A stretch of DNA of 55,807 nt, taken from positions 1 through 55,807 of the forward strand of contig JAOUIL010000013.1 in the NCBI GenBank assembly GCA_029883975.1, in the 5' to 3' direction. The translations under genes were made by a program, and so were the position numbers. Shown piece by piece: positions 1 to 55,807 of this stretch. Source of the stretch: Betaproteobacteria bacterium (GTDB lineage: Bacteria; Pseudomonadota; Gammaproteobacteria; Burkholderiales; SG8-39). The notes beneath the pieces were generated by a model. The model searched no databases and was not told where the DNA came from. It saw nothing but the letters and a program-made list of their open reading frames with translations. Each line of letters opens with the position of its first letter. The first letter of the stretch is position 1.

Positions 1-1050
1 CGCCTCGGCCACCGCCGCGCCGACCTCCATGGTCGAGGCCTTGCCCTTCATGTCGGGCGTGTGCGGTCCCTCGACGATCACGCGCTCGATGGCGCGCACG
101 ACGTCGGCGGCCGCCTGCGGATGGCCGAGATGCTCGAGCATCAGCGCGCCCGACCAGATCTGGCCGATCGGGTTGGCGATCTTCTTGCCGGCGATGTCCG
201 GCGCCGAGCCGTGCACCGGCTCGAAGATCGACGGCGCGGTTCTCTCCGGGTTGATGTTGCCCGAGGCCGCGATGCCGATGGTGCCGGCGGTCGCCGGGCC
301 GAGGTCGGAGAGGATGTCGCCGAACAGGTTGGACGCGACGACGACGTCGAAGCGGTCGGGATTCAGCACCATCTGGATCGACAGGCCGTCGACGTGGTAC
401 TGGTCGGCGCGCACGTCCGGGTACTGCTTCTTCATCTCGGCGAAGCGCTCGTCCCAGTACGGCATGGTGATGGAGATGCCGTTCGACTTGGTGCAGGAGG
501 TGACGTGCTTCTTGCGGGTCTTCGCCAGCTCGAACGCATACTTCATGATGCGGTCCACGCCCTTGCGCGAGAACACCGCCTGCTGCGTGACGATCTCGCG
601 CTCGGTGCCCTCGTAGACGCGCCCGCCGATGTTGCCATACTCGCCCTCGGTGTTCTCGCGCACCACGACGTAGTCGATGTCGCCCGGCTTGCGGCCGGCG
701 AGCGGGCAGGGCAGCCCCTCGAACAGGCGCACCGGGCGCAGGTTCACGTACAGGTCGAACCAGCGCCGGAAGTTGATCAGCAGGCCCCACGCCGAGATGT
801 GATCGGGCACGAGGGCCGGGTTGCCCGCGGCGCCGAAGTACACCGCGTCGAACGCGCGCAGGGTCTGCGGCGCGTCGTCCGGGCACATCTTGCCGTGCGC
901 CTGGTACCAGTCGCAGCTCCACGGAAACTCCTGCCACTGGAAGCGGATGCCATGCTTCGCGCCGACGGCTTCGAGCACGCGCACGCCCTCGGGCATCACT
1001 TCGCGGCCGATGCCGTCTCCCGGAATCACTGCGATCTTGTGCGTGGTCAT
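1..1050 (-). CDS. ttuC: Tartrate/D-malate dehydrogenase (isocitrate/isopropylmalate DH family), 3' end cut by window edge
   Basis: NAD-dependent beta-decarboxylating dehydrogenase of cytosolic hydroxyacid catabolism. Reading the minus strand from the ATG at 1050 gives about 350 residues that run off the left edge; the family is near 360, so only a short tail is missing. It opens with a nucleotide-family start (IAVIPGDGIGREV), has ENTEGEYGNIGG near residue 135, NLFGDILSDL near 243 and EPVHGSAPDIAGK near 283, which place it in the IDH/IMDH superfamily. The overall match is closest to the tartrate dehydrogenase/D-malate dehydrogenase subgroup rather than LeuB, because the conserved segment around the substrate pocket differs. 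The assignment to tartrate versus D-malate is inference. It is divergent from tsaB across 27 bp. Confidence 0.85.
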   Translation of the reverse strand, partial: MTTHKIAVIPGDGIGREVMPEGVRVLEAVGAKHGIRFQWQEFPWSCDWYQAHGKMCPDDAPQTLRAFDAVYFGAAGNPALVPDHISAWGLLINFRRWFDLYVNLRPVRLFEGLPCPLAGRKPGDIDYVVVRENTEGEYGNIGGRVYEGTEREIVTQQAVFSRKGVDRIMKYAFELAKTRKKHVTSCTKSNGISITMPYWDERFAEMKKQYPDVRADQYHVDGLSIQMVLNPDRFDVVVASNLFGDILSDLGPATAGTIGIAASGNINPERTAPSIFEPVHGSAPDIAGKKIANPIGQIWSGALMLEHLGHPQAAADVVRAIERVIVEGPHTPDMKGKASTMEVGAAVAEA

Positions 1051-1065
1051 GGCCGCGAGTATAGC

Positions 1066-1071
1066 TAGAAT
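1066..1071 (+). promoter_or_regulatory. Possible -10 box for a leaderless tsaB transcript
   Basis: TAGAAT at 1066-1071 ends six bases before the GTG start of tsaB at 1078, so a transcript starting the usual distance downstream would begin at or next to the start codon. No Shine-Dalgarno sequence is visible in the short gap. The -35 region would lie inside the divergent dehydrogenase gene. This is a pattern match only. Confidence 0.4.
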
Positions 1072-1077
1072 CCCCAG

Positions 1078-1740
1078 GTGAAATTCGCCGCGTTCGAGAC
1101 CTCGACCGAGTGGTGCTCCGTCGCCTTGTGGCTGGACGGCGAGGTGCGCGCGGCGGAGCAGCGCGCGGAGCACCGGCATGGCGAGCTCGCGCTGCCGATG
1201 CTCGCCGAGCTGCTCGCCGGCGCGGGCCTGGGCATGGCGGCGCTCGACGCGGTGGCCTTTGGTGCCGGGCCCGGCGCGTTCACGGGGCTGCGCATCGCCT
1301 GCGGCCTCGCGCAGGGCATCGCCTTCGCGCGCGAGCTGCCGGTCTGCGGCGTGTCCTCGCTCGAAGCGATGGCCGAGGAGCTGGGCGCGCCGCGGGTCGT
1401 GGCCTGCCTCGATGCGCGCATGGGCGAGGTGTACTATGCGGCGCTGGAAAAAGCGGGGTCCGCCAGCTGGCGCGAGGTGATCGCCGCGCAGTGCGTCGCG
1501 CCGGCGCGGGCGCCGCGCCCGCCGGGCGAGGGGTGGGTGGGCTGCGGGAGCGGCTTCGCCGCCTATGGCGACTTCGGGCTGGCGGCGGCCTGGCCGGAGA
1601 TCCATCCGGGCGCGGCCGCGGTGGCGCGGCTGGCAGCGCCGCGGCTCGCCGCGGGCCAGGGGGTGGATGCGGCGCGCGCCGCGCCGGTCTACCTGCGTGA
1701 CAAGGTCGCGCTGACGACGGAGGAGCGCCGCAGGCCATGA
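1078..1740 (+). CDS. tsaB: tRNA threonylcarbamoyladenosine biosynthesis protein TsaB
   Basis: TsaB is the inactive ASKHA-fold partner that scaffolds TsaD and TsaE in making t6A37 on ANN-decoding tRNAs. The 220-residue product begins MKFAAFETSTEWCSVAL, a family-typical opening (usually ...LAIDTSTE..), and carries GPGAFTGLRIACG near residues 62-75, the hallmark of TsaB/TsaD proteins. The GTG start at 1078 is chosen because residues from position 2 match the family start. The stop overlaps the rimI start (ATGA), so tsaB, rimI and the downstream glycosylase form one translationally coupled operon; tsaB-rimI pairing is common in proteobacteria. Confidence 0.93.
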   Translation: MKFAAFETSTEWCSVALWLDGEVRAAEQRAEHRHGELALPMLAELLAGAGLGMAALDAVAFGAGPGAFTGLRIACGLAQGIAFARELPVCGVSSLEAMAEELGAPRVVACLDARMGEVYYAALEKAGSASWREVIAAQCVAPARAPRPPGEGWVGCGSGFAAYGDFGLAAAWPEIHPGAAAVARLAAPRLAAGQGVDAARAAPVYLRDKVALTTEERRRP

Positions 1741-2198
1741 GCGCCGTGCTGAAGAACGAGCCGCAGCTCGCCGCGATGCGCGAGGCGGATCTCGACGAAG
1801 TGCTGGCGATCGAGTCGGCCGTATACAGCCACCCCTGGACCCGCGGCAACTTCGTCGATTCCCTGCGCTCCGGCTACGCCTGCCGCACCTGGCGCCTGGG
1901 CACCGAGCTGCTCGGCTACTTCGTGGTCATGGCCGCGGCCGGCGAGGCGCATCTGCTCAACCTGTCGGTGGCCGGCGCGCGCCAGCGGCGCGGGCACGGC
2001 TCCGCGCTGCTGCGCGAGGCGATGCGCCTGGCGCGCGCGCTGGGCGCACGCCACATGTACCTCGAGGTGCGGCCCAGCAACCGGCCCGGCCAGGCGCTGT
2101 ACGAGCGTTTCGGCTTTCGCAGGATCGCGCGCCGCCGCGATTACTACCCGGCGGCCGCCGGGCGCGAGGACGCGCTGGTGCTGAGCAAGGCGCTGTGA
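1737..2198 (+). CDS. rimI: Ribosomal protein S18-alanine N-acetyltransferase RimI
   Basis: A GNAT-fold acetyltransferase of 153 residues that acetylates the N-terminus of ribosomal protein S18. The acetyl-CoA binding motif A is seen as RQRRGHGSALL near residues 81-91, followed by MYLEVRPSNRPGQALYERFGF, cut here to its key part NxPxxxLYxxxGF, which is the family's C-terminal signature. RRDYYP near residue 137 is also typical of RimI. It overlaps tsaB by four bases and its stop overlaps the GTG of the next gene (GTGA). An alternative would be another GNAT enzyme, but the tsaB context and signature make RimI very likely. Confidence 0.92.
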   Translation: MSAVLKNEPQLAAMREADLDEVLAIESAVYSHPWTRGNFVDSLRSGYACRTWRLGTELLGYFVVMAAAGEAHLLNLSVAGARQRRGHGSALLREAMRLARALGARHMYLEVRPSNRPGQALYERFGFRRIARRRDYYPAAAGREDALVLSKAL

Positions 2199-2875
2199 GC
2201 CGGCGTTCGCAGATTCTCGCGGAGATGGGGTTGAGTCCTGTCTGGGTCTTGAGGCAGGAAAAGACTCCCCCGGTTTCGGCAGAGGCGGCCGAAACCGGGG
2301 GATCGAGGGAAGAGCGGATCGCGCGCATGGGCTGGGACGAGCTCAGGGCGACGGTCAAGGGCTGTACGGCGTGTCCGTTGCGCGCCGGCTGCACACAGAC
2401 TGTGTTCGGCGTGGGCGACGAGAACGCCGACTGGCTGCTGATCGGCGAGGCGCCGGGCGCGGAAGAGGACCGGCTCGGTGAGCCCTTCGTCGGGCAGGCG
2501 GGAAGGCTGCTCGACAACATGCTCGCCGCGCTCGAGCTGCGTCGCGGCGAGAACGTGTACATCGCCAACGTGCTCAAGTGCCGCCCGCCGGGCAACCGCA
2601 ACCCCGAGCCGGACGAAGTGGCGAAGTGCTCGCCGTACCTGCGGCGCCAGATCCAGCTGATCCAGCCGAAGCTCATCGTGGCGATGGGCCGCTTCGCGGT
2701 GCAGACGCTGCTCGACACCGACTCCACGATCGGCAGCCTGCGCGGCAGCGTGCACGCCTACCAGGGCGTGCCGCTGGTGGTGACCTACCACCCGGCGTAT
2801 CTGCTCAGAAACCTGCCGGACAAGGCGAAGGCGTGGGCGGACCTGGTGTTCGCGCGGAAGACCATCAAGCAATAG
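2195..2875 (+). CDS. Uracil-DNA glycosylase, family 4 (iron-sulfur type)
   Basis: Removes uracil from DNA in base excision repair. The 226-residue protein has an N-terminal extension of about 45 residues, then the 4Fe-4S cysteine pattern CTACPLRAGC near residues 64-73, the active-site region GEAPGAEEDRLGEPFVGQAG near residues 90-109, and the second cysteine pair in LKCRPPGNRNP and the following CSPYL. The C-terminal motif TYHPAYLLRN is the family's conserved His loop. GTG at 2195 overlaps the rimI stop and is the natural coupled start. In many proteobacteria this gene follows rimI, as here. It ends two bases before a long palindrome. Confidence 0.92.
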   Translation: MSRRSQILAEMGLSPVWVLRQEKTPPVSAEAAETGGSREERIARMGWDELRATVKGCTACPLRAGCTQTVFGVGDENADWLLIGEAPGAEEDRLGEPFVGQAGRLLDNMLAALELRRGENVYIANVLKCRPPGNRNPEPDEVAKCSPYLRRQIQLIQPKLIVAMGRFAVQTLLDTDSTIGSLRGSVHAYQGVPLVVTYHPAYLLRNLPDKAKAWADLVFARKTIKQ

Positions 2876-2876
2876 A

Positions 2877-2938
2877 GAAAAGGGGGTCAGAACAACATTT
2901 CCTGTTGCCCGCGGAAATGTTGTTCTGACCCCCTTTTC
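2877..2938. repeat. Perfect 26-bp inverted repeat between convergent genes; likely bidirectional terminator
   Basis: Arms 2877-2902 and 2913-2938 are perfect reverse complements around a 10-base loop. The outer ends are A-rich and T-rich (GAAAAGGGGG...CCCCCTTTTC), as in a rho-independent hairpin that works in both directions. The glycosylase stop lies immediately to the left, and the minus-strand lplT stop codon begins on the last base of the right arm. A related palindrome lies at 44469-44518; reading each outward from its loop, both contain AAATG, then a short spacer, then TCTG(A/T)CCCC. Confidence 0.85.
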
Positions 2939-4215
2939 TAGTGCTTCTCCGAGCGTGCGATCTCCAGCAGCGCCTCGATCTCCTCGCGGTGCACGCGGCG
3001 ATTGCGCCGGTACCACAGCAGCACCGCGGTCATGGTACCGGCGACGAACAGGCCGAAGATGACGATCACCGTGAAGATGGAGAAGCCGGCGCCGAGCAGC
3101 GCCGAGTACACGGCGATCATGACGAGGATGGAGGCGTTCTCGTTGAAGTTCTGCACCGCGATCGAGCGGCCGGCACCCATCAGGTTGTGGCCGCGGTGTT
3201 GCAGCAGCGCGTTCATCGGCACGACGAAGAACCCCGCCAGGCCGCCGATGAGCACCATCAGCGGGATGGCGACGCGCACGTCGGTGACGAAGACCATGGC
3301 GAGGACGATCACCCCCATGCCGATGCCGAGCGGGATGACGCGCACCGCGCGATCGAGCGACACGCGCCACGCGGCGAGCACCGCGCCCAGCGCGATGCCG
3401 AAGGCGACGACGCCCTGCAGGATGGCGGCGCGCGACAGGTCGAAGCCGAGCGCGGCGCGCGCCCACTCGATGACGATGAACTGCAGCGTCGCGCCCGCGC
3501 CCCAGAACAGCGTGGTCACGGCGAGCGAGATCTGGCCCAGCTTGTCGGTCCACAGCCGCTGGCAGCAGTGGTAGAAGTCGCGCAGCGTTTCCCCGGGATT
3601 CGGTGGCAGCGGCTTGAGCGCCACGCCGGTGCGCGGCACGTACAGGTTGAACGCGGCGGCGGCCGCGTACACGAAGGCGATCACGGCGATCGCCGCCTCG
3701 GCGGGCGAATCGATGCCGGTGTCGAAGTGCGGCACGTCGAAGCCGAGCAGCTGGCCGGAGACGCGTGCGCTGATGAGCACGCCGCCCAGCACCGTGCCGA
3801 GGATGATCGAGGTCACGGTCAGGCCCTCGATCCAGCCGTTGGCGATCACCAGCTTCGCGGGCGGCAGGTACTCGGTGACGATGCCGTACTTGGCCGGCGA
3901 GTAGGCGGCGGCGCCCAGGCCGACGAGCGCATAGGCGGCGAGCGGGTTGACGTCCATCAGCATCAGCACGCAGCCGGCGAACTTCACGGCATTGGCGGCG
4001 AGCATCACCTGGCCCTTGGGCAGGCGGTCGGCGAAGGCGCCGACGTACGGCGCCAGCACCACGTAGGAGATGACGAAGAAGAACTTGAGGTAGGGCGTGA
4101 GCCAGGTGGGCGAGTCGCTCTGGATGAGCATCGCGATGGCCGCGACCAGCAGCGCGTTGTCGGCGAGCGACGAGAAGAACTGCGCCGCCATGATGATGTA
4201 GAAGCCCAGGCTCAT
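2938..4215 (-). CDS. lplT: Lysophospholipid transporter LplT (MFS)
   Basis: Inner-membrane major-facilitator protein that flips lysophospholipids back to the cytoplasmic leaflet for re-acylation. The product of about 425 residues opens MSLGFYIIMAAQFFSSLADN and contains roughly twelve hydrophobic helices, the loop APYVGAFADRLPKG after helix 2 and AAYSPAKYGIVTEYLP near residue 120, all characteristic of LplT. The ATG at 4215 is preferred to one nine codons upstream because family members start at this point. In enterobacteria lplT is linked to the acyltransferase Aas; here it stands alone. Its stop is supplied by the palindrome at 2877-2938. Confidence 0.88.
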   Translation of the reverse strand: MSLGFYIIMAAQFFSSLADNALLVAAIAMLIQSDSPTWLTPYLKFFFVISYVVLAPYVGAFADRLPKGQVMLAANAVKFAGCVLMLMDVNPLAAYALVGLGAAAYSPAKYGIVTEYLPPAKLVIANGWIEGLTVTSIILGTVLGGVLISARVSGQLLGFDVPHFDTGIDSPAEAAIAVIAFVYAAAAAFNLYVPRTGVALKPLPPNPGETLRDFYHCCQRLWTDKLGQISLAVTTLFWGAGATLQFIVIEWARAALGFDLSRAAILQGVVAFGIALGAVLAAWRVSLDRAVRVIPLGIGMGVIVLAMVFVTDVRVAIPLMVLIGGLAGFFVVPMNALLQHRGHNLMGAGRSIAVQNFNENASILVMIAVYSALLGAGFSIFTVIVIFGLFVAGTMTAVLLWYRRNRRVHREEIEALLEIARSEKH

Positions 4216-4301
4216 GGCGGCGGACTTATAGCATGGAAGCACGGCGCGCCATGGCTGCGCCGGCGTTAAAGTTTGACGAATCGGTAGGCTATCCTAGCGC
4301 C

Positions 4302-5372
4302 ATGCCCCGGCCGATCCGCGCCACGATCCGCGCTTCCGCGCTGCGCCACAACCTGAAGCTCGCGCGCGAGGCCGCCGGGCAGGCGAAGCTGTGGGCGGTC
4401 CTCAAGGCCAACGCCTACGGCCACGGCCTGGAGCGCGCGGCGCTCGCGCTTGCCGAGGCGGACGGCTACGCGGTGCTCGACTTCCAGGAGGCGGCGCGGC
4501 TGCGGCTGGCCGGCGTGACCAAGCCGATCCTCATGCTGGAGGGATTCTTCCGGCCGCTCGACGTGAATCTGCTCTTCAAGTATGACCTGACGCCGGTGAT
4601 CCACAACGCCGAGCAGGTCGAGCTGCTCAGGCACCTGGACTTTCCTTCCGCGCTCGACCTGTACCTCAAGGTGAACAGCGGCATGAACCGCCTGGGCTTC
4701 GGCGTGGACGCGGTACGGGTCCAGTACAACGCGCTGCGCCTGCTGCCCGGGGTGCGCGAGATCACGCTCATGACGCACTTCGCGGACGCCGAGGGGGAGG
4801 AGGGCATCGTCGGCCAGCTGCGCTGGTTCGAGGAGCTGGTGCGCGGGCTGGAGGCGCCGAGGTCGCTGGCCAACTCGGCCGCGCTGCTGCGCTTCAAGGA
4901 GGCGCGCGAGGGCTGGGCGCGCCCCGGACTCATGCTCTACGGCTGCTCGCCGTTTGCCGACTGGAGCGCGGCCGACATCGGCCTGCGGCCGGCGATGACG
5001 CTCGCCTCCGAGCTGATCGCGGTGCAGGAGCTCGCGCCCGGCGAGCGCGTGGGCTACGGCTTCGGCTTCGAGGCCAAGGAGCCGATGACCATCGGCGTGG
5101 TTGCCTGCGGCTATGCCGACGGCTATCCGCGCCACGCGCCCACCGGTACTCCCGTCCTGGTGAAGGACCGGCGCAGCCGCGTGGTCGGGCGCGTGTCCAT
5201 GGACATGCTGTGCGTGGACATCACGGACGTCGAGGAGGCCTACATCGGCACGCCGGTCACCCTGTGGGGCGAGAATCTGCCGGCGGAGGAAGTTGCGGCG
5301 GCCGCAGGCACGGTTGCCTACGAGTTGCTGTGCGCGCTGGCACCGCGCGTTCCGGTGCACGAGGAGCCGTAG
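4302..5372 (+). CDS. alr: Alanine racemase
   Basis: PLP-dependent cytosolic enzyme that interconverts L- and D-alanine for peptidoglycan. The 356-residue product has the PLP-lysine motif WAVLKANAYGHG near residue 35, HFADAEGEE, NSAALLRF near residue 192, RPGLMLYG near residue 207, and the second-base tyrosine region ERVGYGFGFEAKEP near residue 250. Length and motifs are complete. ATG at 4302 is chosen because the family begins MPRPIRA.T...AL.HN; an upstream in-frame ATG would add unrelated residues. Its TAG stop overlaps the radA GTG by one base. Confidence 0.95.
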   Translation: MPRPIRATIRASALRHNLKLAREAAGQAKLWAVLKANAYGHGLERAALALAEADGYAVLDFQEAARLRLAGVTKPILMLEGFFRPLDVNLLFKYDLTPVIHNAEQVELLRHLDFPSALDLYLKVNSGMNRLGFGVDAVRVQYNALRLLPGVREITLMTHFADAEGEEGIVGQLRWFEELVRGLEAPRSLANSAALLRFKEAREGWARPGLMLYGCSPFADWSAADIGLRPAMTLASELIAVQELAPGERVGYGFGFEAKEPMTIGVVACGYADGYPRHAPTGTPVLVKDRRSRVVGRVSMDMLCVDITDVEEAYIGTPVTLWGENLPAEEVAAAAGTVAYELLCALAPRVPVHEEP

Positions 5373-6718
5373 TGGCCAAGCCGAAGTCGGTGTTCGTGTG
5401 CTCGGAGTGCGGCGCCACCGCGCTCAAGTGGATGGGGCTGTGCCCGTCGTGCGGCGAGGCGGGCACGCTGAGCGAGCAGGCCGCTGAGCGGGGCGGTCGC
5501 GCCGCCGGACCGGCGGCGAGCCCCGTGCCGCTCGCCGAGGTCGAGGCGCGCGAGGCAGTGCGCTTGCCGACGGGGCTCGCGGAGCTGGATCGCGTGCTCG
5601 GCGGCGGCCTGGTCGCCGGGCAGGTGACGCTCATCGGCGGCGATCCGGGCATCGGCAAGTCGACGCTGCTGCTGCAGGCGCTCGCGGCGCTCGCCGACGG
5701 GCGCAAGGTGCTGTACGTCTCGGGCGAGGAATCCGCGGAGCAGGTCGCGCTGCGCGCGCGGCGGCTCGGCGTGGGCGCCGCGCGCGTGGGATTGCTCGCT
5801 GAAATCCAGCTCGAGCGCGTGCTCGGCGCGCTGCAGGCCGCGCGGCCGGACGTGGCGGTGGTGGACTCGATCCAGACGCTGTGGTCCGAGACCCTGCAGT
5901 CGGCGCCCGGCTCGGTGGCGCAGGTGCGCGAGTGCGCCGCGCAGCTCGCGCGCCACGCGAAGAAGGCGGGCTCGGCGCTGTTCATCGTCGGCCACGTTAC
6001 CAAGGAGGGCGCCATCGCCGGCCCGCGCGTGCTCGAGCACATCGTCGACACGGTGCTCTATTTCGAGGGCGACCCGCATTCCGCCTTCCGCCTGGTGCGC
6101 GCGGTGAAGAACCGCTTCGGCGCGGTCAACGAGCTGGGCGTGTTCGCCATGACCGACAGCGGCCTGCGCGGCGTGGCGAACCCATCCGCGCTCTTCCTGC
6201 AGCGGCACGAGAAGGATGTCGCTGGCTCGTGCGTGCTGGCGACGCTGGAGGGCACCCGGCCCCTGCTGGTCGAGATCCAGGCGCTGGTGGACGCGGCGCA
6301 CGCGCCCAATCCGCGGCGCCTCACCGTCGGGCTGGAGCAGAACCGGCTTGCCATGCTGCTCGCGGTGTTGCACCGGCACGCAGGCATCGCCACCATGGAC
6401 CAGGACGTCTTCGTGAACGCCGTGGGCGGCGTGCGCATCGGCGAGCCGGCAGCGGATCTCGCCGTCGCGCTCGCCATCGTTTCGTCGCTCACCGACCGGC
6501 CGGTGCCCGGCAAGCTGCTCGCGTTCGGCGAGATCGGCCTGGCGGGGGAGGTGCGCCCGGCGCCGCGCGGCCAGGACCGGCTGAAAGAGGCCGCCAAGCT
6601 CGGCTTCGAGCGCGCGATCGTGCCCAAGGCCAACGCGCCGAAGGGCAAGGTCCCGGGCCTGGAGATCCTCGCGGTCGAGCGCGTCGACCAGGCGGTGCAG
6701 CTGCTCAGGAATCTTTGA
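5372..6718 (+). CDS. radA: DNA repair protein RadA/Sms
   Basis: Hexameric RecA-like helicase that extends D-loops during recombination. The 448-residue product has an N-terminal four-cysteine zinc finger (CSECG and CPSCG, residues 11-28), Walker [11 protein letters not shown] near residue 90, the RadA signature KNRFG near residue 247, and a C-terminal Lon-like domain. GTG at 5372 gives [14 protein letters not shown], the canonical start. It is coupled to alr and ends convergently with the macrodomain gene, overlapping it by 14 bp. Confidence 0.95.
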
Positions 6719-7208
6719 GCAGCCGCTCGTAGCGCCGCAGGTCCTCCGCGGAGAAGCAGCAGAAGACGACGCGCGCCAGCGGCGCGCGTGCGGCCGCGCG
6801 CACCGTGTCCACCGCGATGCGCGCGGCGTCCTCCTTCGGGTAGCCGTAGACGCCCGTGCTGATCGCCGGGAAGGCGAGGCTGCCTACGTGGTGCTGCGCG
6901 GCGAGCTCGAGCGAGCGCCGGTAGCACGAGGCGAGCAGCTGCGCCTCGCCGTGGCCGCCGCCGCGCCAGACCGGTCCCACCGCATGGATGACGTATTTCG
7001 CCGGCAAGCGGTAGCCGCGCGTGATCTTCGCGCCGCCTGTCGCGCAGCCGCCCAGGCCCCGGCACTCCTCGAGCAATTGCGGCCCCGCCGCGCGGTGGAT
7101 GGCGCCGTCCACGCCGCCGCCGCCGAGCAGCGACTCGTTGGCCGCGTTGACGATCGCGTCCACCGCGAGCGTGGTGATGTCGGCCTGCCGGGCTTCGAGC
7201 CGCGTCAC
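6705..7208 (-). CDS. Macrodomain protein, O-acetyl-ADP-ribose deacetylase-like
   Basis: A single macrodomain of 167 residues expected to bind and hydrolyse ADP-ribose derivatives. The adenine/ribose-binding motif [19 protein letters not shown] starts near residue 18, [20 protein letters not shown] is near residue 55 and [13 protein letters not shown] near 105; this order matches the YmdB/MacroD class with deacetylase and mono-ADP-ribosyl hydrolase activity. GTG at 7208 overlaps the hpnE stop (GTGA), so it appears to be the last gene of the hpnCDE operon, an unexpected companion. Its 3' end overlaps radA on the other strand. Confidence 0.88.
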
Positions 7209-8431
7209 GCCTGCAGGGCGGATTGCGCCGCGCGCACGCCGCTGCGCGCGGCCGCCTCGAGCGTCGGCGGGTACTCGGGATCGGTGTAGTCGCCCGCGAG
7301 GAAGACGCCCGGCATCCCGGTGTCGATCGCGGGCCTTGCCAGGCTTGCGCCGACCGCGATGGTCGCGCGCTTCTCGGCGATGACCTGCGACCACTGCGGC
7401 GGCGGCAGCGACGGCAGCGCCGCGGCGAGCTCGCGGTGGCACGCGGCGGCAAGCGCTTCGTGGGTCATCTGCTGGTGATCGCCCTGCGCGCTGATCACCG
7501 CCGCGAGCAAGCCCTTGTCGCCGGTGAGCGCGCCGCGATCGAACACCCATTGCACGACCCCGTGCGCGAGGCCGAGCATGGGCAGGGGCAGGCGGATGCG
7601 CGCCTCGTACTGCAGGTAGCAGGTATAGATGGGCTGGTACTCGAAGTCGCGCGCGAGCTGCGGCGCGAGCGCCTTCAGCTGGTGCGGCCCGACAGCGAGG
7701 ATGACGGCATCGAACTGCGCGCGCAGCGCGCCGAGCTCGCGCACCGTCGAGCCGCAGCGCAGCTCGCCGCCCTGCGTCGCGAGCCACGCGGCCGCCGGCT
7801 CGGGAAACAGGCGCGACAGGTCCACGCGCGGCAGCAGCAGGTCGCTCGCGTCCTCGCCGCCCGCCAGCGTGTCGCGCAGCACGGCGAGGAACACGTTGGC
7901 CGAGGCGCGCTCCGGCGGCGTGTTGAGCGCGGACACGCACAGCGGCTTCCATACGTAGTGGCCGATGCGGCCGTCCTGCGCATGGCGCGCGAGCAGCTGC
8001 TGCACGCTGCAGTCCTCGGGCAGGCGAAAGCCGAGCCGGCGCAGCGCGCGCATGAAGCGCAGCGCGCCGAGCCGCTCGCGCCACGGCAGGCCGCGCGCCG
8101 CGAGCAGGCCCCCGAGCAGGCCGAGCGGCTCGGGCAGGAACAGCCGCCGCAGGCGCACGCCGTCGGCGTAGCGCAGCTCGAGCGGCATGCGCAGCACCGC
8201 GTTCGCGGGCACGCCGACCGCGCGCATGAGCGAGAACAGCGTCGCGTAGGCCCCGACCAGGACGTGCTGGCCGTTGTCGAGCGTGCGGCCCTGGGTCGCG
8301 ACGCGGCGCGCGCGTCCGCCGGGCACCGGCCCTGACTCGAAGACTACCGATCGCGCCCCGCGCTGCGCGAGCGTCACGGCGGCAGCCATGCCGGCGTAGC
8401 CGGCGCCGACCACGGCTACGCGGCGAGCCAC
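7205..8431 (-). CDS. hpnE: Hydroxysqualene dehydroxylase HpnE
   Basis: FAD-dependent amine-oxidase-fold enzyme that reduces hydroxysqualene to squalene, the last of three hpnCDE steps. The 408-residue product opens with the FAD-binding Rossmann motif [15 protein letters not shown], has [18 protein letters not shown] near residue 42 and ends with the family's second FAD motif around [20 protein letters not shown]. Length fits the family. GTG at 8431 is chosen because it puts the FAD motif at the N-terminus and overlaps hpnD. The stop overlaps the macrodomain start. Confidence 0.9.
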
Positions 8432-9249
8432 GTCTTCCAGGCCACCCAGAGCTTGCGCAGCGGCGTGAGCGAGGTGCGCTGGCGCAGGACCTGGAAGCCG
8501 TCGCGCTCGATCTCCTCGAGCAGCGTGCGGTAGATGGCCGCCATGATCAGGCCCGGGCGCTGCGCGCGGCGGTCCGCCGCGGGCAGCGCCTCCATGGCGC
8601 GTGCGTAGAAGTCGCGCGCGCGTGCGGCCTGGTAGCGCATCAGCGCGACGAACGCCTCGCCGTGGCGGCCCTGCAGCAGGTCGGCGGCGCTCACGCCGAA
8701 GCGCTGCAGGTCCTCGATCGGCAGATAGATCCGGTTGTTGCGCGCATCCTCGCCCACGTCGCGGATGATGTTGGTGAGCTGCAGCGCCGTGCCGAGCGAT
8801 TTTGCGTACTCGAGCGTGCGCGGGTCCGTGTAGCCGAAGATGCCGGCGGCGAGGATGCCCACTACGCCCGCCACGCGATAGCAATAGCGCTCGAGTCCCG
8901 CGAAGTCGAGATAGCGCGTCTGCGTGAGGTCCATCTCCACGCCGTCGACGATCTCGTTGAGCCGCGCCGCGGTGATGCCGAACGGCGCGAGCGCGGGCTG
9001 CAGGGCGCGCGACACCGGGTGCTGCGGCCGGCCGTCGAACAGCAGCGCGATCTCCTGGCGCCACCAGGCGAGGCGCGTGGCGGCCAGTTGCGCATCCGAG
9101 GCCTCGTCGACCACGTCGTCGACCTCGCGGCAGAAGGCGTACAGGGCGGTGATGGCGCGGCGCCGCGGCGGCGGCAGGAAGCGAAAGGCGTAGTAGAAGC
9201 TCGAGCCGCTGGCCGCCGCCTTGCGCTGGCAATACTGGTCGGGCGTCAC
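8416..9249 (-). CDS. hpnD: Presqualene diphosphate synthase HpnD
   Basis: Trans-isoprenyl diphosphate synthase that condenses two farnesyl diphosphates to presqualene diphosphate. In 277 residues both Mg-binding aspartate motifs are present: [12 protein letters not shown] near residue 42 and [18 protein letters not shown] near residue 165. The start [22 protein letters not shown] is the typical HpnD opening. It overlaps hpnC by four bases and hpnE by 16, so the three are one unit. No squalene-hopene cyclase is seen in this window. Confidence 0.93.
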
Positions 9250-9998
9250 AGGGCGCGCGCCAGGATGCCCGGCCAGTCGAGCGCACGCAGCACGGGGCGC
9301 CGCCGGAATACGTCGAAGCCCACCTGCTCGATCTTCTCCAGGATGCGCAGCCCGCCTTGCACCGTGGCGCGGATCTCCACGCCGACGCGCCCCGGCAGGC
9401 GCCGGCCGAGCGGCGCGCCCGACCGCATCAGCGCGCGCGTGCGCTGCACCTGGAAGCGCATCAGCGCTCGCCAGGCGTCGTCGCAGACGGCCTGCGCGAG
9501 GTGGCGCTCGCCGACCCCATGCCGCGCCATCTCGTCCTGCGGCAGGTAGATGCGGCCCCGCGCGTAGTCCGTCGCCACGTCCTGCCAGAAATTGGTGAGC
9601 TGCAGCGCCGAGCAGATGGCATCGGACTGCGCGAGATCCGTTTCAGACGTCCGTTTGAAAAGATGCAGCAGCAGCCGCCCGACCGGATTGGCGGAGCGTC
9701 GGCAGTAGTCGAGCAGCTCGGCGTAGCTCGCGTAGCGCGACTTGACGACGTCCTGCGAGAAGGCGTCGAGCAGGTCCGCGAACGGCGCGCGCGGCAGGCC
9801 ATGCTCGTGCGCGATGCGCTCGATCTCGCCGCGGTGCGCTTCGAGCTTCGCCAGGCGCCGGGCCGGGGGATCGTCGCCTTCGTCGGCGAAATCGTCCGCG
9901 GTGCGCGCGAAGCGGTAAATTGTTTCCACGGGCGCGCGCAGCGCCGCCGGCAGCAGCCACGAGGCCACGGGGAAGTTCTCGTAATGGGCGACCGGCAC
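9246..9998 (-). CDS. hpnC: Squalene synthase HpnC (hydroxysqualene synthase)
   Basis: Converts presqualene diphosphate to hydroxysqualene. The 250-residue product carries TADDFADEGDD near residue 34 and NFWQDVATDYARGRIYLP near residue 147, the two aspartate-rich motifs of the squalene/phytoene synthase fold; FWQD is typical of HpnC. The start is a GTG at 9998. A TATAAT-type sequence just upstream also serves the divergent tRNA-Leu. First gene of the hpnC-hpnD-hpnE-macrodomain operon. Confidence 0.92.
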   Translation of the reverse strand: MPVAHYENFPVASWLLPAALRAPVETIYRFARTADDFADEGDDPPARRLAKLEAHRGEIERIAHEHGLPRAPFADLLDAFSQDVVKSRYASYAELLDYCRRSANPVGRLLLHLFKRTSETDLAQSDAICSALQLTNFWQDVATDYARGRIYLPQDEMARHGVGERHLAQAVCDDAWRALMRFQVQRTRALMRSGAPLGRRLPGRVGVEIRATVQGGLRILEKIEQVGFDVFRRRPVLRALDWPGILARAL

Positions 9999-10005
9999 GC
10001 GCAGG

Positions 10006-10011
10006 TATAAT
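10006..10011 (+). promoter_or_regulatory. -10 box for tRNA-Leu/tig
   Basis: A perfect TATAAT lies 26 bp before the mature tRNA-Leu 5' end, a normal distance for a stable-RNA promoter. I see no convincing -35 at the usual spacing; the region upstream is inside hpnC. The complement reads TATTAT, so the divergent hpnC may use the same AT-rich patch. Confidence 0.55.
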
Positions 10012-10037
10012 ACTTTCTTTCCATTCGCTTTTTCCCG

Positions 10038-10122
10038 GCGAAGGTGGCGGAATTGGCAGACGCACCAGACTTAGGATCTGACGCCGCAAGGCATGAGGGT
10101 TCGAGTCCCTCCCTTCGCACCA
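10038..10122 (+). tRNA. tRNA-Leu (anticodon TAG)
   Basis: An 85-base class II tRNA. Acceptor stem GCGAAGG pairs with CCTTCGC, followed by A and an encoded CCA. The anticodon loop CTTAGGA is flanked by CCAGA/TCTGA and gives anticodon TAG. The T arm GAGGGTTCGAGTCCCTC is perfect, and a long variable arm (CGCCGCAAGGCA region) is present as expected for leucine. Confidence 0.97.
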
Positions 10123-10150
10123 ACGCATCGAGTCGAGGAATCCGAGAGGC

Positions 10151-11455
10151 ATGGCGGTGAACGTGGAGCAGCTGGGCACACTGGAGCGGCGACTGCAGAT
10201 GTCGCTGCCGGTCGAGGGCATCGAGCGAGAGATCGACGCGCGCCTGAAGAAGATGGCGCGCAACGTGAAGATGCCGGGCTTCCGCCCCGGCAAGGTGCCG
10301 ATGAAGCTGGTCGCGCAGACCTACGGGCCGCAGGTGCGCTCCGAGGTGCTCGGCGACGCGGTGCAAAAGGCCTTCAACGACGCGGTGCGCGAGGCGAACC
10401 TGCGCGTGGCGGGGCAGCCGCGCATCGAGCCCAGGCAGGAGCCCGCGGCGGGCGCGATCGAGTTCAGCGCCACGTTCGAGGTCTATCCGGAATTCAAGGT
10501 CGGAGACGTATCGGCGGCGCTGGTCGAGCGTCCGCAGGTGAGCGTGGACGACGCGGCGGTCGAGCGCACGCTCGAGCTGCTGCGCAAGCAGCGCGTGACC
10601 TACGCGGCGGTGGATCGGGCGGCCGCGGACGGCGACCGACTGACGGTGGACTTTTCCGGCACGATCGGCGGCGCGCCGTTCGCCGGCGGCGAGGCGCAGG
10701 GCTTCGCCTTCGTGCTGGGCGAGGGGCGCATGCTGCCCGAGTTCGAGGCCGCGGGCCGCGGCATGCGCGCCGGCGAATCGAAGACCTTCAGCCTGAGCTT
10801 TCCCGCCGACTACCATGGGCGCGAAGTCGCCGGCAAGGCCGCCGAGTTTTCGCTGGCGGTGAAGCGCGTCGAGGCGCCGCAGCTGCCGCCGCTGGACGCC
10901 GAGTTCGCGCGCGGCCTGGGAGTGGCGGACGGCGACCTCGCCAGGATGCGGGCCGACGTGCGCCAGAACGTCGAGCGCGAGGTGGCGAAGCGCATCGAGG
11001 CGCGCGTCAAGCACCAGGCGCTGCAGGCGCTCGTTGCCGCCACGCCCCTCGATCTGCCGCAATCGCTCGTCGCGCTCGAGACCCGCGAGCTCGCGGAGCG
11101 CGCCGCCGCCGACCTGCGCGCGCGCGGCCTGCAGGTCGAGAAGCTGCCGCTGGATCCGGCGGCCTTCGAGGAGACGGCCAGGCGCCGCGTGGCGCTCGGC
11201 CTGATCATCGCCGAGCTGGCGCGCGCGGAAAAGCTGCAGCCCAAGCCGGCGGAGGTACGCGCGCTGATCGAGCAGGAGGCGCAGTCCTACGAGAGTCCCG
11301 CCGAGGTAGTAAAATGGTTTTACATGCAGCCGCAGCGGCTGTCGGAGATGGAGGGCATGGCGCTGGAGGCGAACGTGGTGAAGTGGGTGCTGGGCAAGGC
11401 AAGAGTGGCCGAAAAGGCGATGGCGTTCGACGAACTCATGGGAAGCAACGCGTGA
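10151..11455 (+). CDS. tig: Trigger factor
   Basis: Ribosome-bound chaperone and peptidyl-prolyl isomerase. The 434-residue product has the ribosome-docking loop GFRPGKVP near residues 42-49 in the N-terminal domain, an FKBP-type domain around residues 155-245 ([21 protein letters not shown]), and a helical C-terminal domain ending ELMGSNA. Length matches the family (about 432). ATG at 10151 lies shortly after tRNA-Leu with AGAGG upstream. It heads the tig-clpP-clpX-lon-hupB run common to proteobacteria. Confidence 0.96.
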
Positions 11456-11469
11456 TCGGACAAAGCCGC

Positions 11470-12099
11470 ATGCCGGAAGTGAACGCCGCGATGGAACCCG
11501 CCCGCGGGTTGGGGCTGATCCCGATGGTCATCGAGCAGTCGGGGCGCGGCGAGCGCGCCTACGACATCTATTCGCGCCTGCTCAAGGAGCGCGTCGTGTT
11601 CCTGGTCGGCCCGGTGACCGAGTCGACCGCCAACCTGATCGTCGCGCAGCTGCTGTTCCTCGAGTCCGAGAACCCGGACAAGGACATCTCCTTCTACATC
11701 AACTCGCCCGGCGGCTCGGTGTCGGCGGGGCTCGCGGTGTACGACACCATGCAGTTCATCAAGCCCGACGTCTCCACGCTGTGCGTGGGCCAGGCGGCCA
11801 GCATGGGCTCGCTGCTGCTCGCGGCCGGGGACCCGGGCAAGCGCTTCATCCTGCCCAACTCGCGCGTCATGATCCACCAGCCGATGGGCGGCTTCCAGGG
11901 CCAGGCGACGGACATCGAGATCCATGCCAGGGAGATCCTGTACCTGCGCCAGCGCCTGAACGAGATCCTGGCCAAGCACACCGGCAAGTCGATCGACATT
12001 ATCGCCCGGGACACGGAACGCGACTTTTTCATGAGCGCCGAAGAAGCGGTAAAGTACGGCATCGTGGACAAGGTGCTGACGGCCAGAGAGACCGTTTAG
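11470..12099 (+). CDS. clpP: ATP-dependent Clp protease proteolytic subunit ClpP
   Basis: Serine protease that forms tetradecameric chambers with ClpX or ClpA. The product (209 residues from this ATG) contains the Ser motif [11 protein letters not shown], the His motif SRVMIHQP and the downstream Asp, giving a complete triad. [20 protein letters not shown] and the chamber helices are typical. Start choice: a GTG at 11452 overlaps the tig stop and would add six residues; the ATG at 11470 or a later ATG are also possible because the N-terminus is processed. It ends directly against the clpX ATG. Confidence 0.95.
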
Positions 12100-13371
<1,272 letters not shown>

Positions 13372-13459
13372 GCGCCAGATTTCACTGCTTTTTCCGCGTT
13401 GCAGTGCACGCGCGTTGCGTGTACGCTCACCCCATTGATTTGCCTGCGGGAACCCGCAC

Positions 13460-15889
<2,430 letters not shown>

Positions 15890-15901
15890 CGGAGCGCGGC
15901 G

Positions 15902-16174
15902 GTGAACAAGGCCGACGTCATCGAGCACATCGCGCAGCAGGCGGAGATCTCCAAGCTGGCCGCGGAACGCGCCATCGACGCGCTGGTGGGCGCGGTCAAG
16001 TCGAGCCTGCGCAAGGGCCAGCCGGTGACCCTCGTCGGCTTCGGCACCTTCTATGCCGGCGCGCGCGCGGCGCGCACGGGACGCAATCCGCGCACCGGGG
16101 CGCAGCTGAGCATCGCCGCGGCGCGCGTGCCGCGCTTTCGTGCTGGCAAGGCGCTGAAGGACGCGATAAACTAG
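15902..16174 (+). CDS. hupB: DNA-binding protein HU
   Basis: Small nucleoid protein of 90 residues that bends DNA as a dimer. It starts with GTG ([18 protein letters not shown]) and has the beta-arm region [20 protein letters not shown] with the DNA-intercalating proline context RNPRTG near residues 60-65. It follows lon by 12 bp, the usual order in proteobacteria. IHF would have a different arm sequence, so HU-beta is favoured. Confidence 0.94.
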
Positions 16175-16186
16175 CGCCCCTTTTGC

Positions 16187-16262
16187 GGGTGCTTAGCTCA
16201 GCTGGTAGAGCGTCGCTCTTACACGGCGAATGTCGGCGGTTCGAACCCGTCAGCACCCACCA
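16187..16262 (+). tRNA. tRNA-Val (anticodon TAC)
   Basis: A 76-base tRNA. Acceptor GGGTGCT pairs with AGCACCC, then A and encoded CCA. The D arm is GCTCAGCTGGTAGAGC. The anticodon loop CTTACAC sits in a five-pair stem (one G-T) and reads TAC. The T loop is GTTCGAACC-like. Confidence 0.96.
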
Positions 16263-16275
16263 AGAGAACAACGCT

Positions 16276-16313
16276 GCATTGCGAAGCAGCAGCGGGCCGC
16301 TGCATCGCAATGC
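16276..16313. repeat. Nested stem-loop between tRNA-Val and tRNA-Asp
   Basis: GCATTGCGA (16276-16284) pairs perfectly with TCGCAATGC (16305-16313), and inside it GCAGC/GCTGC around GGGCC forms a second stem. Lying between two tRNAs, it could be a processing signal or terminator; no T-run follows, so a simple rho-independent terminator is unlikely. Confidence 0.6.
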
Positions 16314-16337
16314 CCTACTTTCAGAAAATGCAGCAAC

Positions 16338-16414
16338 GGAGCGGTAGTTCAGTTGGTTAGAATACCGGCCTGTCACGCCGGGGGTCGCGGGTTCGAGTCC
16401 CGTCCGCTCCGCCA
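16338..16414 (+). tRNA. tRNA-Asp (anticodon GTC)
   Basis: A 77-base tRNA with acceptor GGAGCGG pairing with CCGCTCC, then G and encoded CCA. The anticodon loop CTGTCAC in stem CCGGC/GCCGG reads GTC. T arm CGCGGGTTCGAGTCCCG is typical. It lies 19 bp before ppiD. Confidence 0.97.
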
Positions 16415-16433
16415 CAACCTGCACCTGCGCTGA

Positions 16434-18296
16434 ATGTTCGAGCTCGTCCACAAACGCAAGCGGCTGGCGCAGGTCGTCCTCGTCCTGCTGGTGATCCCTT
16501 TCGCCTTCTTCGGGCTCGAGTCCTACACGCGCTGGGGCGGCGGCAAGGACGACGTGGCGACCGTGAACGGCGCGGGGATCACGCAGCGCGAGTTCGCCGA
16601 GGAGCTGCGCCGCCAGCAGGATCGCCTGCGCGCCGCCTTCGGCCCCAATGTCGACCCGGAGGCGCTCGATACGCCCGATACCCGCCGCGCGCTGGTCGAG
16701 TCGCTGGTGGCGCAGCGCCTGCTGGCCGATGCGGCACGGCGCGCCGGGCTCACGGTGAGCGACGACGCCCTGCGCCAGACGATCGCCGCGGTCCCGGCCT
16801 TCCAGGCCGAGGGCGGATTCTCCAGATCCAACTACGAGGCGTTGCTGCGCGCGCAGGGCATGACGCCGCAGATGTTCGAGGAGCGGCTGCGGCAGGACCT
16901 GATGCTGCAGCAGCTGGGCGAGGCGGTCGGCGGCACGGCGCTCGTGTCGCGCGCCGTCAGCGAGCGCCTGGCGGCGCTCTCCGGCGAGCGGCGCGAGGTG
17001 CGCGAGGCGCTGGTCGCCGCGCAGCCCTTCGCCGCGCAGGCGAAGATCGGGGAGTCGCAGGTCAAGGCGTACTTCGACGCGCATCCCGAGGAGTTCCGGT
17101 TGCCGGAGCGCCTGCGCGCCGAGTACGTCACGCTGTCCGCCGAGGCGCTGCGCGAGCGCGAGCCGGTGGCGGAGGAGGCCATCCGCGCGGCGTACGACTC
17201 GCGCGCGTCGCAGTTTGCCGTCGCCGAGCAGCGCCGCGCCAGCCACATTCTGGTGAAGACCCGGGAGGAGGCCGACCGGCTGGCCGCCGAGGCGCGCAAG
17301 AACCTGGCGCGTTTCGCCGAGCTGGCGAAGAAGCACTCGCAGGATCCCGGCTCGGCCGCCAAGGGCGGCGACCTGGGCTACTTCGGCAAGGGCATGATGG
17401 TGCCGCCGTTCGAGGAGGCCGCGTTCCGCCAGAAGGAAGGCGAGATCGGCGAGCCGGTGCAGAGCGATTTCGGCTGGCACGTCATCCGCGTCACGGGGGT
17501 GCAGGCTGCGAAGGTGCGTCCGTACGCCGAGGTGCGCGCGCAATTGGCCGACGAGCTTGCGCGCCAGCAGGCCGCGCGCCGCTTCGCCGAGTCCGCGGAA
17601 GCCTTCAGCAATATCGTCTACGAGCAGTCTGACAGCCTGAAGCCGGCCGCCGAGCGCTTCAAGCTGCCGCTGCGCACGAGCGGCTGGCTCACGCGCATCG
17701 CCACCCCGGAGGCCGGCGTGCTCGGGCATCCGAAGCTGCTGGCGGCGCTGTTCTCCGAGGACGCGCTGAAGGCGCGGCGCAATACCGATGCGGTCGAGGT
17801 CTCCCCCAGCGTGCTCGTGGCCGCGCGCGTCGTCGAGCATGTTCCCCAGGCGCAGAGGAAGTACGAGGAAGTGCGCGCGGAAATCGAGGCCAGGCTGCGC
17901 GCGGACGAGGCGACGGGGCTCGCGCAGCGGGCGGGCGAGGCGAAGCTGCAGGCCCTGCGCAAGGGCGAGGACGCGGGGCTCAACTGGAGCGCGCCGAAGG
18001 CGGTTTCGCGGCGCAGCCCGCAGGGTATTCCGGCGGGCGCGCTGCGGCCGCTGCTGGCGGCGGAGGCCGCGCGCCTGCCGGTGTTCGCCGGCGCGGCGCG
18101 CGGCACCGAGGGCTACGTGCTGTACCGCGTGGACAAGGTGCTCGAGCCGGAGCCGCGGCCGGAAGCGCAGCGCAGCGCGGAACGCGCGCGCGCGGCGCAG
18201 CTCGCCGGGGCGCGGCAGATGGACGCGTACATCGCCAGCTTGCGCGCGAGCGCCGACGTGGAGATCCACGCCGCCAACTTCGAGAAGAGGCCGTAG
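16434..18296 (+). CDS. ppiD: Periplasmic folding chaperone PpiD (parvulin-type, membrane-anchored)
   Basis: Inner-membrane-anchored chaperone at the Sec translocon exit. The 620-residue product has one N-terminal helix ([18 protein letters not shown], residues 14-31) after a positively charged stretch, a SurA-like N-terminal domain (residues 40-190), and a parvulin domain near residues 265-355 with [21 protein letters not shown] and FGWHVIRVT. The order hupB-(tRNAs)-ppiD is widespread in proteobacteria. Length and layout match PpiD (about 620-640). Confidence 0.94.
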
Positions 18297-18369
18297 CGGC
18301 GCCGGCTAGAATGGTCCGCGTGCGGCGCAGGGTTGCCGCGCAATCGCAGGGGAGCTGCATGAGGCAACC

Positions 18370-19158
18370 ATGGTGCTGAGATCCCTGCGCGCCGCCTGGG
18401 CTTACGCCATGCTCTGGTACGGCCTCGGGCTGCTCGCGCTGGGCAGCCTCGCCTGGGGACTGGTGGCGCTGCCACTGCAGGTCGCGCTGCCCAGGCGCAC
18501 CGGGCGCGCGATCGGGCGCGCCGTCATCGCGCGGGGTTTCCGCCTGTACCTGGGTACGCTGCAGGCGGCCGGGGCCTGCCGCTTCGATCTCGGCGCGCTC
18601 GATGCGCTGCGCGGCGCAGGTCCGCTGATCCTCGCCCCCAATCATCCCTCGCTGCTCGACGCGGTGATGGTGCTGTCGCGCGCGCCGCAGGCCACCTGCG
18701 TGCTGAAGGCGACGCTGTTCGACGGCGTGCTGTTCGGCGGCGGGGCGCGGCTCGCGGGCTATATCCGCAACGACTCGCCCATGGCCATGGTGCGCAGCGC
18801 GGTCGACGAGCTGCGCGCCGGCGGCCAGCTGCTGCTGTTCCCGGAGGGAACGCGCACGGTGCGCGCGCCGCTCAATCCCTTGCGCGGCGCGATCGCGCTC
18901 ATCGCCAGCCGCGCCGGCGTGCCGGTGCAGGCGGTGGTCATCGAGGCCGACAGCGCGTTTCTCGGCAAAGGCTGGCCGCTGACGCGCCGTCCCGCGCTGC
19001 CGTTGCGCTATCGCGTGCGCCTGGGCCGGCGCTTCGATCCGCCGCAGGACCTGCACGCTTTCGTGCGCGAGTTGGAGCAGTACTTCGCGCGCGAGCTGGC
19101 CGAGCCTGCGGCGGCGGCCCCGGGCCTGCGCGCCGACGTGGAATCGCGGCCGGCGTGA
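18370..19158 (+). CDS. Lysophospholipid acyltransferase family protein (PlsC-like), polyene locus
   Basis: A 262-residue membrane-bound acyltransferase. After a hydrophobic N-terminus (residues 12-40) it has the catalytic NHPSLLD motif (H-x4-D) near residue 95, then LFPEGTRT near residue 156, the two signature blocks of the PlsC family. GAGG precedes the ATG by a few bases. It overlaps the GT2 gene by four bases, and the pair ends convergently with the ketoreductase of the polyene operon. In known aryl-polyene loci an acyltransferase and a GT2 enzyme probably attach the polyene to a lipid carrier; the same role is inferred here. Confidence 0.85.
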   Translation: MVLRSLRAAWAYAMLWYGLGLLALGSLAWGLVALPLQVALPRRTGRAIGRAVIARGFRLYLGTLQAAGACRFDLGALDALRGAGPLILAPNHPSLLDAVMVLSRAPQATCVLKATLFDGVLFGGGARLAGYIRNDSPMAMVRSAVDELRAGGQLLLFPEGTRTVRAPLNPLRGAIALIASRAGVPVQAVVIEADSAFLGKGWPLTRRPALPLRYRVRLGRRFDPPQDLHAFVRELEQYFARELAEPAAAAPGLRADVESRPA

Positions 19159-19928
19159 GCGCGCGCGCCGGGTCGCGCTCGCACCTGGTGGTCATCCCGA
19201 GCTACAACCCCGGGCCCCAGGTGTTCGCCACGGTGCGCGCGGCGCGCGCGCAGTGGGCTCCCGTCTGGGTGGTGGTGGATGGCAGCACCGACGGCACGCG
19301 CGAGGGACTGGAGCGCATGGCGCGCGAGGACGACGGGCTGCGGGTGCTGGCGCTGGAGCGCAACGGCGGCAAGGGTGCGGCGGTGCTGCACGCCCTGCGC
19401 GCCGCGCAGGCCGCGGGCTACAGCCACGTGCTCACCATGGACGCCGATGGCCAGCATCCGGCCGCTTCGATCCCGGAGTTCATGACGGCGTCCATGCGCT
19501 CGCCCGGCGCGGTGGTGCTCGGCGTGCCGCAGTTCGACGCCAGCGCGCCGGCGCTGCGCGTGCACGGCCGGCGCGTGTCGAACTGGTGGGCGAACCTGGA
19601 GACGCTGTGGGCGGGCATCGGCGACTCGCTGTTCGGCTTTCGCGTCTACCCGGTCGGTCCGCTGCTAGCGATCATGCAGGCGCAGCGCTGGATGCGGCGC
19701 TTCGACTTCGACCCCGAGGCCGCCGTCCGGCTCGTGTGGCGCGGCGTGCCGCCGCTCAACCTGCCGGCTCCGGTGCGCTACCTGCGGCCCGAGGACGGCG
19801 GGGTGTCGCACTTTCGCTACTGGCGCGACAACGCGCTGCTCAGCTGGATGCACGTCCGGCTGATGCTCGGCTTCCTCCTGCGCCTGCCGTGGCTGGCGCT
19901 GCGCCGCGTTACGCCATCCCGCCGTTGA
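19155..19928 (+). CDS. Glycosyltransferase family 2 protein
   Basis: A 257-residue GT-A fold enzyme: nucleotide-sugar site VIPSYNPG near residue 11, VVVDGSTDGT near residue 38, the metal-binding DxD as MDADGQHPA near residue 95, and a C-terminal hydrophobic stretch. It resembles the GT2 domain that is fused to an LpxL-like acyltransferase in many aryl-polyene loci; here the GT2 is a separate gene and an LpxL-like gene stands in the facing operon. Its last 20 bases overlap the ketoreductase gene on the other strand. Confidence 0.85.
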   Translation: MSARAGSRSHLVVIPSYNPGPQVFATVRAARAQWAPVWVVVDGSTDGTREGLERMAREDDGLRVLALERNGGKGAAVLHALRAAQAAGYSHVLTMDADGQHPAASIPEFMTASMRSPGAVVLGVPQFDASAPALRVHGRRVSNWWANLETLWAGIGDSLFGFRVYPVGPLLAIMQAQRWMRRFDFDPEAAVRLVWRGVPPLNLPAPVRYLRPEDGGVSHFRYWRDNALLSWMHVRLMLGFLLRLPWLALRRVTPSRR

Positions 19929-20631
19929 TGGGGATCGTCTGGCCGGTGATGTAGGCGGCGCGGTCGGAGGCAAGGAAGGCAACCAGCTCGGCGACCTCCG
20001 CGGCGGTGCCCGCGCGCTGCAGCGGCACCAGCTCGCGGATGCGCTCCGCGGGGAAGCTCGCGCTCATCGCGGTTTCGATCAGGCCGGGGGCGACCGCGTT
20101 GACGGTCACGCCGCGCTTCCCCAGCTCGAGCGCTAGCGTGCGCGTCGCCGAGATCAGCGCGCCCTTGGCCGCCGCGTAGTTCGCCTGCCCGCGGTTGCCG
20201 AGCACCGCGCTCACCGAGGCCATGTTGACGATGCGGCCCCAGCGCGTGCGCAGCATCGGCAGGACGAGCGGCTGCGTGACGTGGAAGAAGCCATGCAGCG
20301 ACACGTCGATGACGCTCTTCCACTGCGCCTCGCGCATGCCGGGGAAGGCCGCGTCGTCGTGGGTGCCGGCGTTGTTGACCAGGATCTGCACCGGTCCGCG
20401 CTCGAGCAGGCTTTCGAGCGCGGCGCGCGCCGCCGCGGCGTCGGTCACGTCGAACGCGAGCGCTTCGGCGCTGCCGCCACGCGCGACGATGTCCGCGGCG
20501 AGCGTGCGCGCGGCGTCCAGGTGCCGGTGGGCATGCACGACGACGTGCCGCCCGTCGGCCGCCAGGCGGCGGCAGATCTCTGCGCCGATTCCGCCGCTGC
20601 CGCCGGTGACCAGGGCGCGCAGCGCGCTCAT
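19909..20631 (-). CDS. 3-oxoacyl-ACP reductase (FabG-like), polyene ketoreductase
   Basis: A 240-residue short-chain dehydrogenase that would reduce the beta-keto group after each condensation. It shows the NADPH motif TGGSGGIGAEIC near residue 9, NNAG near residue 88, and a complete Ser-Tyr-Lys triad in MASVSAVLGN...YAAAKGAL near residues 138-156. Ending ITGQTIPINGGMA is typical of FabG. It corresponds in position and type to ApeQ of aryl-polyene systems. It overlaps the dehydratase gene by four bases and is the last gene of the operon. Confidence 0.88.
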   Translation of the reverse strand: MSALRALVTGGSGGIGAEICRRLAADGRHVVVHAHRHLDAARTLAADIVARGGSAEALAFDVTDAAAARAALESLLERGPVQILVNNAGTHDDAAFPGMREAQWKSVIDVSLHGFFHVTQPLVLPMLRTRWGRIVNMASVSAVLGNRGQANYAAAKGALISATRTLALELGKRGVTVNAVAPGLIETAMSASFPAERIRELVPLQRAGTAAEVAELVAFLASDRAAYITGQTIPINGGMA

Positions 20632-21068
20632 GCCCGCTTGCGCGCGTCCAGCACCACGGTCGCGCGCCCGTGCAGGAGCTCGCCGGCCTCGCCGGAGATG
20701 CTGAAGTCGTAGAGGATGTGGTCCTGCTCCCCGCTGCGCCGCTCCGCGGTGACGCGCAGGGGCCCGGGCACGTCGTCCAGCCGGTCCGCGTGCAGCGTCA
20801 GGGCGCGCACGCTCGCGAGGATTCCCGGGCCAAGCGGCGCGCCGTCCGCCGCGAGCAGCGCGCCGTGCACTGCCATGGCCTGCGCGCCGTACTCCACGCC
20901 GCACGCCGCCGGCAGGCGGCCGCCCACGCGCAGCGGATTGCCGGGATCGGCGTGGCTGCTCGCGCGGCACACGATGCGCCGGGCATCGTACTCCAGCACT
21001 CCGTCCAGCAGGCACATCGCGCCGTGATGCGGGATGTGCGCCTCGATCCAGTCCTTGCCTAGGCGCAT
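20628..21068 (-). CDS. 3-hydroxyacyl-ACP dehydratase, hotdog fold (ApeP-like)
   Basis: A 146-residue single hotdog protein. The N-terminal IPHHGAMCLLDGV (catalytic His region near residue 13) and CGVEYGAQAMAVHGAL near residue 60 (acidic residue and hotdog helix) match the ApeP/predicted 3-hydroxyacyl-ACP dehydratase family that makes the trans double bonds of aryl polyenes. The start ATG at 21068 lies inside the end of the chain-length-factor gene (10-bp overlap), and its stop overlaps the ketoreductase start. A second, FabZ-like hotdog gene lies at 28358-28633. Confidence 0.85.
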   Translation of the reverse strand: MRLGKDWIEAHIPHHGAMCLLDGVLEYDARRIVCRASSHADPGNPLRVGGRLPAACGVEYGAQAMAVHGALLAADGAPLGPGILASVRALTLHADRLDDVPGPLRVTAERRSGEQDHILYDFSISGEAGELLHGRATVVLDARKRA

Positions 21069-21859
21069 AACGTGACCCCGACCGCGAGGCTCAGGCCGTC
21101 GAGATACTCGAGGACATCCTCGCCGGCCTCGCGCCGTGCGATGCGGCGCAGCAGCGGCAGCGCGCGCGCGGTGGGAATCGCGCGGCGCACGTGCTCGAGC
21201 GCGGGAATCGCCAGCGGCTCCGGCGTGCGGGCGCCGAGCGAGAGCTCGAGCGCCGCGAGGCTGCCCGCGCTGGCGGCGGGACTCAGCAGCAGCGCGGCGC
21301 CGAACGCATCCGGCACCGGCCGCTTGGCGCGCAGCGGCTCGGGGTAGGGCGCGTCGTAGGCGATGAGCAGCACCGCTTCGCCGCGCGCGCGAGCGAGGGC
21401 GCTGGCCTCGAGCAGTCCCGCGACGAAGCTGCCGTCGTAGGCGCACAGGCTGGTCGACGGCGCCATGCTGCGCGTGGCGATGCTCCAGTAGCCGGCCGGG
21501 GCGTTGTGCACCGAGTTGTGGAAACGCGTCGGCGAGATCAGGCGGTCGTCGCCGGCGAGCTGCTCGCAGATCGCGTGGCAGGTATCGCCGTCCGCGGACG
21601 AGGAGGCGAACACGGTCGGCAGCCGCGCCGGATCGCGTCCGCTCGCGTCGAGCGCCGCGGCGCCGGCGGCGAGCGCGATGCGCACCGCCAGGCCGCTGCG
21701 CCGGCGCTCGTTCGGCGGCAGCAGCACCGCCGGCGGCACGGCGGTCGGCGCAGCGACGTAGGCGCGCTCGCCCGCGAGCACCGCGCGCGCCTCGTCCCAG
21801 CCGCTCAGGCCCGGCCCGATCAGGGCGATCGCGTCGATGGCGGCGCGCAAGGCGTTCAC
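21059..21859 (-). CDS. Beta-ketoacyl synthase chain-length-factor-like protein (ApeC-like)
   Basis: A 266-residue protein covering only the N-terminal ketosynthase fold. SPTRFHNSVHNAPAGYWSIA near residue 110 and STSLCAYDGSFVAGLLEA near residue 135 are the signature of the beta-ketoacyl synthase N-terminal-like family used as chain length factor in aryl-polyene PKS. The complete thiolase-fold C-terminal half with the two catalytic His is missing, as in the family, so it is expected to be a non-catalytic partner of a ketosynthase. GTG start overlaps the stop of the neighbouring ketosynthase (GTGA). Confidence 0.85.
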   Translation of the reverse strand: MNALRAAIDAIALIGPGLSGWDEARAVLAGERAYVAAPTAVPPAVLLPPNERRRSGLAVRIALAAGAAALDASGRDPARLPTVFASSSADGDTCHAICEQLAGDDRLISPTRFHNSVHNAPAGYWSIATRSMAPSTSLCAYDGSFVAGLLEASALARARGEAVLLIAYDAPYPEPLRAKRPVPDAFGAALLLSPAASAGSLAALELSLGARTPEPLAIPALEHVRRAIPTARALPLLRRIARREAGEDVLEYLDGLSLAVGVTLCA

Positions 21860-23046
21860 GCACGCCCCAGCACGAGGCTGCAATTCGTGCCGCCGAAGCC
21901 GAACGAGTTGCTGAGCACGCGGCGCACTGACGCGTCGCGGCTCTCGCGCACGTAGCATGCGCGCAGCGCCGGATCGGGCGCCGTCGTGTTGGCCCCGCCC
22001 GGAATGAAGCCGTGGCGCAGCGCCAGGGCGGCGATCACCGCCTCGACGGCGCCGGCCGCGCCCAGCGTGTGGCCGGTGGCGCCCTTGGTCGAGCTGCAGG
22101 GCGTGGACGTGCCGAACACCTCGACCATCGCGCGGTCTTCCGCGGCGTCGTTGCTGGGCGTGGCGGTGCCGTGCAGGTTCACGTAGTCGATATCGCGCGC
22201 GGCGAGGCGCGCGTCGGCCAGCGCCGCCTGCATGGCGAGACGCGCGCCCAGGCCCTCGGGGTGCGGCGCCGACATGTGGTGGGCGTCGCTCGACTCGCCC
22301 ACGCCGAGCACGGCGATGGCGTCGGCGGGCGCCGCCGCGGCGAGCGGCTCGAGCAGCGCGAAGGCCGCCGCCTCGCCGATCGACAGGCCGCTGCGCGCGC
22401 GGTCCCAGGGGCGGCAGGGCTCGCGCGCGAGCAGCTCGAGCGAATTGAACCCGTACAGTGTCGTCAGGCAAAGGCTGTCCACCCCGCCCACCACGGCGGC
22501 GCCGATCAGCCCGGCCTCGATCATGCGTGCGGCCGTGCCGAACACTTTCGCGCTCGAGGAGCAGGCTGTGGACACCGTCCAGGCCGGGCCGGCGAGCCCG
22601 AGCCGCGCGCGCACGTAACCGGTGACGGAGTAGGTGTTGTGCGTGCGCGCGTAGTCGAAGTCCGCGGGCAGCGTGCCATCCAGCGGCGCGCGGCGGCGGT
22701 AGGCGAGCTCGGTCTGCAGGATCCCGGAGGTGCTCGTGCCGAGAAACACGCCCACGCGCTGCGCGCCGTGGCGCGCGGCCGCGGCGCCGACCGCGGCGGC
22801 GAAGCCGTCCTGCGTGAGCGCAAGCTCGGCGAGGCGATTGTTGCGGCAGTCCCACGCCGCGAGCGCCCCCGGCAGGCGCACCTCGTCCACGTTGGCGATC
22901 TCGCCGATGCAGGTGTCAAGCGCCGCGGACTCGAACTGGCGCGCGGCGAGACCGCTGGCGCGGCGCTGCAGGGCGTCGAGCGTCGGCCCGCATCCGCGCC
23001 CGAGGCAGCTGGTGAGGGTGTAATGGGACAGTTGCAGCGGCTGCAT
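21856..23046 (-). CDS. Beta-ketoacyl-ACP synthase (polyene KS, FabF-like)
   Basis: A 396-residue condensing enzyme. The catalytic Cys is in VSTACSSSAKVFG near residue 160, the two His are in NLHGTATPSND near residue 297 and GHTLGAAGAVEA near residue 330, and it ends NSFGFGGTNCSLVLGRA as FabF proteins do. Directly followed by the chain length factor gene, so the two probably form the heterodimer that extends the polyene with malonyl-ACP. It starts five bases after the methyltransferase stop. Confidence 0.88.
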   Translation of the reverse strand: MQPLQLSHYTLTSCLGRGCGPTLDALQRRASGLAARQFESAALDTCIGEIANVDEVRLPGALAAWDCRNNRLAELALTQDGFAAAVGAAAARHGAQRVGVFLGTSTSGILQTELAYRRRAPLDGTLPADFDYARTHNTYSVTGYVRARLGLAGPAWTVSTACSSSAKVFGTAARMIEAGLIGAAVVGGVDSLCLTTLYGFNSLELLAREPCRPWDRARSGLSIGEAAAFALLEPLAAAAPADAIAVLGVGESSDAHHMSAPHPEGLGARLAMQAALADARLAARDIDYVNLHGTATPSNDAAEDRAMVEVFGTSTPCSSTKGATGHTLGAAGAVEAVIAALALRHGFIPGGANTTAPDPALRACYVRESRDASVRRVLSNSFGFGGTNCSLVLGRA

Positions 23047-23051
23047 GGAGG

Positions 23052-23732
23052 TCAGTCGTGACGCGGAGCGCGGGCGACGAGCAGGACGTTGGCGAACGGC
23101 GTGCCGCGGCTCATCGGCTCGGCGCGCACCGCGAAGCCGAGCGCCTCCAGCGCGCCGCGCCATTGTGCCACGCTGCGGCAGTGGAAGCGGGTCGCGCCGT
23201 GCCCGCGCGCGCAGGCGACGCACCAATCCGCCCAGTTGCTGAGCAGGAACGGCAGTCCGCCGCCGGCATCGCCGATGCGCAGCAGCAGCGTGCCGCCGGG
23301 GGCGAGCGCGGCGCGCACCCGAGCGAGCACCGCGTCCTGGTCGGCGAGCGGCAGGTAGTGCAGCACGTCGAGGAGGACGACCACGTCCGCGGAGCCGAAC
23401 GGGGCCGTGCGGATGTCGCCTTGCGAGACGCCGCAGTCCCCGCCCAGCGCGCGCCGCGCGCGCTCGACGTCGCGCGCCATCAGCTCGAATCCCCGGTACG
23501 AGGCGAGCCGCGGCTCGCCCGCCGCGTCGAGCAGCGCGCGCAGCAGGCCCTGCCCGCAGCCCAGGTCGAGCAGCCGCGCGCCCTCCGGAATGAGGCGCGC
23601 CTCGAGGAAGTGCCGGAACGCCGGGTCGCGGCCCAGCTTGCCGCGCGCGAAATGCCAGGCGAAGCTCCCCGCCGCGCGATATGGCGCGCTCGCCGCCTCG
23701 ACGAGGCGCGCGTATTGCGCGGCGGCGCTCAA
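23052..23732 (-). CDS. Class I SAM-dependent methyltransferase, polyene locus
   Basis: A 226-residue Rossmann-fold methyltransferase. The SAM-binding motif LLDLGCGQGLLRALLD is near residue 52, VVLLDVLHYLP near residue 110 and APGGTLLLRIGDAGGG near residue 133. The start is inferred as the TTG at 23732 that overlaps the deacetylase stop (TTGA) since it is the only start giving coupling and the expected N-terminus. In aryl-polyene loci a methyltransferase can methylate the aryl head group; the substrate here is not known. Confidence 0.8.
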   Translation of the reverse strand: MSAAAQYARLVEAASAPYRAAGSFAWHFARGKLGRDPAFRHFLEARLIPEGARLLDLGCGQGLLRALLDAAGEPRLASYRGFELMARDVERARRALGGDCGVSQGDIRTAPFGSADVVVLLDVLHYLPLADQDAVLARVRAALAPGGTLLLRIGDAGGGLPFLLSNWADWCVACARGHGATRFHCRSVAQWRGALEALGFAVRAEPMSRGTPFANVLLVARAPRHD

Positions 23733-24556
23733 TCGAGCGCGGCGCGCAGCGTGACCGGCCGCAATCCGGCGGCCGCGATGCGCTCGAGCAGCGGCGGCAG
23801 CGCCTCCAGCACGACCGGGACGCCGCTCGCGGTGCGCGCCGCGTGGCCGTCGTGCAGCAGCAGGATGTCGCCCGCGGCGAGATCCCGGGTGAGGCGTCGC
23901 AGGACGGCGGCCGTATCGGCGCTGACCGTGTCGAAGCCGCGCCGCGTCCAGCTGGCGAGCGTCAGCCCGAGGCGCGCCAGCACGTAGTCGAGAAACGGAT
24001 TGCGTAGCCCCGCGGGGGCGCGAAAGAAGCGCGGCGCGTCGCCGGCGAGCGCGGCGAGCGTCTGCTGCGCGCCGCCGAGCTCCTCGAGATAACGGCCCGG
24101 GCCGAAGAACGCAAAGCCGTGGCTGTGCCGCAGCGAATGGTTTTCCACCGCGTGCCCCGCCTCGACCATGGCGCGCACCAGACGGGGGTGTTGCGCCGCG
24201 CGCTCGCCGATGCAGAAGAACGTCGCGCGCACGCCGGCGCGCGCCAGCAGCTCGAGCACGCCTGGGGTGACCTCCGGGTCGGGGCCGTCGTCCAGCGTGA
24301 GCGCGATTTGACCGCGCGCGGCCGCCGGTGCCGGCAGGCGCGTCCAGTTCGGTCCGAGCAGGCGGCTGCGCGGCAGCAGGCCGCCGGCCGCCAGCAGAGC
24401 CTGGTTCGCGGCGATGGCGCCGAGCGCCCAGCCCCAGTGCTCCGGAGCAGCGGCGAAGCCGGCGAGCGCCGCGCCGTGCAGGAGCACCGAGCCCTGCAGG
24501 TAGCGATTCGGGCGCCACGGCGCGCCCGTGCGCGCCGCCGCGTGCACAAAGGCCAT
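23729..24556 (-). CDS. Membrane-anchored polysaccharide deacetylase (carbohydrate esterase 4), polyene locus
   Basis: A 275-residue protein: about 60 N-terminal residues contain two hydrophobic segments, then a NodB-like domain with all five motifs intact: TLDDGPDP near residue 87, ENHSLRHSH near residue 138 (metal-binding HxxxH), RAPAG near residue 178, RRGFDT near 203 and LLLHDGH near residue 226. It should therefore be an active metal-dependent deacetylase, probably acting on an N-acetylated sugar. It lies between the MMPL exporter and the methyltransferase inside the polyene operon. The start could also be an ATG at 24574, overlapping the exporter gene. I do not recall this class as a standard aryl-polyene gene. 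Confidence 0.83.
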   Translation of the reverse strand: MAFVHAAARTGAPWRPNRYLQGSVLLHGAALAGFAAAPEHWGWALGAIAANQALLAAGGLLPRSRLLGPNWTRLPAPAAARGQIALTLDDGPDPEVTPGVLELLARAGVRATFFCIGERAAQHPRLVRAMVEAGHAVENHSLRHSHGFAFFGPGRYLEELGGAQQTLAALAGDAPRFFRAPAGLRNPFLDYVLARLGLTLASWTRRGFDTVSADTAAVLRRLTRDLAAGDILLLHDGHAARTASGVPVVLEALPPLLERIAAAGLRPVTLRAALD

Positions 24557-24563
24557 GGGCGGA

Positions 24564-26906
24564 TTATCGCGCATCGCCGCGCGCGCCCGCGAGCAGCGCG
24601 GCAAAGGCGAGCGCCAGCAGCGTGCCCGTCGCCACGGTCACGCCGAGTGCGCGCAGCACCGGCACGTGCGAGCTGGCGAGCACGCCGAAGCCGACCACCG
24701 TGGTGGCATTGGCGAGCGCGAGCGAGGCGAGCACGCGCGGCGCGGGCGGGCCCTGCGCGGCGGCATGCTCGAAGAACAGCGCGTAGTTCGAGCCGACCGC
24801 CACCACCAGCAGGAAGCCGACCAGGTGCAGGAGCGTGAGCGGCTCGCCGGCGGCGGCGAGCAGCGCCGCCGTCACCAGCACCGCGGCGCCGAGCGGCGCG
24901 GCCACGCGCCCGACGCGCGCCGCCGAGCGCAGGGCGATCATCAGCAGGAGCAGCACCACCGCCACGCCGGCGGCGGAGAGCGCGATGGCTTCCCCCAGAT
25001 AGGCCGCATAGAGCGCGTCGGCTTCCGCCTTGAGGTCGAGGAATTCCGCGCCGCTGCCGAGCAGCGCCTCGCGCGCCTGGCCGGTATCGATGAACCCGCC
25101 GCCGGAGGGCGGGCCGCGCAGCGGCAGTACGGCGAGCCAGCGCCCGGCCCGGGGCAGGAGCAGCGCGTCGAGCGCGACTCCCAGCCCGGTGCCCTCGAGA
25201 TCTGCGCGCTGCAGGCGCGCGCCCGCGTGCACCTTCGCCACGTCGGCGACGAACGCTTCCAGGCGCGCGGCGCGCAACGGCAGCCCGCGCAGCGCCCGTT
25301 CCAGCCGCGCGCGCAGCTCGCGCAGCGGCGGCAGGCTGGCGGCGCGCGCGCCCTGCGTCGCCTCGCTCGGCAGGTAGGTGGCGGGACTGTCGAATCCGGC
25401 GATCACGCCTTGCGCGACGAGCGGCTGCAGGGCCGTGCCCACGCGCTCGGCGGCGCGCAGCGCCTCCTGCGCGTCGTTGCCCTCCGCGACCACCAGATAG
25501 CGCGCGTCCGGCGCCCCGAGGTCGGCGCGCAGGCGGCCGTCGTAGGCCTGCTCCTCCTCGCTCAGAGTGCTGAGGACGGACAGGCTGCTCGCCCACAGCG
25601 CATCGCGCTTGGCGAGCAGCACCACCGCCGCGGCGATCACCAGCAGCGTGACCACGCCGCGCCAGCGCGGCGCCGCGGCGCACAGGCGCGCCAGGTGCAC
25701 GCCGAACGGCGACAGGTCGCGCACATGAAAGGCGGCCGGGAGCAGGCTGGGCAGCACGAAGCGCGTGAACAGCGCGGCGGCAGCCAGCCCGCAGACGGAG
25801 TACAGGCCGAGCTGGGCGAGGCCGGGAAAGCCCGAGAGCAGCAGGGCGCCGAAGCCGGCGAGCGAGGTGAGCACGCCGAGGCGGATCGTCGGCCAGAACT
25901 CCGCCAGCCAGGCCGCGCGACGCGCCTGCGCGTCCTGCGGCGCGGCCGTCTGCACGAACAGGTACACCGCGTAGTCCACCGCCTCGCCGATGAGGGTGAT
26001 GCCGAAGCCGAGCGTGATGCCGTGCACCACGCCGAAGCCCAGGGCCACCGCCGCGACGCCCGCCAGCGCGCCGCTCAGCACGGGCAGCAGCCCGAAGGCG
26101 AGCGCCGCGGGCGAGCGGTACGCGGCGAGCAGCAGCACGGCCACCAGCGCCATGCCGAGCGCGGCGACGCGCGCCACTTCCTGCTTCATCGTCGCGCGCG
26201 ACTGCACCGCGAACACGCCCGCGCCGCTCATGCGCAGTCGCAGGCCGGACGCGCTGCCGGCGTCGAAAGCGGCGCGCGCGGCCGCCATGGCCGCCGCCTG
26301 CCCATCGGTGTCCGCGCCGCCGGCCGCGGTGCGCGCGAGGAGCACGGCGCGCTCGCCGTCGCGCGACGCCCAGACCCCTTCACGACTCAGTGGCGGCGCC
26401 GAGCCGGCCATGCGCGCCTCGGCAAGGCGGGCCACTTCGCCGGTCGGGTCGCGCGCCAGCAGGGCCTGCGCCAGCCCCCCGGCGGAGGAAGCGACCGTGT
26501 CGAGGTTGTCCACGATCGCTTCGCGCAATCCCCCGGCGCTGAAGCGCTCGGGCGTTACTGCGGGGCTGAGCAGGTAGCGGTGCTCGACCAGCAGACGGCG
26601 CTCGCGCTCGGTGCTGCCGGCGGCGCCGTTGGCCACGTAGGCGAAGCGCGCGTCGGCGCGCAGGCGCTCGGCGAGCGCGCGCGAGGCCGCGGCGCGCGAG
26701 GCCGCATCGCCGCCTTCGATGGCGAGCAGCATGACGCGGCCGACGGCGCCCTCGCGCAGCTGGTCGACGAGCAGCTGCTGGGCGGGGCTGGGCGAGCGCG
26801 GCAGGAAGGCCGACAGGTCGGCCGTGTAGCGCGCGCCGGCGGCGATGGCGGCCGCGGCGACGAGCGCCGCGAGCCAGGCGAGCAGCGGAACGCGCGCGCG
26901 GCTCAA
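24564..26906 (-). CDS. MMPL/RND-superfamily exporter, polyene locus
   Basis: A 780-residue inner-membrane protein with the MMPL layout: one N-terminal helix, a large periplasmic loop (residues 30-235), five to six helices (to about 420), a second loop and a final helix bundle. TLGFGITLIGEAVDYAVYLF near residue 300 and VVAVGSNYALFFEHAA near residue 700 are the conserved transmembrane charged-residue motifs. This matches the exporter of aryl-polyene loci, proposed to move the lipid-linked pigment to the outer membrane together with the LolA-like protein. It overlaps the LolA-like gene by four bases. Confidence 0.87.
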   Translation of the reverse strand: MSRARVPLLAWLAALVAAAAIAAGARYTADLSAFLPRSPSPAQQLLVDQLREGAVGRVMLLAIEGGDAASRAAASRALAERLRADARFAYVANGAAGSTERERRLLVEHRYLLSPAVTPERFSAGGLREAIVDNLDTVASSAGGLAQALLARDPTGEVARLAEARMAGSAPPLSREGVWASRDGERAVLLARTAAGGADTDGQAAAMAAARAAFDAGSASGLRLRMSGAGVFAVQSRATMKQEVARVAALGMALVAVLLLAAYRSPAALAFGLLPVLSGALAGVAAVALGFGVVHGITLGFGITLIGEAVDYAVYLFVQTAAPQDAQARRAAWLAEFWPTIRLGVLTSLAGFGALLLSGFPGLAQLGLYSVCGLAAAALFTRFVLPSLLPAAFHVRDLSPFGVHLARLCAAAPRWRGVVTLLVIAAAVVLLAKRDALWASSLSVLSTLSEEEQAYDGRLRADLGAPDARYLVVAEGNDAQEALRAAERVGTALQPLVAQGVIAGFDSPATYLPSEATQGARAASLPPLRELRARLERALRGLPLRAARLEAFVADVAKVHAGARLQRADLEGTGLGVALDALLLPRAGRWLAVLPLRGPPSGGGFIDTGQAREALLGSGAEFLDLKAEADALYAAYLGEAIALSAAGVAVVLLLLMIALRSAARVGRVAAPLGAAVLVTAALLAAAGEPLTLLHLVGFLLVVAVGSNYALFFEHAAAQGPPAPRVLASLALANATTVVGFGVLASSHVPVLRALGVTVATGTLLALAFAALLAGARGDAR

Positions 26907-27487
26907 CGCGCCCCCGGCAGACGCTGCACGCTCATGAGCGAGCGGTCGCCGTTGGCATGCACGATCTCGACCACCGAGATTTCGGCATGCCGGCCGGCGA
27001 TGCGCACGCGCGCGACCAGGTCCGACATCGCGGGCGTGCGCGGCACCAGCGTGAGCGCCCAGGAGGCCGCGTCCCCCTCCAGCGCCAGCTGGTAGGCGCG
27101 CTCGAGCGCCTCGCGGTCGCCGGCCAGCGTGCCGCGGATGCTCTGCACGAAGGCGGCGACCTCCGGATAGCTGCGCAGGTCGAGCTGCAGGCGGCGCTCG
27201 CCGCGCTCCAGCGTCAGCCTGTCTCCGTCGAGCACCAGCAGCTCGGGGCGCGGGCGCAGGGTGCGCTTTTCCAGCCGGTCGGGCGCCGCGAAGCGCAGCT
27301 CGCCCGAGCTGACCAGCGGCCGCTCGAGCACGCGCACGGTCTTCCTCTCGACGAAGCTGGCGCGCGCCTCGCGCGTCTGCGCGAAGCCGGCAAGCAGCCG
27401 CTCGACGTCCCAGGACGGGGCCGCCGGCGCAGCCGCCGCCCAGGCGAGCAGGACGACGCCGAGCAGGCGTTCAAGCCGCGGCGCCAT
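26903..27487 (-). CDS. LolA-like outer-membrane lipoprotein carrier, polyene locus
   Basis: A 194-residue periplasmic protein with a signal peptide (LLGVVLLAWAAAAPAAPS, cleavage near residue 23) followed by a LolA-type half-barrel: SFVERKTVRVLERPLVSSG near residue 45 and LRPRPELLVLDGDRLTLERG near residue 78. Such proteins accompany the MMPL exporter in aryl-polyene loci and probably carry the lipid product through the periplasm. ATG at 27487 lies inside the preceding acyltransferase gene (17-bp overlap). Confidence 0.8.
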   Translation of the reverse strand: MAPRLERLLGVVLLAWAAAAPAAPSWDVERLLAGFAQTREARASFVERKTVRVLERPLVSSGELRFAAPDRLEKRTLRPRPELLVLDGDRLTLERGERRLQLDLRSYPEVAAFVQSIRGTLAGDREALERAYQLALEGDAASWALTLVPRTPAMSDLVARVRIAGRHAEISVVEIVHANGDRSLMSVQRLPGAR

Positions 27488-28361
27488 CGGCCCAGAAGTC
27501 GTAGAAGTTGAACCAGTTGAACGGCGCGGCGCGGCAGTGCCGCTCGAGGCAGGCGACGTAGGCCGCGAGCGCCGCCTCGGGCCGCGGGCGCGGCGTCGCG
27601 CCGAAATCGGCCAGCGGCTCGAAATGCAGCGCATAGCGCCTGCCGCCGAGGTACAGCCCGGCCATGAACAGCGTGCGACAGCGCAGCATCGCGGCCATGC
27701 GCATCGGCCCGAGCGGGAAGCGCGCCGGCGTGCCCAGGAAGGGCACGCTGCTGGCGCCGCCCTCGGCGAGCGCGCGATCGGCCAGCACGCCCGCGATGCC
27801 CCCGCCTTCGAGGAAGTCGCGCACCCGCAGCATGGCATCCACGCGCCCGAGCGTGATGACGTCCTGCCGGGCGGCCGGGCCGAGCGCGGCGAGCGTCTCG
27901 TTGAGCATGCGCGCATTGTCCTCGTACATCACCATGGCGATGCGCAGGCCGGTGGCGCGGCGCCCCGGGGCGCGCAAGGCCTCGAAGCTGCCCAGGTGCG
28001 CGCCGAGCAGCAGGGCGCCGCGACCGGGCGCGAGCGCCGCGCGCAACGCGTCCTCGCCGTGCACCTCGATGTCGAACTGCTCGAAGCGCTCGTCGAGCAG
28101 ATACACGCGGTCGAGGATGGTGGCGGCGAAGCTGTGGAAGTGCCGGTAGCGCTCGGCGAGCGTGGACGGCCGCCCGAGCACGCGTGCCAGGTAGGCGCCG
28201 GAGGCGCGCCGCTCGCGCGGCGCTAAGGCGAGATAGTAGGCCGTGATCGGATGCAGCACGGCGCGCGCGACGCCCCGGCCCAGCGCGAGCGCGATCCAGC
28301 GCATCAGGCGCAGGATCTGGCGATGGCTGCGCTCGGGCCGCGCGCGCCAGGCAGCCGTCAT
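27471..28361 (-). CDS. LpxL/HtrB-like acyltransferase, polyene locus
   Basis: A 296-residue member of the lipid A late-acyltransferase family: hydrophobic N-terminus, LLGAHLGSFEALR (catalytic H-x4-E, HLGSFE) near residue 118, and VLADRALAEGGASSVPFLG near residue 193. In many aryl-polyene loci this domain is fused behind GT2; here it is a separate gene. It overlaps the FabZ-like gene by four bases (ATGA) and the LolA-like gene downstream. Substrate is inferred, not shown. Confidence 0.83.
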   Translation of the reverse strand: MTAAWRARPERSHRQILRLMRWIALALGRGVARAVLHPITAYYLALAPRERRASGAYLARVLGRPSTLAERYRHFHSFAATILDRVYLLDERFEQFDIEVHGEDALRAALAPGRGALLLGAHLGSFEALRAPGRRATGLRIAMVMYEDNARMLNETLAALGPAARQDVITLGRVDAMLRVRDFLEGGGIAGVLADRALAEGGASSVPFLGTPARFPLGPMRMAAMLRCRTLFMAGLYLGGRRYALHFEPLADFGATPRPRPEAALAAYVACLERHCRAAPFNWFNFYDFWADGAAA

Positions 28362-28633
28362 GCGCGCGCCGCCTGCAGGGTCACGCTCGCCACCAGCTGC
28401 GCGCCGACGCGCAGCTCGAGCCGGGTTGCGCCGGCGCGCCGCACCTCGACCCCTTCCCCCGGCCCGACCGGCCGCAGGAACTTCACCGCGGCGATGCGCG
28501 TGCCCGCGCCGCCGAGCCCGTGCGCGGCGAGCGCCGCTGCGAGCAGCAGCGCGCCGGGCACCACGGGCGCACCGGGAAAATGCCCCGGAAACGCCGGGTG
28601 CGAAGCGGGAAAGCGCAGGGTCGGCTCGCTCAT
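28358..28633 (-). CDS. FabZ-like 3-hydroxyacyl-ACP dehydratase, short
   Basis: A 91-residue single hotdog protein, shorter than FabZ (about 145). It has HPAFPGHFPGAPVVPG at residues 12-27, which matches the FabZ active-site block HFPGxPVxPG with its catalytic His, but the stretch with the usual acidic partner is compressed. It could be a dehydratase that works with the ApeP-like enzyme or an inactive partner. In aryl-polyene loci a hotdog domain sits next to or is fused to the AMP ligase (ApeI type), as here, with a four-base overlap. Confidence 0.75.
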   Translation of the reverse strand: MSEPTLRFPASHPAFPGHFPGAPVVPGALLLAAALAAHGLGGAGTRIAAVKFLRPVGPGEGVEVRRAGATRLELRVGAQLVASVTLQAARA

Positions 28634-29967
28634 CGGCGCGGCGGCACGTGCGCGCGCGCCAGCGCGCGCAGCGCCTCGCGCGGCAGCTTGCCCGTCTGGG
28701 CGCGCGGCAGGCGCTCGAGCAGGACCAGCGGCCGCGGCAGGAAGGCCGGGTCGATGCGCTGGCGCAGCTCGGCAAGCAACGCGGCGCGCGTGAGCGTCGG
28801 CGCGACGACGAATGCGGCCAGCCGCCGCACGTCGGCGCCCGAGTCCTCGTCGGGCATGTAGAACGCGCCGTCGGCCACGCCGGCGATGGCGCGCAGCTGC
28901 GCGTCCAGGTGGGCGAGCGAGGAGCGCTTGCCCGCGACGTTGACCATGTCGGCGACGCGGCCACGCAGCAGGAAGCGGTCCTCGGCCAGCGGCTCGAGGA
29001 CGTCACCGAGCCGCGTGGGCTGCTCGATGTGGCCGCCCTCTGCCCAGGCCTCGCCGTCGCGCACGGACACGCGGATGCCGGGCAGCGTGCGCCACTCGGA
29101 TTCGCGCGCGCTGCGGCGCGTGGCCATCTGGCCGGTTTCCGTGCTGCCGTAGATCTCGAGCAGCGGCGCACCGCAGCGGGCCTCGGCCTGCTCGGCCAGC
29201 CCGGCATCGAGCGGCGCGGTGGCGCACAGCAGCAGGTCGAGCGGCGGCGGGCGCGGCGCATCCTCGAGCAGCGCGCGCAGGTGGAAGGGGGTGGTGACGA
29301 GCGCGCGCGGGCGCGGCACGCGCTCGAGCGCCGCGCACACGTCGCCGGGATAGAACGGCCGCTCCGCGCACAGGGCCCCGCCGCCGCACAGCGCAGCGAG
29401 CACGCTCGATTCGAAGCCGTACATGTGCTGCGGCGGCACGGTCGCCACGATCGCCGGCTGGCGCGGCGCGATGCTCCAGCGCTCCAGCGCGCCGCGCACG
29501 TCGCGCGTCAGCGCGCCCCAATGCTTGGGGTTGGGCGCCGGCGCGCCGGTCGACCCGGACGTGAACACGATGGCGCACAGGTTCGCGGCGGGGATCCGCG
29601 GAACGGCGAATCCGCCCGTGATCGGGCTGTGCGCGGCGCTCACCGGGATCCGCGGCAGGTCGATGGGCGCAGTGCCTTCGTCCGCGAGCACATAGGGCTG
29701 CGCGGCGAACTCGCGCAGCCGGCGCACGGTTTCCGGCGTGTGATCGGGCGGCAGCAGCGTCACCTGCCCGCGCAGCAGCGCGGCGGCGAGGCCCACCGCG
29801 AAGCCGTAGCGGTCCGCGCAGGCATTGAGGACGTGGCCGCGGGCGGGCAGGCGCGCCGCCAGCGCGGCGGCATCGGCGAGGTATTGCGCGGCGCTCACCG
29901 GCTGCGCACCGCGCCACGCGAGCGTCTCGCCGGGCGCCGCGGCGCCGATGAGCGGGATCCCCGTCAC
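28630..29967 (-). CDS. AMP-dependent acyl/aryl-ACP ligase, polyene locus
   Basis: A 445-residue adenylate-forming enzyme. IVFTSGSTGAPAPNPKHWG near residue 132 is the P-loop-like ATP motif, EIYGSTETGQMATR near residue 265 the acid/ATP motif, and GRVADMVNVAGKRSSLAHLD near residue 345 the hinge region; a Lys-containing QTGKLPR near residue 425 completes it. In aryl-polyene systems this enzyme loads the aromatic starter onto ACP. GTG at 29967 is selected because it is just after the upstream stop. Substrate is unknown here, since no ammonia lyase is present to make a cinnamic starter. Confidence 0.84.
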   Translation of the reverse strand: MTGIPLIGAAAPGETLAWRGAQPVSAAQYLADAAALAARLPARGHVLNACADRYGFAVGLAAALLRGQVTLLPPDHTPETVRRLREFAAQPYVLADEGTAPIDLPRIPVSAAHSPITGGFAVPRIPAANLCAIVFTSGSTGAPAPNPKHWGALTRDVRGALERWSIAPRQPAIVATVPPQHMYGFESSVLAALCGGGALCAERPFYPGDVCAALERVPRPRALVTTPFHLRALLEDAPRPPPLDLLLCATAPLDAGLAEQAEARCGAPLLEIYGSTETGQMATRRSARESEWRTLPGIRVSVRDGEAWAEGGHIEQPTRLGDVLEPLAEDRFLLRGRVADMVNVAGKRSSLAHLDAQLRAIAGVADGAFYMPDEDSGADVRRLAAFVVAPTLTRAALLAELRQRIDPAFLPRPLVLLERLPRAQTGKLPREALRALARAHVPPRR

Positions 29968-29977
29968 GCGGGCGGGG

Positions 29978-30523
29978 CTAACGCGGCCCGGCAGGGCTGC
30001 GCGCGATGGAGTCCCAGTACGCGCGCATGCTGCGCAGGACGCCGGACGCGAAGCCGCCGCGCGCCTGCTCGGGGCAGGCGCGCAGCCGGACCACGTACTC
30101 GGCGACGAACATCGCGCCCACCAGCGGCAGCGTGAGCACATTGGCGAACAGCGACCAGGCGCTGAGCGGCGCGGCGACGTAGAGCAGCACCGAGAGCGCC
30201 GCCATCGCGGCGCAGAACAGCGCCCAGGCGAGCGTGACCCGCCGCGTGTACGCGAGCGCGCGCGGGCTGAGCGTGCCGTTCACGGCCCGGGCGAACCGCG
30301 TGACCTGCGCCTCGCGCCCGGGCCGCAGGCTGGCCGCGAACCACGCCGCGAGCGCGACGAACATCGCCACGTGCTGCAGCAGGTAGAGCCAGGGCAGGTA
30401 GGGCGCCAGCGCGCCCAGCGCCTCGCGGCCGCGGGCGGTGGTCAGCCAGTGCCCGAAGGCGGCGTACGCCAGCACCGGCGCTGCGAGCAGCGCGAGCCAG
30501 ACGCCGGTGCGGCCGCGCATCAC
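29978..30523 (-). CDS. COG4648-like membrane protein of the polyene locus
   Basis: A 181-residue integral membrane protein with four hydrophobic stretches (near residues 8-25, 43-65, 108-130 and 133-152) and a basic C-terminus. It shows the short NGTLSPRALAYTRRVTLAW block of the COG4648 family found next to the AMP ligase and ACPs in aryl-polyene loci. Its function is unknown; it may tether the synthase to the membrane. It overlaps the ACP gene by four bases. Confidence 0.7.
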   Translation of the reverse strand: MMRGRTGVWLALLAAPVLAYAAFGHWLTTARGREALGALAPYLPWLYLLQHVAMFVALAAWFAASLRPGREAQVTRFARAVNGTLSPRALAYTRRVTLAWALFCAAMAALSVLLYVAAPLSAWSLFANVLTLPLVGAMFVAEYVVRLRACPEQARGGFASGVLRSMRAYWDSIARSPAGPR

Positions 30524-30819
30524 TTCGTGCGGTTCTGCGCGATGAAGCGGGCGAGGTTGGAGAGCGAGGCGAAAATCACCGTGTTGTCCTCGTGATCCGA
30601 GCGCAGGCGCACGCCGTAGCGCCGCGACACGACGAGCGCGAGCTCGAGGATGTCGATCGAGTCCAGGCCGAGGCCCTCGCCGTACAGCGGCGCCTCGGGC
30701 GCGATGTCCTGCGGCTGGACCTCGAGATTGAGCTCGGCGACGATCAGGCCGGCCAGCTCCCGCAGCAGGGCGGGATCGGCGGCGGGCGCGAGAGGCGCAC
30801 TGCTCGGAACGCTGGACAT
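30520..30819 (-). CDS. Acyl carrier protein 1, polyene locus
   Basis: A 99-residue ACP with the phosphopantetheine-attachment motif GLGLDSIDILELAL (Ser near residue 54) and a flexible, Ala/Pro-rich N-terminal 18 residues. Two ACP genes flank one ketosynthase here (the other is 32102-32356), as in aryl-polyene systems that use two ACPs. DSID rather than DSL is typical of one of the two. Coupled to the downstream membrane gene. Confidence 0.88.
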   Translation of the reverse strand: MSSVPSSAPLAPAADPALLRELAGLIVAELNLEVQPQDIAPEAPLYGEGLGLDSIDILELALVVSRRYGVRLRSDHEDNTVIFASLSNLARFIAQNRTK

Positions 30820-30839
30820 GGACGAAGTCTAGCGGCTGC

Positions 30840-32105
30840 TCAGAGTGTGTTCAATCCGCCGGGCGCGCGGAACGCGAGCACCGCGTTGCTGCCGCCGAAG
30901 GCGAACGAATTGGACAGCGCCGCGCGCGGCCGCGCGCCGCGCAGCCCCGCGCCGAGCACATGCGCCGGTCCTGCGCATTCGGGGTCGAGCGTCTCGGCGG
31001 CGCCCAGCGTCGGCGGCAGGTCGCCCGCGTGCAGCGCGAGCACGGTGATTGCGGCCTCCAGCGCGCCCGCGGCGCCCAGCGGGTGGCCGAGCGACGACTT
31101 GGTCGAGCTCACCCGCACCTGGGACAGGCGCGCGCCGAGCGCGGCGCGCAGCGCGGCGATCTCGACCGCGTCGCCCTCGCGCGTCCCGGTGGCGTGCGCG
31201 TTCACGTAGTCGAGCTCCGCCGGGTCGAGGCGCGCGTCGGCGAGCGCGGCGCGCACGGCGCGCGCCTGGCCGTCGGCGCTGGGGCGCACCAGGTTCAGGT
31301 GATCGCTCGACTCGCCGAAGCCGGCGAGCTCGGCGTAGATGCGCACGCCGCGCCGCTCGGCGCGCGCCCAGTCCTCCAGCACGAGCGCGGCGCCGCCCTC
31401 GGCGAGCACCAGGCCCGCGCGGTCCGCGTGGAACGGGCGGCAGGCGCGCGCGGCGCTCGCCGCGTCGCCGGGCGCGAGCACCTGCAGCGCGAGCCAGGCG
31501 CGGATCACCCCGTAGGCGAGCGGCGCTTCCGAGCCGCCGGCGAGCATCACCGGCGCGCTGCCTGCGCGCACGCGCCGGAACGCGTCGCCGATGGCCATCG
31601 CGGCCGAAGCGCAGGCATCCGAATGCGTGCTGCAGGTGCCGCCCAGGCCGAAGCTGATCGCCAGGTGCGACGCGCAGGCGTTGTTCATGGCCTGCACCAC
31701 GGTGAGCGGCGCGAGCCGCTCGCGTCCCGCGGCGTACACCTCGCGGTAGCCGCGCTCGAAGGTGAGCGCGCCGCCCATGCCCGTGCCCCAGGCGACGCCC
31801 CAGTCGGCGCGGTCCTCGTCCGCGCCCTGCGCCAGGCCCGCGTCGCGCCACGCCTCCAGCCCGGCGACCACGCCGAGCTGGCTGTAGCGGTCCATGGTGG
31901 CGGCGCGCGGCTTGCCGAGTGCGGTGACCGGATCGAACTCGGCGCACACCCCCGCGGGCACGGCGAGCGGATGCGGCGCATCGGGCGGCGCGAGCAGCCG
32001 CAGTCCCGAGCGTCCCTCGAGCAGCGCGGCGAAAGCCGCGCGCGCGCCGGCGCCCGCCGGGCTCACCATGCCGAGCCCGGTCACGGCCACGCGGCGCGCG
32101 CTCAT
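30840..32105 (-). CDS. Beta-ketoacyl-ACP synthase (second polyene KS, FabF-like)
   Basis: A 421-residue condensing enzyme with catalytic Cys in HSDACASAAMAIGDAF near residue 163, His in NAHATGTREGDAVE near residue 305 and in GHPLGAAGALEAA near residue 342, and the ending NSFAFGGSNAVLAFR. All catalytic residues are present, unlike the chain length factor. In aryl-polyene loci a second KS may extend or initiate. It overlaps the upstream ACP gene (ATGA) and is followed by ACP 1 after 20 bp. Confidence 0.88.
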   Translation of the reverse strand: MSARRVAVTGLGMVSPAGAGARAAFAALLEGRSGLRLLAPPDAPHPLAVPAGVCAEFDPVTALGKPRAATMDRYSQLGVVAGLEAWRDAGLAQGADEDRADWGVAWGTGMGGALTFERGYREVYAAGRERLAPLTVVQAMNNACASHLAISFGLGGTCSTHSDACASAAMAIGDAFRRVRAGSAPVMLAGGSEAPLAYGVIRAWLALQVLAPGDAASAARACRPFHADRAGLVLAEGGAALVLEDWARAERRGVRIYAELAGFGESSDHLNLVRPSADGQARAVRAALADARLDPAELDYVNAHATGTREGDAVEIAALRAALGARLSQVRVSSTKSSLGHPLGAAGALEAAITVLALHAGDLPPTLGAAETLDPECAGPAHVLGAGLRGARPRAALSNSFAFGGSNAVLAFRAPGGLNTL

Positions 32106-32356
32106 TGGCCGCCGGCGGCGGACCTCGGCGCGGCGATGCGCTCGAGCAACTGCGTCAGCTCGCCGCAGGTGCGCGGCGGCGGCGTGTCCTCGCCGACGCG
32201 CAGGCCGAGCTTGTCCTCGATCTCGAACATCAGCTCGAGCAGCGCGAGCGAGTCCACGCCCAGCGTGGCGAGATCGGCCGCGGCGTCGGCCGACTTCAGG
32301 TCGATGCCCAGCCGCTCCTCGACGAAGCGGTAGGCGAGCGCCGCGTCGCGCATCAT
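32102..32356 (-). CDS. Acyl carrier protein 2, polyene locus
   Basis: An 84-residue ACP with attachment motif LGVDSLALLELMFEIED (Ser near residue 36). Its ATG is two bases after the Bug-protein stop, so it is likely to be on the same transcript as fabI and the Bug gene; an internal promoter within the Bug gene cannot be excluded. A second ATG one codon downstream is possible as start. Confidence 0.87.
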   Translation of the reverse strand: MMRDAALAYRFVEERLGIDLKSADAAADLATLGVDSLALLELMFEIEDKLGLRVGEDTPPPRTCGELTQLLERIAAPRSAAGGQ

Positions 32357-32358
32357 GG

Positions 32359-33324
32359 CTATTTGCCGGCCGCCTTGCCGATCTTGTGCACGGCCGCGCT
32401 GAGGCGCTTGGCGTCCTCGTGCCAGAACGTCTGGAACTCGGGCGCGTCGAGGTAGTTGAGCGGCGTGCGCACCTTGGCCATCGCGCCGGCGAACTGCGGA
32501 TCGGCGACCGCCGCGCGCACTGCGGCGCGCAGCTTGTGCTGCGCCGCGGCCGGCGTGGCCGCGGGCGCCACGACGCCGGACCAGATGTAGAACTCGACGT
32601 CCTTGTATCCCAGCTCCTTGAAGGTCGGCAGCTCGGGCATCAGGTCGAGGCGCTTGGCGCCCCAGCCGGCGAGCGCGCGCATCTTGCCGGCCTGGATCTG
32701 GCCGACTGCGGCGGCCGGTCCCGAGGCGAGCGCCTGCACCTCGCCCGAGAGCAGCGCGCGCACCGCCGGCCCGCCGCCCTGGTACGGGACGTGGAACAGC
32801 TTGATGCCGGCGGAGCCGGCGAACATCTCCATCGCCACGTGCAGCGTGCCGAAGATGCCCGAGGACGAGTAGTTGATCTTGCCCGGGTTGGCCTTCGCGT
32901 AGGCGACGAAGTCGGCCACGGTCTTGTACGGGCTCGACGCGCTCACCACCAGCACGGTGGGATCGGCGGTCACCAGCGCGATCGGCACGAAGTCCGAGAT
33001 CTGGTAGGGCGCCGCACGGCCCTGCAGGGGGTCCGACACCGGGAAGATCGAGATCGAGGAGAGGGCCATGAGGACGGTGTAGCCATCCGGATCGGCTTTC
33101 GCCGCCGCCGTCATGCCGACTGCCCCCCCGGCGCCGGGCCGGTTGACCACGACGATCGGCTGCCCGAGCGTCTTCTCCATCGATGCGGCGAGCGGCCGGC
33201 CGACGATGTCGGCGACGCCGCCCGGCGGGAAGGGCACGATCATGGTGATCGGCCGGGTCGGATACTCCTGCGCCTGGGCGCCGAGCGCGAGCAGGGCGGT
33301 GATCGCCGCGATGATTTTCTTCAT
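32359..33324 (-). CDS. Tripartite tricarboxylate transporter substrate-binding protein (Bug/TctC family)
   Basis: A 321-residue periplasmic binding protein: signal peptide [19 protein letters not shown] with cleavage near residue 19, then [20 protein letters not shown], the family opening, and [20 protein letters not shown] near residue 150. Bug proteins bind small carboxylates; many are orphan and numerous in Burkholderiales. It overlaps the fabI stop (ATGA) and ends two bases before ACP 2. Why a carboxylate-binding protein is in a polyene operon is not clear. Confidence 0.9.
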
Positions 33325-34124
33325 GACTCGGTTCCTCCTCCTCCTGGAATACCTGCCACTACGTTGCGAAAGCCTGCGTCCACGTACATTACCTCGCCCG
33401 TGACCCCGGCGGCGAGGTCCGAGAGCAGGAAGGCGGCAGCGTTGCCGACGTCCTCGGTGGTCACGTTGCGCCGCAGCGGCGCCTGCTCCTCGACGAACCT
33501 GAGGATCTTGCCGAAGCCGGCGATGCCCGAGGCGGCCAGCGTCTTGATCGGTCCCGCGGAGATGCCGTTCACGCGGATGCCGCGCGGACCGAGGCTCGCC
33601 GCCAGGTAGCGCACCGCGGCCTCCAGGCTCGCCTTGGCGAGTCCCATGGTGTTGTAATTCGGCACGACGCGCTCGGCGCCCAGGTAGGTCAGTGTCACGA
33701 GCGAGGCCTTGCGCCCCTGCATCAGCGGCAGCGCGCCCTTGGCGAGCGCCGGGAAGCTGTAGGCCGAGACGTCATGCGCGATGCGGAACGCCTCGCGCGA
33801 CAGGCCGTCGAGAAAGTCGCCCGCGATCGCCTCGCGCGGCGCGTAGGCGATGGCGTGCACCAGGCCGTCGAGCCCGTCCCAGCGCTCGCCGAGCCGCGCG
33901 AACAGCGTCTCGACCTGCGCGTCCTCGGCGACGTCGCAGGGCAGCGCGATGTCCGAGCCGAGCTCGCACGCCATGTCCTCGACGCGCTCCTGGAAGCGCT
34001 CGTTCTGGTAGGTGAAGGCGAGCTCCGCCCCTTCGCGCCGCGCGGCCTTCGCCACGCCATAGGCGATCGAGCGGTTGCTGAGCAGGCCGGTGACGAGAAT
34101 GCGGCGGCCGGAAAGGATCGGCAT
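33321..34124 (-). CDS. fabI: Enoyl-[acyl-carrier-protein] reductase FabI
   Basis: NADH-dependent last step of fatty-acid elongation. The 267-residue product has [20 protein letters not shown] near residue 13, the catalytic Tyr in [20 protein letters not shown] (Y-x6-K, near residues 146-163), and [16 protein letters not shown] near residue 187. It is complete and is the first gene of the minus-strand operon. The start lies eight bases downstream of a TATAAT on the minus strand (34138-34133), and TSS may be at the start codon. Confidence 0.95.
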
Positions 34125-34146
34125 GGCGCCCGATTATACTTGCGCG
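34125..34146. promoter_or_regulatory. 22-bp intergenic region with overlapping back-to-back -10 boxes (fabI / ABC binding protein)
   Basis: The only DNA between the two divergent start codons. TATAAT on the minus strand (34138-34133) ends eight bases before the fabI ATG, and TATACT on the plus strand (34135-34140) ends six bases before the ABC-protein ATG. If both are used, both mRNAs start at or within two bases of their start codon, and no Shine-Dalgarno sequence fits. The -35 sites would be inside the opposite gene. Mutual exclusion of the two promoters would be expected. Confidence 0.6.
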
Positions 34147-36216
34147 ATGCGGGCGCTCCTCGTGCTGGCGATCCTCGCCGGCGGCTGCGCCGACGTCTGG
34201 AACGATCCCTATCCGGCGTCGGATCGCGGCAAGAACATCCTGTACTCGGCGTTCACCGAGCGGCCCAAGCACCTCGACCCGGTGCAGTCCTACACGGAGG
34301 ACGAGGCGCGCTTCACGCAGCAGGTGTACGAGCCGCCGCTGCAGTACGACTATCTCAGACGGCCCTACGCGCTCGTGCCGCTCACCGCGCTCGAGGTGCC
34401 GAAGGCGGTGCCCGCGCGCGGCGGCGGCGTGGTCTACACGATCCGCATCCGGCGCGGCATCCGCTACCAGCCGCACCCCGCGTTCGTGCCGGAGAACCAC
34501 GCGCTCGCGCGCGAGCGCATCGAGCGGCTCGACAGCCCCTACCAGCTGCCGACCGGCACGCGCGAGCTCCTCGCCGACGACTACATCTACGAGATCAAGC
34601 GCCTGGCAAGCCCGCGCCTGCACTCGCCGATCCTCGGGCTGATGGCCGAGAAGATCGTGGGCCTCGCCGCGTTCGCCGAGCGCCTGAGGAAATTCGACAC
34701 GCGCAGGCAGGACTGGCTCGACCTGCGCAAGCACCGCCTGGAGGGCGTGGAGAAGGTCGACGACTACACCTACCGCGTGCACCTCAAGGAGCCGTATCCG
34801 CAATTCGTGTACTGGCTGGCGATGCCGTTCTTCGCGCCGCTGCCGTGGGAGGCGGAGAAGTTCTTCCACCAGCCGGGCATGGCGGAGAAGAACTTCACGC
34901 TCGACTGGTGGCCGGTGGGCACGGGCGCGTACATGCTCACGCAGAACGATCCGAACGCGAAGATGGTGCTCGAGCGCAACCCCAACTTCCGCGGCGAGCC
35001 GTATCCTGCCGAGGGCGAGCCGGGCGACGCGGCGGCGGGGCTGCTCGCCGAGGCGGGAAAGACGATGCCGTTCATCGACACGGTGGTGTTCTCGCGCGAA
35101 AAGGAGAGCATCCCCTACTGGAACAAGTTCCTGCAGGGCTACTACGACGCTTCGGGCATCCCGGGCGACACCTTCGACCAGGCGGTGCGCGTCGCGGTGG
35201 GCGGCGAGGTGTCGCTCACGCCGGAGATGCAGGCGAAGGGCATCCAGCTGCGCACCTCGCCCGACACCACGATACTCTATCTGGGCGTCAACTGGCTCGA
35301 CGACGTCGTGGGCGGCGCTTCCGACCGCGCGCGCAAGCTGCGCCAGGCGATCGCCATCGCCGTGGACTGGGAGGAGTACATCTCCATCTTCCTCAACGGG
35401 CGCGGCGTGGTGGCGCACGACCCGCTCGCGCCGGGGATCTTCGGCCAGCGCACGGGCCGCGAGAGCATCAACCCCGTGACCCACGTGTGGAAGGACGGGC
35501 GCGCGCAGCGCCGCTCGGTCGAGGAGGCGCGGGCGCTGCTCGCCGCGGCCGGCTATCCCGACGGGCGCAGCGCGCAGACGGGCGAGCCGCTGGTGCTCTA
35601 CCTCGATACGGTGGGCCGCGGGCCGGGCGACAAGCCGCGCTTCGACTGGTGGCGGCGCCAGTTCGCCAGGATCGCCGTGCAGCTCGAGATCCGCGACACC
35701 GACTGGAACCGCTTCCAGGAGAAGATCAGGAAGGGCAGCCAGCAGCTCTACATCCTGGGCTGGAACGCGGACTACCCCGATCCCGAGAACTTCCTCTTTC
35801 TGCTGCACGGCGCGCAGTCGCGCGCCAGGAGCCAGGGCGAGAACACCTCGAACTACGTGAACCCCGAGTTCGACGCGCTGTTCGAGCGCATGAAGGCGAT
35901 GCCCAGCACGCCCGAGCGCCAGAGGATCATCGACCGCATGGTGGCGCTGTACCGGCACGACGCGCCGTGGGTGGGGGGCTTCCATCCGGTGACCTACGGC
36001 CTGTCGCATGCCTGGATGCTGAACGGCAAGCCGAACAACATGGCGCGCAACAACCTCAAGTACCTGCGCGTCGACGTGGACCGGCGGGCCGCGCTGCGCG
36101 CGGCCTGGAACCGGCCGGTGCTGTGGCCGGCGCTGCTGATCCTTGCTGTGCTGGTGATCGGATCGGTGCCGGCCGTCGTCAGCTACCGCAGGCGCGAGCG
36201 CATGGCGGCCCGATGA
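34147..36216 (+). CDS. ABC transporter substrate-binding lipoprotein (peptide/SBP family 5) with C-terminal transmembrane helix
   Basis: A 689-residue family-5 extracytoplasmic binding protein. It has a short signal with lipobox LAGGC (Cys 14) and family motifs such as LDPVQSYTEDEA near residue 42 and a C-terminal GFHPVTYGLSHAWMLNG, and is larger than DppA (about 535), close to YejA-type proteins (about 600). The end has a clear helix WPALLILAVLVIGSVPAVV near residue 660 followed by RRRERM, unusual for a binding protein. Start at ATG 34147 is chosen because it gives the lipobox. It overlaps the permease gene (ATGA). Confidence 0.85.
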   Translation: MRALLVLAILAGGCADVWNDPYPASDRGKNILYSAFTERPKHLDPVQSYTEDEARFTQQVYEPPLQYDYLRRPYALVPLTALEVPKAVPARGGGVVYTIRIRRGIRYQPHPAFVPENHALARERIERLDSPYQLPTGTRELLADDYIYEIKRLASPRLHSPILGLMAEKIVGLAAFAERLRKFDTRRQDWLDLRKHRLEGVEKVDDYTYRVHLKEPYPQFVYWLAMPFFAPLPWEAEKFFHQPGMAEKNFTLDWWPVGTGAYMLTQNDPNAKMVLERNPNFRGEPYPAEGEPGDAAAGLLAEAGKTMPFIDTVVFSREKESIPYWNKFLQGYYDASGIPGDTFDQAVRVAVGGEVSLTPEMQAKGIQLRTSPDTTILYLGVNWLDDVVGGASDRARKLRQAIAIAVDWEEYISIFLNGRGVVAHDPLAPGIFGQRTGRESINPVTHVWKDGRAQRRSVEEARALLAAAGYPDGRSAQTGEPLVLYLDTVGRGPGDKPRFDWWRRQFARIAVQLEIRDTDWNRFQEKIRKGSQQLYILGWNADYPDPENFLFLLHGAQSRARSQGENTSNYVNPEFDALFERMKAMPSTPERQRIIDRMVALYRHDAPWVGGFHPVTYGLSHAWMLNGKPNNMARNNLKYLRVDVDRRAALRAAWNRPVLWPALLILAVLVIGSVPAVVSYRRRERMAAR

Positions 36217-37190
36217 TCGCCTACATCATCCGCCGCACCCTGTACGCGATCCCGATCCTGATCGGGATCAACTTCATCACCTTCGGGCTGTTCTTCCTGG
36301 TGAACACGCCGGACGACATGGCGCGCATGCAGCTCGGCGTGAAGCGCGTGACCCCCGAGGCGATCGAGAAATGGAAGGCCGAGCGCGGCTACGACAAGCC
36401 CCTGCTCTACAACGCGGCCGAGAGCGGGCGACGGTTCCTCACGGAGACGATCTTCTTCGAGAAGTCGGTCAAGCTGTTCGTGTTCGACTTCGGCCGCGCC
36501 GAGGACAACCGCGACATCGCCAACGAGATCCGCACGCGCATGGGGCCGAGCCTCGCGCTCGCCGTCCCCGTGTTCCTGGTGGGCATCGCGGTGAACATCA
36601 CCTTCGCGCTCGGCATGGCGTTCTTCCGCGCCACCTACCTCGACCTGTGGGGCGTGATCCTGTGCGTGGCGATGATGTCGATCAGCTCGCTGTTCTACAT
36701 CATCGGCGGCCAGTACCTGGTCTCCAAGCTCTGGCACCTGGTGCCGATCTCCGGCTACGCGGAAGGGACGGACGCGGTGAAGTTCCTCGTGCTGCCCGTG
36801 CTGATCGGCGTGGTGGGCGGCATCGGCGCCGGCAGCCGCTGGTACCGCACGCTGTTTCTCGAGGAGATGGGCAAGGATTACGTGCGCACGGCGCGCGCCA
36901 AGGGGCTCGCGGAGTCCGCGGTGATGTTCCGCCACGTATTGCAAAACGCCATGATTCCCATCCTCACCGGCGTGGTGGTGGTCATCCCGCTGCTGTTCAT
37001 GGGCAGCCTGATCACCGAATCCTTCTTCGGCATCCCGGGGCTGGGCAGCTACACGATCGACGCCATCCAGGCGCAGGACTTCGCCGTGGTGCGCGCCATG
37101 GTGTTCATCGGCTCGGTGCTCTACATCCTGGGGCTGCTGCTCACCGACCTTTCCTACACCCTGGTGGACCCACGCGTGCGGCTCGACTGA
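36213..37190 (+). CDS. ABC transporter permease, DppB/YejB type
   Basis: A 325-residue inner-membrane permease starting MIAYIIRRTLYAIPILIGIN, typical of DppB-like proteins. Six helices are visible, and the cytoplasmic coupling loop GKDYVRTARAKGLAESAVMF (EAA motif) lies near residue 225. It ends YTLVDPRVRLD, the family's usual C-terminus. It is translationally coupled to the binding protein and the next permease. Confidence 0.92.
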   Translation: MIAYIIRRTLYAIPILIGINFITFGLFFLVNTPDDMARMQLGVKRVTPEAIEKWKAERGYDKPLLYNAAESGRRFLTETIFFEKSVKLFVFDFGRAEDNRDIANEIRTRMGPSLALAVPVFLVGIAVNITFALGMAFFRATYLDLWGVILCVAMMSISSLFYIIGGQYLVSKLWHLVPISGYAEGTDAVKFLVLPVLIGVVGGIGAGSRWYRTLFLEEMGKDYVRTARAKGLAESAVMFRHVLQNAMIPILTGVVVVIPLLFMGSLITESFFGIPGLGSYTIDAIQAQDFAVVRAMVFIGSVLYILGLLLTDLSYTLVDPRVRLD

Positions 37191-38538
37191 TGCCGGTCCT
37201 GCTGCCCACCGACGCGCTCGTCTGGCTGCTGGTGGCCGCGGTCGCCGCCTTCGCCTGGTACAGCAGCCGGCGGCCGCACCTCGCGGCGCCCTGGGCGCGC
37301 GTCCTGCGCAGCCGCGCGGCGGTCGCCTCCGCGGTGGTGCTCGGCTGCTTCATGCTCGTCGGCCTGCTCGACTCGCTGCATTACCGGCCCGCGCTGCCAG
37401 CGAAGGATCCCGGCGCGCCGGTCGCCTACTCGGTGGAGGTGCGCTCGGCGCTCGATGCCCTGCTCACGCCCTTGCGCACGAAGCTGGAGAAGACCTACTC
37501 GGCCCCGCTCGCCACGCGGCTGTACCAGAAGGAAACCGTGGAGCGGCCCGACGGCAGCACGGCGCGCGAGTTCCCGCGCCTCGCGCATGGCGGCGCGCAC
37601 CTGAAGGACGAGGCGCGCTGGGGCAGGGACGTCGCGCTGCGCATCCTCGCCGGGTTGGCGGGCGCCGTGGCGCTGTGGTCGCTTGCGGTGCTCGCCGGGC
37701 GCAGGACGCTCGCCCGGCGCTGGCCGCGCGTGCCCTGGAGCGCGGCGGCCGCGGCGCTCGGCGGCCTGCTCGCGCTCGCCGGGCCGGCGGCCATGCTCGC
37801 CGGCGGCTACCACGTCCTCGGCACCAGCCAGGTGGGCAGCGACGTGCTCTACCAGGCGCTGAAGAGCATCCGCACCAGCCTCGTCATCGGCACGCTGACC
37901 ACGCTCGTGCTGCTGCCGCTCGGCATCGTCGCGGGCATCGCCGCCGGCTACTTCAAGGGCTGGGTGGACGACGTCATCCAGTACCTGTACACGACGCTCA
38001 ACTCGATTCCCGGCGTGCTGCTGATCGCCGCCTCGGTGCTGATGGTGCAGGTGTACGTCGACACGCACCCGGAGCTCTTTCCGACCTCGGCGCAGCGTGC
38101 CGACTTCCGCCTGCTCGCGCTGTGCGCGATCCTCGGCGCGGTGAGCTGGACGGGCCTCGCGCGCCTGCTGCGCGGCGAGACGCTCAAGCTCGCCGAGCTG
38201 GAGTACATCCAGGCCGCGCACGCCTTCGGCGTGTCGCACTCGCGCGTGCTGGGACGCCACATCCTGCCCAACGTCGCGCACATCGTGATCATTTCGCTGG
38301 TGCTCGACTTCTCCGGGCTGGTGCTCGCCGAGGCGGTGCTGTCCTACGTCGGCGTCGGCGTCGACCCCTCGACCACCAGCTTCGGCACCATGATCAACGC
38401 CGCGCGCCTGGAGATGGCGCGCGAGCCGATGGTCTGGTGGTCGCTGGCCGCCGCCTTCTTCTTCATGTTCGCGCTGGTGCTGGCCGCGAACCTGTTCGCC
38501 GACGCGGTGCGCGACGGCTTCGACCCGCGGGTGCGCGT

Positions 38539-38542
<4 letters not shown>
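37190..38542 (+). CDS. ABC transporter permease, DppC/YejE type, with long periplasmic insertion
   Basis: A 450-residue permease, longer than usual (about 300-340). After helix 1 (residues 8-22) and another near residue 45, about 100 residues rich in charged amino acids (residues 62-145) precede two more hydrophobic segments, then the standard permease domain with helices and the EAA loop [20 protein letters not shown] near residue 343. It ends [13 protein letters not shown]. The extra region, like the large insertion in YejE-type proteins, may contact the binding protein. Coupled to both neighbours. Confidence 0.9.
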
Positions 38543-40349
<1,807 letters not shown>

Positions 40350-40353
<4 letters not shown>

Positions 40354-41789
40354 AAGATGGTGAGGCGCTGCCCGGCCGTGATGTGCGTGCGGATCCGGTT
40401 CCAGCGCTGCAGGTCCTTCACCGACACGCCGTAGCGGCGCGCGATGCTCCACGGCGTCTCGCCGCGGCGCACGACGTGCGTGCGCCCGCCCTTCGGAATG
40501 GGCGGGGCGTACATGATCGGCAGGCGCGCGAAGGCCTCGGCGCCGTTCTCGATCGGCACCACCAGCAGCTCGGGCATGCGCCGCGCGCGCGGGTGGATGC
40601 CGTTCACCTCGCGCAGCTGCGCGAGGCTCAGGCCGTGCTGGCGCGCGATCGACTCCAGCGTGTCGCCGCGCCTGGGCTTGTAGGTCTTCCAGGAGACCAG
40701 CGTTTCGCCCTCGAACTGCTCGAGGTTCTCGTGGAACACCTCCACCTTGTCGGCCGGCAGCACGATGCGCGAGGCGACCGTAGAGCGGATCACCGGCCGG
40801 CTGAAACCCGGGTTGAGGGCGATGAACTCGTCCACCGGCATCTCGGCGAGCTTGGCGGCGAGCAGCACGTCGATGTCGCGCGTCTTGGTGATGGTGGCGA
40901 AGTAGGGCTCGTTGGGAATCGGGTGCAGCCTGATGCCGTGCGCCGCCGGGTTGGCGATCAGGTTCTTCAGCGCCTGCAGCTTCGGGATGTAGCCGCGCGT
41001 CTCGCGCGGCATGGGCAGCGACAGGTAGTCGGTGGGCTTGCCGGCCTTGCGGTTCTTCTGGATGGCGCGCGCCACGTTGTTCTCGCCCCAGTTGTACGAG
41101 GCGAGCGCCAGGTGCCAGTCGCCGTGCATCTCGTACAGGTCCTGCAGGTAGTCGAGCGCCGCGTTGGTCGAGGCGACCACGTCGCGGCGCCCGTCGTACC
41201 ACCAGTTCTGCGTCAGCTCGTAGCGCTTGCCGGTGCCGGGGATGAACTGCCACAGCCCGGAAGCGTGCGAGCGCGAGTAGGCCATCGGGTTGAAGGCGCT
41301 CTCCACCATGGGCAGCAGCGCGAGCTCGGTCGGCATGTGCCGCTTCTCGAGCTCGTCGACGATGTGAAAAAGATACCGGCGCGTGCGCTCGAACATGCGC
41401 TGCAGGTAGTCCTGGTTGGCCACGTACCAGCGCGTGCGCTCCTCGACCTGCGGCGAGCGGATGTCGGTCATGGCGAAGCCGCGGCGCAGGCGCAGCCACA
41501 GGTCGTCGGTCGGCGCGGTGCGATCGAGCTTGGCCACCATCGGCGGCGCCGGCAGCACGCGCTGCTCGCCTTCGAAGGGCGGCAGGCGCGTGGCGTCGAG
41601 CAGGCGGACGGCGGGCAGCGGTGGCGGCGGCTCGGGCAGCGGCGCCGGAGTCGCGGGCGCGGGCACGGGCACGGGCGCAGGTGCAGCCGCTGGCCCCGGC
41701 GCCTCGGGCTCGGACGGCAAGCTCGCGCAGCCACCCAGCAGGGCCGCTACCGCGAAAATACTTGCAATCCTGCCTCTAAGTCCTTGCAT
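40350..41789 (-). CDS. mltD: Membrane-bound lytic murein transglycosylase D (LysM)
   Basis: Cleaves peptidoglycan glycan strands from the outer-membrane inner leaflet. The 479-residue product has a lipobox LLGGC (Cys near residue 21), a long Pro/Ala-rich stretch (residues 28-70), the SLT domain with MVESAFNPMAYSRSHASG near residue 161 (catalytic Glu) and GLWQFIPGTGKRYEL near 178, and two C-terminal LysM repeats (GDTLESIARQHGLSLAQL near 373 and GETPWSIARRYGVSVKDL near 444). Next to gloB as in many proteobacteria. Proline-rich region is a probable spacer. Confidence 0.93.
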
Positions 41790-41808
41790 GAAAGGCGATA
41801 GTACTAGC

Positions 41809-42573
41809 TCAAGCTCGATTCTTCCAGTCCCGGATGGCTGCGAAGACTTTTACGGGGTCCGAGACCCTGGCGCCAAGGTACTTGTTGGCGGACTCGATGA
41901 CCGCGGGCTCGGCCCAGCGCAGGAAGGGATTGGTGGCGCGCTCCTCGCCGAGCGTCGAGGGCAGGGTGGGCTTGCCGGCCTCGCGCAGCTTGCGGTCGCG
42001 CACGAGGCGTGCCGCGAGCGCGCCGTTGCCGGGCTCCACCTGCTGCGCGAAGGCGATGTTGGCGAGCGTGTACTCGTGGCCGCAGTACACCTTCGTGTCG
42101 TCGGGCAGCGCGGCGAGCTTGGCGAGCGACGCCATCATCTGCTCGGCGGTGCCTTCGAACAGGCGCCCGCAGCCGCAGGCGAAGAGCGTGTCGCCGCAGA
42201 ACAGGCTGCCTGCCCCATAATAGGCCACATGCGCTCGCGTATGCCCGGGGATGTCGAGCACGGAGAGCGCGAGCCCGAGCTCGGGAATGTCCACGGTGTC
42301 GCCTTCGGCCACGGGGTCGGTGAGCGTGGCGATCGGCTCGCCCTTCGGGCCGTAGACCGGCACCGGCCCGTGGCGCAGCAGCTCGGCAATGCCGCCGACG
42401 TGGTCGGGGTGGTGGTGCGTGGCGAGGATCGCGGCGAGCGTCAGCTTTTCGCGCGCGAGGTACTCGAGCACCGGGCGCGCCTCGCCGGGATCGACCACCG
42501 CGGCGAAGCGCGCGTCGCGCAGCGTCCAGATGTAGTTGTCGCGGAACGCGGGTAGAGGAACGATATCGGGCAT
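41809..42573 (-). CDS. gloB: Hydroxyacylglutathione hydrolase (glyoxalase II)
   Basis: Hydrolyses S-lactoylglutathione in methylglyoxal detoxification. The 254-residue metallo-beta-lactamase-fold protein starts [13 protein letters not shown], has the binuclear metal motif [10 protein letters not shown] near residue 52, [16 protein letters not shown] near residue 125 and [14 protein letters not shown] near 163. All metal ligands are present. The ATG at 42573 shares CATG with the divergent methyltransferase start. A minus-strand TATACT (near 42617-42611) with AAGGA downstream suits its promoter and ribosome site. Confidence 0.95.
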
Positions 42574-43354
42574 GGATCGGCAGTCCTTCGTGTCGGAGGC
42601 CGCGGCCAAGTATAACGGCGAGCGCGCGTCGTTCTCCCAGTGGTGCACCACGCCGCTCGGGCGCTACGCGCTCGACTGGGAGCGCGACCAGTTCGACAAC
42701 GCCGTGGAAGACGTGTTCGGCTTTCGCGCCATGCAGGTCGGTCTGCCGGAGCTGGATTTCCTGCGCCGCAACCGCATTTCCCACCGCTTCAGCCTCGCGC
42801 TGGAGGCGGGCGCCGCGGTGGCGGCCGATCCGCTGCAGCTGCCGGTGGCCTCGCAGAGCCTCGACCTCGTGGCGCTGCCGCACGCGCTGGAGTCGCACCT
42901 TGATCCGCATGCGCTGCTGCGCGAGGCCGAGCGCGTGTTGCGCCCGGAGGGGCAGGTGGTCATCTCGGGCTTCAACAACGCCTCGCTCTGGGGTCTGCGC
43001 CGCTGGTTCACGCGGCGCGACGCCGGCTCGCCCTGGGACGCGCGCTTCATCGGCCTGCTGCGGCTCAAGGACTGGCTGCAGCTGCTGTCCTTCGAGCTGA
43101 ACGGCGGGCGCTTCGGCTGCTACGCGCCGCCGCTCGCCAACCCGGTGTGGCGGGAGCGCTTCGGCTTCATGGACCGCGCCGGCCCGCGCTGGTGGCCGAT
43201 CCTCGGCGGCATGTACGTGGTGCGCGCGGTGAAGCGCGTGCACGGCATGCGCGTCATCACGCCCGCCTGGCGCAAGGAACGCGCGCGGCGCCGCGCGCTG
43301 GCCGCCATGCCGCAGAAGAACGGGCACGTGGCGCAGCGCCGGCATGAGCGCTGA
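42572..43354 (+). CDS. Class I SAM-dependent methyltransferase next to gloB
   Basis: A 260-residue methyltransferase-type protein. [19 protein letters not shown] near residue 25 and [20 protein letters not shown] near residue 90 match the family conserved beside gloB, rnhA and dnaQ in betaproteobacteria; [16 protein letters not shown] near residue 112 is the SAM-fold strand 5 region. The GxGxG motif I is not obvious. ATG at 42572 is within CATG shared with gloB. An upstream AGAGGAA (RBS-like, about 12 bases away) supports it; GTG at 42590 is an alternative. Substrate unknown. Confidence 0.8.
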
Positions 43355-43784
43355 GGTGGTGGAGGTGTACGCCGACGGCGCCTGCCGCGGCAACCCCGGC
43401 CCGGGCGGCTGGGGCGTGCTGCTGCGCGAGGGCGGGCGCGAGCGCGAGCTGCACGGCGGCGAGGCGGCGACCACCAACAACCGCATGGAGCTCACCGCGG
43501 TGATCCGCGCGCTGGAGGCGCTCGCGCCGGGCGCGCGCGTGCGCGTCTTCACCGACTCGCAGTACGTGCAAAAGGGCATCAGCGCCTGGATCCACGACTG
43601 GAAGCGGCGCGGCTGGCGCACCGCGGACAAGAAGCCCGTGAAGAACCAGGACCTGTGGATGCGCCTGGACGAGGCCGCGCGGGCGCACGCGGTCGAGTGG
43701 CACTGGGTGCGCGGGCACGCCGGGCACCCGGAGAACGAGCGCGCGGACGCGCTGGCGAACAAGGGGATCGACGGTGGCCTCTAG
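43344..43784 (+). CDS. rnhA: Ribonuclease HI
   Basis: Degrades the RNA strand of RNA-DNA hybrids. The 146-residue protein has all four catalytic acids: [16 protein letters not shown] near residue 9 (Asp), [16 protein letters not shown] near residue 44 (Glu), [11 protein letters not shown] near 69 (Asp) and [15 protein letters not shown] near 127 (Asp), plus the basic-protrusion region [19 protein letters not shown]. Start ATG overlaps the methyltransferase end by 11 bp; stop overlaps dnaQ. Confidence 0.96.
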
Positions 43785-44487
43785 GCAAATCGTGCTCGAC
43801 ACGGAAACGACGGGCCTGAACGCGGGGCTGGGCGACCGCGTGATCGAGATCGGCTGCATCGAGCTCCTGAGCCGCCGCGTCAGCAATCGGCACTTCCACC
43901 AGTACGTCAACCCCGAGCGCGCGATCGACGAGGGCGCGCTCAAGGTGCACGGGCTGACCGACGAGTTCCTCGCCGACAAGCCGAAGTTCATGGAGGTGGC
44001 CGCGGCGTTCCTCGACTACGTGCGCGGCGCGGAGCTCGTCATCCACAACGCCTCCTTCGACGTCGAGTTCCTCGACGCGGAGCTCGGGCGCGCGGAACTC
44101 GGGCGCCTTGCGGATCACGTGGCCGGCGTGGTGGACACGCTGGCGCTCGCGCGCGAGCTGCATCCCGGCAAGCGCAACTCGCTCGATGCACTGTGCGAGC
44201 GCTACGCGGTGGACAATGCGCATCGCACGCTGCATGGCGCGCTGCTCGACGCGCGGCTGCTCGCCGAGGTGTACCTGGCGATGACGCGCGGCCAGGACAG
44301 CCTGGTGATGGAGCTCGATTCCCCGGCGCAGGAGGCCGCCGCGACGGCGCGCATCGACGCCTCGAAGCTCGTGGTGCTGCGCGCCTCGGAGGCGGAAGCG
44401 CGCGCGCACGAAGCCTACCTCGACGGCATGGGCAAGGAGGCTACGGGCGGGGTGGTGTGGCGAAAAATGGGGACAGACCCCATTTAG
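43774..44487 (+). CDS. dnaQ: DNA polymerase III epsilon subunit (3'-5' proofreading exonuclease)
   Basis: Proofreading subunit of replicative polymerase. The 237-residue product has Exo [11 protein letters not shown] near residue 7 (DxE), Exo [16 protein letters not shown] near residue 90 and Exo [22 protein letters not shown] near residue 150. GTG at 43774 overlaps rnhA by 11 bp, the classical rnhA-dnaQ arrangement. The last residues KMGTDPI and the stop codon lie inside the palindromic repeat 44469-44518, so the repeat seems to have replaced the original 3' end. Confidence 0.95.
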
Positions 44488-44518
44488 CGGTGAAGCGCGC
44501 TAAATGGGGTCTGTCCCC
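44469..44518. repeat. Perfect 21-bp inverted repeat between convergent genes
   Basis: Arms 44469-44489 and 44498-44518 are perfect complements around an eight-base loop. The left arm contains the dnaQ stop codon; the right arm's last base starts the minus-strand arsS stop codon. Each arm itself holds a near-palindromic GGGGACAGACCCC/GGGGTCTGTCCCC core. Related to the palindrome at 2877-2938 (see there). Likely a dispersed hairpin element that also terminates transcription from both sides. Confidence 0.85.
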
Positions 44519-45618
44519 TAGGCCGTCTGTCCCCCGCAGGAGCTGCCGGCTCCCGCGGTGCAGCCGAAGCAGTGGTGTGCAGTGACGATGTGCCGGCGCC
44601 GCCAGGCGTCTTCGTCGAAGTCGCGGATGTGCGCCCCCGCGCCGCCTTCGAGCCCGAGCTCGAGCATCTGATTGAAGTCGCAGTCGTACAGCCGCCCGTC
44701 CCAGCCCACCGACAGCGTGTTGCGGCACATGAGGCCGTCCAGCGCGGCGGGGTTGAACGCGTTCACCAGCCGCTGCAGGTAGGCCTCGAGATTGCCCGAG
44801 TCCTGCAGCCACTCGAGGAAGCGCGCGATCGGCATGTTGTTCAGCACGTGCAGGCGGTCGAAGGTGACGCCGAAGCTGCGCATCAGCCCCTCGCGCCATT
44901 CGCGCTCGACGCTCGCCTGCGAAGCGCCGAGGAAGGCGCCGGCCGGGTTGGACACCAGTGTCAGGCGCCGCTGCGGGTCGCCATGGCCGTAGCCCGCGGC
45001 ATTCAGCACGCGCAGCGCGCGCACCGAGCGCTCGAAGACGCCGTCGCCGCGCTGCGCGTCGGTGTTCGGCCGGCGCCAGTGCGGCAGCGAGGCCACGATT
45101 TCGACGTTGCGCGCGGCGAGCCAGTCCACCAACCCGGCATTGCGCGGCAGCAGCAGCACCGTGAGGTTGCAGCGGTCCATGACGTGCTTGCCCGCGTCCA
45201 CCGCGGCCTGCACCAGGTCACGAAAGCGCGGGTGCAGCTCGGGCGCGCCGCCGGTGAGATCCACGGTGTGCGCGCGGCTGCGCCGCAGCGCCGCGATCAC
45301 CTGCGCGAGCGTCGCGTCGTCCATCATGGCGTCGGTGCGGTCGGGGCCGGCGTCCACGTGGCAATGCCGGCAGGTCATGTTGCACAGCTTGCCGAGGTTG
45401 ACCTGGAAGATGTCGAGCTGCGCCGGCGCGAGGCCGGGCGCCAGCGCGGCGAACTCGGCCGCGAGCGGCACGCTGTCGAGCAGCCGCAGCTGTTCCTGAG
45501 GAGCGGCGAGCGGCGCGGCACGCCGCTGCAGGCTCTGCGTCGCGCGCGGCGTGGCGCGGTCCAGCGCCAGATCCCCGGCAATGTCCTCCAGGCGAAGCGG
45601 AATGCTGGCCGGCCGCAT
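44518..45618 (-). CDS. arsS: Arsenosugar biosynthesis radical SAM protein ArsS
   Basis: Radical SAM enzyme that adds a 5'-deoxyadenosyl group to dimethylarsenite in arsenosugar formation. The 366-residue protein has the cluster motif CNMTCRHCH near residue 79, LTGGAPELHPRF near residue 121, and the C-terminal family block MCRNTLSVGWDGRLYDCDF near residue 297 with HCFGCTAGAGSSCGG at the end, diagnostic of the ArsS/DUF3641 family. It is adjacent to and in the same direction as its usual partner. No ArsM-like arsenite methyltransferase is seen in the window. Confidence 0.9.
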   Translation of the reverse strand: MRPASIPLRLEDIAGDLALDRATPRATQSLQRRAAPLAAPQEQLRLLDSVPLAAEFAALAPGLAPAQLDIFQVNLGKLCNMTCRHCHVDAGPDRTDAMMDDATLAQVIAALRRSRAHTVDLTGGAPELHPRFRDLVQAAVDAGKHVMDRCNLTVLLLPRNAGLVDWLAARNVEIVASLPHWRRPNTDAQRGDGVFERSVRALRVLNAAGYGHGDPQRRLTLVSNPAGAFLGASQASVEREWREGLMRSFGVTFDRLHVLNNMPIARFLEWLQDSGNLEAYLQRLVNAFNPAALDGLMCRNTLSVGWDGRLYDCDFNQMLELGLEGGAGAHIRDFDEDAWRRRHIVTAHHCFGCTAGAGSSCGGQTA

Positions 45619-45951
45619 CTACATTCCCAGCTTCTTCGCGTGCTCGCGCATCTGCAGGCCATGCACGAGCGAGGAGCCGCCGCGAATCGCCGCCGCGACG
45701 TGCACCGCCTCGGTCATCTGCTCGAGGTCGGCGCCCTTCTGCTGGCAATCCTGCGTGTAGGCGTCGATGCAGTAGGGGCACTGCACGGCGTGCGACACGG
45801 CGAGCGCGATCAGGCTCTTCTCGCGCGCGGTGAGGGCGCCGTCGGCGAACACGGCGCCGTACCAGTCGAAGAACTTCTTGCCGAGCGCGGGGCTCGACTC
45901 GGAGATCCTGCCGAAGTCGGCAAGGTGCTGGCTCTTGTAATACGTTTCCAT
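45619..45951 (-). CDS. Arsenosugar biosynthesis-associated peroxidase-like (carboxymuconolactone decarboxylase family) protein
   Basis: A 110-residue AhpD/CMD-fold protein with the redox CxxC pair as QCPYCIDAYTQDC near residue 57 and HVAAAIRGGSSLVHGLQM near residue 84, typical of the CMD family associated with arsS. It ends on the base before the arsS start codon region, so the two genes form a dicistronic unit. Role suggested by context is peroxidase or thiol chemistry around the arsenical; unproven. Confidence 0.87.
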   Translation of the reverse strand: METYYKSQHLADFGRISESSPALGKKFFDWYGAVFADGALTAREKSLIALAVSHAVQCPYCIDAYTQDCQQKGADLEQMTEAVHVAAAIRGGSSLVHGLQMREHAKKLGM

Positions 45952-45972
45952 GGGAACCCTTCTGTGTTTGGG

Positions 45973-45994
45973 GCTTCCCGCTTGGTCGGGAAGC
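45973..45994. terminator. Stem-loop between outer-membrane protein gene and arsenosugar genes
   Basis: GCTTCCCG (45973-45980), loop CTTGGT, CGGGAAGC (45987-45994): a perfect eight-bp stem in the 81-bp gap. In the minus-strand direction it follows the outer-membrane protein gene and precedes the peroxidase-like gene. No T-run follows on either strand, so it may be a rho-dependent terminator, an attenuator or a leader hairpin of the arsenosugar operon. Confidence 0.45.
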
Positions 45995-46032
45995 GCGCAC
46001 AGAAGCTTACAGGCTGGCGCGGCGGCCGGCGC

Positions 46033-46854
46033 TCAGCGCACGGTCACGTACAGCATCAGGCCGTTGAGCACCGAGCTGAAGGCGCCGCGCTGGTCGGGAT
46101 CCTGCACTTCGATGTCCAGGCTGGAGCGGTTCAGGCCGAAGCCGAAGCCGACGTGCTTGAAGGTGTGGTGCTCGACGGCGATGGTGAAGTCGCTCAGGGC
46201 GCCCTGGTACTCGTCGGCGCTGTCGAGGAAGAACAGCTCGTACTTGGAGCGCATCCACCACTTGGGCGTGAACGCGTAGTCGAGGCGGAAGCCGAACACC
46301 GGCAGCGGCGCCGTCACCGAGTTGCTCTCGGCGAGGCCGCCGCCGCTGGAGCGCACCGACGCGTCCATCCGGGTGACGTGCAGGCCGACCGAGAGCGAGG
46401 TCTCGATCTCGGGGGCGCGGTAGAAGGAATAGGTGTAGGTCGCCTTGAGCGTCTCGGTATTGAGCTCGCTGTCGAGCGTGCTGCCGGGCGGGAAAGTGAC
46501 GTCGCCGAAGTCGAGGCCGCGCTGGCTGACGATGAGGCCGCCGCGGTCGATCTTGTACCAGCTGAAGTCCATGCGGTGCTTGGGCGCAAAGCGGAAATAG
46601 CCGTCGAGGCGCGGCACCGTCATCGAGGTCTCGCCGCCCAGGTCCCGCTCCCAGTCGATGCTGGTGCCGATCGTGACGATGCCGCCGACCGTGCGGTCCA
46701 GGCGGATGGTGCCGTTGGTGCGCGAGACGAAATAGGCCCCGAGCGACAAGCTGTAGCGGTCGTCTTCCGGCGCGTCGGCGGCCAGCGCCGGCGTCAGCGC
46801 CGCGGCAAGCAGGGCCGCTGCGCCTGCCTGCATGCACTTCGAACCGAACGTCAT
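46033..46854 (-). CDS. Outer-membrane beta-barrel protein of unknown function
   Basis: A 273-residue protein with a signal peptide (ATG, KCMQAGAAALLAAALTPALAAD; cleavage near residue 26) and repeated alternating strands with aromatic ends, such as YSLSLGAYFVSR, MDFSWYKIDRG and LKATYTYSFYRAP, and a C-terminal strand LNGLMLYVTVR. Alternating polar/nonpolar residues point to an outer-membrane barrel. I do not recognise a substrate. An FNR/ANR-like box and a fitting -10 lie upstream, suggesting oxygen-limited expression. Transcribed alone or with the arsenosugar genes. Confidence 0.75.
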   Translation of the reverse strand: MTFGSKCMQAGAAALLAAALTPALAADAPEDDRYSLSLGAYFVSRTNGTIRLDRTVGGIVTIGTSIDWERDLGGETSMTVPRLDGYFRFAPKHRMDFSWYKIDRGGLIVSQRGLDFGDVTFPPGSTLDSELNTETLKATYTYSFYRAPEIETSLSVGLHVTRMDASVRSSGGGLAESNSVTAPLPVFGFRLDYAFTPKWWMRSKYELFFLDSADEYQGALSDFTIAVEHHTFKHVGFGFGLNRSSLDIEVQDPDQRGAFSSVLNGLMLYVTVR

Positions 46855-46888
46855 CGGGTTTCGTCGGATAGGTCTCGTCCGTGCAGCG

Positions 46889-46929
46889 AAGCTACGCGGC
46901 CGGGCGCAGCCGGGCTTGATCCAGGTCAA
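46889..46929 (-). promoter_or_regulatory. FNR/ANR-like box with correctly spaced -10 upstream of the outer-membrane protein
   Basis: TTGATCCAGGTCAA at 46916-46929 differs from the FNR consensus TTGAT-N4-ATCAA in one base (GTCAA for ATCAA). On the minus strand it is followed by TAGCTT at 46894-46889. The box centre at about 46922 and this -10 would place the box near -41.5 of a start around 46881, the class II activator position. The box touches the end of the PH-domain gene. Confidence 0.55.
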
Positions 46930-47340
46930 TCATTCGATCGGGTTGCCGATGCTTTCGATGGTGCGCTTCACCGCCATCGGATCGTCGATGCCCGTGAACA
47001 GGAAGTCGCTCACCCCGCGGCCGGTGATCTTCACCGTGCCGAAGCCTAGCAGCCGGCCGAATACGCCCTGCTCGATCTCCACCGTCTCGATCGACGTCAG
47101 CTTCATTTCCTCGGTCTTGCGGCCGATGATGCCCTTCTTGAGGATGACGCGCTTGTTGGTCACGCCGCGCTCCTGGTACTTGAGCTGCAGGTAGACGTAC
47201 AGCGCGACGAAGAGCGTCAGCCCGAGCGTCGGGATGGCGAGCAGCACCCAAAGCCAGACCCACAGCCAGGCCGTCCAGTGCAGGCGGAACAGGCCTTCGA
47301 CCTTCTCGCCCGCGGACAACGACTCGTCGATGTAGGACAT
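46930..47340 (-). CDS. PH-domain (bPH2/YdbS-like) membrane protein
   Basis: A 136-residue protein: two adjacent hydrophobic helices (residues 22-50, WTAWLWVWLWVLLAIPTLGL) followed by a small bacterial PH fold with YQERGVTNKRVILKKGIIG near residue 56, KLTSIETVEIEQGVFGRLLG near residue 80 and TVKITGRG near 101. Such single-domain bPH2 proteins are widespread and of unknown function. Its gene ends right at the FNR-like box. The start ATG at 47340 fits. Confidence 0.85.
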   Translation of the reverse strand: MSYIDESLSAGEKVEGLFRLHWTAWLWVWLWVLLAIPTLGLTLFVALYVYLQLKYQERGVTNKRVILKKGIIGRKTEEMKLTSIETVEIEQGVFGRLLGFGTVKITGRGVSDFLFTGIDDPMAVKRTIESIGNPIE

Positions 47341-47361
47341 GGCGCCAGTGTGCCAGATCGC

Positions 47362-48150
47362 TCAGGCCCCGCGCGTCGCGCCGCCGTCGATGCTGATGGT
47401 GGCGCCGCTGATGTAGCTGTTGCGCTCGGAGGCGAGGAAGGCGATCAGCGCGGCGATCTCCGCGGGCTGCGCGAAGCGGCCGATCGGGATGTCGCGCAGG
47501 TACTCCGCGCGCGCTTCGTCCTCCGAGATGCCCTCCAGCGCCGCCTTCGCCTTCACCATGTAATCCAGGCGGCGCGTCTCCATCGGGCAGGGGCTCACGC
47601 CGTTGGCGAGGATGCCGTCGCGCACGAACTCGTCGGCGAGCGCCTTGGTGAAGTTGATCAGGCCCGCGTTGGCCACCCCCGCCGGCATGGCGCGCGACTC
47701 GGGCTGGCGGCCGCGGTGGCCGATCAGGTTGACGATGCGCCCCCAGCGCTGGCGCTGCATGTGCGGCACCACCGCGCGGCAGCAGCGGATGACGCCGTAC
47801 AGCTTCAGCTCGAGGCTCTCGCGCCAGTCGTCCTCGGGCAGCTGCAGGAAGTGCCCCGACTTCGCCGCGCCGATGCTGTTCACCAGGACGTCGATGCGCC
47901 CGAAGCGCGCCGCGACTTCCTCGACCATGCGGCCGATGTCCTCGGGCCGCGTGCAGTCTGCGCGCACCGTGATCACCTCGGCGTGCGCGCGGCCGCGGAT
48001 CTCCTCGGCGGCGTTTTCCAGCGCCTGCTCGCCGCGCGCGGCGATCGCCACGCGGCAGCCCTCGGCGGCGAGCTCGAGCGCCGCCGCCTTGCCGATGCCC
48101 ATGCTGCCGCCGGTGACGAGCGCGCAGCGGCCCTTCAGACCCAGGTCCAT
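47362..48150 (-). CDS. SDR-family oxidoreductase with degenerate active site
   Basis: A 262-residue protein with an intact NAD(P)-binding N-terminus (TGGSMGIGKAAALEL near residue 14, NSIGAAKS near residue 91) and usual C-terminus (ISGATISIDGGATRGA). However the catalytic block reads NLIGHRGRQ...RAMPAGVANAGL, where a normal SDR has a Ser and Tyr-x3-Lys; here Met and Ala/Val replace Tyr and Lys. Cofactor binding is thus kept but classical catalysis is doubtful. It lies 21 bp after the PH-domain gene on the left and is divergent from the flavoprotein gene. Confidence 0.85.
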   Translation of the reverse strand: MDLGLKGRCALVTGGSMGIGKAAALELAAEGCRVAIAARGEQALENAAEEIRGRAHAEVITVRADCTRPEDIGRMVEEVAARFGRIDVLVNSIGAAKSGHFLQLPEDDWRESLELKLYGVIRCCRAVVPHMQRQRWGRIVNLIGHRGRQPESRAMPAGVANAGLINFTKALADEFVRDGILANGVSPCPMETRRLDYMVKAKAALEGISEDEARAEYLRDIPIGRFAQPAEIAALIAFLASERNSYISGATISIDGGATRGA

Positions 48151-48203
48151 GCGCGCAATCCTAGCGCGATGCCGGGCAGGGGGCTCCCGGCGTTCGCGTC
48201 CCT

Positions 48204-48209
48204 TAGAAT
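48204..48209 (+). promoter_or_regulatory. Possible -10 box of the flavoprotein gene
   Basis: TAGAAT ends nine bases before the ATG at 48219, giving a two- to three-base leader if used. This repeats the tsaB and fabI pattern of near-leaderless starts in this genome. Weak evidence on its own. Confidence 0.35.
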
Positions 48210-48218
48210 GCCGCTGCC

Positions 48219-49487
48219 ATGACGGGCTCTGGGTGGGATTTCGACGTCGCCGTGGTGGGCGGCGGGCCGGGCGGCTCGAGCGCCGCGACGGCGCTGGCGC
48301 GGCGCGGACGCCGGGTCGTGCTGTTCGAGCGCGACCGCTTCCCGCGCTTCCACATCGGCGAGTCGCAGCTGCCGTGGTGCAACGAGGTGCTGCGCGCCCT
48401 CGGCGCGGAGCAGGCCGTGCGCGCCGCCGGCTTCGTGCCGAAATGGGGCGCGAGCTTCCGCCGGCCGGGGGGCGACGACGAGCAGTACGCGGACTTCTCG
48501 GCCGCGGTGGAGACGCCCACGCCGCAGACCTTCCAGGTGCTGCGCGAGCGCTTCGACGAGGTGCTGCTGCGCCACGCGCAGGCGAGCGGCGTCGACGTGC
48601 GCGAGCGGCACCGCCTCGTCGACGCGGCCTTCGACGGCGCGGGCGTGACGCTGCGCTACGCGGACGCCGGCGGCGTCGAGCGCGGTGCGCGCGCGGGCGC
48701 CGTCGTCGATGCGTCGGGGCGCAGCGCCTTTCTCGTCAAGCGCTACGGCCGGCATGAGTACGACCCGCTGCTGCGCAACGTCGCGCTGCATGCGCACTAT
48801 GAGGGCGTGCCGCGGGCGCAGGGCCGTCGCGCGGGCGACATCCGCATGTTCACGCGCACCGACATGGGCTGGCTGTGGTTCATCCCCGTGTCCGAGTCCG
48901 CGATGAGCGTGGGTGCGGTGATCCCCGTGGCGACGCACCGGCGCGAGGGCAAGGCGAGCGCCGAGCAGAGCCTGGCGCACTACCTCGCCGACACGCCCAC
49001 GGCCGGCGCGCTGCTCGAGCGGGCGCGGCGCGTGAGCGAGGTGCGCGTGGACGCGGACTACTCGTACGTCGCGTCGCGCATGGCGGGCGATCGCTGGGTG
49101 GCGGTGGGCGATGCCGCCGCATTCCTCGACCCGATCTTCTCCACCGGCGTGCTGCTCGCCATGCAGGGCGGGCTGGACGCCGCCGAGGCGATCGACGCGG
49201 GGCTGCGCCGCGGCGCGCTGCCGGCGCGCGCGTTCGCGCGCTACGAGCGGCTCGTGCGGCGGCGCTACCACCACTTCCGGCGCTTCGCGACCGGGTTCTA
49301 CGACCCGGCGTTCCGTGACCTGTGGTTCTCGCCGCGCAAGACCTCGGGCATCTACCGCGCGATCGTCTCCGTGCTCGCCGGCAACTGGCGGCCGTCGCTC
49401 GCCACGCGCCTGCGCATCGCGGCGTTCTTCGCGCTGGTGCAGTTGCGGCGCGTCGAGCGCCGGCTGCGCGGGATGCAGGACGGCTGA
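48219..49487 (+). CDS. FAD-dependent oxidoreductase, halogenase/hydroxylase superfamily
   Basis: A 422-residue flavoprotein. GGGPGGSSAATALARRG near residue 12 is the FAD Rossmann motif, FPRFHIGESQ near residue 43 is the flavin-halogenase family block, GFVPKWGASFR near residue 70 has the Lys position conserved in halogenases of phenolic substrates, and GWLWFIPV near residue 219 is a WxWxIP motif, the class signature. DAAAFLDPIFSTGV near residue 305 completes the FAD site. Related proteins appear in some aryl-polyene and xanthomonadin loci; here it is 14 kb beyond fabI, so a tailoring role is only inference. It ends three bases before the earliest possible start of the patatin gene. Confidence 0.82.
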   Translation: MTGSGWDFDVAVVGGGPGGSSAATALARRGRRVVLFERDRFPRFHIGESQLPWCNEVLRALGAEQAVRAAGFVPKWGASFRRPGGDDEQYADFSAAVETPTPQTFQVLRERFDEVLLRHAQASGVDVRERHRLVDAAFDGAGVTLRYADAGGVERGARAGAVVDASGRSAFLVKRYGRHEYDPLLRNVALHAHYEGVPRAQGRRAGDIRMFTRTDMGWLWFIPVSESAMSVGAVIPVATHRREGKASAEQSLAHYLADTPTAGALLERARRVSEVRVDADYSYVASRMAGDRWVAVGDAAAFLDPIFSTGVLLAMQGGLDAAEAIDAGLRRGALPARAFARYERLVRRRYHHFRRFATGFYDPAFRDLWFSPRKTSGIYRAIVSVLAGNWRPSLATRLRIAAFFALVQLRRVERRLRGMQDG

Positions 49488-49489
49488 GG

Positions 49490-51754
49490 GTGCCGCGCGT
49501 GAGCGGTCGGGCAAGCGCATCGGCGGCAACGCTGCTGGGGATCGTGCTTGCCGCCTGCGCGCTGTGCCTGCCGGCGGCGCCGGCGCTCGGCGACGCCACG
49601 CGGCCGCGCGTGGGCCTGGTGCTCGGCGGCGGCGGCGCGCGCGGCCTGGCGCACCTCGGCGTGCTGCAGGTGCTCGAAGAGATGCGCGTGCCGGTGGACT
49701 GCATCGCGGGCACGAGCATGGGCGCGCTGATCGGCGGCATCTACGCCTCCGGCGCGACGGTCGAGGAGATGACCCAGCGCATCCGGCGCATCGACTGGGA
49801 CGCGGTGCTGGTCGACGACCCGCCGCGCGCCGAGCGCCCCTATCGCGCCAAGCGCGACGACTTCGAGAACCTGTTCCGGCTCGAGCTCGGCCTGCGCGAC
49901 GGGCGCCTGGTGCTGCCGCCCGGCGGCACCTCGGGCTACAAGGTCGAGTTCCTGCTGCGCGAGATGGCGGCGGGCGCCGGCAACTACGCAGAGCAGAATT
50001 TCGACTACCTGCCGATCCCTTACCGGGCAGTCGCGACCGACATCAAGGACGGCACGGTCAAGGTGTTCCGCGACGGCGACCTGGTGCGGACCATGCGCGC
50101 CAGCATGTCGGTGCCCGGCGCGATCGCGCCGGTCGAGATCGGCGGCGCGCTGTACGTCGACGGCGGCCTTCTACAGAACCTGCCGGTGGCGGCGGCGCGC
50201 GAGGCCTGCGCCGACGTGGTGATCGCCGTGAATGTCGGCAGCGGCCTGCTGCCGCGCAAGGAGCTGGCCACCGCGCTCGGCATCTCGCTGCAGATGCTGC
50301 TGGTGCTCATGGAGCAGAACGTGCGCGAGTCGGTCGCCGCGCTCGGGCGGCGCGACCTGCTCATCGCGCCGCAGCTGGGGGAGTACAGCGCGGCGAACTT
50401 CGCCGAAGCCTTCGCGCTCGTCGGACTGGGCGAGGAGGCCGCGCGCGCCAAGGCCGAGGCATTGCGCGCGCTATCGGTCCCGGAGGCCGAGTACCGCGCC
50501 TGGCGCGAGCGCGTGGCGGCGCGCCAGCCTTCGGCGCCGCGCGTCACCGAGGTGCGCGTCGCCACCACCGGCTCGCGCGTCAATCCGGAGGTGATCGAGC
50601 GGCAGCTCGCCGAGGTGCCGGGAATCGACGTGCGCCGCCGGCCGGAGACCGACTTCAGCCTTCCCAACCTGCACCGGCGGCTCGAGCAGGTCTACGGCGA
50701 GGGCGACTTCGAGCGCATGGACTACCGCCTGCTCGACCGGCACGGCACGCGCACGGTGGTCGTGCGCGGCGAGGAGAAGTCCTGGGGCCCGAACTACGTG
50801 AAGTTCGGCCTGGGCCTGGCGGCCGACACCGACCAGACGCGCTTCAGCGTCAACCTGACCCACCGCGCCACCTGGGTCAACGCGCTCGGCGCCGAGTGGC
50901 GCAACGACCTGCAGTTCGGCTACCGCGACCGGATCGCGAGCGAGTTCCACCAGCCGTTCTCGAACCGCGCCGGCGTGTTCATTGCGCCGCGCGCCGAGGG
51001 ACAGAACCAGCCGGTGGTCTACTACCTGGACGGCCGGCGCGTGGGCAGCTTCGAGGTGAGCACGGCGCGCGCGCACCTGGACATCGGCACGCAGAACAAG
51101 TACGGCGAGCTGCGCGCCGGGCTGTTCGCCGGGCGGCTGAGGGCCGAGGAGGACTTCGGCGTGCTGACCTTCGTCCCGGACTTCGACGTGCGCCAGCGGG
51201 GCTACACGCTGAGCGCCGTCTTCGACCAGATCGACAGCCCGAGCTTTCCGCGCGACGGGCTGCTGCTGTCGGTGAAGAGCTTCGGCACCGTGGGCAAGTG
51301 GGGCTCGGAGGACGAGTACAACCGGACCGAGCTGCTGGCGATGGGAGCAAGGAGCTGGGGGCCGCACGCCGTGCAGCTCGCCGGGTACCTCGGCGACACC
51401 CTGCACGGGCAGCTGCCGGCCTACGACCCGTTCTTCCTCGGCGGCTTCCTGCGCGGCTCGGGCTACGGCATGGACGAGCTGATCGGCGAGCGCATCGGGC
51501 TGGCGCGCGCGGTGTACAGCTACCGCCTCGCTTCGCTGCCGGCGCCGCTGGGAAGCGGTGCGTACGCCGGCGGCTCGCTCGAGGCGACGCGCGCGGTGCA
51601 GGGCGTCGATCCGGCGGCGGACACGGAGGTGCGAAATTCGGCGAGCGTGTTCCTCGCCGCGGACACCAGGCTCGGCACGGCCTATGTGGCGTTCGGCATG
51701 GGGCTGAGCGGCAACCGGCCGCAGACCGTCTACTTCCTGCTTGGCACGCCGTGA
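49490..51754 (+). CDS. Patatin-like phospholipase with POTRA and beta-barrel (PlpD-like, type Vd secretion)
   Basis: A protein of about 754 residues that combines a secreted lipase with its own outer-membrane transporter. After a signal peptide (LGIVLAACALCLPAAPALGD) comes the patatin domain with oxyanion loop GGGGARGLAHLG near residue 47, nucleophile AGTSMGALIGG near residue 73, and catalytic Asp in YVDGGLLQNLP near residue 225; then a POTRA segment (VTEVRVATTGSRVNPEVIE near residue 352) and a C-terminal barrel (residues 430-754) ending in a typical outer-membrane strand. Start is GTG at 49490 or 49499. Catalytic dyad is intact. Confidence 0.88.
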   Translation: MPRVSGRASASAATLLGIVLAACALCLPAAPALGDATRPRVGLVLGGGGARGLAHLGVLQVLEEMRVPVDCIAGTSMGALIGGIYASGATVEEMTQRIRRIDWDAVLVDDPPRAERPYRAKRDDFENLFRLELGLRDGRLVLPPGGTSGYKVEFLLREMAAGAGNYAEQNFDYLPIPYRAVATDIKDGTVKVFRDGDLVRTMRASMSVPGAIAPVEIGGALYVDGGLLQNLPVAAAREACADVVIAVNVGSGLLPRKELATALGISLQMLLVLMEQNVRESVAALGRRDLLIAPQLGEYSAANFAEAFALVGLGEEAARAKAEALRALSVPEAEYRAWRERVAARQPSAPRVTEVRVATTGSRVNPEVIERQLAEVPGIDVRRRPETDFSLPNLHRRLEQVYGEGDFERMDYRLLDRHGTRTVVVRGEEKSWGPNYVKFGLGLAADTDQTRFSVNLTHRATWVNALGAEWRNDLQFGYRDRIASEFHQPFSNRAGVFIAPRAEGQNQPVVYYLDGRRVGSFEVSTARAHLDIGTQNKYGELRAGLFAGRLRAEEDFGVLTFVPDFDVRQRGYTLSAVFDQIDSPSFPRDGLLLSVKSFGTVGKWGSEDEYNRTELLAMGARSWGPHAVQLAGYLGDTLHGQLPAYDPFFLGGFLRGSGYGMDELIGERIGLARAVYSYRLASLPAPLGSGAYAGGSLEATRAVQGVDPAADTEVRNSASVFLAADTRLGTAYVAFGMGLSGNRPQTVYFLLGTP

Positions 51755-51760
51755 GCCGGA

Positions 51761-51779
51761 CCCGGCGTCAAGCGCCGGG
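51761..51779. terminator. Hairpin downstream of the patatin gene
   Basis: CCCGGCG, loop TCAAG, CGCCGGG: a perfect seven-bp GC stem starting six bases after the stop codon. No T-run follows, so it is a hairpin that may stall or protect the 3' end rather than a standard rho-independent terminator. It marks the border of the dense high-GC region. Confidence 0.45.
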
Positions 51780-51845
51780 CGTGTCGTTGCCGACGCCGAA
51801 GGCGTGCACGCCGCAGCGGCAGCTGCCTTTGTAGGTCTTCAGCAT
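51768..51845 (-). pseudogene. Remnant of a GFA-family (CENP-V) gene with internal deletion
   Basis: Only 25 codons remain: MLKTYKGSCRCG, the opening of glutathione-dependent formaldehyde-activating (GFA)-fold proteins, is joined directly to VHAFGVGNDTPGA, which resembles the later CGVxxFGxGND part of the same family. This looks like a deletion between the two similar Cys-rich motifs, followed by truncation. Family assignment is from memory of the motifs and is tentative. Confidence 0.45.
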
Positions 51846-51876
51846 GCCTGCGGCGCATTGCCGGGGGATCGTTCCA

Positions 51877-52239
51877 TCAGGCATCCCGGTGCACGGTGGC
51901 GGGCGAGAACGCGGGCAGGCACACCGCAATGTACTCGGCGCCGCCGGCATCCGGCGTGCTGTAGCGCACCCATTCGCCTGGCTGCGTGACGACGCATTGC
52001 CCGGCGGCCACGTCGCACTCGCCGCCCTCATGCTCGAGATGAATGCTTCCGGACAGGACGACGGTGATCTCCATGAACTTCGGGCGCTGGCCGGGTTCGA
52101 TCCAGCCTGCCGGAGAAACCATGCGCGCCACGCTCACCCGCGAATGATTCGAGTTGATGCGACCGACGTACTCCTCGATGCGCTTCGGCTTGTTGCCGGC
52201 GGCTTCGACGATCGTGGGCGATTCGATGATACGGGGCAT
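51877..52239 (-). CDS. Cupin-domain protein
   Basis: A 120-residue single cupin. PKFMEITVVLSGSIHLEHEG near residue 54 and GECDVAAGQCVVTQPGEWVRY near residue 74 are the two cupin motifs; the first holds Glu and the end has YIAVCLPAFSPATVHRDA. Metal-binding His are few, so a binding rather than enzymatic role is possible. It has no relation to the patatin gene and its base composition is closer to the cassette-like region that follows. Function unknown. Confidence 0.75.
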   Translation of the reverse strand: MPRIIESPTIVEAAGNKPKRIEEYVGRINSNHSRVSVARMVSPAGWIEPGQRPKFMEITVVLSGSIHLEHEGGECDVAAGQCVVTQPGEWVRYSTPDAGGAEYIAVCLPAFSPATVHRDA

Positions 52240-52295
52240 GCGGTGCGTCTCCGTTCTCCGGTTCGTAGAGGAGGCCGGCAGCCGGCGCCGCCATT

Positions 52296-52347
52296 GGAAC
52301 CTCCTCGAGCGTTAGGTCGAGGTGTCCACTTTATCGAATGAGGTTCC
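52296..52347. repeat. Nested inverted repeats carrying a GTTAGGT core-like sequence
   Basis: GGAACCTC (52296-52303) pairs with GAGGTTCC (52340-52347), and inside it CCTCGA (52303-52308) pairs with TCGAGG (52317-52322) around GCGTTAGG. GTTAGGT at 52311-52317 fits the integron core consensus GTTRRRY. It lies between the cupin and K+ channel genes and may be a decayed attC site, but I cannot identify both halves. Confidence 0.4.
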
Positions 52348-52367
52348 GCGTCGGTCAACAACGCGTT

Positions 52368-52378
52368 GTTAGGAGTCA
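52368..52378. repeat. 11-bp repeat, left copy, flanking the K+ channel gene
   Basis: GTTAGGAGTCA; its exact inverted copy is at 52884-52894. The two enclose the K+ channel gene and a 150-bp upstream stretch (527 bp in total). Confidence 0.7.
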
Positions 52379-52734
52379 TGCTCACCCTTCATTCTGTTGC
52401 CGAGCGAGCGATCGGCGCCGTCCCCACTGGCTGCCGTGAGGGCCTTCACGGCGATCGCGGCCAGCAGTGCGGTGAACAGCACGCCGCATACCCCGATGAG
52501 GATTGCGAGCGTGCGTGCCAGCAGCGTCTTCGGGGCAAGATCGCCATAGCCGATCGTGAGACCGGATACGAAGGCAAAGTAGATCGACTCCTGTATCGAC
52601 CAACCTTCCCTCAACCCGACGACGAGGCCCAGGGTGACCATCAGTCCGACCAGGAAAGACAGGACTGGCCATACCACGCGCAGTCCGTCGAGGAGGGCGG
52701 TGGCGAAGTTGCGTCTCATCATGCGCGAATCCAT
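52369..52734 (-). CDS. Two-transmembrane potassium channel family protein
   Basis: A 121-residue protein with two helices (VLSFLVGLMVTLGLVVGL near residue 25 and ILIGVCGVLFTALLAAIAV near residue 77) and between them a pore helix ending in the K+ selectivity filter TIGYGDLAP near residue 60. It lacks any regulatory domain, as in minimal Ion_trans_2 channels that work as tetramers. The stop codon lies in GTTAGGA (52368-52374), a cassette-border-like sequence, and an inverted copy of the 11 bases from 52368 occurs upstream at 52884-52894. It is probably a mobile-cassette gene. Confidence 0.8.
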   Translation of the reverse strand: MDSRMMRRNFATALLDGLRVVWPVLSFLVGLMVTLGLVVGLREGWSIQESIYFAFVSGLTIGYGDLAPKTLLARTLAILIGVCGVLFTALLAAIAVKALTAASGDGADRSLGNRMKGEHDS

Positions 52735-52883
52735 GCAGCCTCCGGGATGATCATCATCGGGTACCCTCCGTCATCCGGGCTTCGCTTGATCGGGACGATA
52801 CCCCCGGATCACGAAGAGCAAATGCCAGCGAAACGCTTGGCATTCGATGTAGGAAATGACGTCGTCGCCCATTCGCGGACCGG

Positions 52884-52894
52884 TGACTCCTAAC
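52884..52894. repeat. 11-bp repeat, right copy, at the IS110 junction
   Basis: TGACTCCTAAC, the exact inverted copy of 52368-52378. Its CTAAC end joins the left end of the IS110-family element. 52735-52883 otherwise contains no gene I can support. Confidence 0.7.
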
Positions 52895-52904
52895 GAATGA
52901 AAGG

Positions 52905-52998
52905 GACTTCCCCTACTCGAAGCGGGCTTGCGCCTGCACGGCATCGAAGTGCCAAGATTGAAGTGTCTGAGTTCAATCTGAATACGAGAGGGGAAGTC
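52905..52998 (+). ncRNA. Highly structured leader upstream of the IS110 transposase (candidate bridge RNA/translation-control structure)
   Basis: GACTTCCCCTACTCG (52905-52919) pairs with CGAGAGGGGAAGTC (52985-52998) with one bulge, closing a region with three more hairpins: 52922-52937 (GCGGGC/GCCTGC), 52940-52953 (GGCA/TGCC) and 52955-52979 (AGATTGAA/TTCAATCT, perfect, nine-base loop). The right strand of the outer stem contains the AGGGGA Shine-Dalgarno sequence and ends next to the ATG. IS110 elements are known to encode a structured RNA in a non-coding end; whether this is such an RNA is inference. Confidence 0.5.
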
Positions 52999-54002
52999 AT
53001 GGAAAAGATTACTACCGTGGGGATCGATCTGGCAAAGAACGTGTTTTCGCTGCACGGGGTGGATGGCGCGGGGAGGGTGGTGCTGCGTAAGACGGTGCGG
53101 CGCGACCAGCTCCTGGGGGTGGTGGCGGGTTATCTCCCTGCGTGATCGGGATGGAGGCCTGCAGCGGGGCGCACGAGTGGGCGCGGCGGTTTCAAGGGCT
53201 GGGGCACACGGTGCGGCCGATGGCGCCGAAGTTCGTGACGCAGTACCGTAAGAGCGGCAAGAACGACGGCAACGACGCAGAAGCCATCTGCGAGGCGGTG
53301 AGCCGGCCGAGCATGAGGTTCCTGCCGGTGAAGTCGGCCGAGCAGCAGGCGCTCTTGGCGCCGCACCGGGTGAGGCAGGGCTTTGTGGTGGAGCGGACCG
53401 CGACGATCAATCGGCTGCGCGGGCTGATGTCGGAGTTCGGGGTGGTGCTGCCGCTGCGCTCGGTGACGGTGCGTCGCCAGGCGGCCGCGGCGGCCGAGGC
53501 GCTGCCCGAGCTCGCGCGGCGCATGGTGGCGGAGCTGCTCGAGCAGCTGCGGCTGCTTGATCAGCGCATCGACGCCTACGATCGGGAGCTTGCGGCCCAG
53601 GCGCGGCTCTCGGAGGCCGCGCAGCGCTTGATGAGGATCCGTGGCATCGGGGCGACGACCGCCTTGGCGATCGTGGCCACGGTGGGCAACGCCCGGGAGT
53701 TCCGAAATGGCCGGCAGTTCGCCGCTTGGCTTGGACTGGTGCCAGGGCAGTACTCCACCGGGGGCAAGGCGCGCCTGGGACGCATCACCAAGCGGGGCGA
53801 TGCCTATCTGCGCAATCTCCTGGTGCAGGGGGCGCGCTCGGTGCTGCACACGGCGGCGGCGCACCGCGACCGCGTCTCGCGCTGGGCGCTGCAGCTTCAG
53901 GGCCGCTGCGGCTACTACCAGACACTGGTGGCGATCGCCAACAAGAACGCGCGCATCGCCTGGGCGCTGCTTGCGCGCGGCGAAGAGCTGCGCGCGAGCT
54001 GA
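52999..54002 (+). pseudogene. IS110-family transposase, frameshifted
   Basis: Reading starts MEKITTVGIDLAKNVFSLHG and stops after 48 codons at 53143-53145; the rest continues in another frame from IGMEACSGAHEWARR at 53145 to 54002, so one base is missing around 53143. Otherwise all catalytic parts are present: GIDLAK (Asp), GMEAC (Glu), KNDGNDAEAI (Asp-Asp) of the DEDD RuvC-like domain, and AWLGLVPGQYSTGGK with the C-terminal serine near 53750. The intact protein would be about 335 residues. IS1111-group likeness is seen in the opening and the ending IANKNARIAWALLARGEE. Confidence 0.85.
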
Positions 54003-54087
54003 GCGAGCATTCTTCCTGCGACTGCAAGCGACACGGTCAGACCGGCGCCCGGATAACCTGCAATGCGAAAGGCAGATGTCGATGCCG

Positions 54088-54144
54088 ACTAACGGTGGAG
54101 TTCAGCGGCCGCCGAAGGCGGTCCGCTGGAACGACTGGTTAGGC
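54088..54144 (-). other. attC-like integron recombination site, split by the IS110 element
   Basis: On the minus strand: GCCTAAC (R''-like, 54144-54138), then an imperfect hairpin whose arms are 54132-54117 and 54113-54100 around a three-base loop, then the sequence leading to GTTAG at the other end. One arm has two extra bases relative to the other (extrahelical bases), as attC sites require. The other core half lies beyond the IS, at 52888-52894 (GTTAGGA on the minus strand). The orientation agrees with the minus-strand oxidoreductase gene. Confidence 0.6.
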
Positions 54145-54174
54145 GGCCAGCGCCATTCAACGTCGACATCGCGG

Positions 54175-55158
54175 TCAGTCCACCTCGATCACGATCTTCC
54201 CGTTCGCTCTGTTCTCGTCCATCAGGGTGTGGGCTTCACGAAGTCTCCCAAAACGGAAGCTCGGTCCGAGCTTGAGGCTGAGCTCGTCGGATTCTACGAG
54301 AGACACATAATGTTGAAGCTGCGCGGACGTGATATCGGCTGCTTCGCCGCTATATGACGTCAGCTTCACGCCAGTAGGAACATCGCCCATCGGATGGAAG
54401 TCCTGCAGGACCCAGCTGCCGCCGAGAATGCCCGTCATGCAGACGATGCCGCCCCGGCGCGTGGCCCGCAGAGAATCGAGCAGTGTGGTTGCTCCGATGA
54501 GCTCCAGAACTCGGTCATAGCCGTCGGCATAGATGGCGCGGGCTTTGTCCGCTATCGCGCCCTCGTCAACGATGACATGAGCCGCGCCGGCAACTTTGAG
54601 CTCGTCGGCCTTGGCCGGGTTCCGTGTGGTGGCGGTGACTTCAAGGTCTGCCGATCGGGCCAGGGAGATGGCCGTGAAGCCGATGGACGAGGTCGCGCCT
54701 CGCACAAGAATGTTCTTCGCCCGCTCGATCTCCAGTCCGACGTGGAGCGAACCGTGAACAGTCTGAAGCATCTCAGGCAGGGCTGCGAGGCGCTTCCATT
54801 CCAATTGTGTCTGTAATGCAAAGACATTCTGCTGCGGCACCAGCACATACTCAGCGTAAGACCCGTCAAACTGCCGCCCCATTCCCCCCATCATCGCAAC
54901 GACGCGCTGTCCAACCGGCAAGCTAGAGCCGGGCGCGGCGACGACTTCGCCGGCACACTCAATGCCCAGCACGCGCGGGAACCGTACCGAAGGCGAGTCC
55001 CCGCGCCGCGTGAACCATTCTGATCGGTTGAGTCCGAAGGCCCGGTTTCTGATGAGGACCCATCCGTCCCGTGGCGACGGGCGCAGGATCTCTTTGAGCT
55101 CCAGCCTTTCCGGACCTCCGGGCTCGCTTATCACATAGGCCTGCATCGTGTCTGCCAT
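54175..55158 (-). CDS. Medium-chain (MDR) zinc-independent alcohol dehydrogenase/quinone oxidoreductase
   Basis: A protein of about 327 residues from the ATG at 55158 (TTG 55176 would add six). It has FPRVLGIECAGEVVAAPG near residue 60, YAEYVLVPQQNVF near residue 105, the cofactor motif LVRGATSSIGFTAISLAR near residue 150 and DGYDRVLELIGATTLLDSL near 210. The catalytic zinc ligands are absent, as in quinone-oxidoreductase-type MDRs, so NADPH-dependent reduction of a quinone or enone is likely. The gene is bordered by attC-like sites on both sides and its codon use is less GC-rich than the core genes. Probable cassette gene. Confidence 0.83.
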   Translation of the reverse strand: MADTMQAYVISEPGGPERLELKEILRPSPRDGWVLIRNRAFGLNRSEWFTRRGDSPSVRFPRVLGIECAGEVVAAPGSSLPVGQRVVAMMGGMGRQFDGSYAEYVLVPQQNVFALQTQLEWKRLAALPEMLQTVHGSLHVGLEIERAKNILVRGATSSIGFTAISLARSADLEVTATTRNPAKADELKVAGAAHVIVDEGAIADKARAIYADGYDRVLELIGATTLLDSLRATRRGGIVCMTGILGGSWVLQDFHPMGDVPTGVKLTSYSGEAADITSAQLQHYVSLVESDELSLKLGPSFRFGRLREAHTLMDENRANGKIVIEVD

Positions 55159-55198
55159 CGATTTGCGTTGCTCCAAGATCCGAAGCCAATCCCAGGCC

Positions 55199-55250
55199 GC
55201 CTAACGTCCTTGAGTGCGGCGGGCCCGCTCGCCACGAAACATTGTCGCTG
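55199..55250 (-). other. attC-like site, second copy
   Basis: GCCTAAC (55199-55205; GTTAGGC on the minus strand, the integron core GTTRRRY) is followed by GTGCGGCGGG (55214-55223) and its imperfect complement CCCGCTCGCCAC (55224-55235), again with two extra bases in the arm farther from the core. The opposite simple site near 55241-55247 is degenerate. It precedes the MDR gene in the same orientation as the first attC-like site. Confidence 0.5.
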
Positions 55251-55292
55251 CGCTGGCAGCCCGTCCGCACCAGCCGGAGCCAGACGCCTTGG

Positions 55293-55727
55293 TCATTGAC
55301 GATCGGCCTTTGCCGCAGATGATGACGACGAAGAACCGGCGAGCAGTTCAGGAAACCACATTCTTGCCGTGCCCTCGCCGCAGCGCCGCTCAAGTGCATC
55401 GTGGGATCGGAGAAGCTCCGCAACGTAGTCGCGAAACTGCTCCAGGGGCTCGCCGCGCGACAACAATTCGCCGATGAGGAGATGTGAAATGGAATGCTCG
55501 CGTTGCAGGCGGTCCCTGAGCTTTGCGACACTCGATCGCTTGAGGTCGTAGTGCATCCAGGCGCGACTGGCAGTCCAAGGCAGATTGCCGACGAGCATTC
55601 CGACAATGAGGCCCGCCAGGGTACCGACTATCGCAGCGGGCCAGCCAAAGGAGGAGCCGTAGCTGCCGCCGATGACTGCACCAGCAGCCGCTCCGAGAAG
55701 CTTCAGCAGGTCAAAGAATGTGAACAT
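55293..55727 (-). CDS. Small membrane protein of unknown function
   Basis: A 144-residue protein with two adjacent hydrophobic segments rich in Gly and Ala (LLGAAAGAVIGGSYGSSFGW near residue 10 and AAIVGTLAGLIVGMLVG near residue 31), resembling glycine-zipper helices, followed by a charged, probably helical cytoplasmic domain (residues 55-115) and a Ser/Ala-rich tail. No family is recognised. Its orientation matches the other cassette genes and it lies upstream of an attC-like site. 55728-55807 holds no other gene that I can support. Confidence 0.65.
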   Translation of the reverse strand: MFTFFDLLKLLGAAAGAVIGGSYGSSFGWPAAIVGTLAGLIVGMLVGNLPWTASRAWMHYDLKRSSVAKLRDRLQREHSISHLLIGELLSRGEPLEQFRDYVAELLRSHDALERRCGEGTARMWFPELLAGSSSSSSAAKADRQ

Positions 55728-55807
55728 CGGACCGTGTCATGCAAACGCCTGGCGCAGATCTCGCCCAGCGGCTGCCGTGGTGCGCCCGGCCGAGCGATGG
55801 GCTAGCC

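Follow-up and report, generated by a model that had tools for sequence, protein, structure and literature searches.

A xanthomonadin/arcuflavin-type aryl-polyene cluster probably lodged between resident fabI and ppiD genes

Why should a run of genes resembling the pathway for aryl polyenes, which are yellow pigments of the membrane, begin with fabI, whose product removes double bonds, and contain neither an ammonia lyase nor a thioesterase? An earlier note on this DNA (hereafter, the window: 55,807 nucleotides of contig JAOUIL010000013.1 from the Betaproteobacteria bacterium assembly GCA_029883975.1) reasoned from these features that the starter, and possibly the product class, may differ from those of known aryl polyenes. 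We consider it highly probable that the window holds a complete xanthomonadin/arcuflavin-type aryl-polyene lipid cluster between resident fabI and ppiD genes, with the fabI promoter probably shared. The relevant features are:

34133-34138, minus: TATAAT, likely promoter -10, 8 bases before the fabI ATG
33321-34124, minus: fabI, enoyl-ACP reductase, putative resident gene (NF005422, 467.8 bits, over cut-off)
32359-33324, minus: Bug/TctC periplasmic binding protein, probably resident with fabI (PF03401, 243 bits)
32102-32356, minus: ACP1 of the added ACP-FabF pair (PF00550)
30840-32105, minus: KS1, FabF-like ketosynthase of the added pair (TIGR03150, 370.7 bits, under the cut-off of 493.75)
30520-30819, minus: ACP2, starter ACP of ApeE/arcV type (49% to E. 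coli ApeE; NF006617 over cut-off)
29978-30520, minus: COG4648-like membrane protein, ApeG/arcU position (E=1e-7 to ApeG)
28630-29967, minus: AMP-forming acyl-ACP ligase, ApeH/arcT (PF00501; 28% to ApeH, E=6e-23)
28358-28633, minus: short FabZ-like dehydratase, ApeI/arcS (PF07977; GHFPxxPxxPG motif retained in an alignment with ApeI and relatives)
27471-28361, minus: LpxL-like acyltransferase, C-terminal half of ApeJ/arcR (PF03279; 29% to ApeJ 247-549)
26903-27487, minus: LolA-like carrier, ApeL/arcQ (PF19574; E=3e-8 to ApeL)
24564-26906, minus: MMPL/RND exporter, ApeM/arcP (PF03176; E=1e-18 to ApeM)
23729-24556, minus: polysaccharide (NodB-like) deacetylase, arcN position, without E. coli counterpart (PF01522)
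23052-23732, minus: SAM methyltransferase, arcM position (PF13489; no BLAST match to E. coli ApeB)
21856-23046, minus: KS2, elongating ketosynthase, ApeO/arcK (NF006618, 544.9 bits, over cut-off; 45% to ApeO; placed by tree)
21059-21850, minus: chain length factor (CLF), ApeC/arcJ (PF13723; E=4e-10 to ApeC)
20628-21068, minus: second dehydratase, ApeP/arcI (33% over 60 aa to ApeP, E=0.002; aligned with relatives)
19909-20631, minus: ketoreductase, ApeQ/arcH (46% to ApeQ)
19155-19928, plus: GT2 glycosyltransferase, convergent, N-terminal half of ApeJ/arcE (PF00535; 40% to ApeJ)
18370-19158, plus: acyltransferase, convergent, ApeD/arcD (PF01553; 30% to ApeD)
16434-18296, plus: ppiD, putative resident gene at the other border of the island (PF13624 and others)

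Based on ORF calls and family assignment, the 17 genes from fabI to the ketoreductase all lie on the minus strand between 34124 and 19909, and with the starts as chosen, neighbouring genes overlap by 1-17 bp or are separated by gaps of 2-20 bp, which confirms the tight, one-directional run described earlier. The gene names proposed then also agree with the families found (FabI, TctC/Bug, two PP-binding proteins, two ketoacyl synthases, AMP-binding, FabA-like, Lip_A_acyltrans, LolA, MMPL, polysaccharide deacetylase, methyltransferase, Ketoacyl-synt_2 for the CLF, and SDR ketoreductase). In the profile search, the COG4648-like protein and the 146-aa dehydratase matched no Pfam model; the former aligns to E. 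coli ApeG and the latter weakly to ApeP, and both dehydratases align weakly with their E. coli counterparts. The two plus-strand genes convergent with the operon (acyltransferase and GT2), which were not in the earlier note, are part of the same cluster; GT2 is next to the ketoreductase in G003, a second species of the genus, and about 1 kb from it in two other genomes (G051 and G016). The operon has a G+C content of 75.8%, compared with 69.9-70.7% for fabI and Bug and 68.5-71% for the flanks.

Three further genomes of the genus repeat the gene order as far as their contigs reach, each gene being 48-86% identical (the whole order in G003, split over two contigs and with Bug missing; fabI to COG4648 only in G002; KS1 to dehydratase only in G001), so the order is not a product of chance. 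A scan of named genomes found matches in two MAGs of the genus (74 and 76%) and at 57 loci with 32-46%. Across the host family, ligase relatives occur in 23 of 98 genomes (three of them weak or partial matches), and the ligase is flanked by other pigment genes in all 16 family loci examined as well as in G001 and G003; some family clusters (G011, G070, and G010) also carry an ApeA relative. As in known aryl-polyene clusters, an ApeO-type ketosynthase is encoded alongside a CLF-like partner, together with an AMP-forming ligase and an ApeE-type starter ACP, a ketoreductase and two dehydratases with no enoyl reductase of the cluster's own (fabI being counted as resident), and LolA and MMPL export genes with glycosyltransferase and acyltransferase genes. 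The arc gene order with deacetylase and methyltransferase, typical of the xanthomonadin/arcuflavin type, is likewise present when compared with the gene list. The ligase matched no solved chain at 1e-12, and in an alignment of the family CLFs, in which the glutamine reported for the Lysobacter CLF was sought, no conserved glutamine column was seen.

The position of fabI is accounted for by the locus itself. Outside the genus, fabI lies between a yejA-like gene and ppiD, with no pigment genes, in 21 of 28 loci examined (four of the 21 yejA matches being only 29-33% identical), whereas the other seven miss one or both neighbours; ppiD adjoins fabI in 23 of the 28. In G017, fabI, bug, and ppiD stand together without pigment genes (62%), and Bug is present in G002 and absent from G003. 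The cluster occupies the junction between fabI and ppiD both in the window and in G003, where fabI-ACP1 forms one border and acyltransferase-halogenase-ppiD the other, on two contigs. Comparison of these loci indicates that fabI is a resident gene rather than a cluster gene, and that the pigment cluster would have arrived at a pre-existing fabI/ppiD site. A different product therefore does not follow from fabI at the head of the operon, since it is resident there in most relatives examined.

A TATAAT also occurs upstream of fabI in all 14 relatives inspected (out of 29 other fabI loci), and both the gene overlaps and this element are seen whether or not the cluster follows downstream; a strict two-hexamer scan called no promoter. 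Co-transcription of fabI, Bug, and the pigment genes is likely, with fabI and Bug as the older genes at the site and now probably the 5' end of a joint transcript from the old fabI promoter; internal promoters may exist within the operon. The pigment cluster is lodged behind a fatty-acid gene, and both are probably expressed on one transcript.

The second part of the question concerns the lyase and the thioesterase, and neither was found in the operon, as the earlier note had stated. The assumption in it that an ammonia lyase is part of known aryl-polyene loci is not supported: the 18-gene E. coli locus, which uses a 4-hydroxybenzoate starter, has none, the Azoarcus arc list holds neither lyase nor thioesterase (PMC3949708), and the main text of the Lysobacter paper does not use the term (PMC3691225). 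The genome search for a lyase that the note had proposed was negative (PF00221; genome 98.48% complete). Of the 23 ligase-positive genomes, 19 were searched together with G002, and PF00221 matched in five of these 20, including same-genus G002, and never on the ligase contig (for G002, the KS1 contig), and loss of a lyase from the cluster was rejected; several of these contigs are short enough that adjacency is possible there (G015, 3999 bases; G002, 3638; G071, 10463).

That a thioesterase is obligatory for release is likewise not supported: deletion of apeK in E. coli abolishes the pigment only partly, and a thioesterase is missing from the Azoarcus list and, as its authors note, from the Lysobacter cluster. 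The window has no ApeK-like thioesterase and its contig no PF13279 match; six PF13279 matches lie elsewhere in the genome. In 15 of the 23 ligase-positive genomes, such matches are rarely near the ligase either, and loss of a thioesterase as a special feature was rejected. One match lies 14 kb from the ligase in G062 and is an ApeK relative within that cluster (42%), and another about 47 kb away in G011, with no further match on any ligase contig of the 15 genomes; what the earlier note named as a refutation, both genes in relatives' clusters, thus occurs for the thioesterase in one family member and not for the lyase. The lack of a lyase is usual in such a cluster, and the absence of both genes is ordinary.

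In the mechanism that we propose, the ApeH/ArcT-like ligase would activate hydroxybenzoate and load it onto ACP2, and KS2-CLF, the ketoreductase, and the two dehydratases would extend this starter into a conjugated polyene without enoyl reduction. The GT2, the deacetylase, and the two acyltransferases would join the polyene to a lipid or sugar-lipid anchor, and as this attachment may double as release from the ACP, we propose that no thioesterase is needed. The methyltransferase would tailor the product, which MMPL and LolA would move to the outer membrane. A 3- or 4-hydroxybenzoate starter as in xanthomonadins, already suggested in the earlier note, is the best option because the cluster content matches the Azoarcus arc loci.

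The known pathway does not account for the ACP1-KS1 pair, and two other readings of the product build on it. In one, fabI is a pathway member, and FabI with ACP1-KS1 makes a reduced acyl or partly reduced aryl chain, so that the product class differs. It draws on the linkage of fabI to ACP1, directly or via Bug, in all three same-genus genomes with the junction (window, G002, and G003), and on KS1, which is of FabF type rather than ApeR type: KS1 is a weak BLAST match to E. coli ApeR, yet in the ketosynthase tree it falls outside the ApeO clade and groups with stand-alone FabF-like enzymes (support 93/93, slightly below the threshold of 95), apart from ApeR, which sits on a very long branch, and its closest solved chains are KAS II (266 bits) rather than 4ewg, an ApeR homolog in print (187 bits). 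An ApeR ortholog is accordingly not favoured. (The direct KS1 rows of G002 and G001, with a stop codon inside, were excluded from the tree, G001 entering via another 310-residue segment, as were KS2 segments of up to 300 aligned residues.) A second FabI-like gene (45%, contig C115) could also leave the operon copy free for another task, and because of it we infer only from orthology that this FabI serves fatty-acid synthesis. Nevertheless, the operon copy, not the second one, is the ortholog of the relatives' one fabI (a single match of at least 62% identity in each of the 37 matching genomes out of 41) and sits at their locus; moreover, no fabI was seen in the 16 family clusters examined around the ligase, and the KS2-CLF-ketoreductase-dehydratase core is the usual polyene set. 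We regard this reading as very unlikely. Equally improbable is a dialkylresorcinol-type ester with ACP1-KS1 as the counterpart of the Azoarcus darC-darJ pair: ketosynthase darJ is indeed next to ACP darC in the dar locus (PMC3949708), but no operon gene was classed as DarA or DarB. The ACP-FabF pair is found apart from pigment genes in ten other genomes of the host family, and ACP1 does not match E. coli ApeF. Alpha/beta hydrolases adjoin some stand-alone ACP-KS pairs but point to no function.

Given a xanthomonadin/arcuflavin-type cluster, the starter source has to be weighed, since the usual 4-hydroxybenzoate sources were not found in the host family, even though the cluster would be expected to require this kind of starter. 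No UbiC, XanB2-type chorismatase, or aromatic lyase was detectable in the 98.48% complete genome, and the chorismatase search proposed earlier was thus negative. There is about an even chance that nothing is unusual here, with a UbiC, XanB2, or lyase gene simply absent from the MAG or too divergent for the models; completeness below 100% agrees with this, as does the strong divergence of UbiC, which members of the order match only at E=0.0007-0.002. Against it, the UbiC search gave no positive from the host family (nine members negative), and the best TIGR04444 score among 98 family genomes was 32 bits, whereas 66 of 369 class genomes carry full-length relatives that this model detects at 1e-12 or better, all under the curated cut-off. 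The models PF21168 and PF11659 matched no control genome and therefore carry no weight here. It is possible, if rather unlikely, that the family makes hydroxybenzoate (for pigment and probably ubiquinone) by an enzyme not yet recognised, distinct from both UbiC and XanB2-type chorismatases, and that the genus, in addition, placed the pigment under the fabI promoter and gained an ACP-FabF pair that makes another acyl chain for the lipid part of the pigment.

Compared to the ape locus of E. coli CFT073, one-way BLAST identified counterparts for 12 of the 18 Ape proteins (C, D, E, G, H, I, J as two genes, L, M, O, P, and Q; 13 if the weak KS1-ApeR match is included), and neither cluster has an ammonia lyase. 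The window differs in lacking counterparts of ApeA, ApeB, ApeK, and ApeN (DUF3261) and a separate ApeF-type ACP (the ApeF query matched ACP2 only), in splitting ApeJ into two convergent genes, and in its additional deacetylase, another methyltransferase, ACP1-KS1, Bug, and fabI. Flexirubin loci carry a lyase; the LolA and ketoreductase of the window match flexirubin models, under their cut-offs, whereas no DAR genes are classed there and no aromatic lyase is present.

The xanthomonadin clusters of Xanthomonas and Lysobacter share with the window a type II ketosynthase, a short CLF, and two dehydratases, as far as the consulted sections describe them (PMC3691225). Both have XanB2, and Xanthomonas also a halogenase, neither of which is in the window cluster. 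The halogenase is variable in this type: in the sections consulted, it is absent in Lysobacter, where the authors also report the thioesterase and methyltransferase as missing (PMC3691225). In the window, the interval from ppiD to the acyltransferase holds no flavin halogenase, whereas one lies there in G003 and in seven of 19 family loci (seven of 14 genomes). A 40% relative is encoded elsewhere in the window (48219-49487).

The closest likeness is to the arc genes (arcuflavin) of Azoarcus sp. BH72 (PMC3949708 Table 1), compared by gene list. Between ACP2 and the methyltransferase, inclusive, the genes of the window come in the arcV-arcM order (ACP, hypothetical, AMP ligase, dehydratase, acyltransferase, LolA, exporter, deacetylase, and methyltransferase), no counterpart being placed for the hypothetical arcO; the ketosynthase, half-ketosynthase (CLF), dehydratase, and reductase that come next in the window are shared as well (PMC3949708), as are the glycosyltransferase and acyltransferase, which in the window lie convergently beyond them. 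Azoarcus differs in having its arc genes at two unlinked loci, with a chorismatase of XanB2 type (arcB; the TIGR04444 model has no match in our genome) and a halogenase (arcA), and its dar genes at a locus of their own (PMC3949708), whereas the window has a single locus behind fabI, an added ACP-FabF pair, and no chorismatase. By gene content and order, the window cluster thus appears to be an ordinary-looking aryl-polyene cluster of the xanthomonadin/arcuflavin kind, a class already known.

The window is the complete contig C25 of a 3.44 Mb genome (175 contigs, completeness 98.48%). Seventeen genes lie on a single strand from 34124 to 19909, and with the chosen starts adjacent genes overlap by up to 17 bases or are separated by up to 20. 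Family searches bore out the gene names proposed in an earlier note, and the gene order is repeated in three same-genus genomes within contig limits (48–86% identity per gene). The operon is real and of a known kind, with ordinary headline features; two modest points set it apart, namely an ACP-FabF pair and the source of the starter. An IS110-type transposase gene (53142–54002, + strand) is located close to the contig end. The main features are:

34124–19909, minus strand: operon, fabI to KR
32102–32356, minus strand: ACP1 of the added ACP-FabF pair
30840–32105, minus strand: KS1, its FabF-type partner
19155–19928, plus strand: GT2, convergent to the operon
18370–19158, plus strand: acyltransferase, convergent to the operon
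16434–18296: ppiD, bordering gene
48219–49487, plus strand: flavin halogenase-like gene

The position of fabI at the operon head had been regarded as odd for a polyene maker, an objection that is not supported, because most of the relatives read keep fabI at the same place without pigment genes. Matches at 1e-60 or better were found in 37 of 41 genomes, each with exactly one match of at least 62% identity. Four of the 37 have a second match at 45–46%: the window's own genome (C115: 19124–19876, a FabI-like gene 45% identical to the window's fabI), G011, G015, and G028. We read 30 fabI loci, two from this genus and 28 drawn from the 35 non-genus matches. In 21 of these 28, fabI lies between a yejA-like gene (only 29–33% identity in four loci) and ppiD with no pigment gene between, and in one of the 21 (G017) a Bug gene (62% identity) lies behind fabI; two of the remaining loci have ppiD alone and five have neither neighbour. 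In the window, the pigment genes, GT2, and acyltransferase exactly fill the space between fabI-Bug and ppiD. The same borders occur in the congener G003, where fabI is followed by ACP1 without Bug (C330) and the acyltransferase by a halogenase and ppiD (C250); fabI-Bug-ACP1 is present in G002, another congener. G+C content is 75.8% for the pigment operon and about 70% for Bug and fabI. Arrival of the cluster behind fabI is a simpler reading of the relatives than its departure elsewhere.

TATAAT is found 8 bases before the fabI ATG (34124–34138), thus the fabI leader is predicted to be very short or absent. The motif also lies upstream of fabI in 14 of 14 relatives compared. Because it precedes fabI with or without the cluster downstream, we infer that the old fabI promoter probably drives the operon; a strict promoter scan called no promoter.

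The pigment cluster usual in this family lacks the ACP1-KS1 pair: none of the 20 stretches (several short) read from 16 family genomes contains it, and a single KS in these stretches, in G062, matched KS1 at 35%. Ten further genomes have KS relatives (42–50%) that stand away from other pigment genes, with an adjoining ACP in nine and a contig end cutting the tenth; G011, G016, and G017 carry both the pair and a pigment cluster on different contigs. The pair in G010 (58%) is convergent to GT2 and acyltransferase genes, which suggests that it is tied to pigment genes in two genera. In the tree, KS1 and its G010 counterpart (100/100) fall inside the stand-alone group (93/93), outside the ApeO clade and housekeeping FabF, and ApeR forms a long branch. 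Judged by KS1, the two nearest named relatives of the window's genome are metagenome bins (Betaproteobacteria bacterium, 76%; Proteobacteria bacterium, 74%). Because a second, FabB-like KS (ApeR) can boost early elongation in A. baumannii, according to the available part of that account (PMC8358021), KS1 might by analogy have a similar role; judged from its sequence, it does not look like a descendant of the ApeR line. Stand-alone pairs in G032, G016, and G008 (loci L031, L036, and L037) adjoin a conserved protein of 254–293 aa, an alpha/beta hydrolase by Pfam in G032 and G016. At G010 locus L159 (C43, 5697–8328), the pigment AMP ligase is duplicated in tandem, each copy about 50% identical to the window's.

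The premise that known aryl-polyene loci carry an ammonia lyase and a thioesterase fails against the available portions of three accounts. No lyase is among the 18 E. coli ape genes, whose pathway is predicted to start from 4-HBA made by UbiC, and deletion of apeK (putative thioesterase gene) abolished pigment only partially (PMC8253772); in Lysobacter, the thioesterase is described as missing from the cluster and 3-HBA is supported as precursor (PMC3691225); the Azoarcus arc table enters neither gene (PMC3949708). In this family, no lyase was found on the pigment-gene contigs (some short) of 20 genomes searched, and a clustered ApeK relative occurs only in G062 among 15.

The earlier note's doubt about the starter is fair as a question of supply, since UbiC, a XanB2-type chorismatase, and a lyase were not found; it does not count as evidence for another product class. 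UbiC (PF04345) was missing from all 13 genomes searched, the window's own among them. Across the order, 185 of 300 genomes have it; none of these is a member of this family, and nine family members are among the negatives listed. The proposed searches of the own genome for a XanB2-type chorismatase (TIGR04444) and an aromatic ammonia lyase returned no match. Family matches to TIGR04444 (11 of 98 genomes) are weak (≤32 bits), and most fall within the final 120 of the model's 311 positions. Across the class, 66 of 369 genomes match at 1e-12 or better; these are putatively XanB2-like, because none exceeds the curated cut-off. Ubiquinone makers need 4-HBA. The mundane explanation would still be a UbiC that has diverged.

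Flavin halogenases with 52–64% identity to that of G003 occur at 7 of 19 family loci tested (7 of 14 genomes). The G003 gene (L175, C250: 897–2219), between the pigment acyltransferase and ppiD, carries GWFWFIP, which we take to be a halogenase mark. G061 and G062 gave matches of 29–30% only, and G016, G110, G111, G112, and the G001 contig gave none. No halogenase lies inside the window's cluster, including the place occupied in G003; the halogenase-like gene (PF04820, GWLWFIP; 40% to G003's) is 14 kb beyond fabI, and next after it is a gene for a patatin and Omp85 domain protein (49550–51754). This distribution supports chemistry of the xanthomonadin type in some members of the family, and perhaps a halogen-free version in the window's organism.

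No title or abstract in the aryl-polyene and XanB2/UbiC literature searched, mostly outside subscription journals, described a fabI-headed cluster, which does not prove novelty. Compared with the ape locus of E. coli CFT073, KS2 is 45% identical to ApeO, KR 46% to ApeQ, and ACP2 49% to ApeE; the ligase matches ApeH, the COG4648 protein ApeG, LolA ApeL, MMPL ApeM, CLF ApeC, and the convergent acyltransferase ApeD, with the two dehydratases weakly matching ApeI and ApeP. ApeJ resembles GT2 in its N-terminal half (40% identity) and the LpxL-like protein in its C-terminal half (29%). The best published match found, compared by gene list in the available part of the source, is the arc set of Azoarcus BH72 (PMC3949708). 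There, arcV to arcM encode an ACP, hypothetical protein, ligase, dehydratase, acyltransferase, LolA, exporter, hypothetical protein, deacetylase, and methyltransferase, and a second locus encodes a KS, half-KS, dehydratase, reductase, glycosyltransferase, and acyltransferase, whereas the window carries both sets at one locus.
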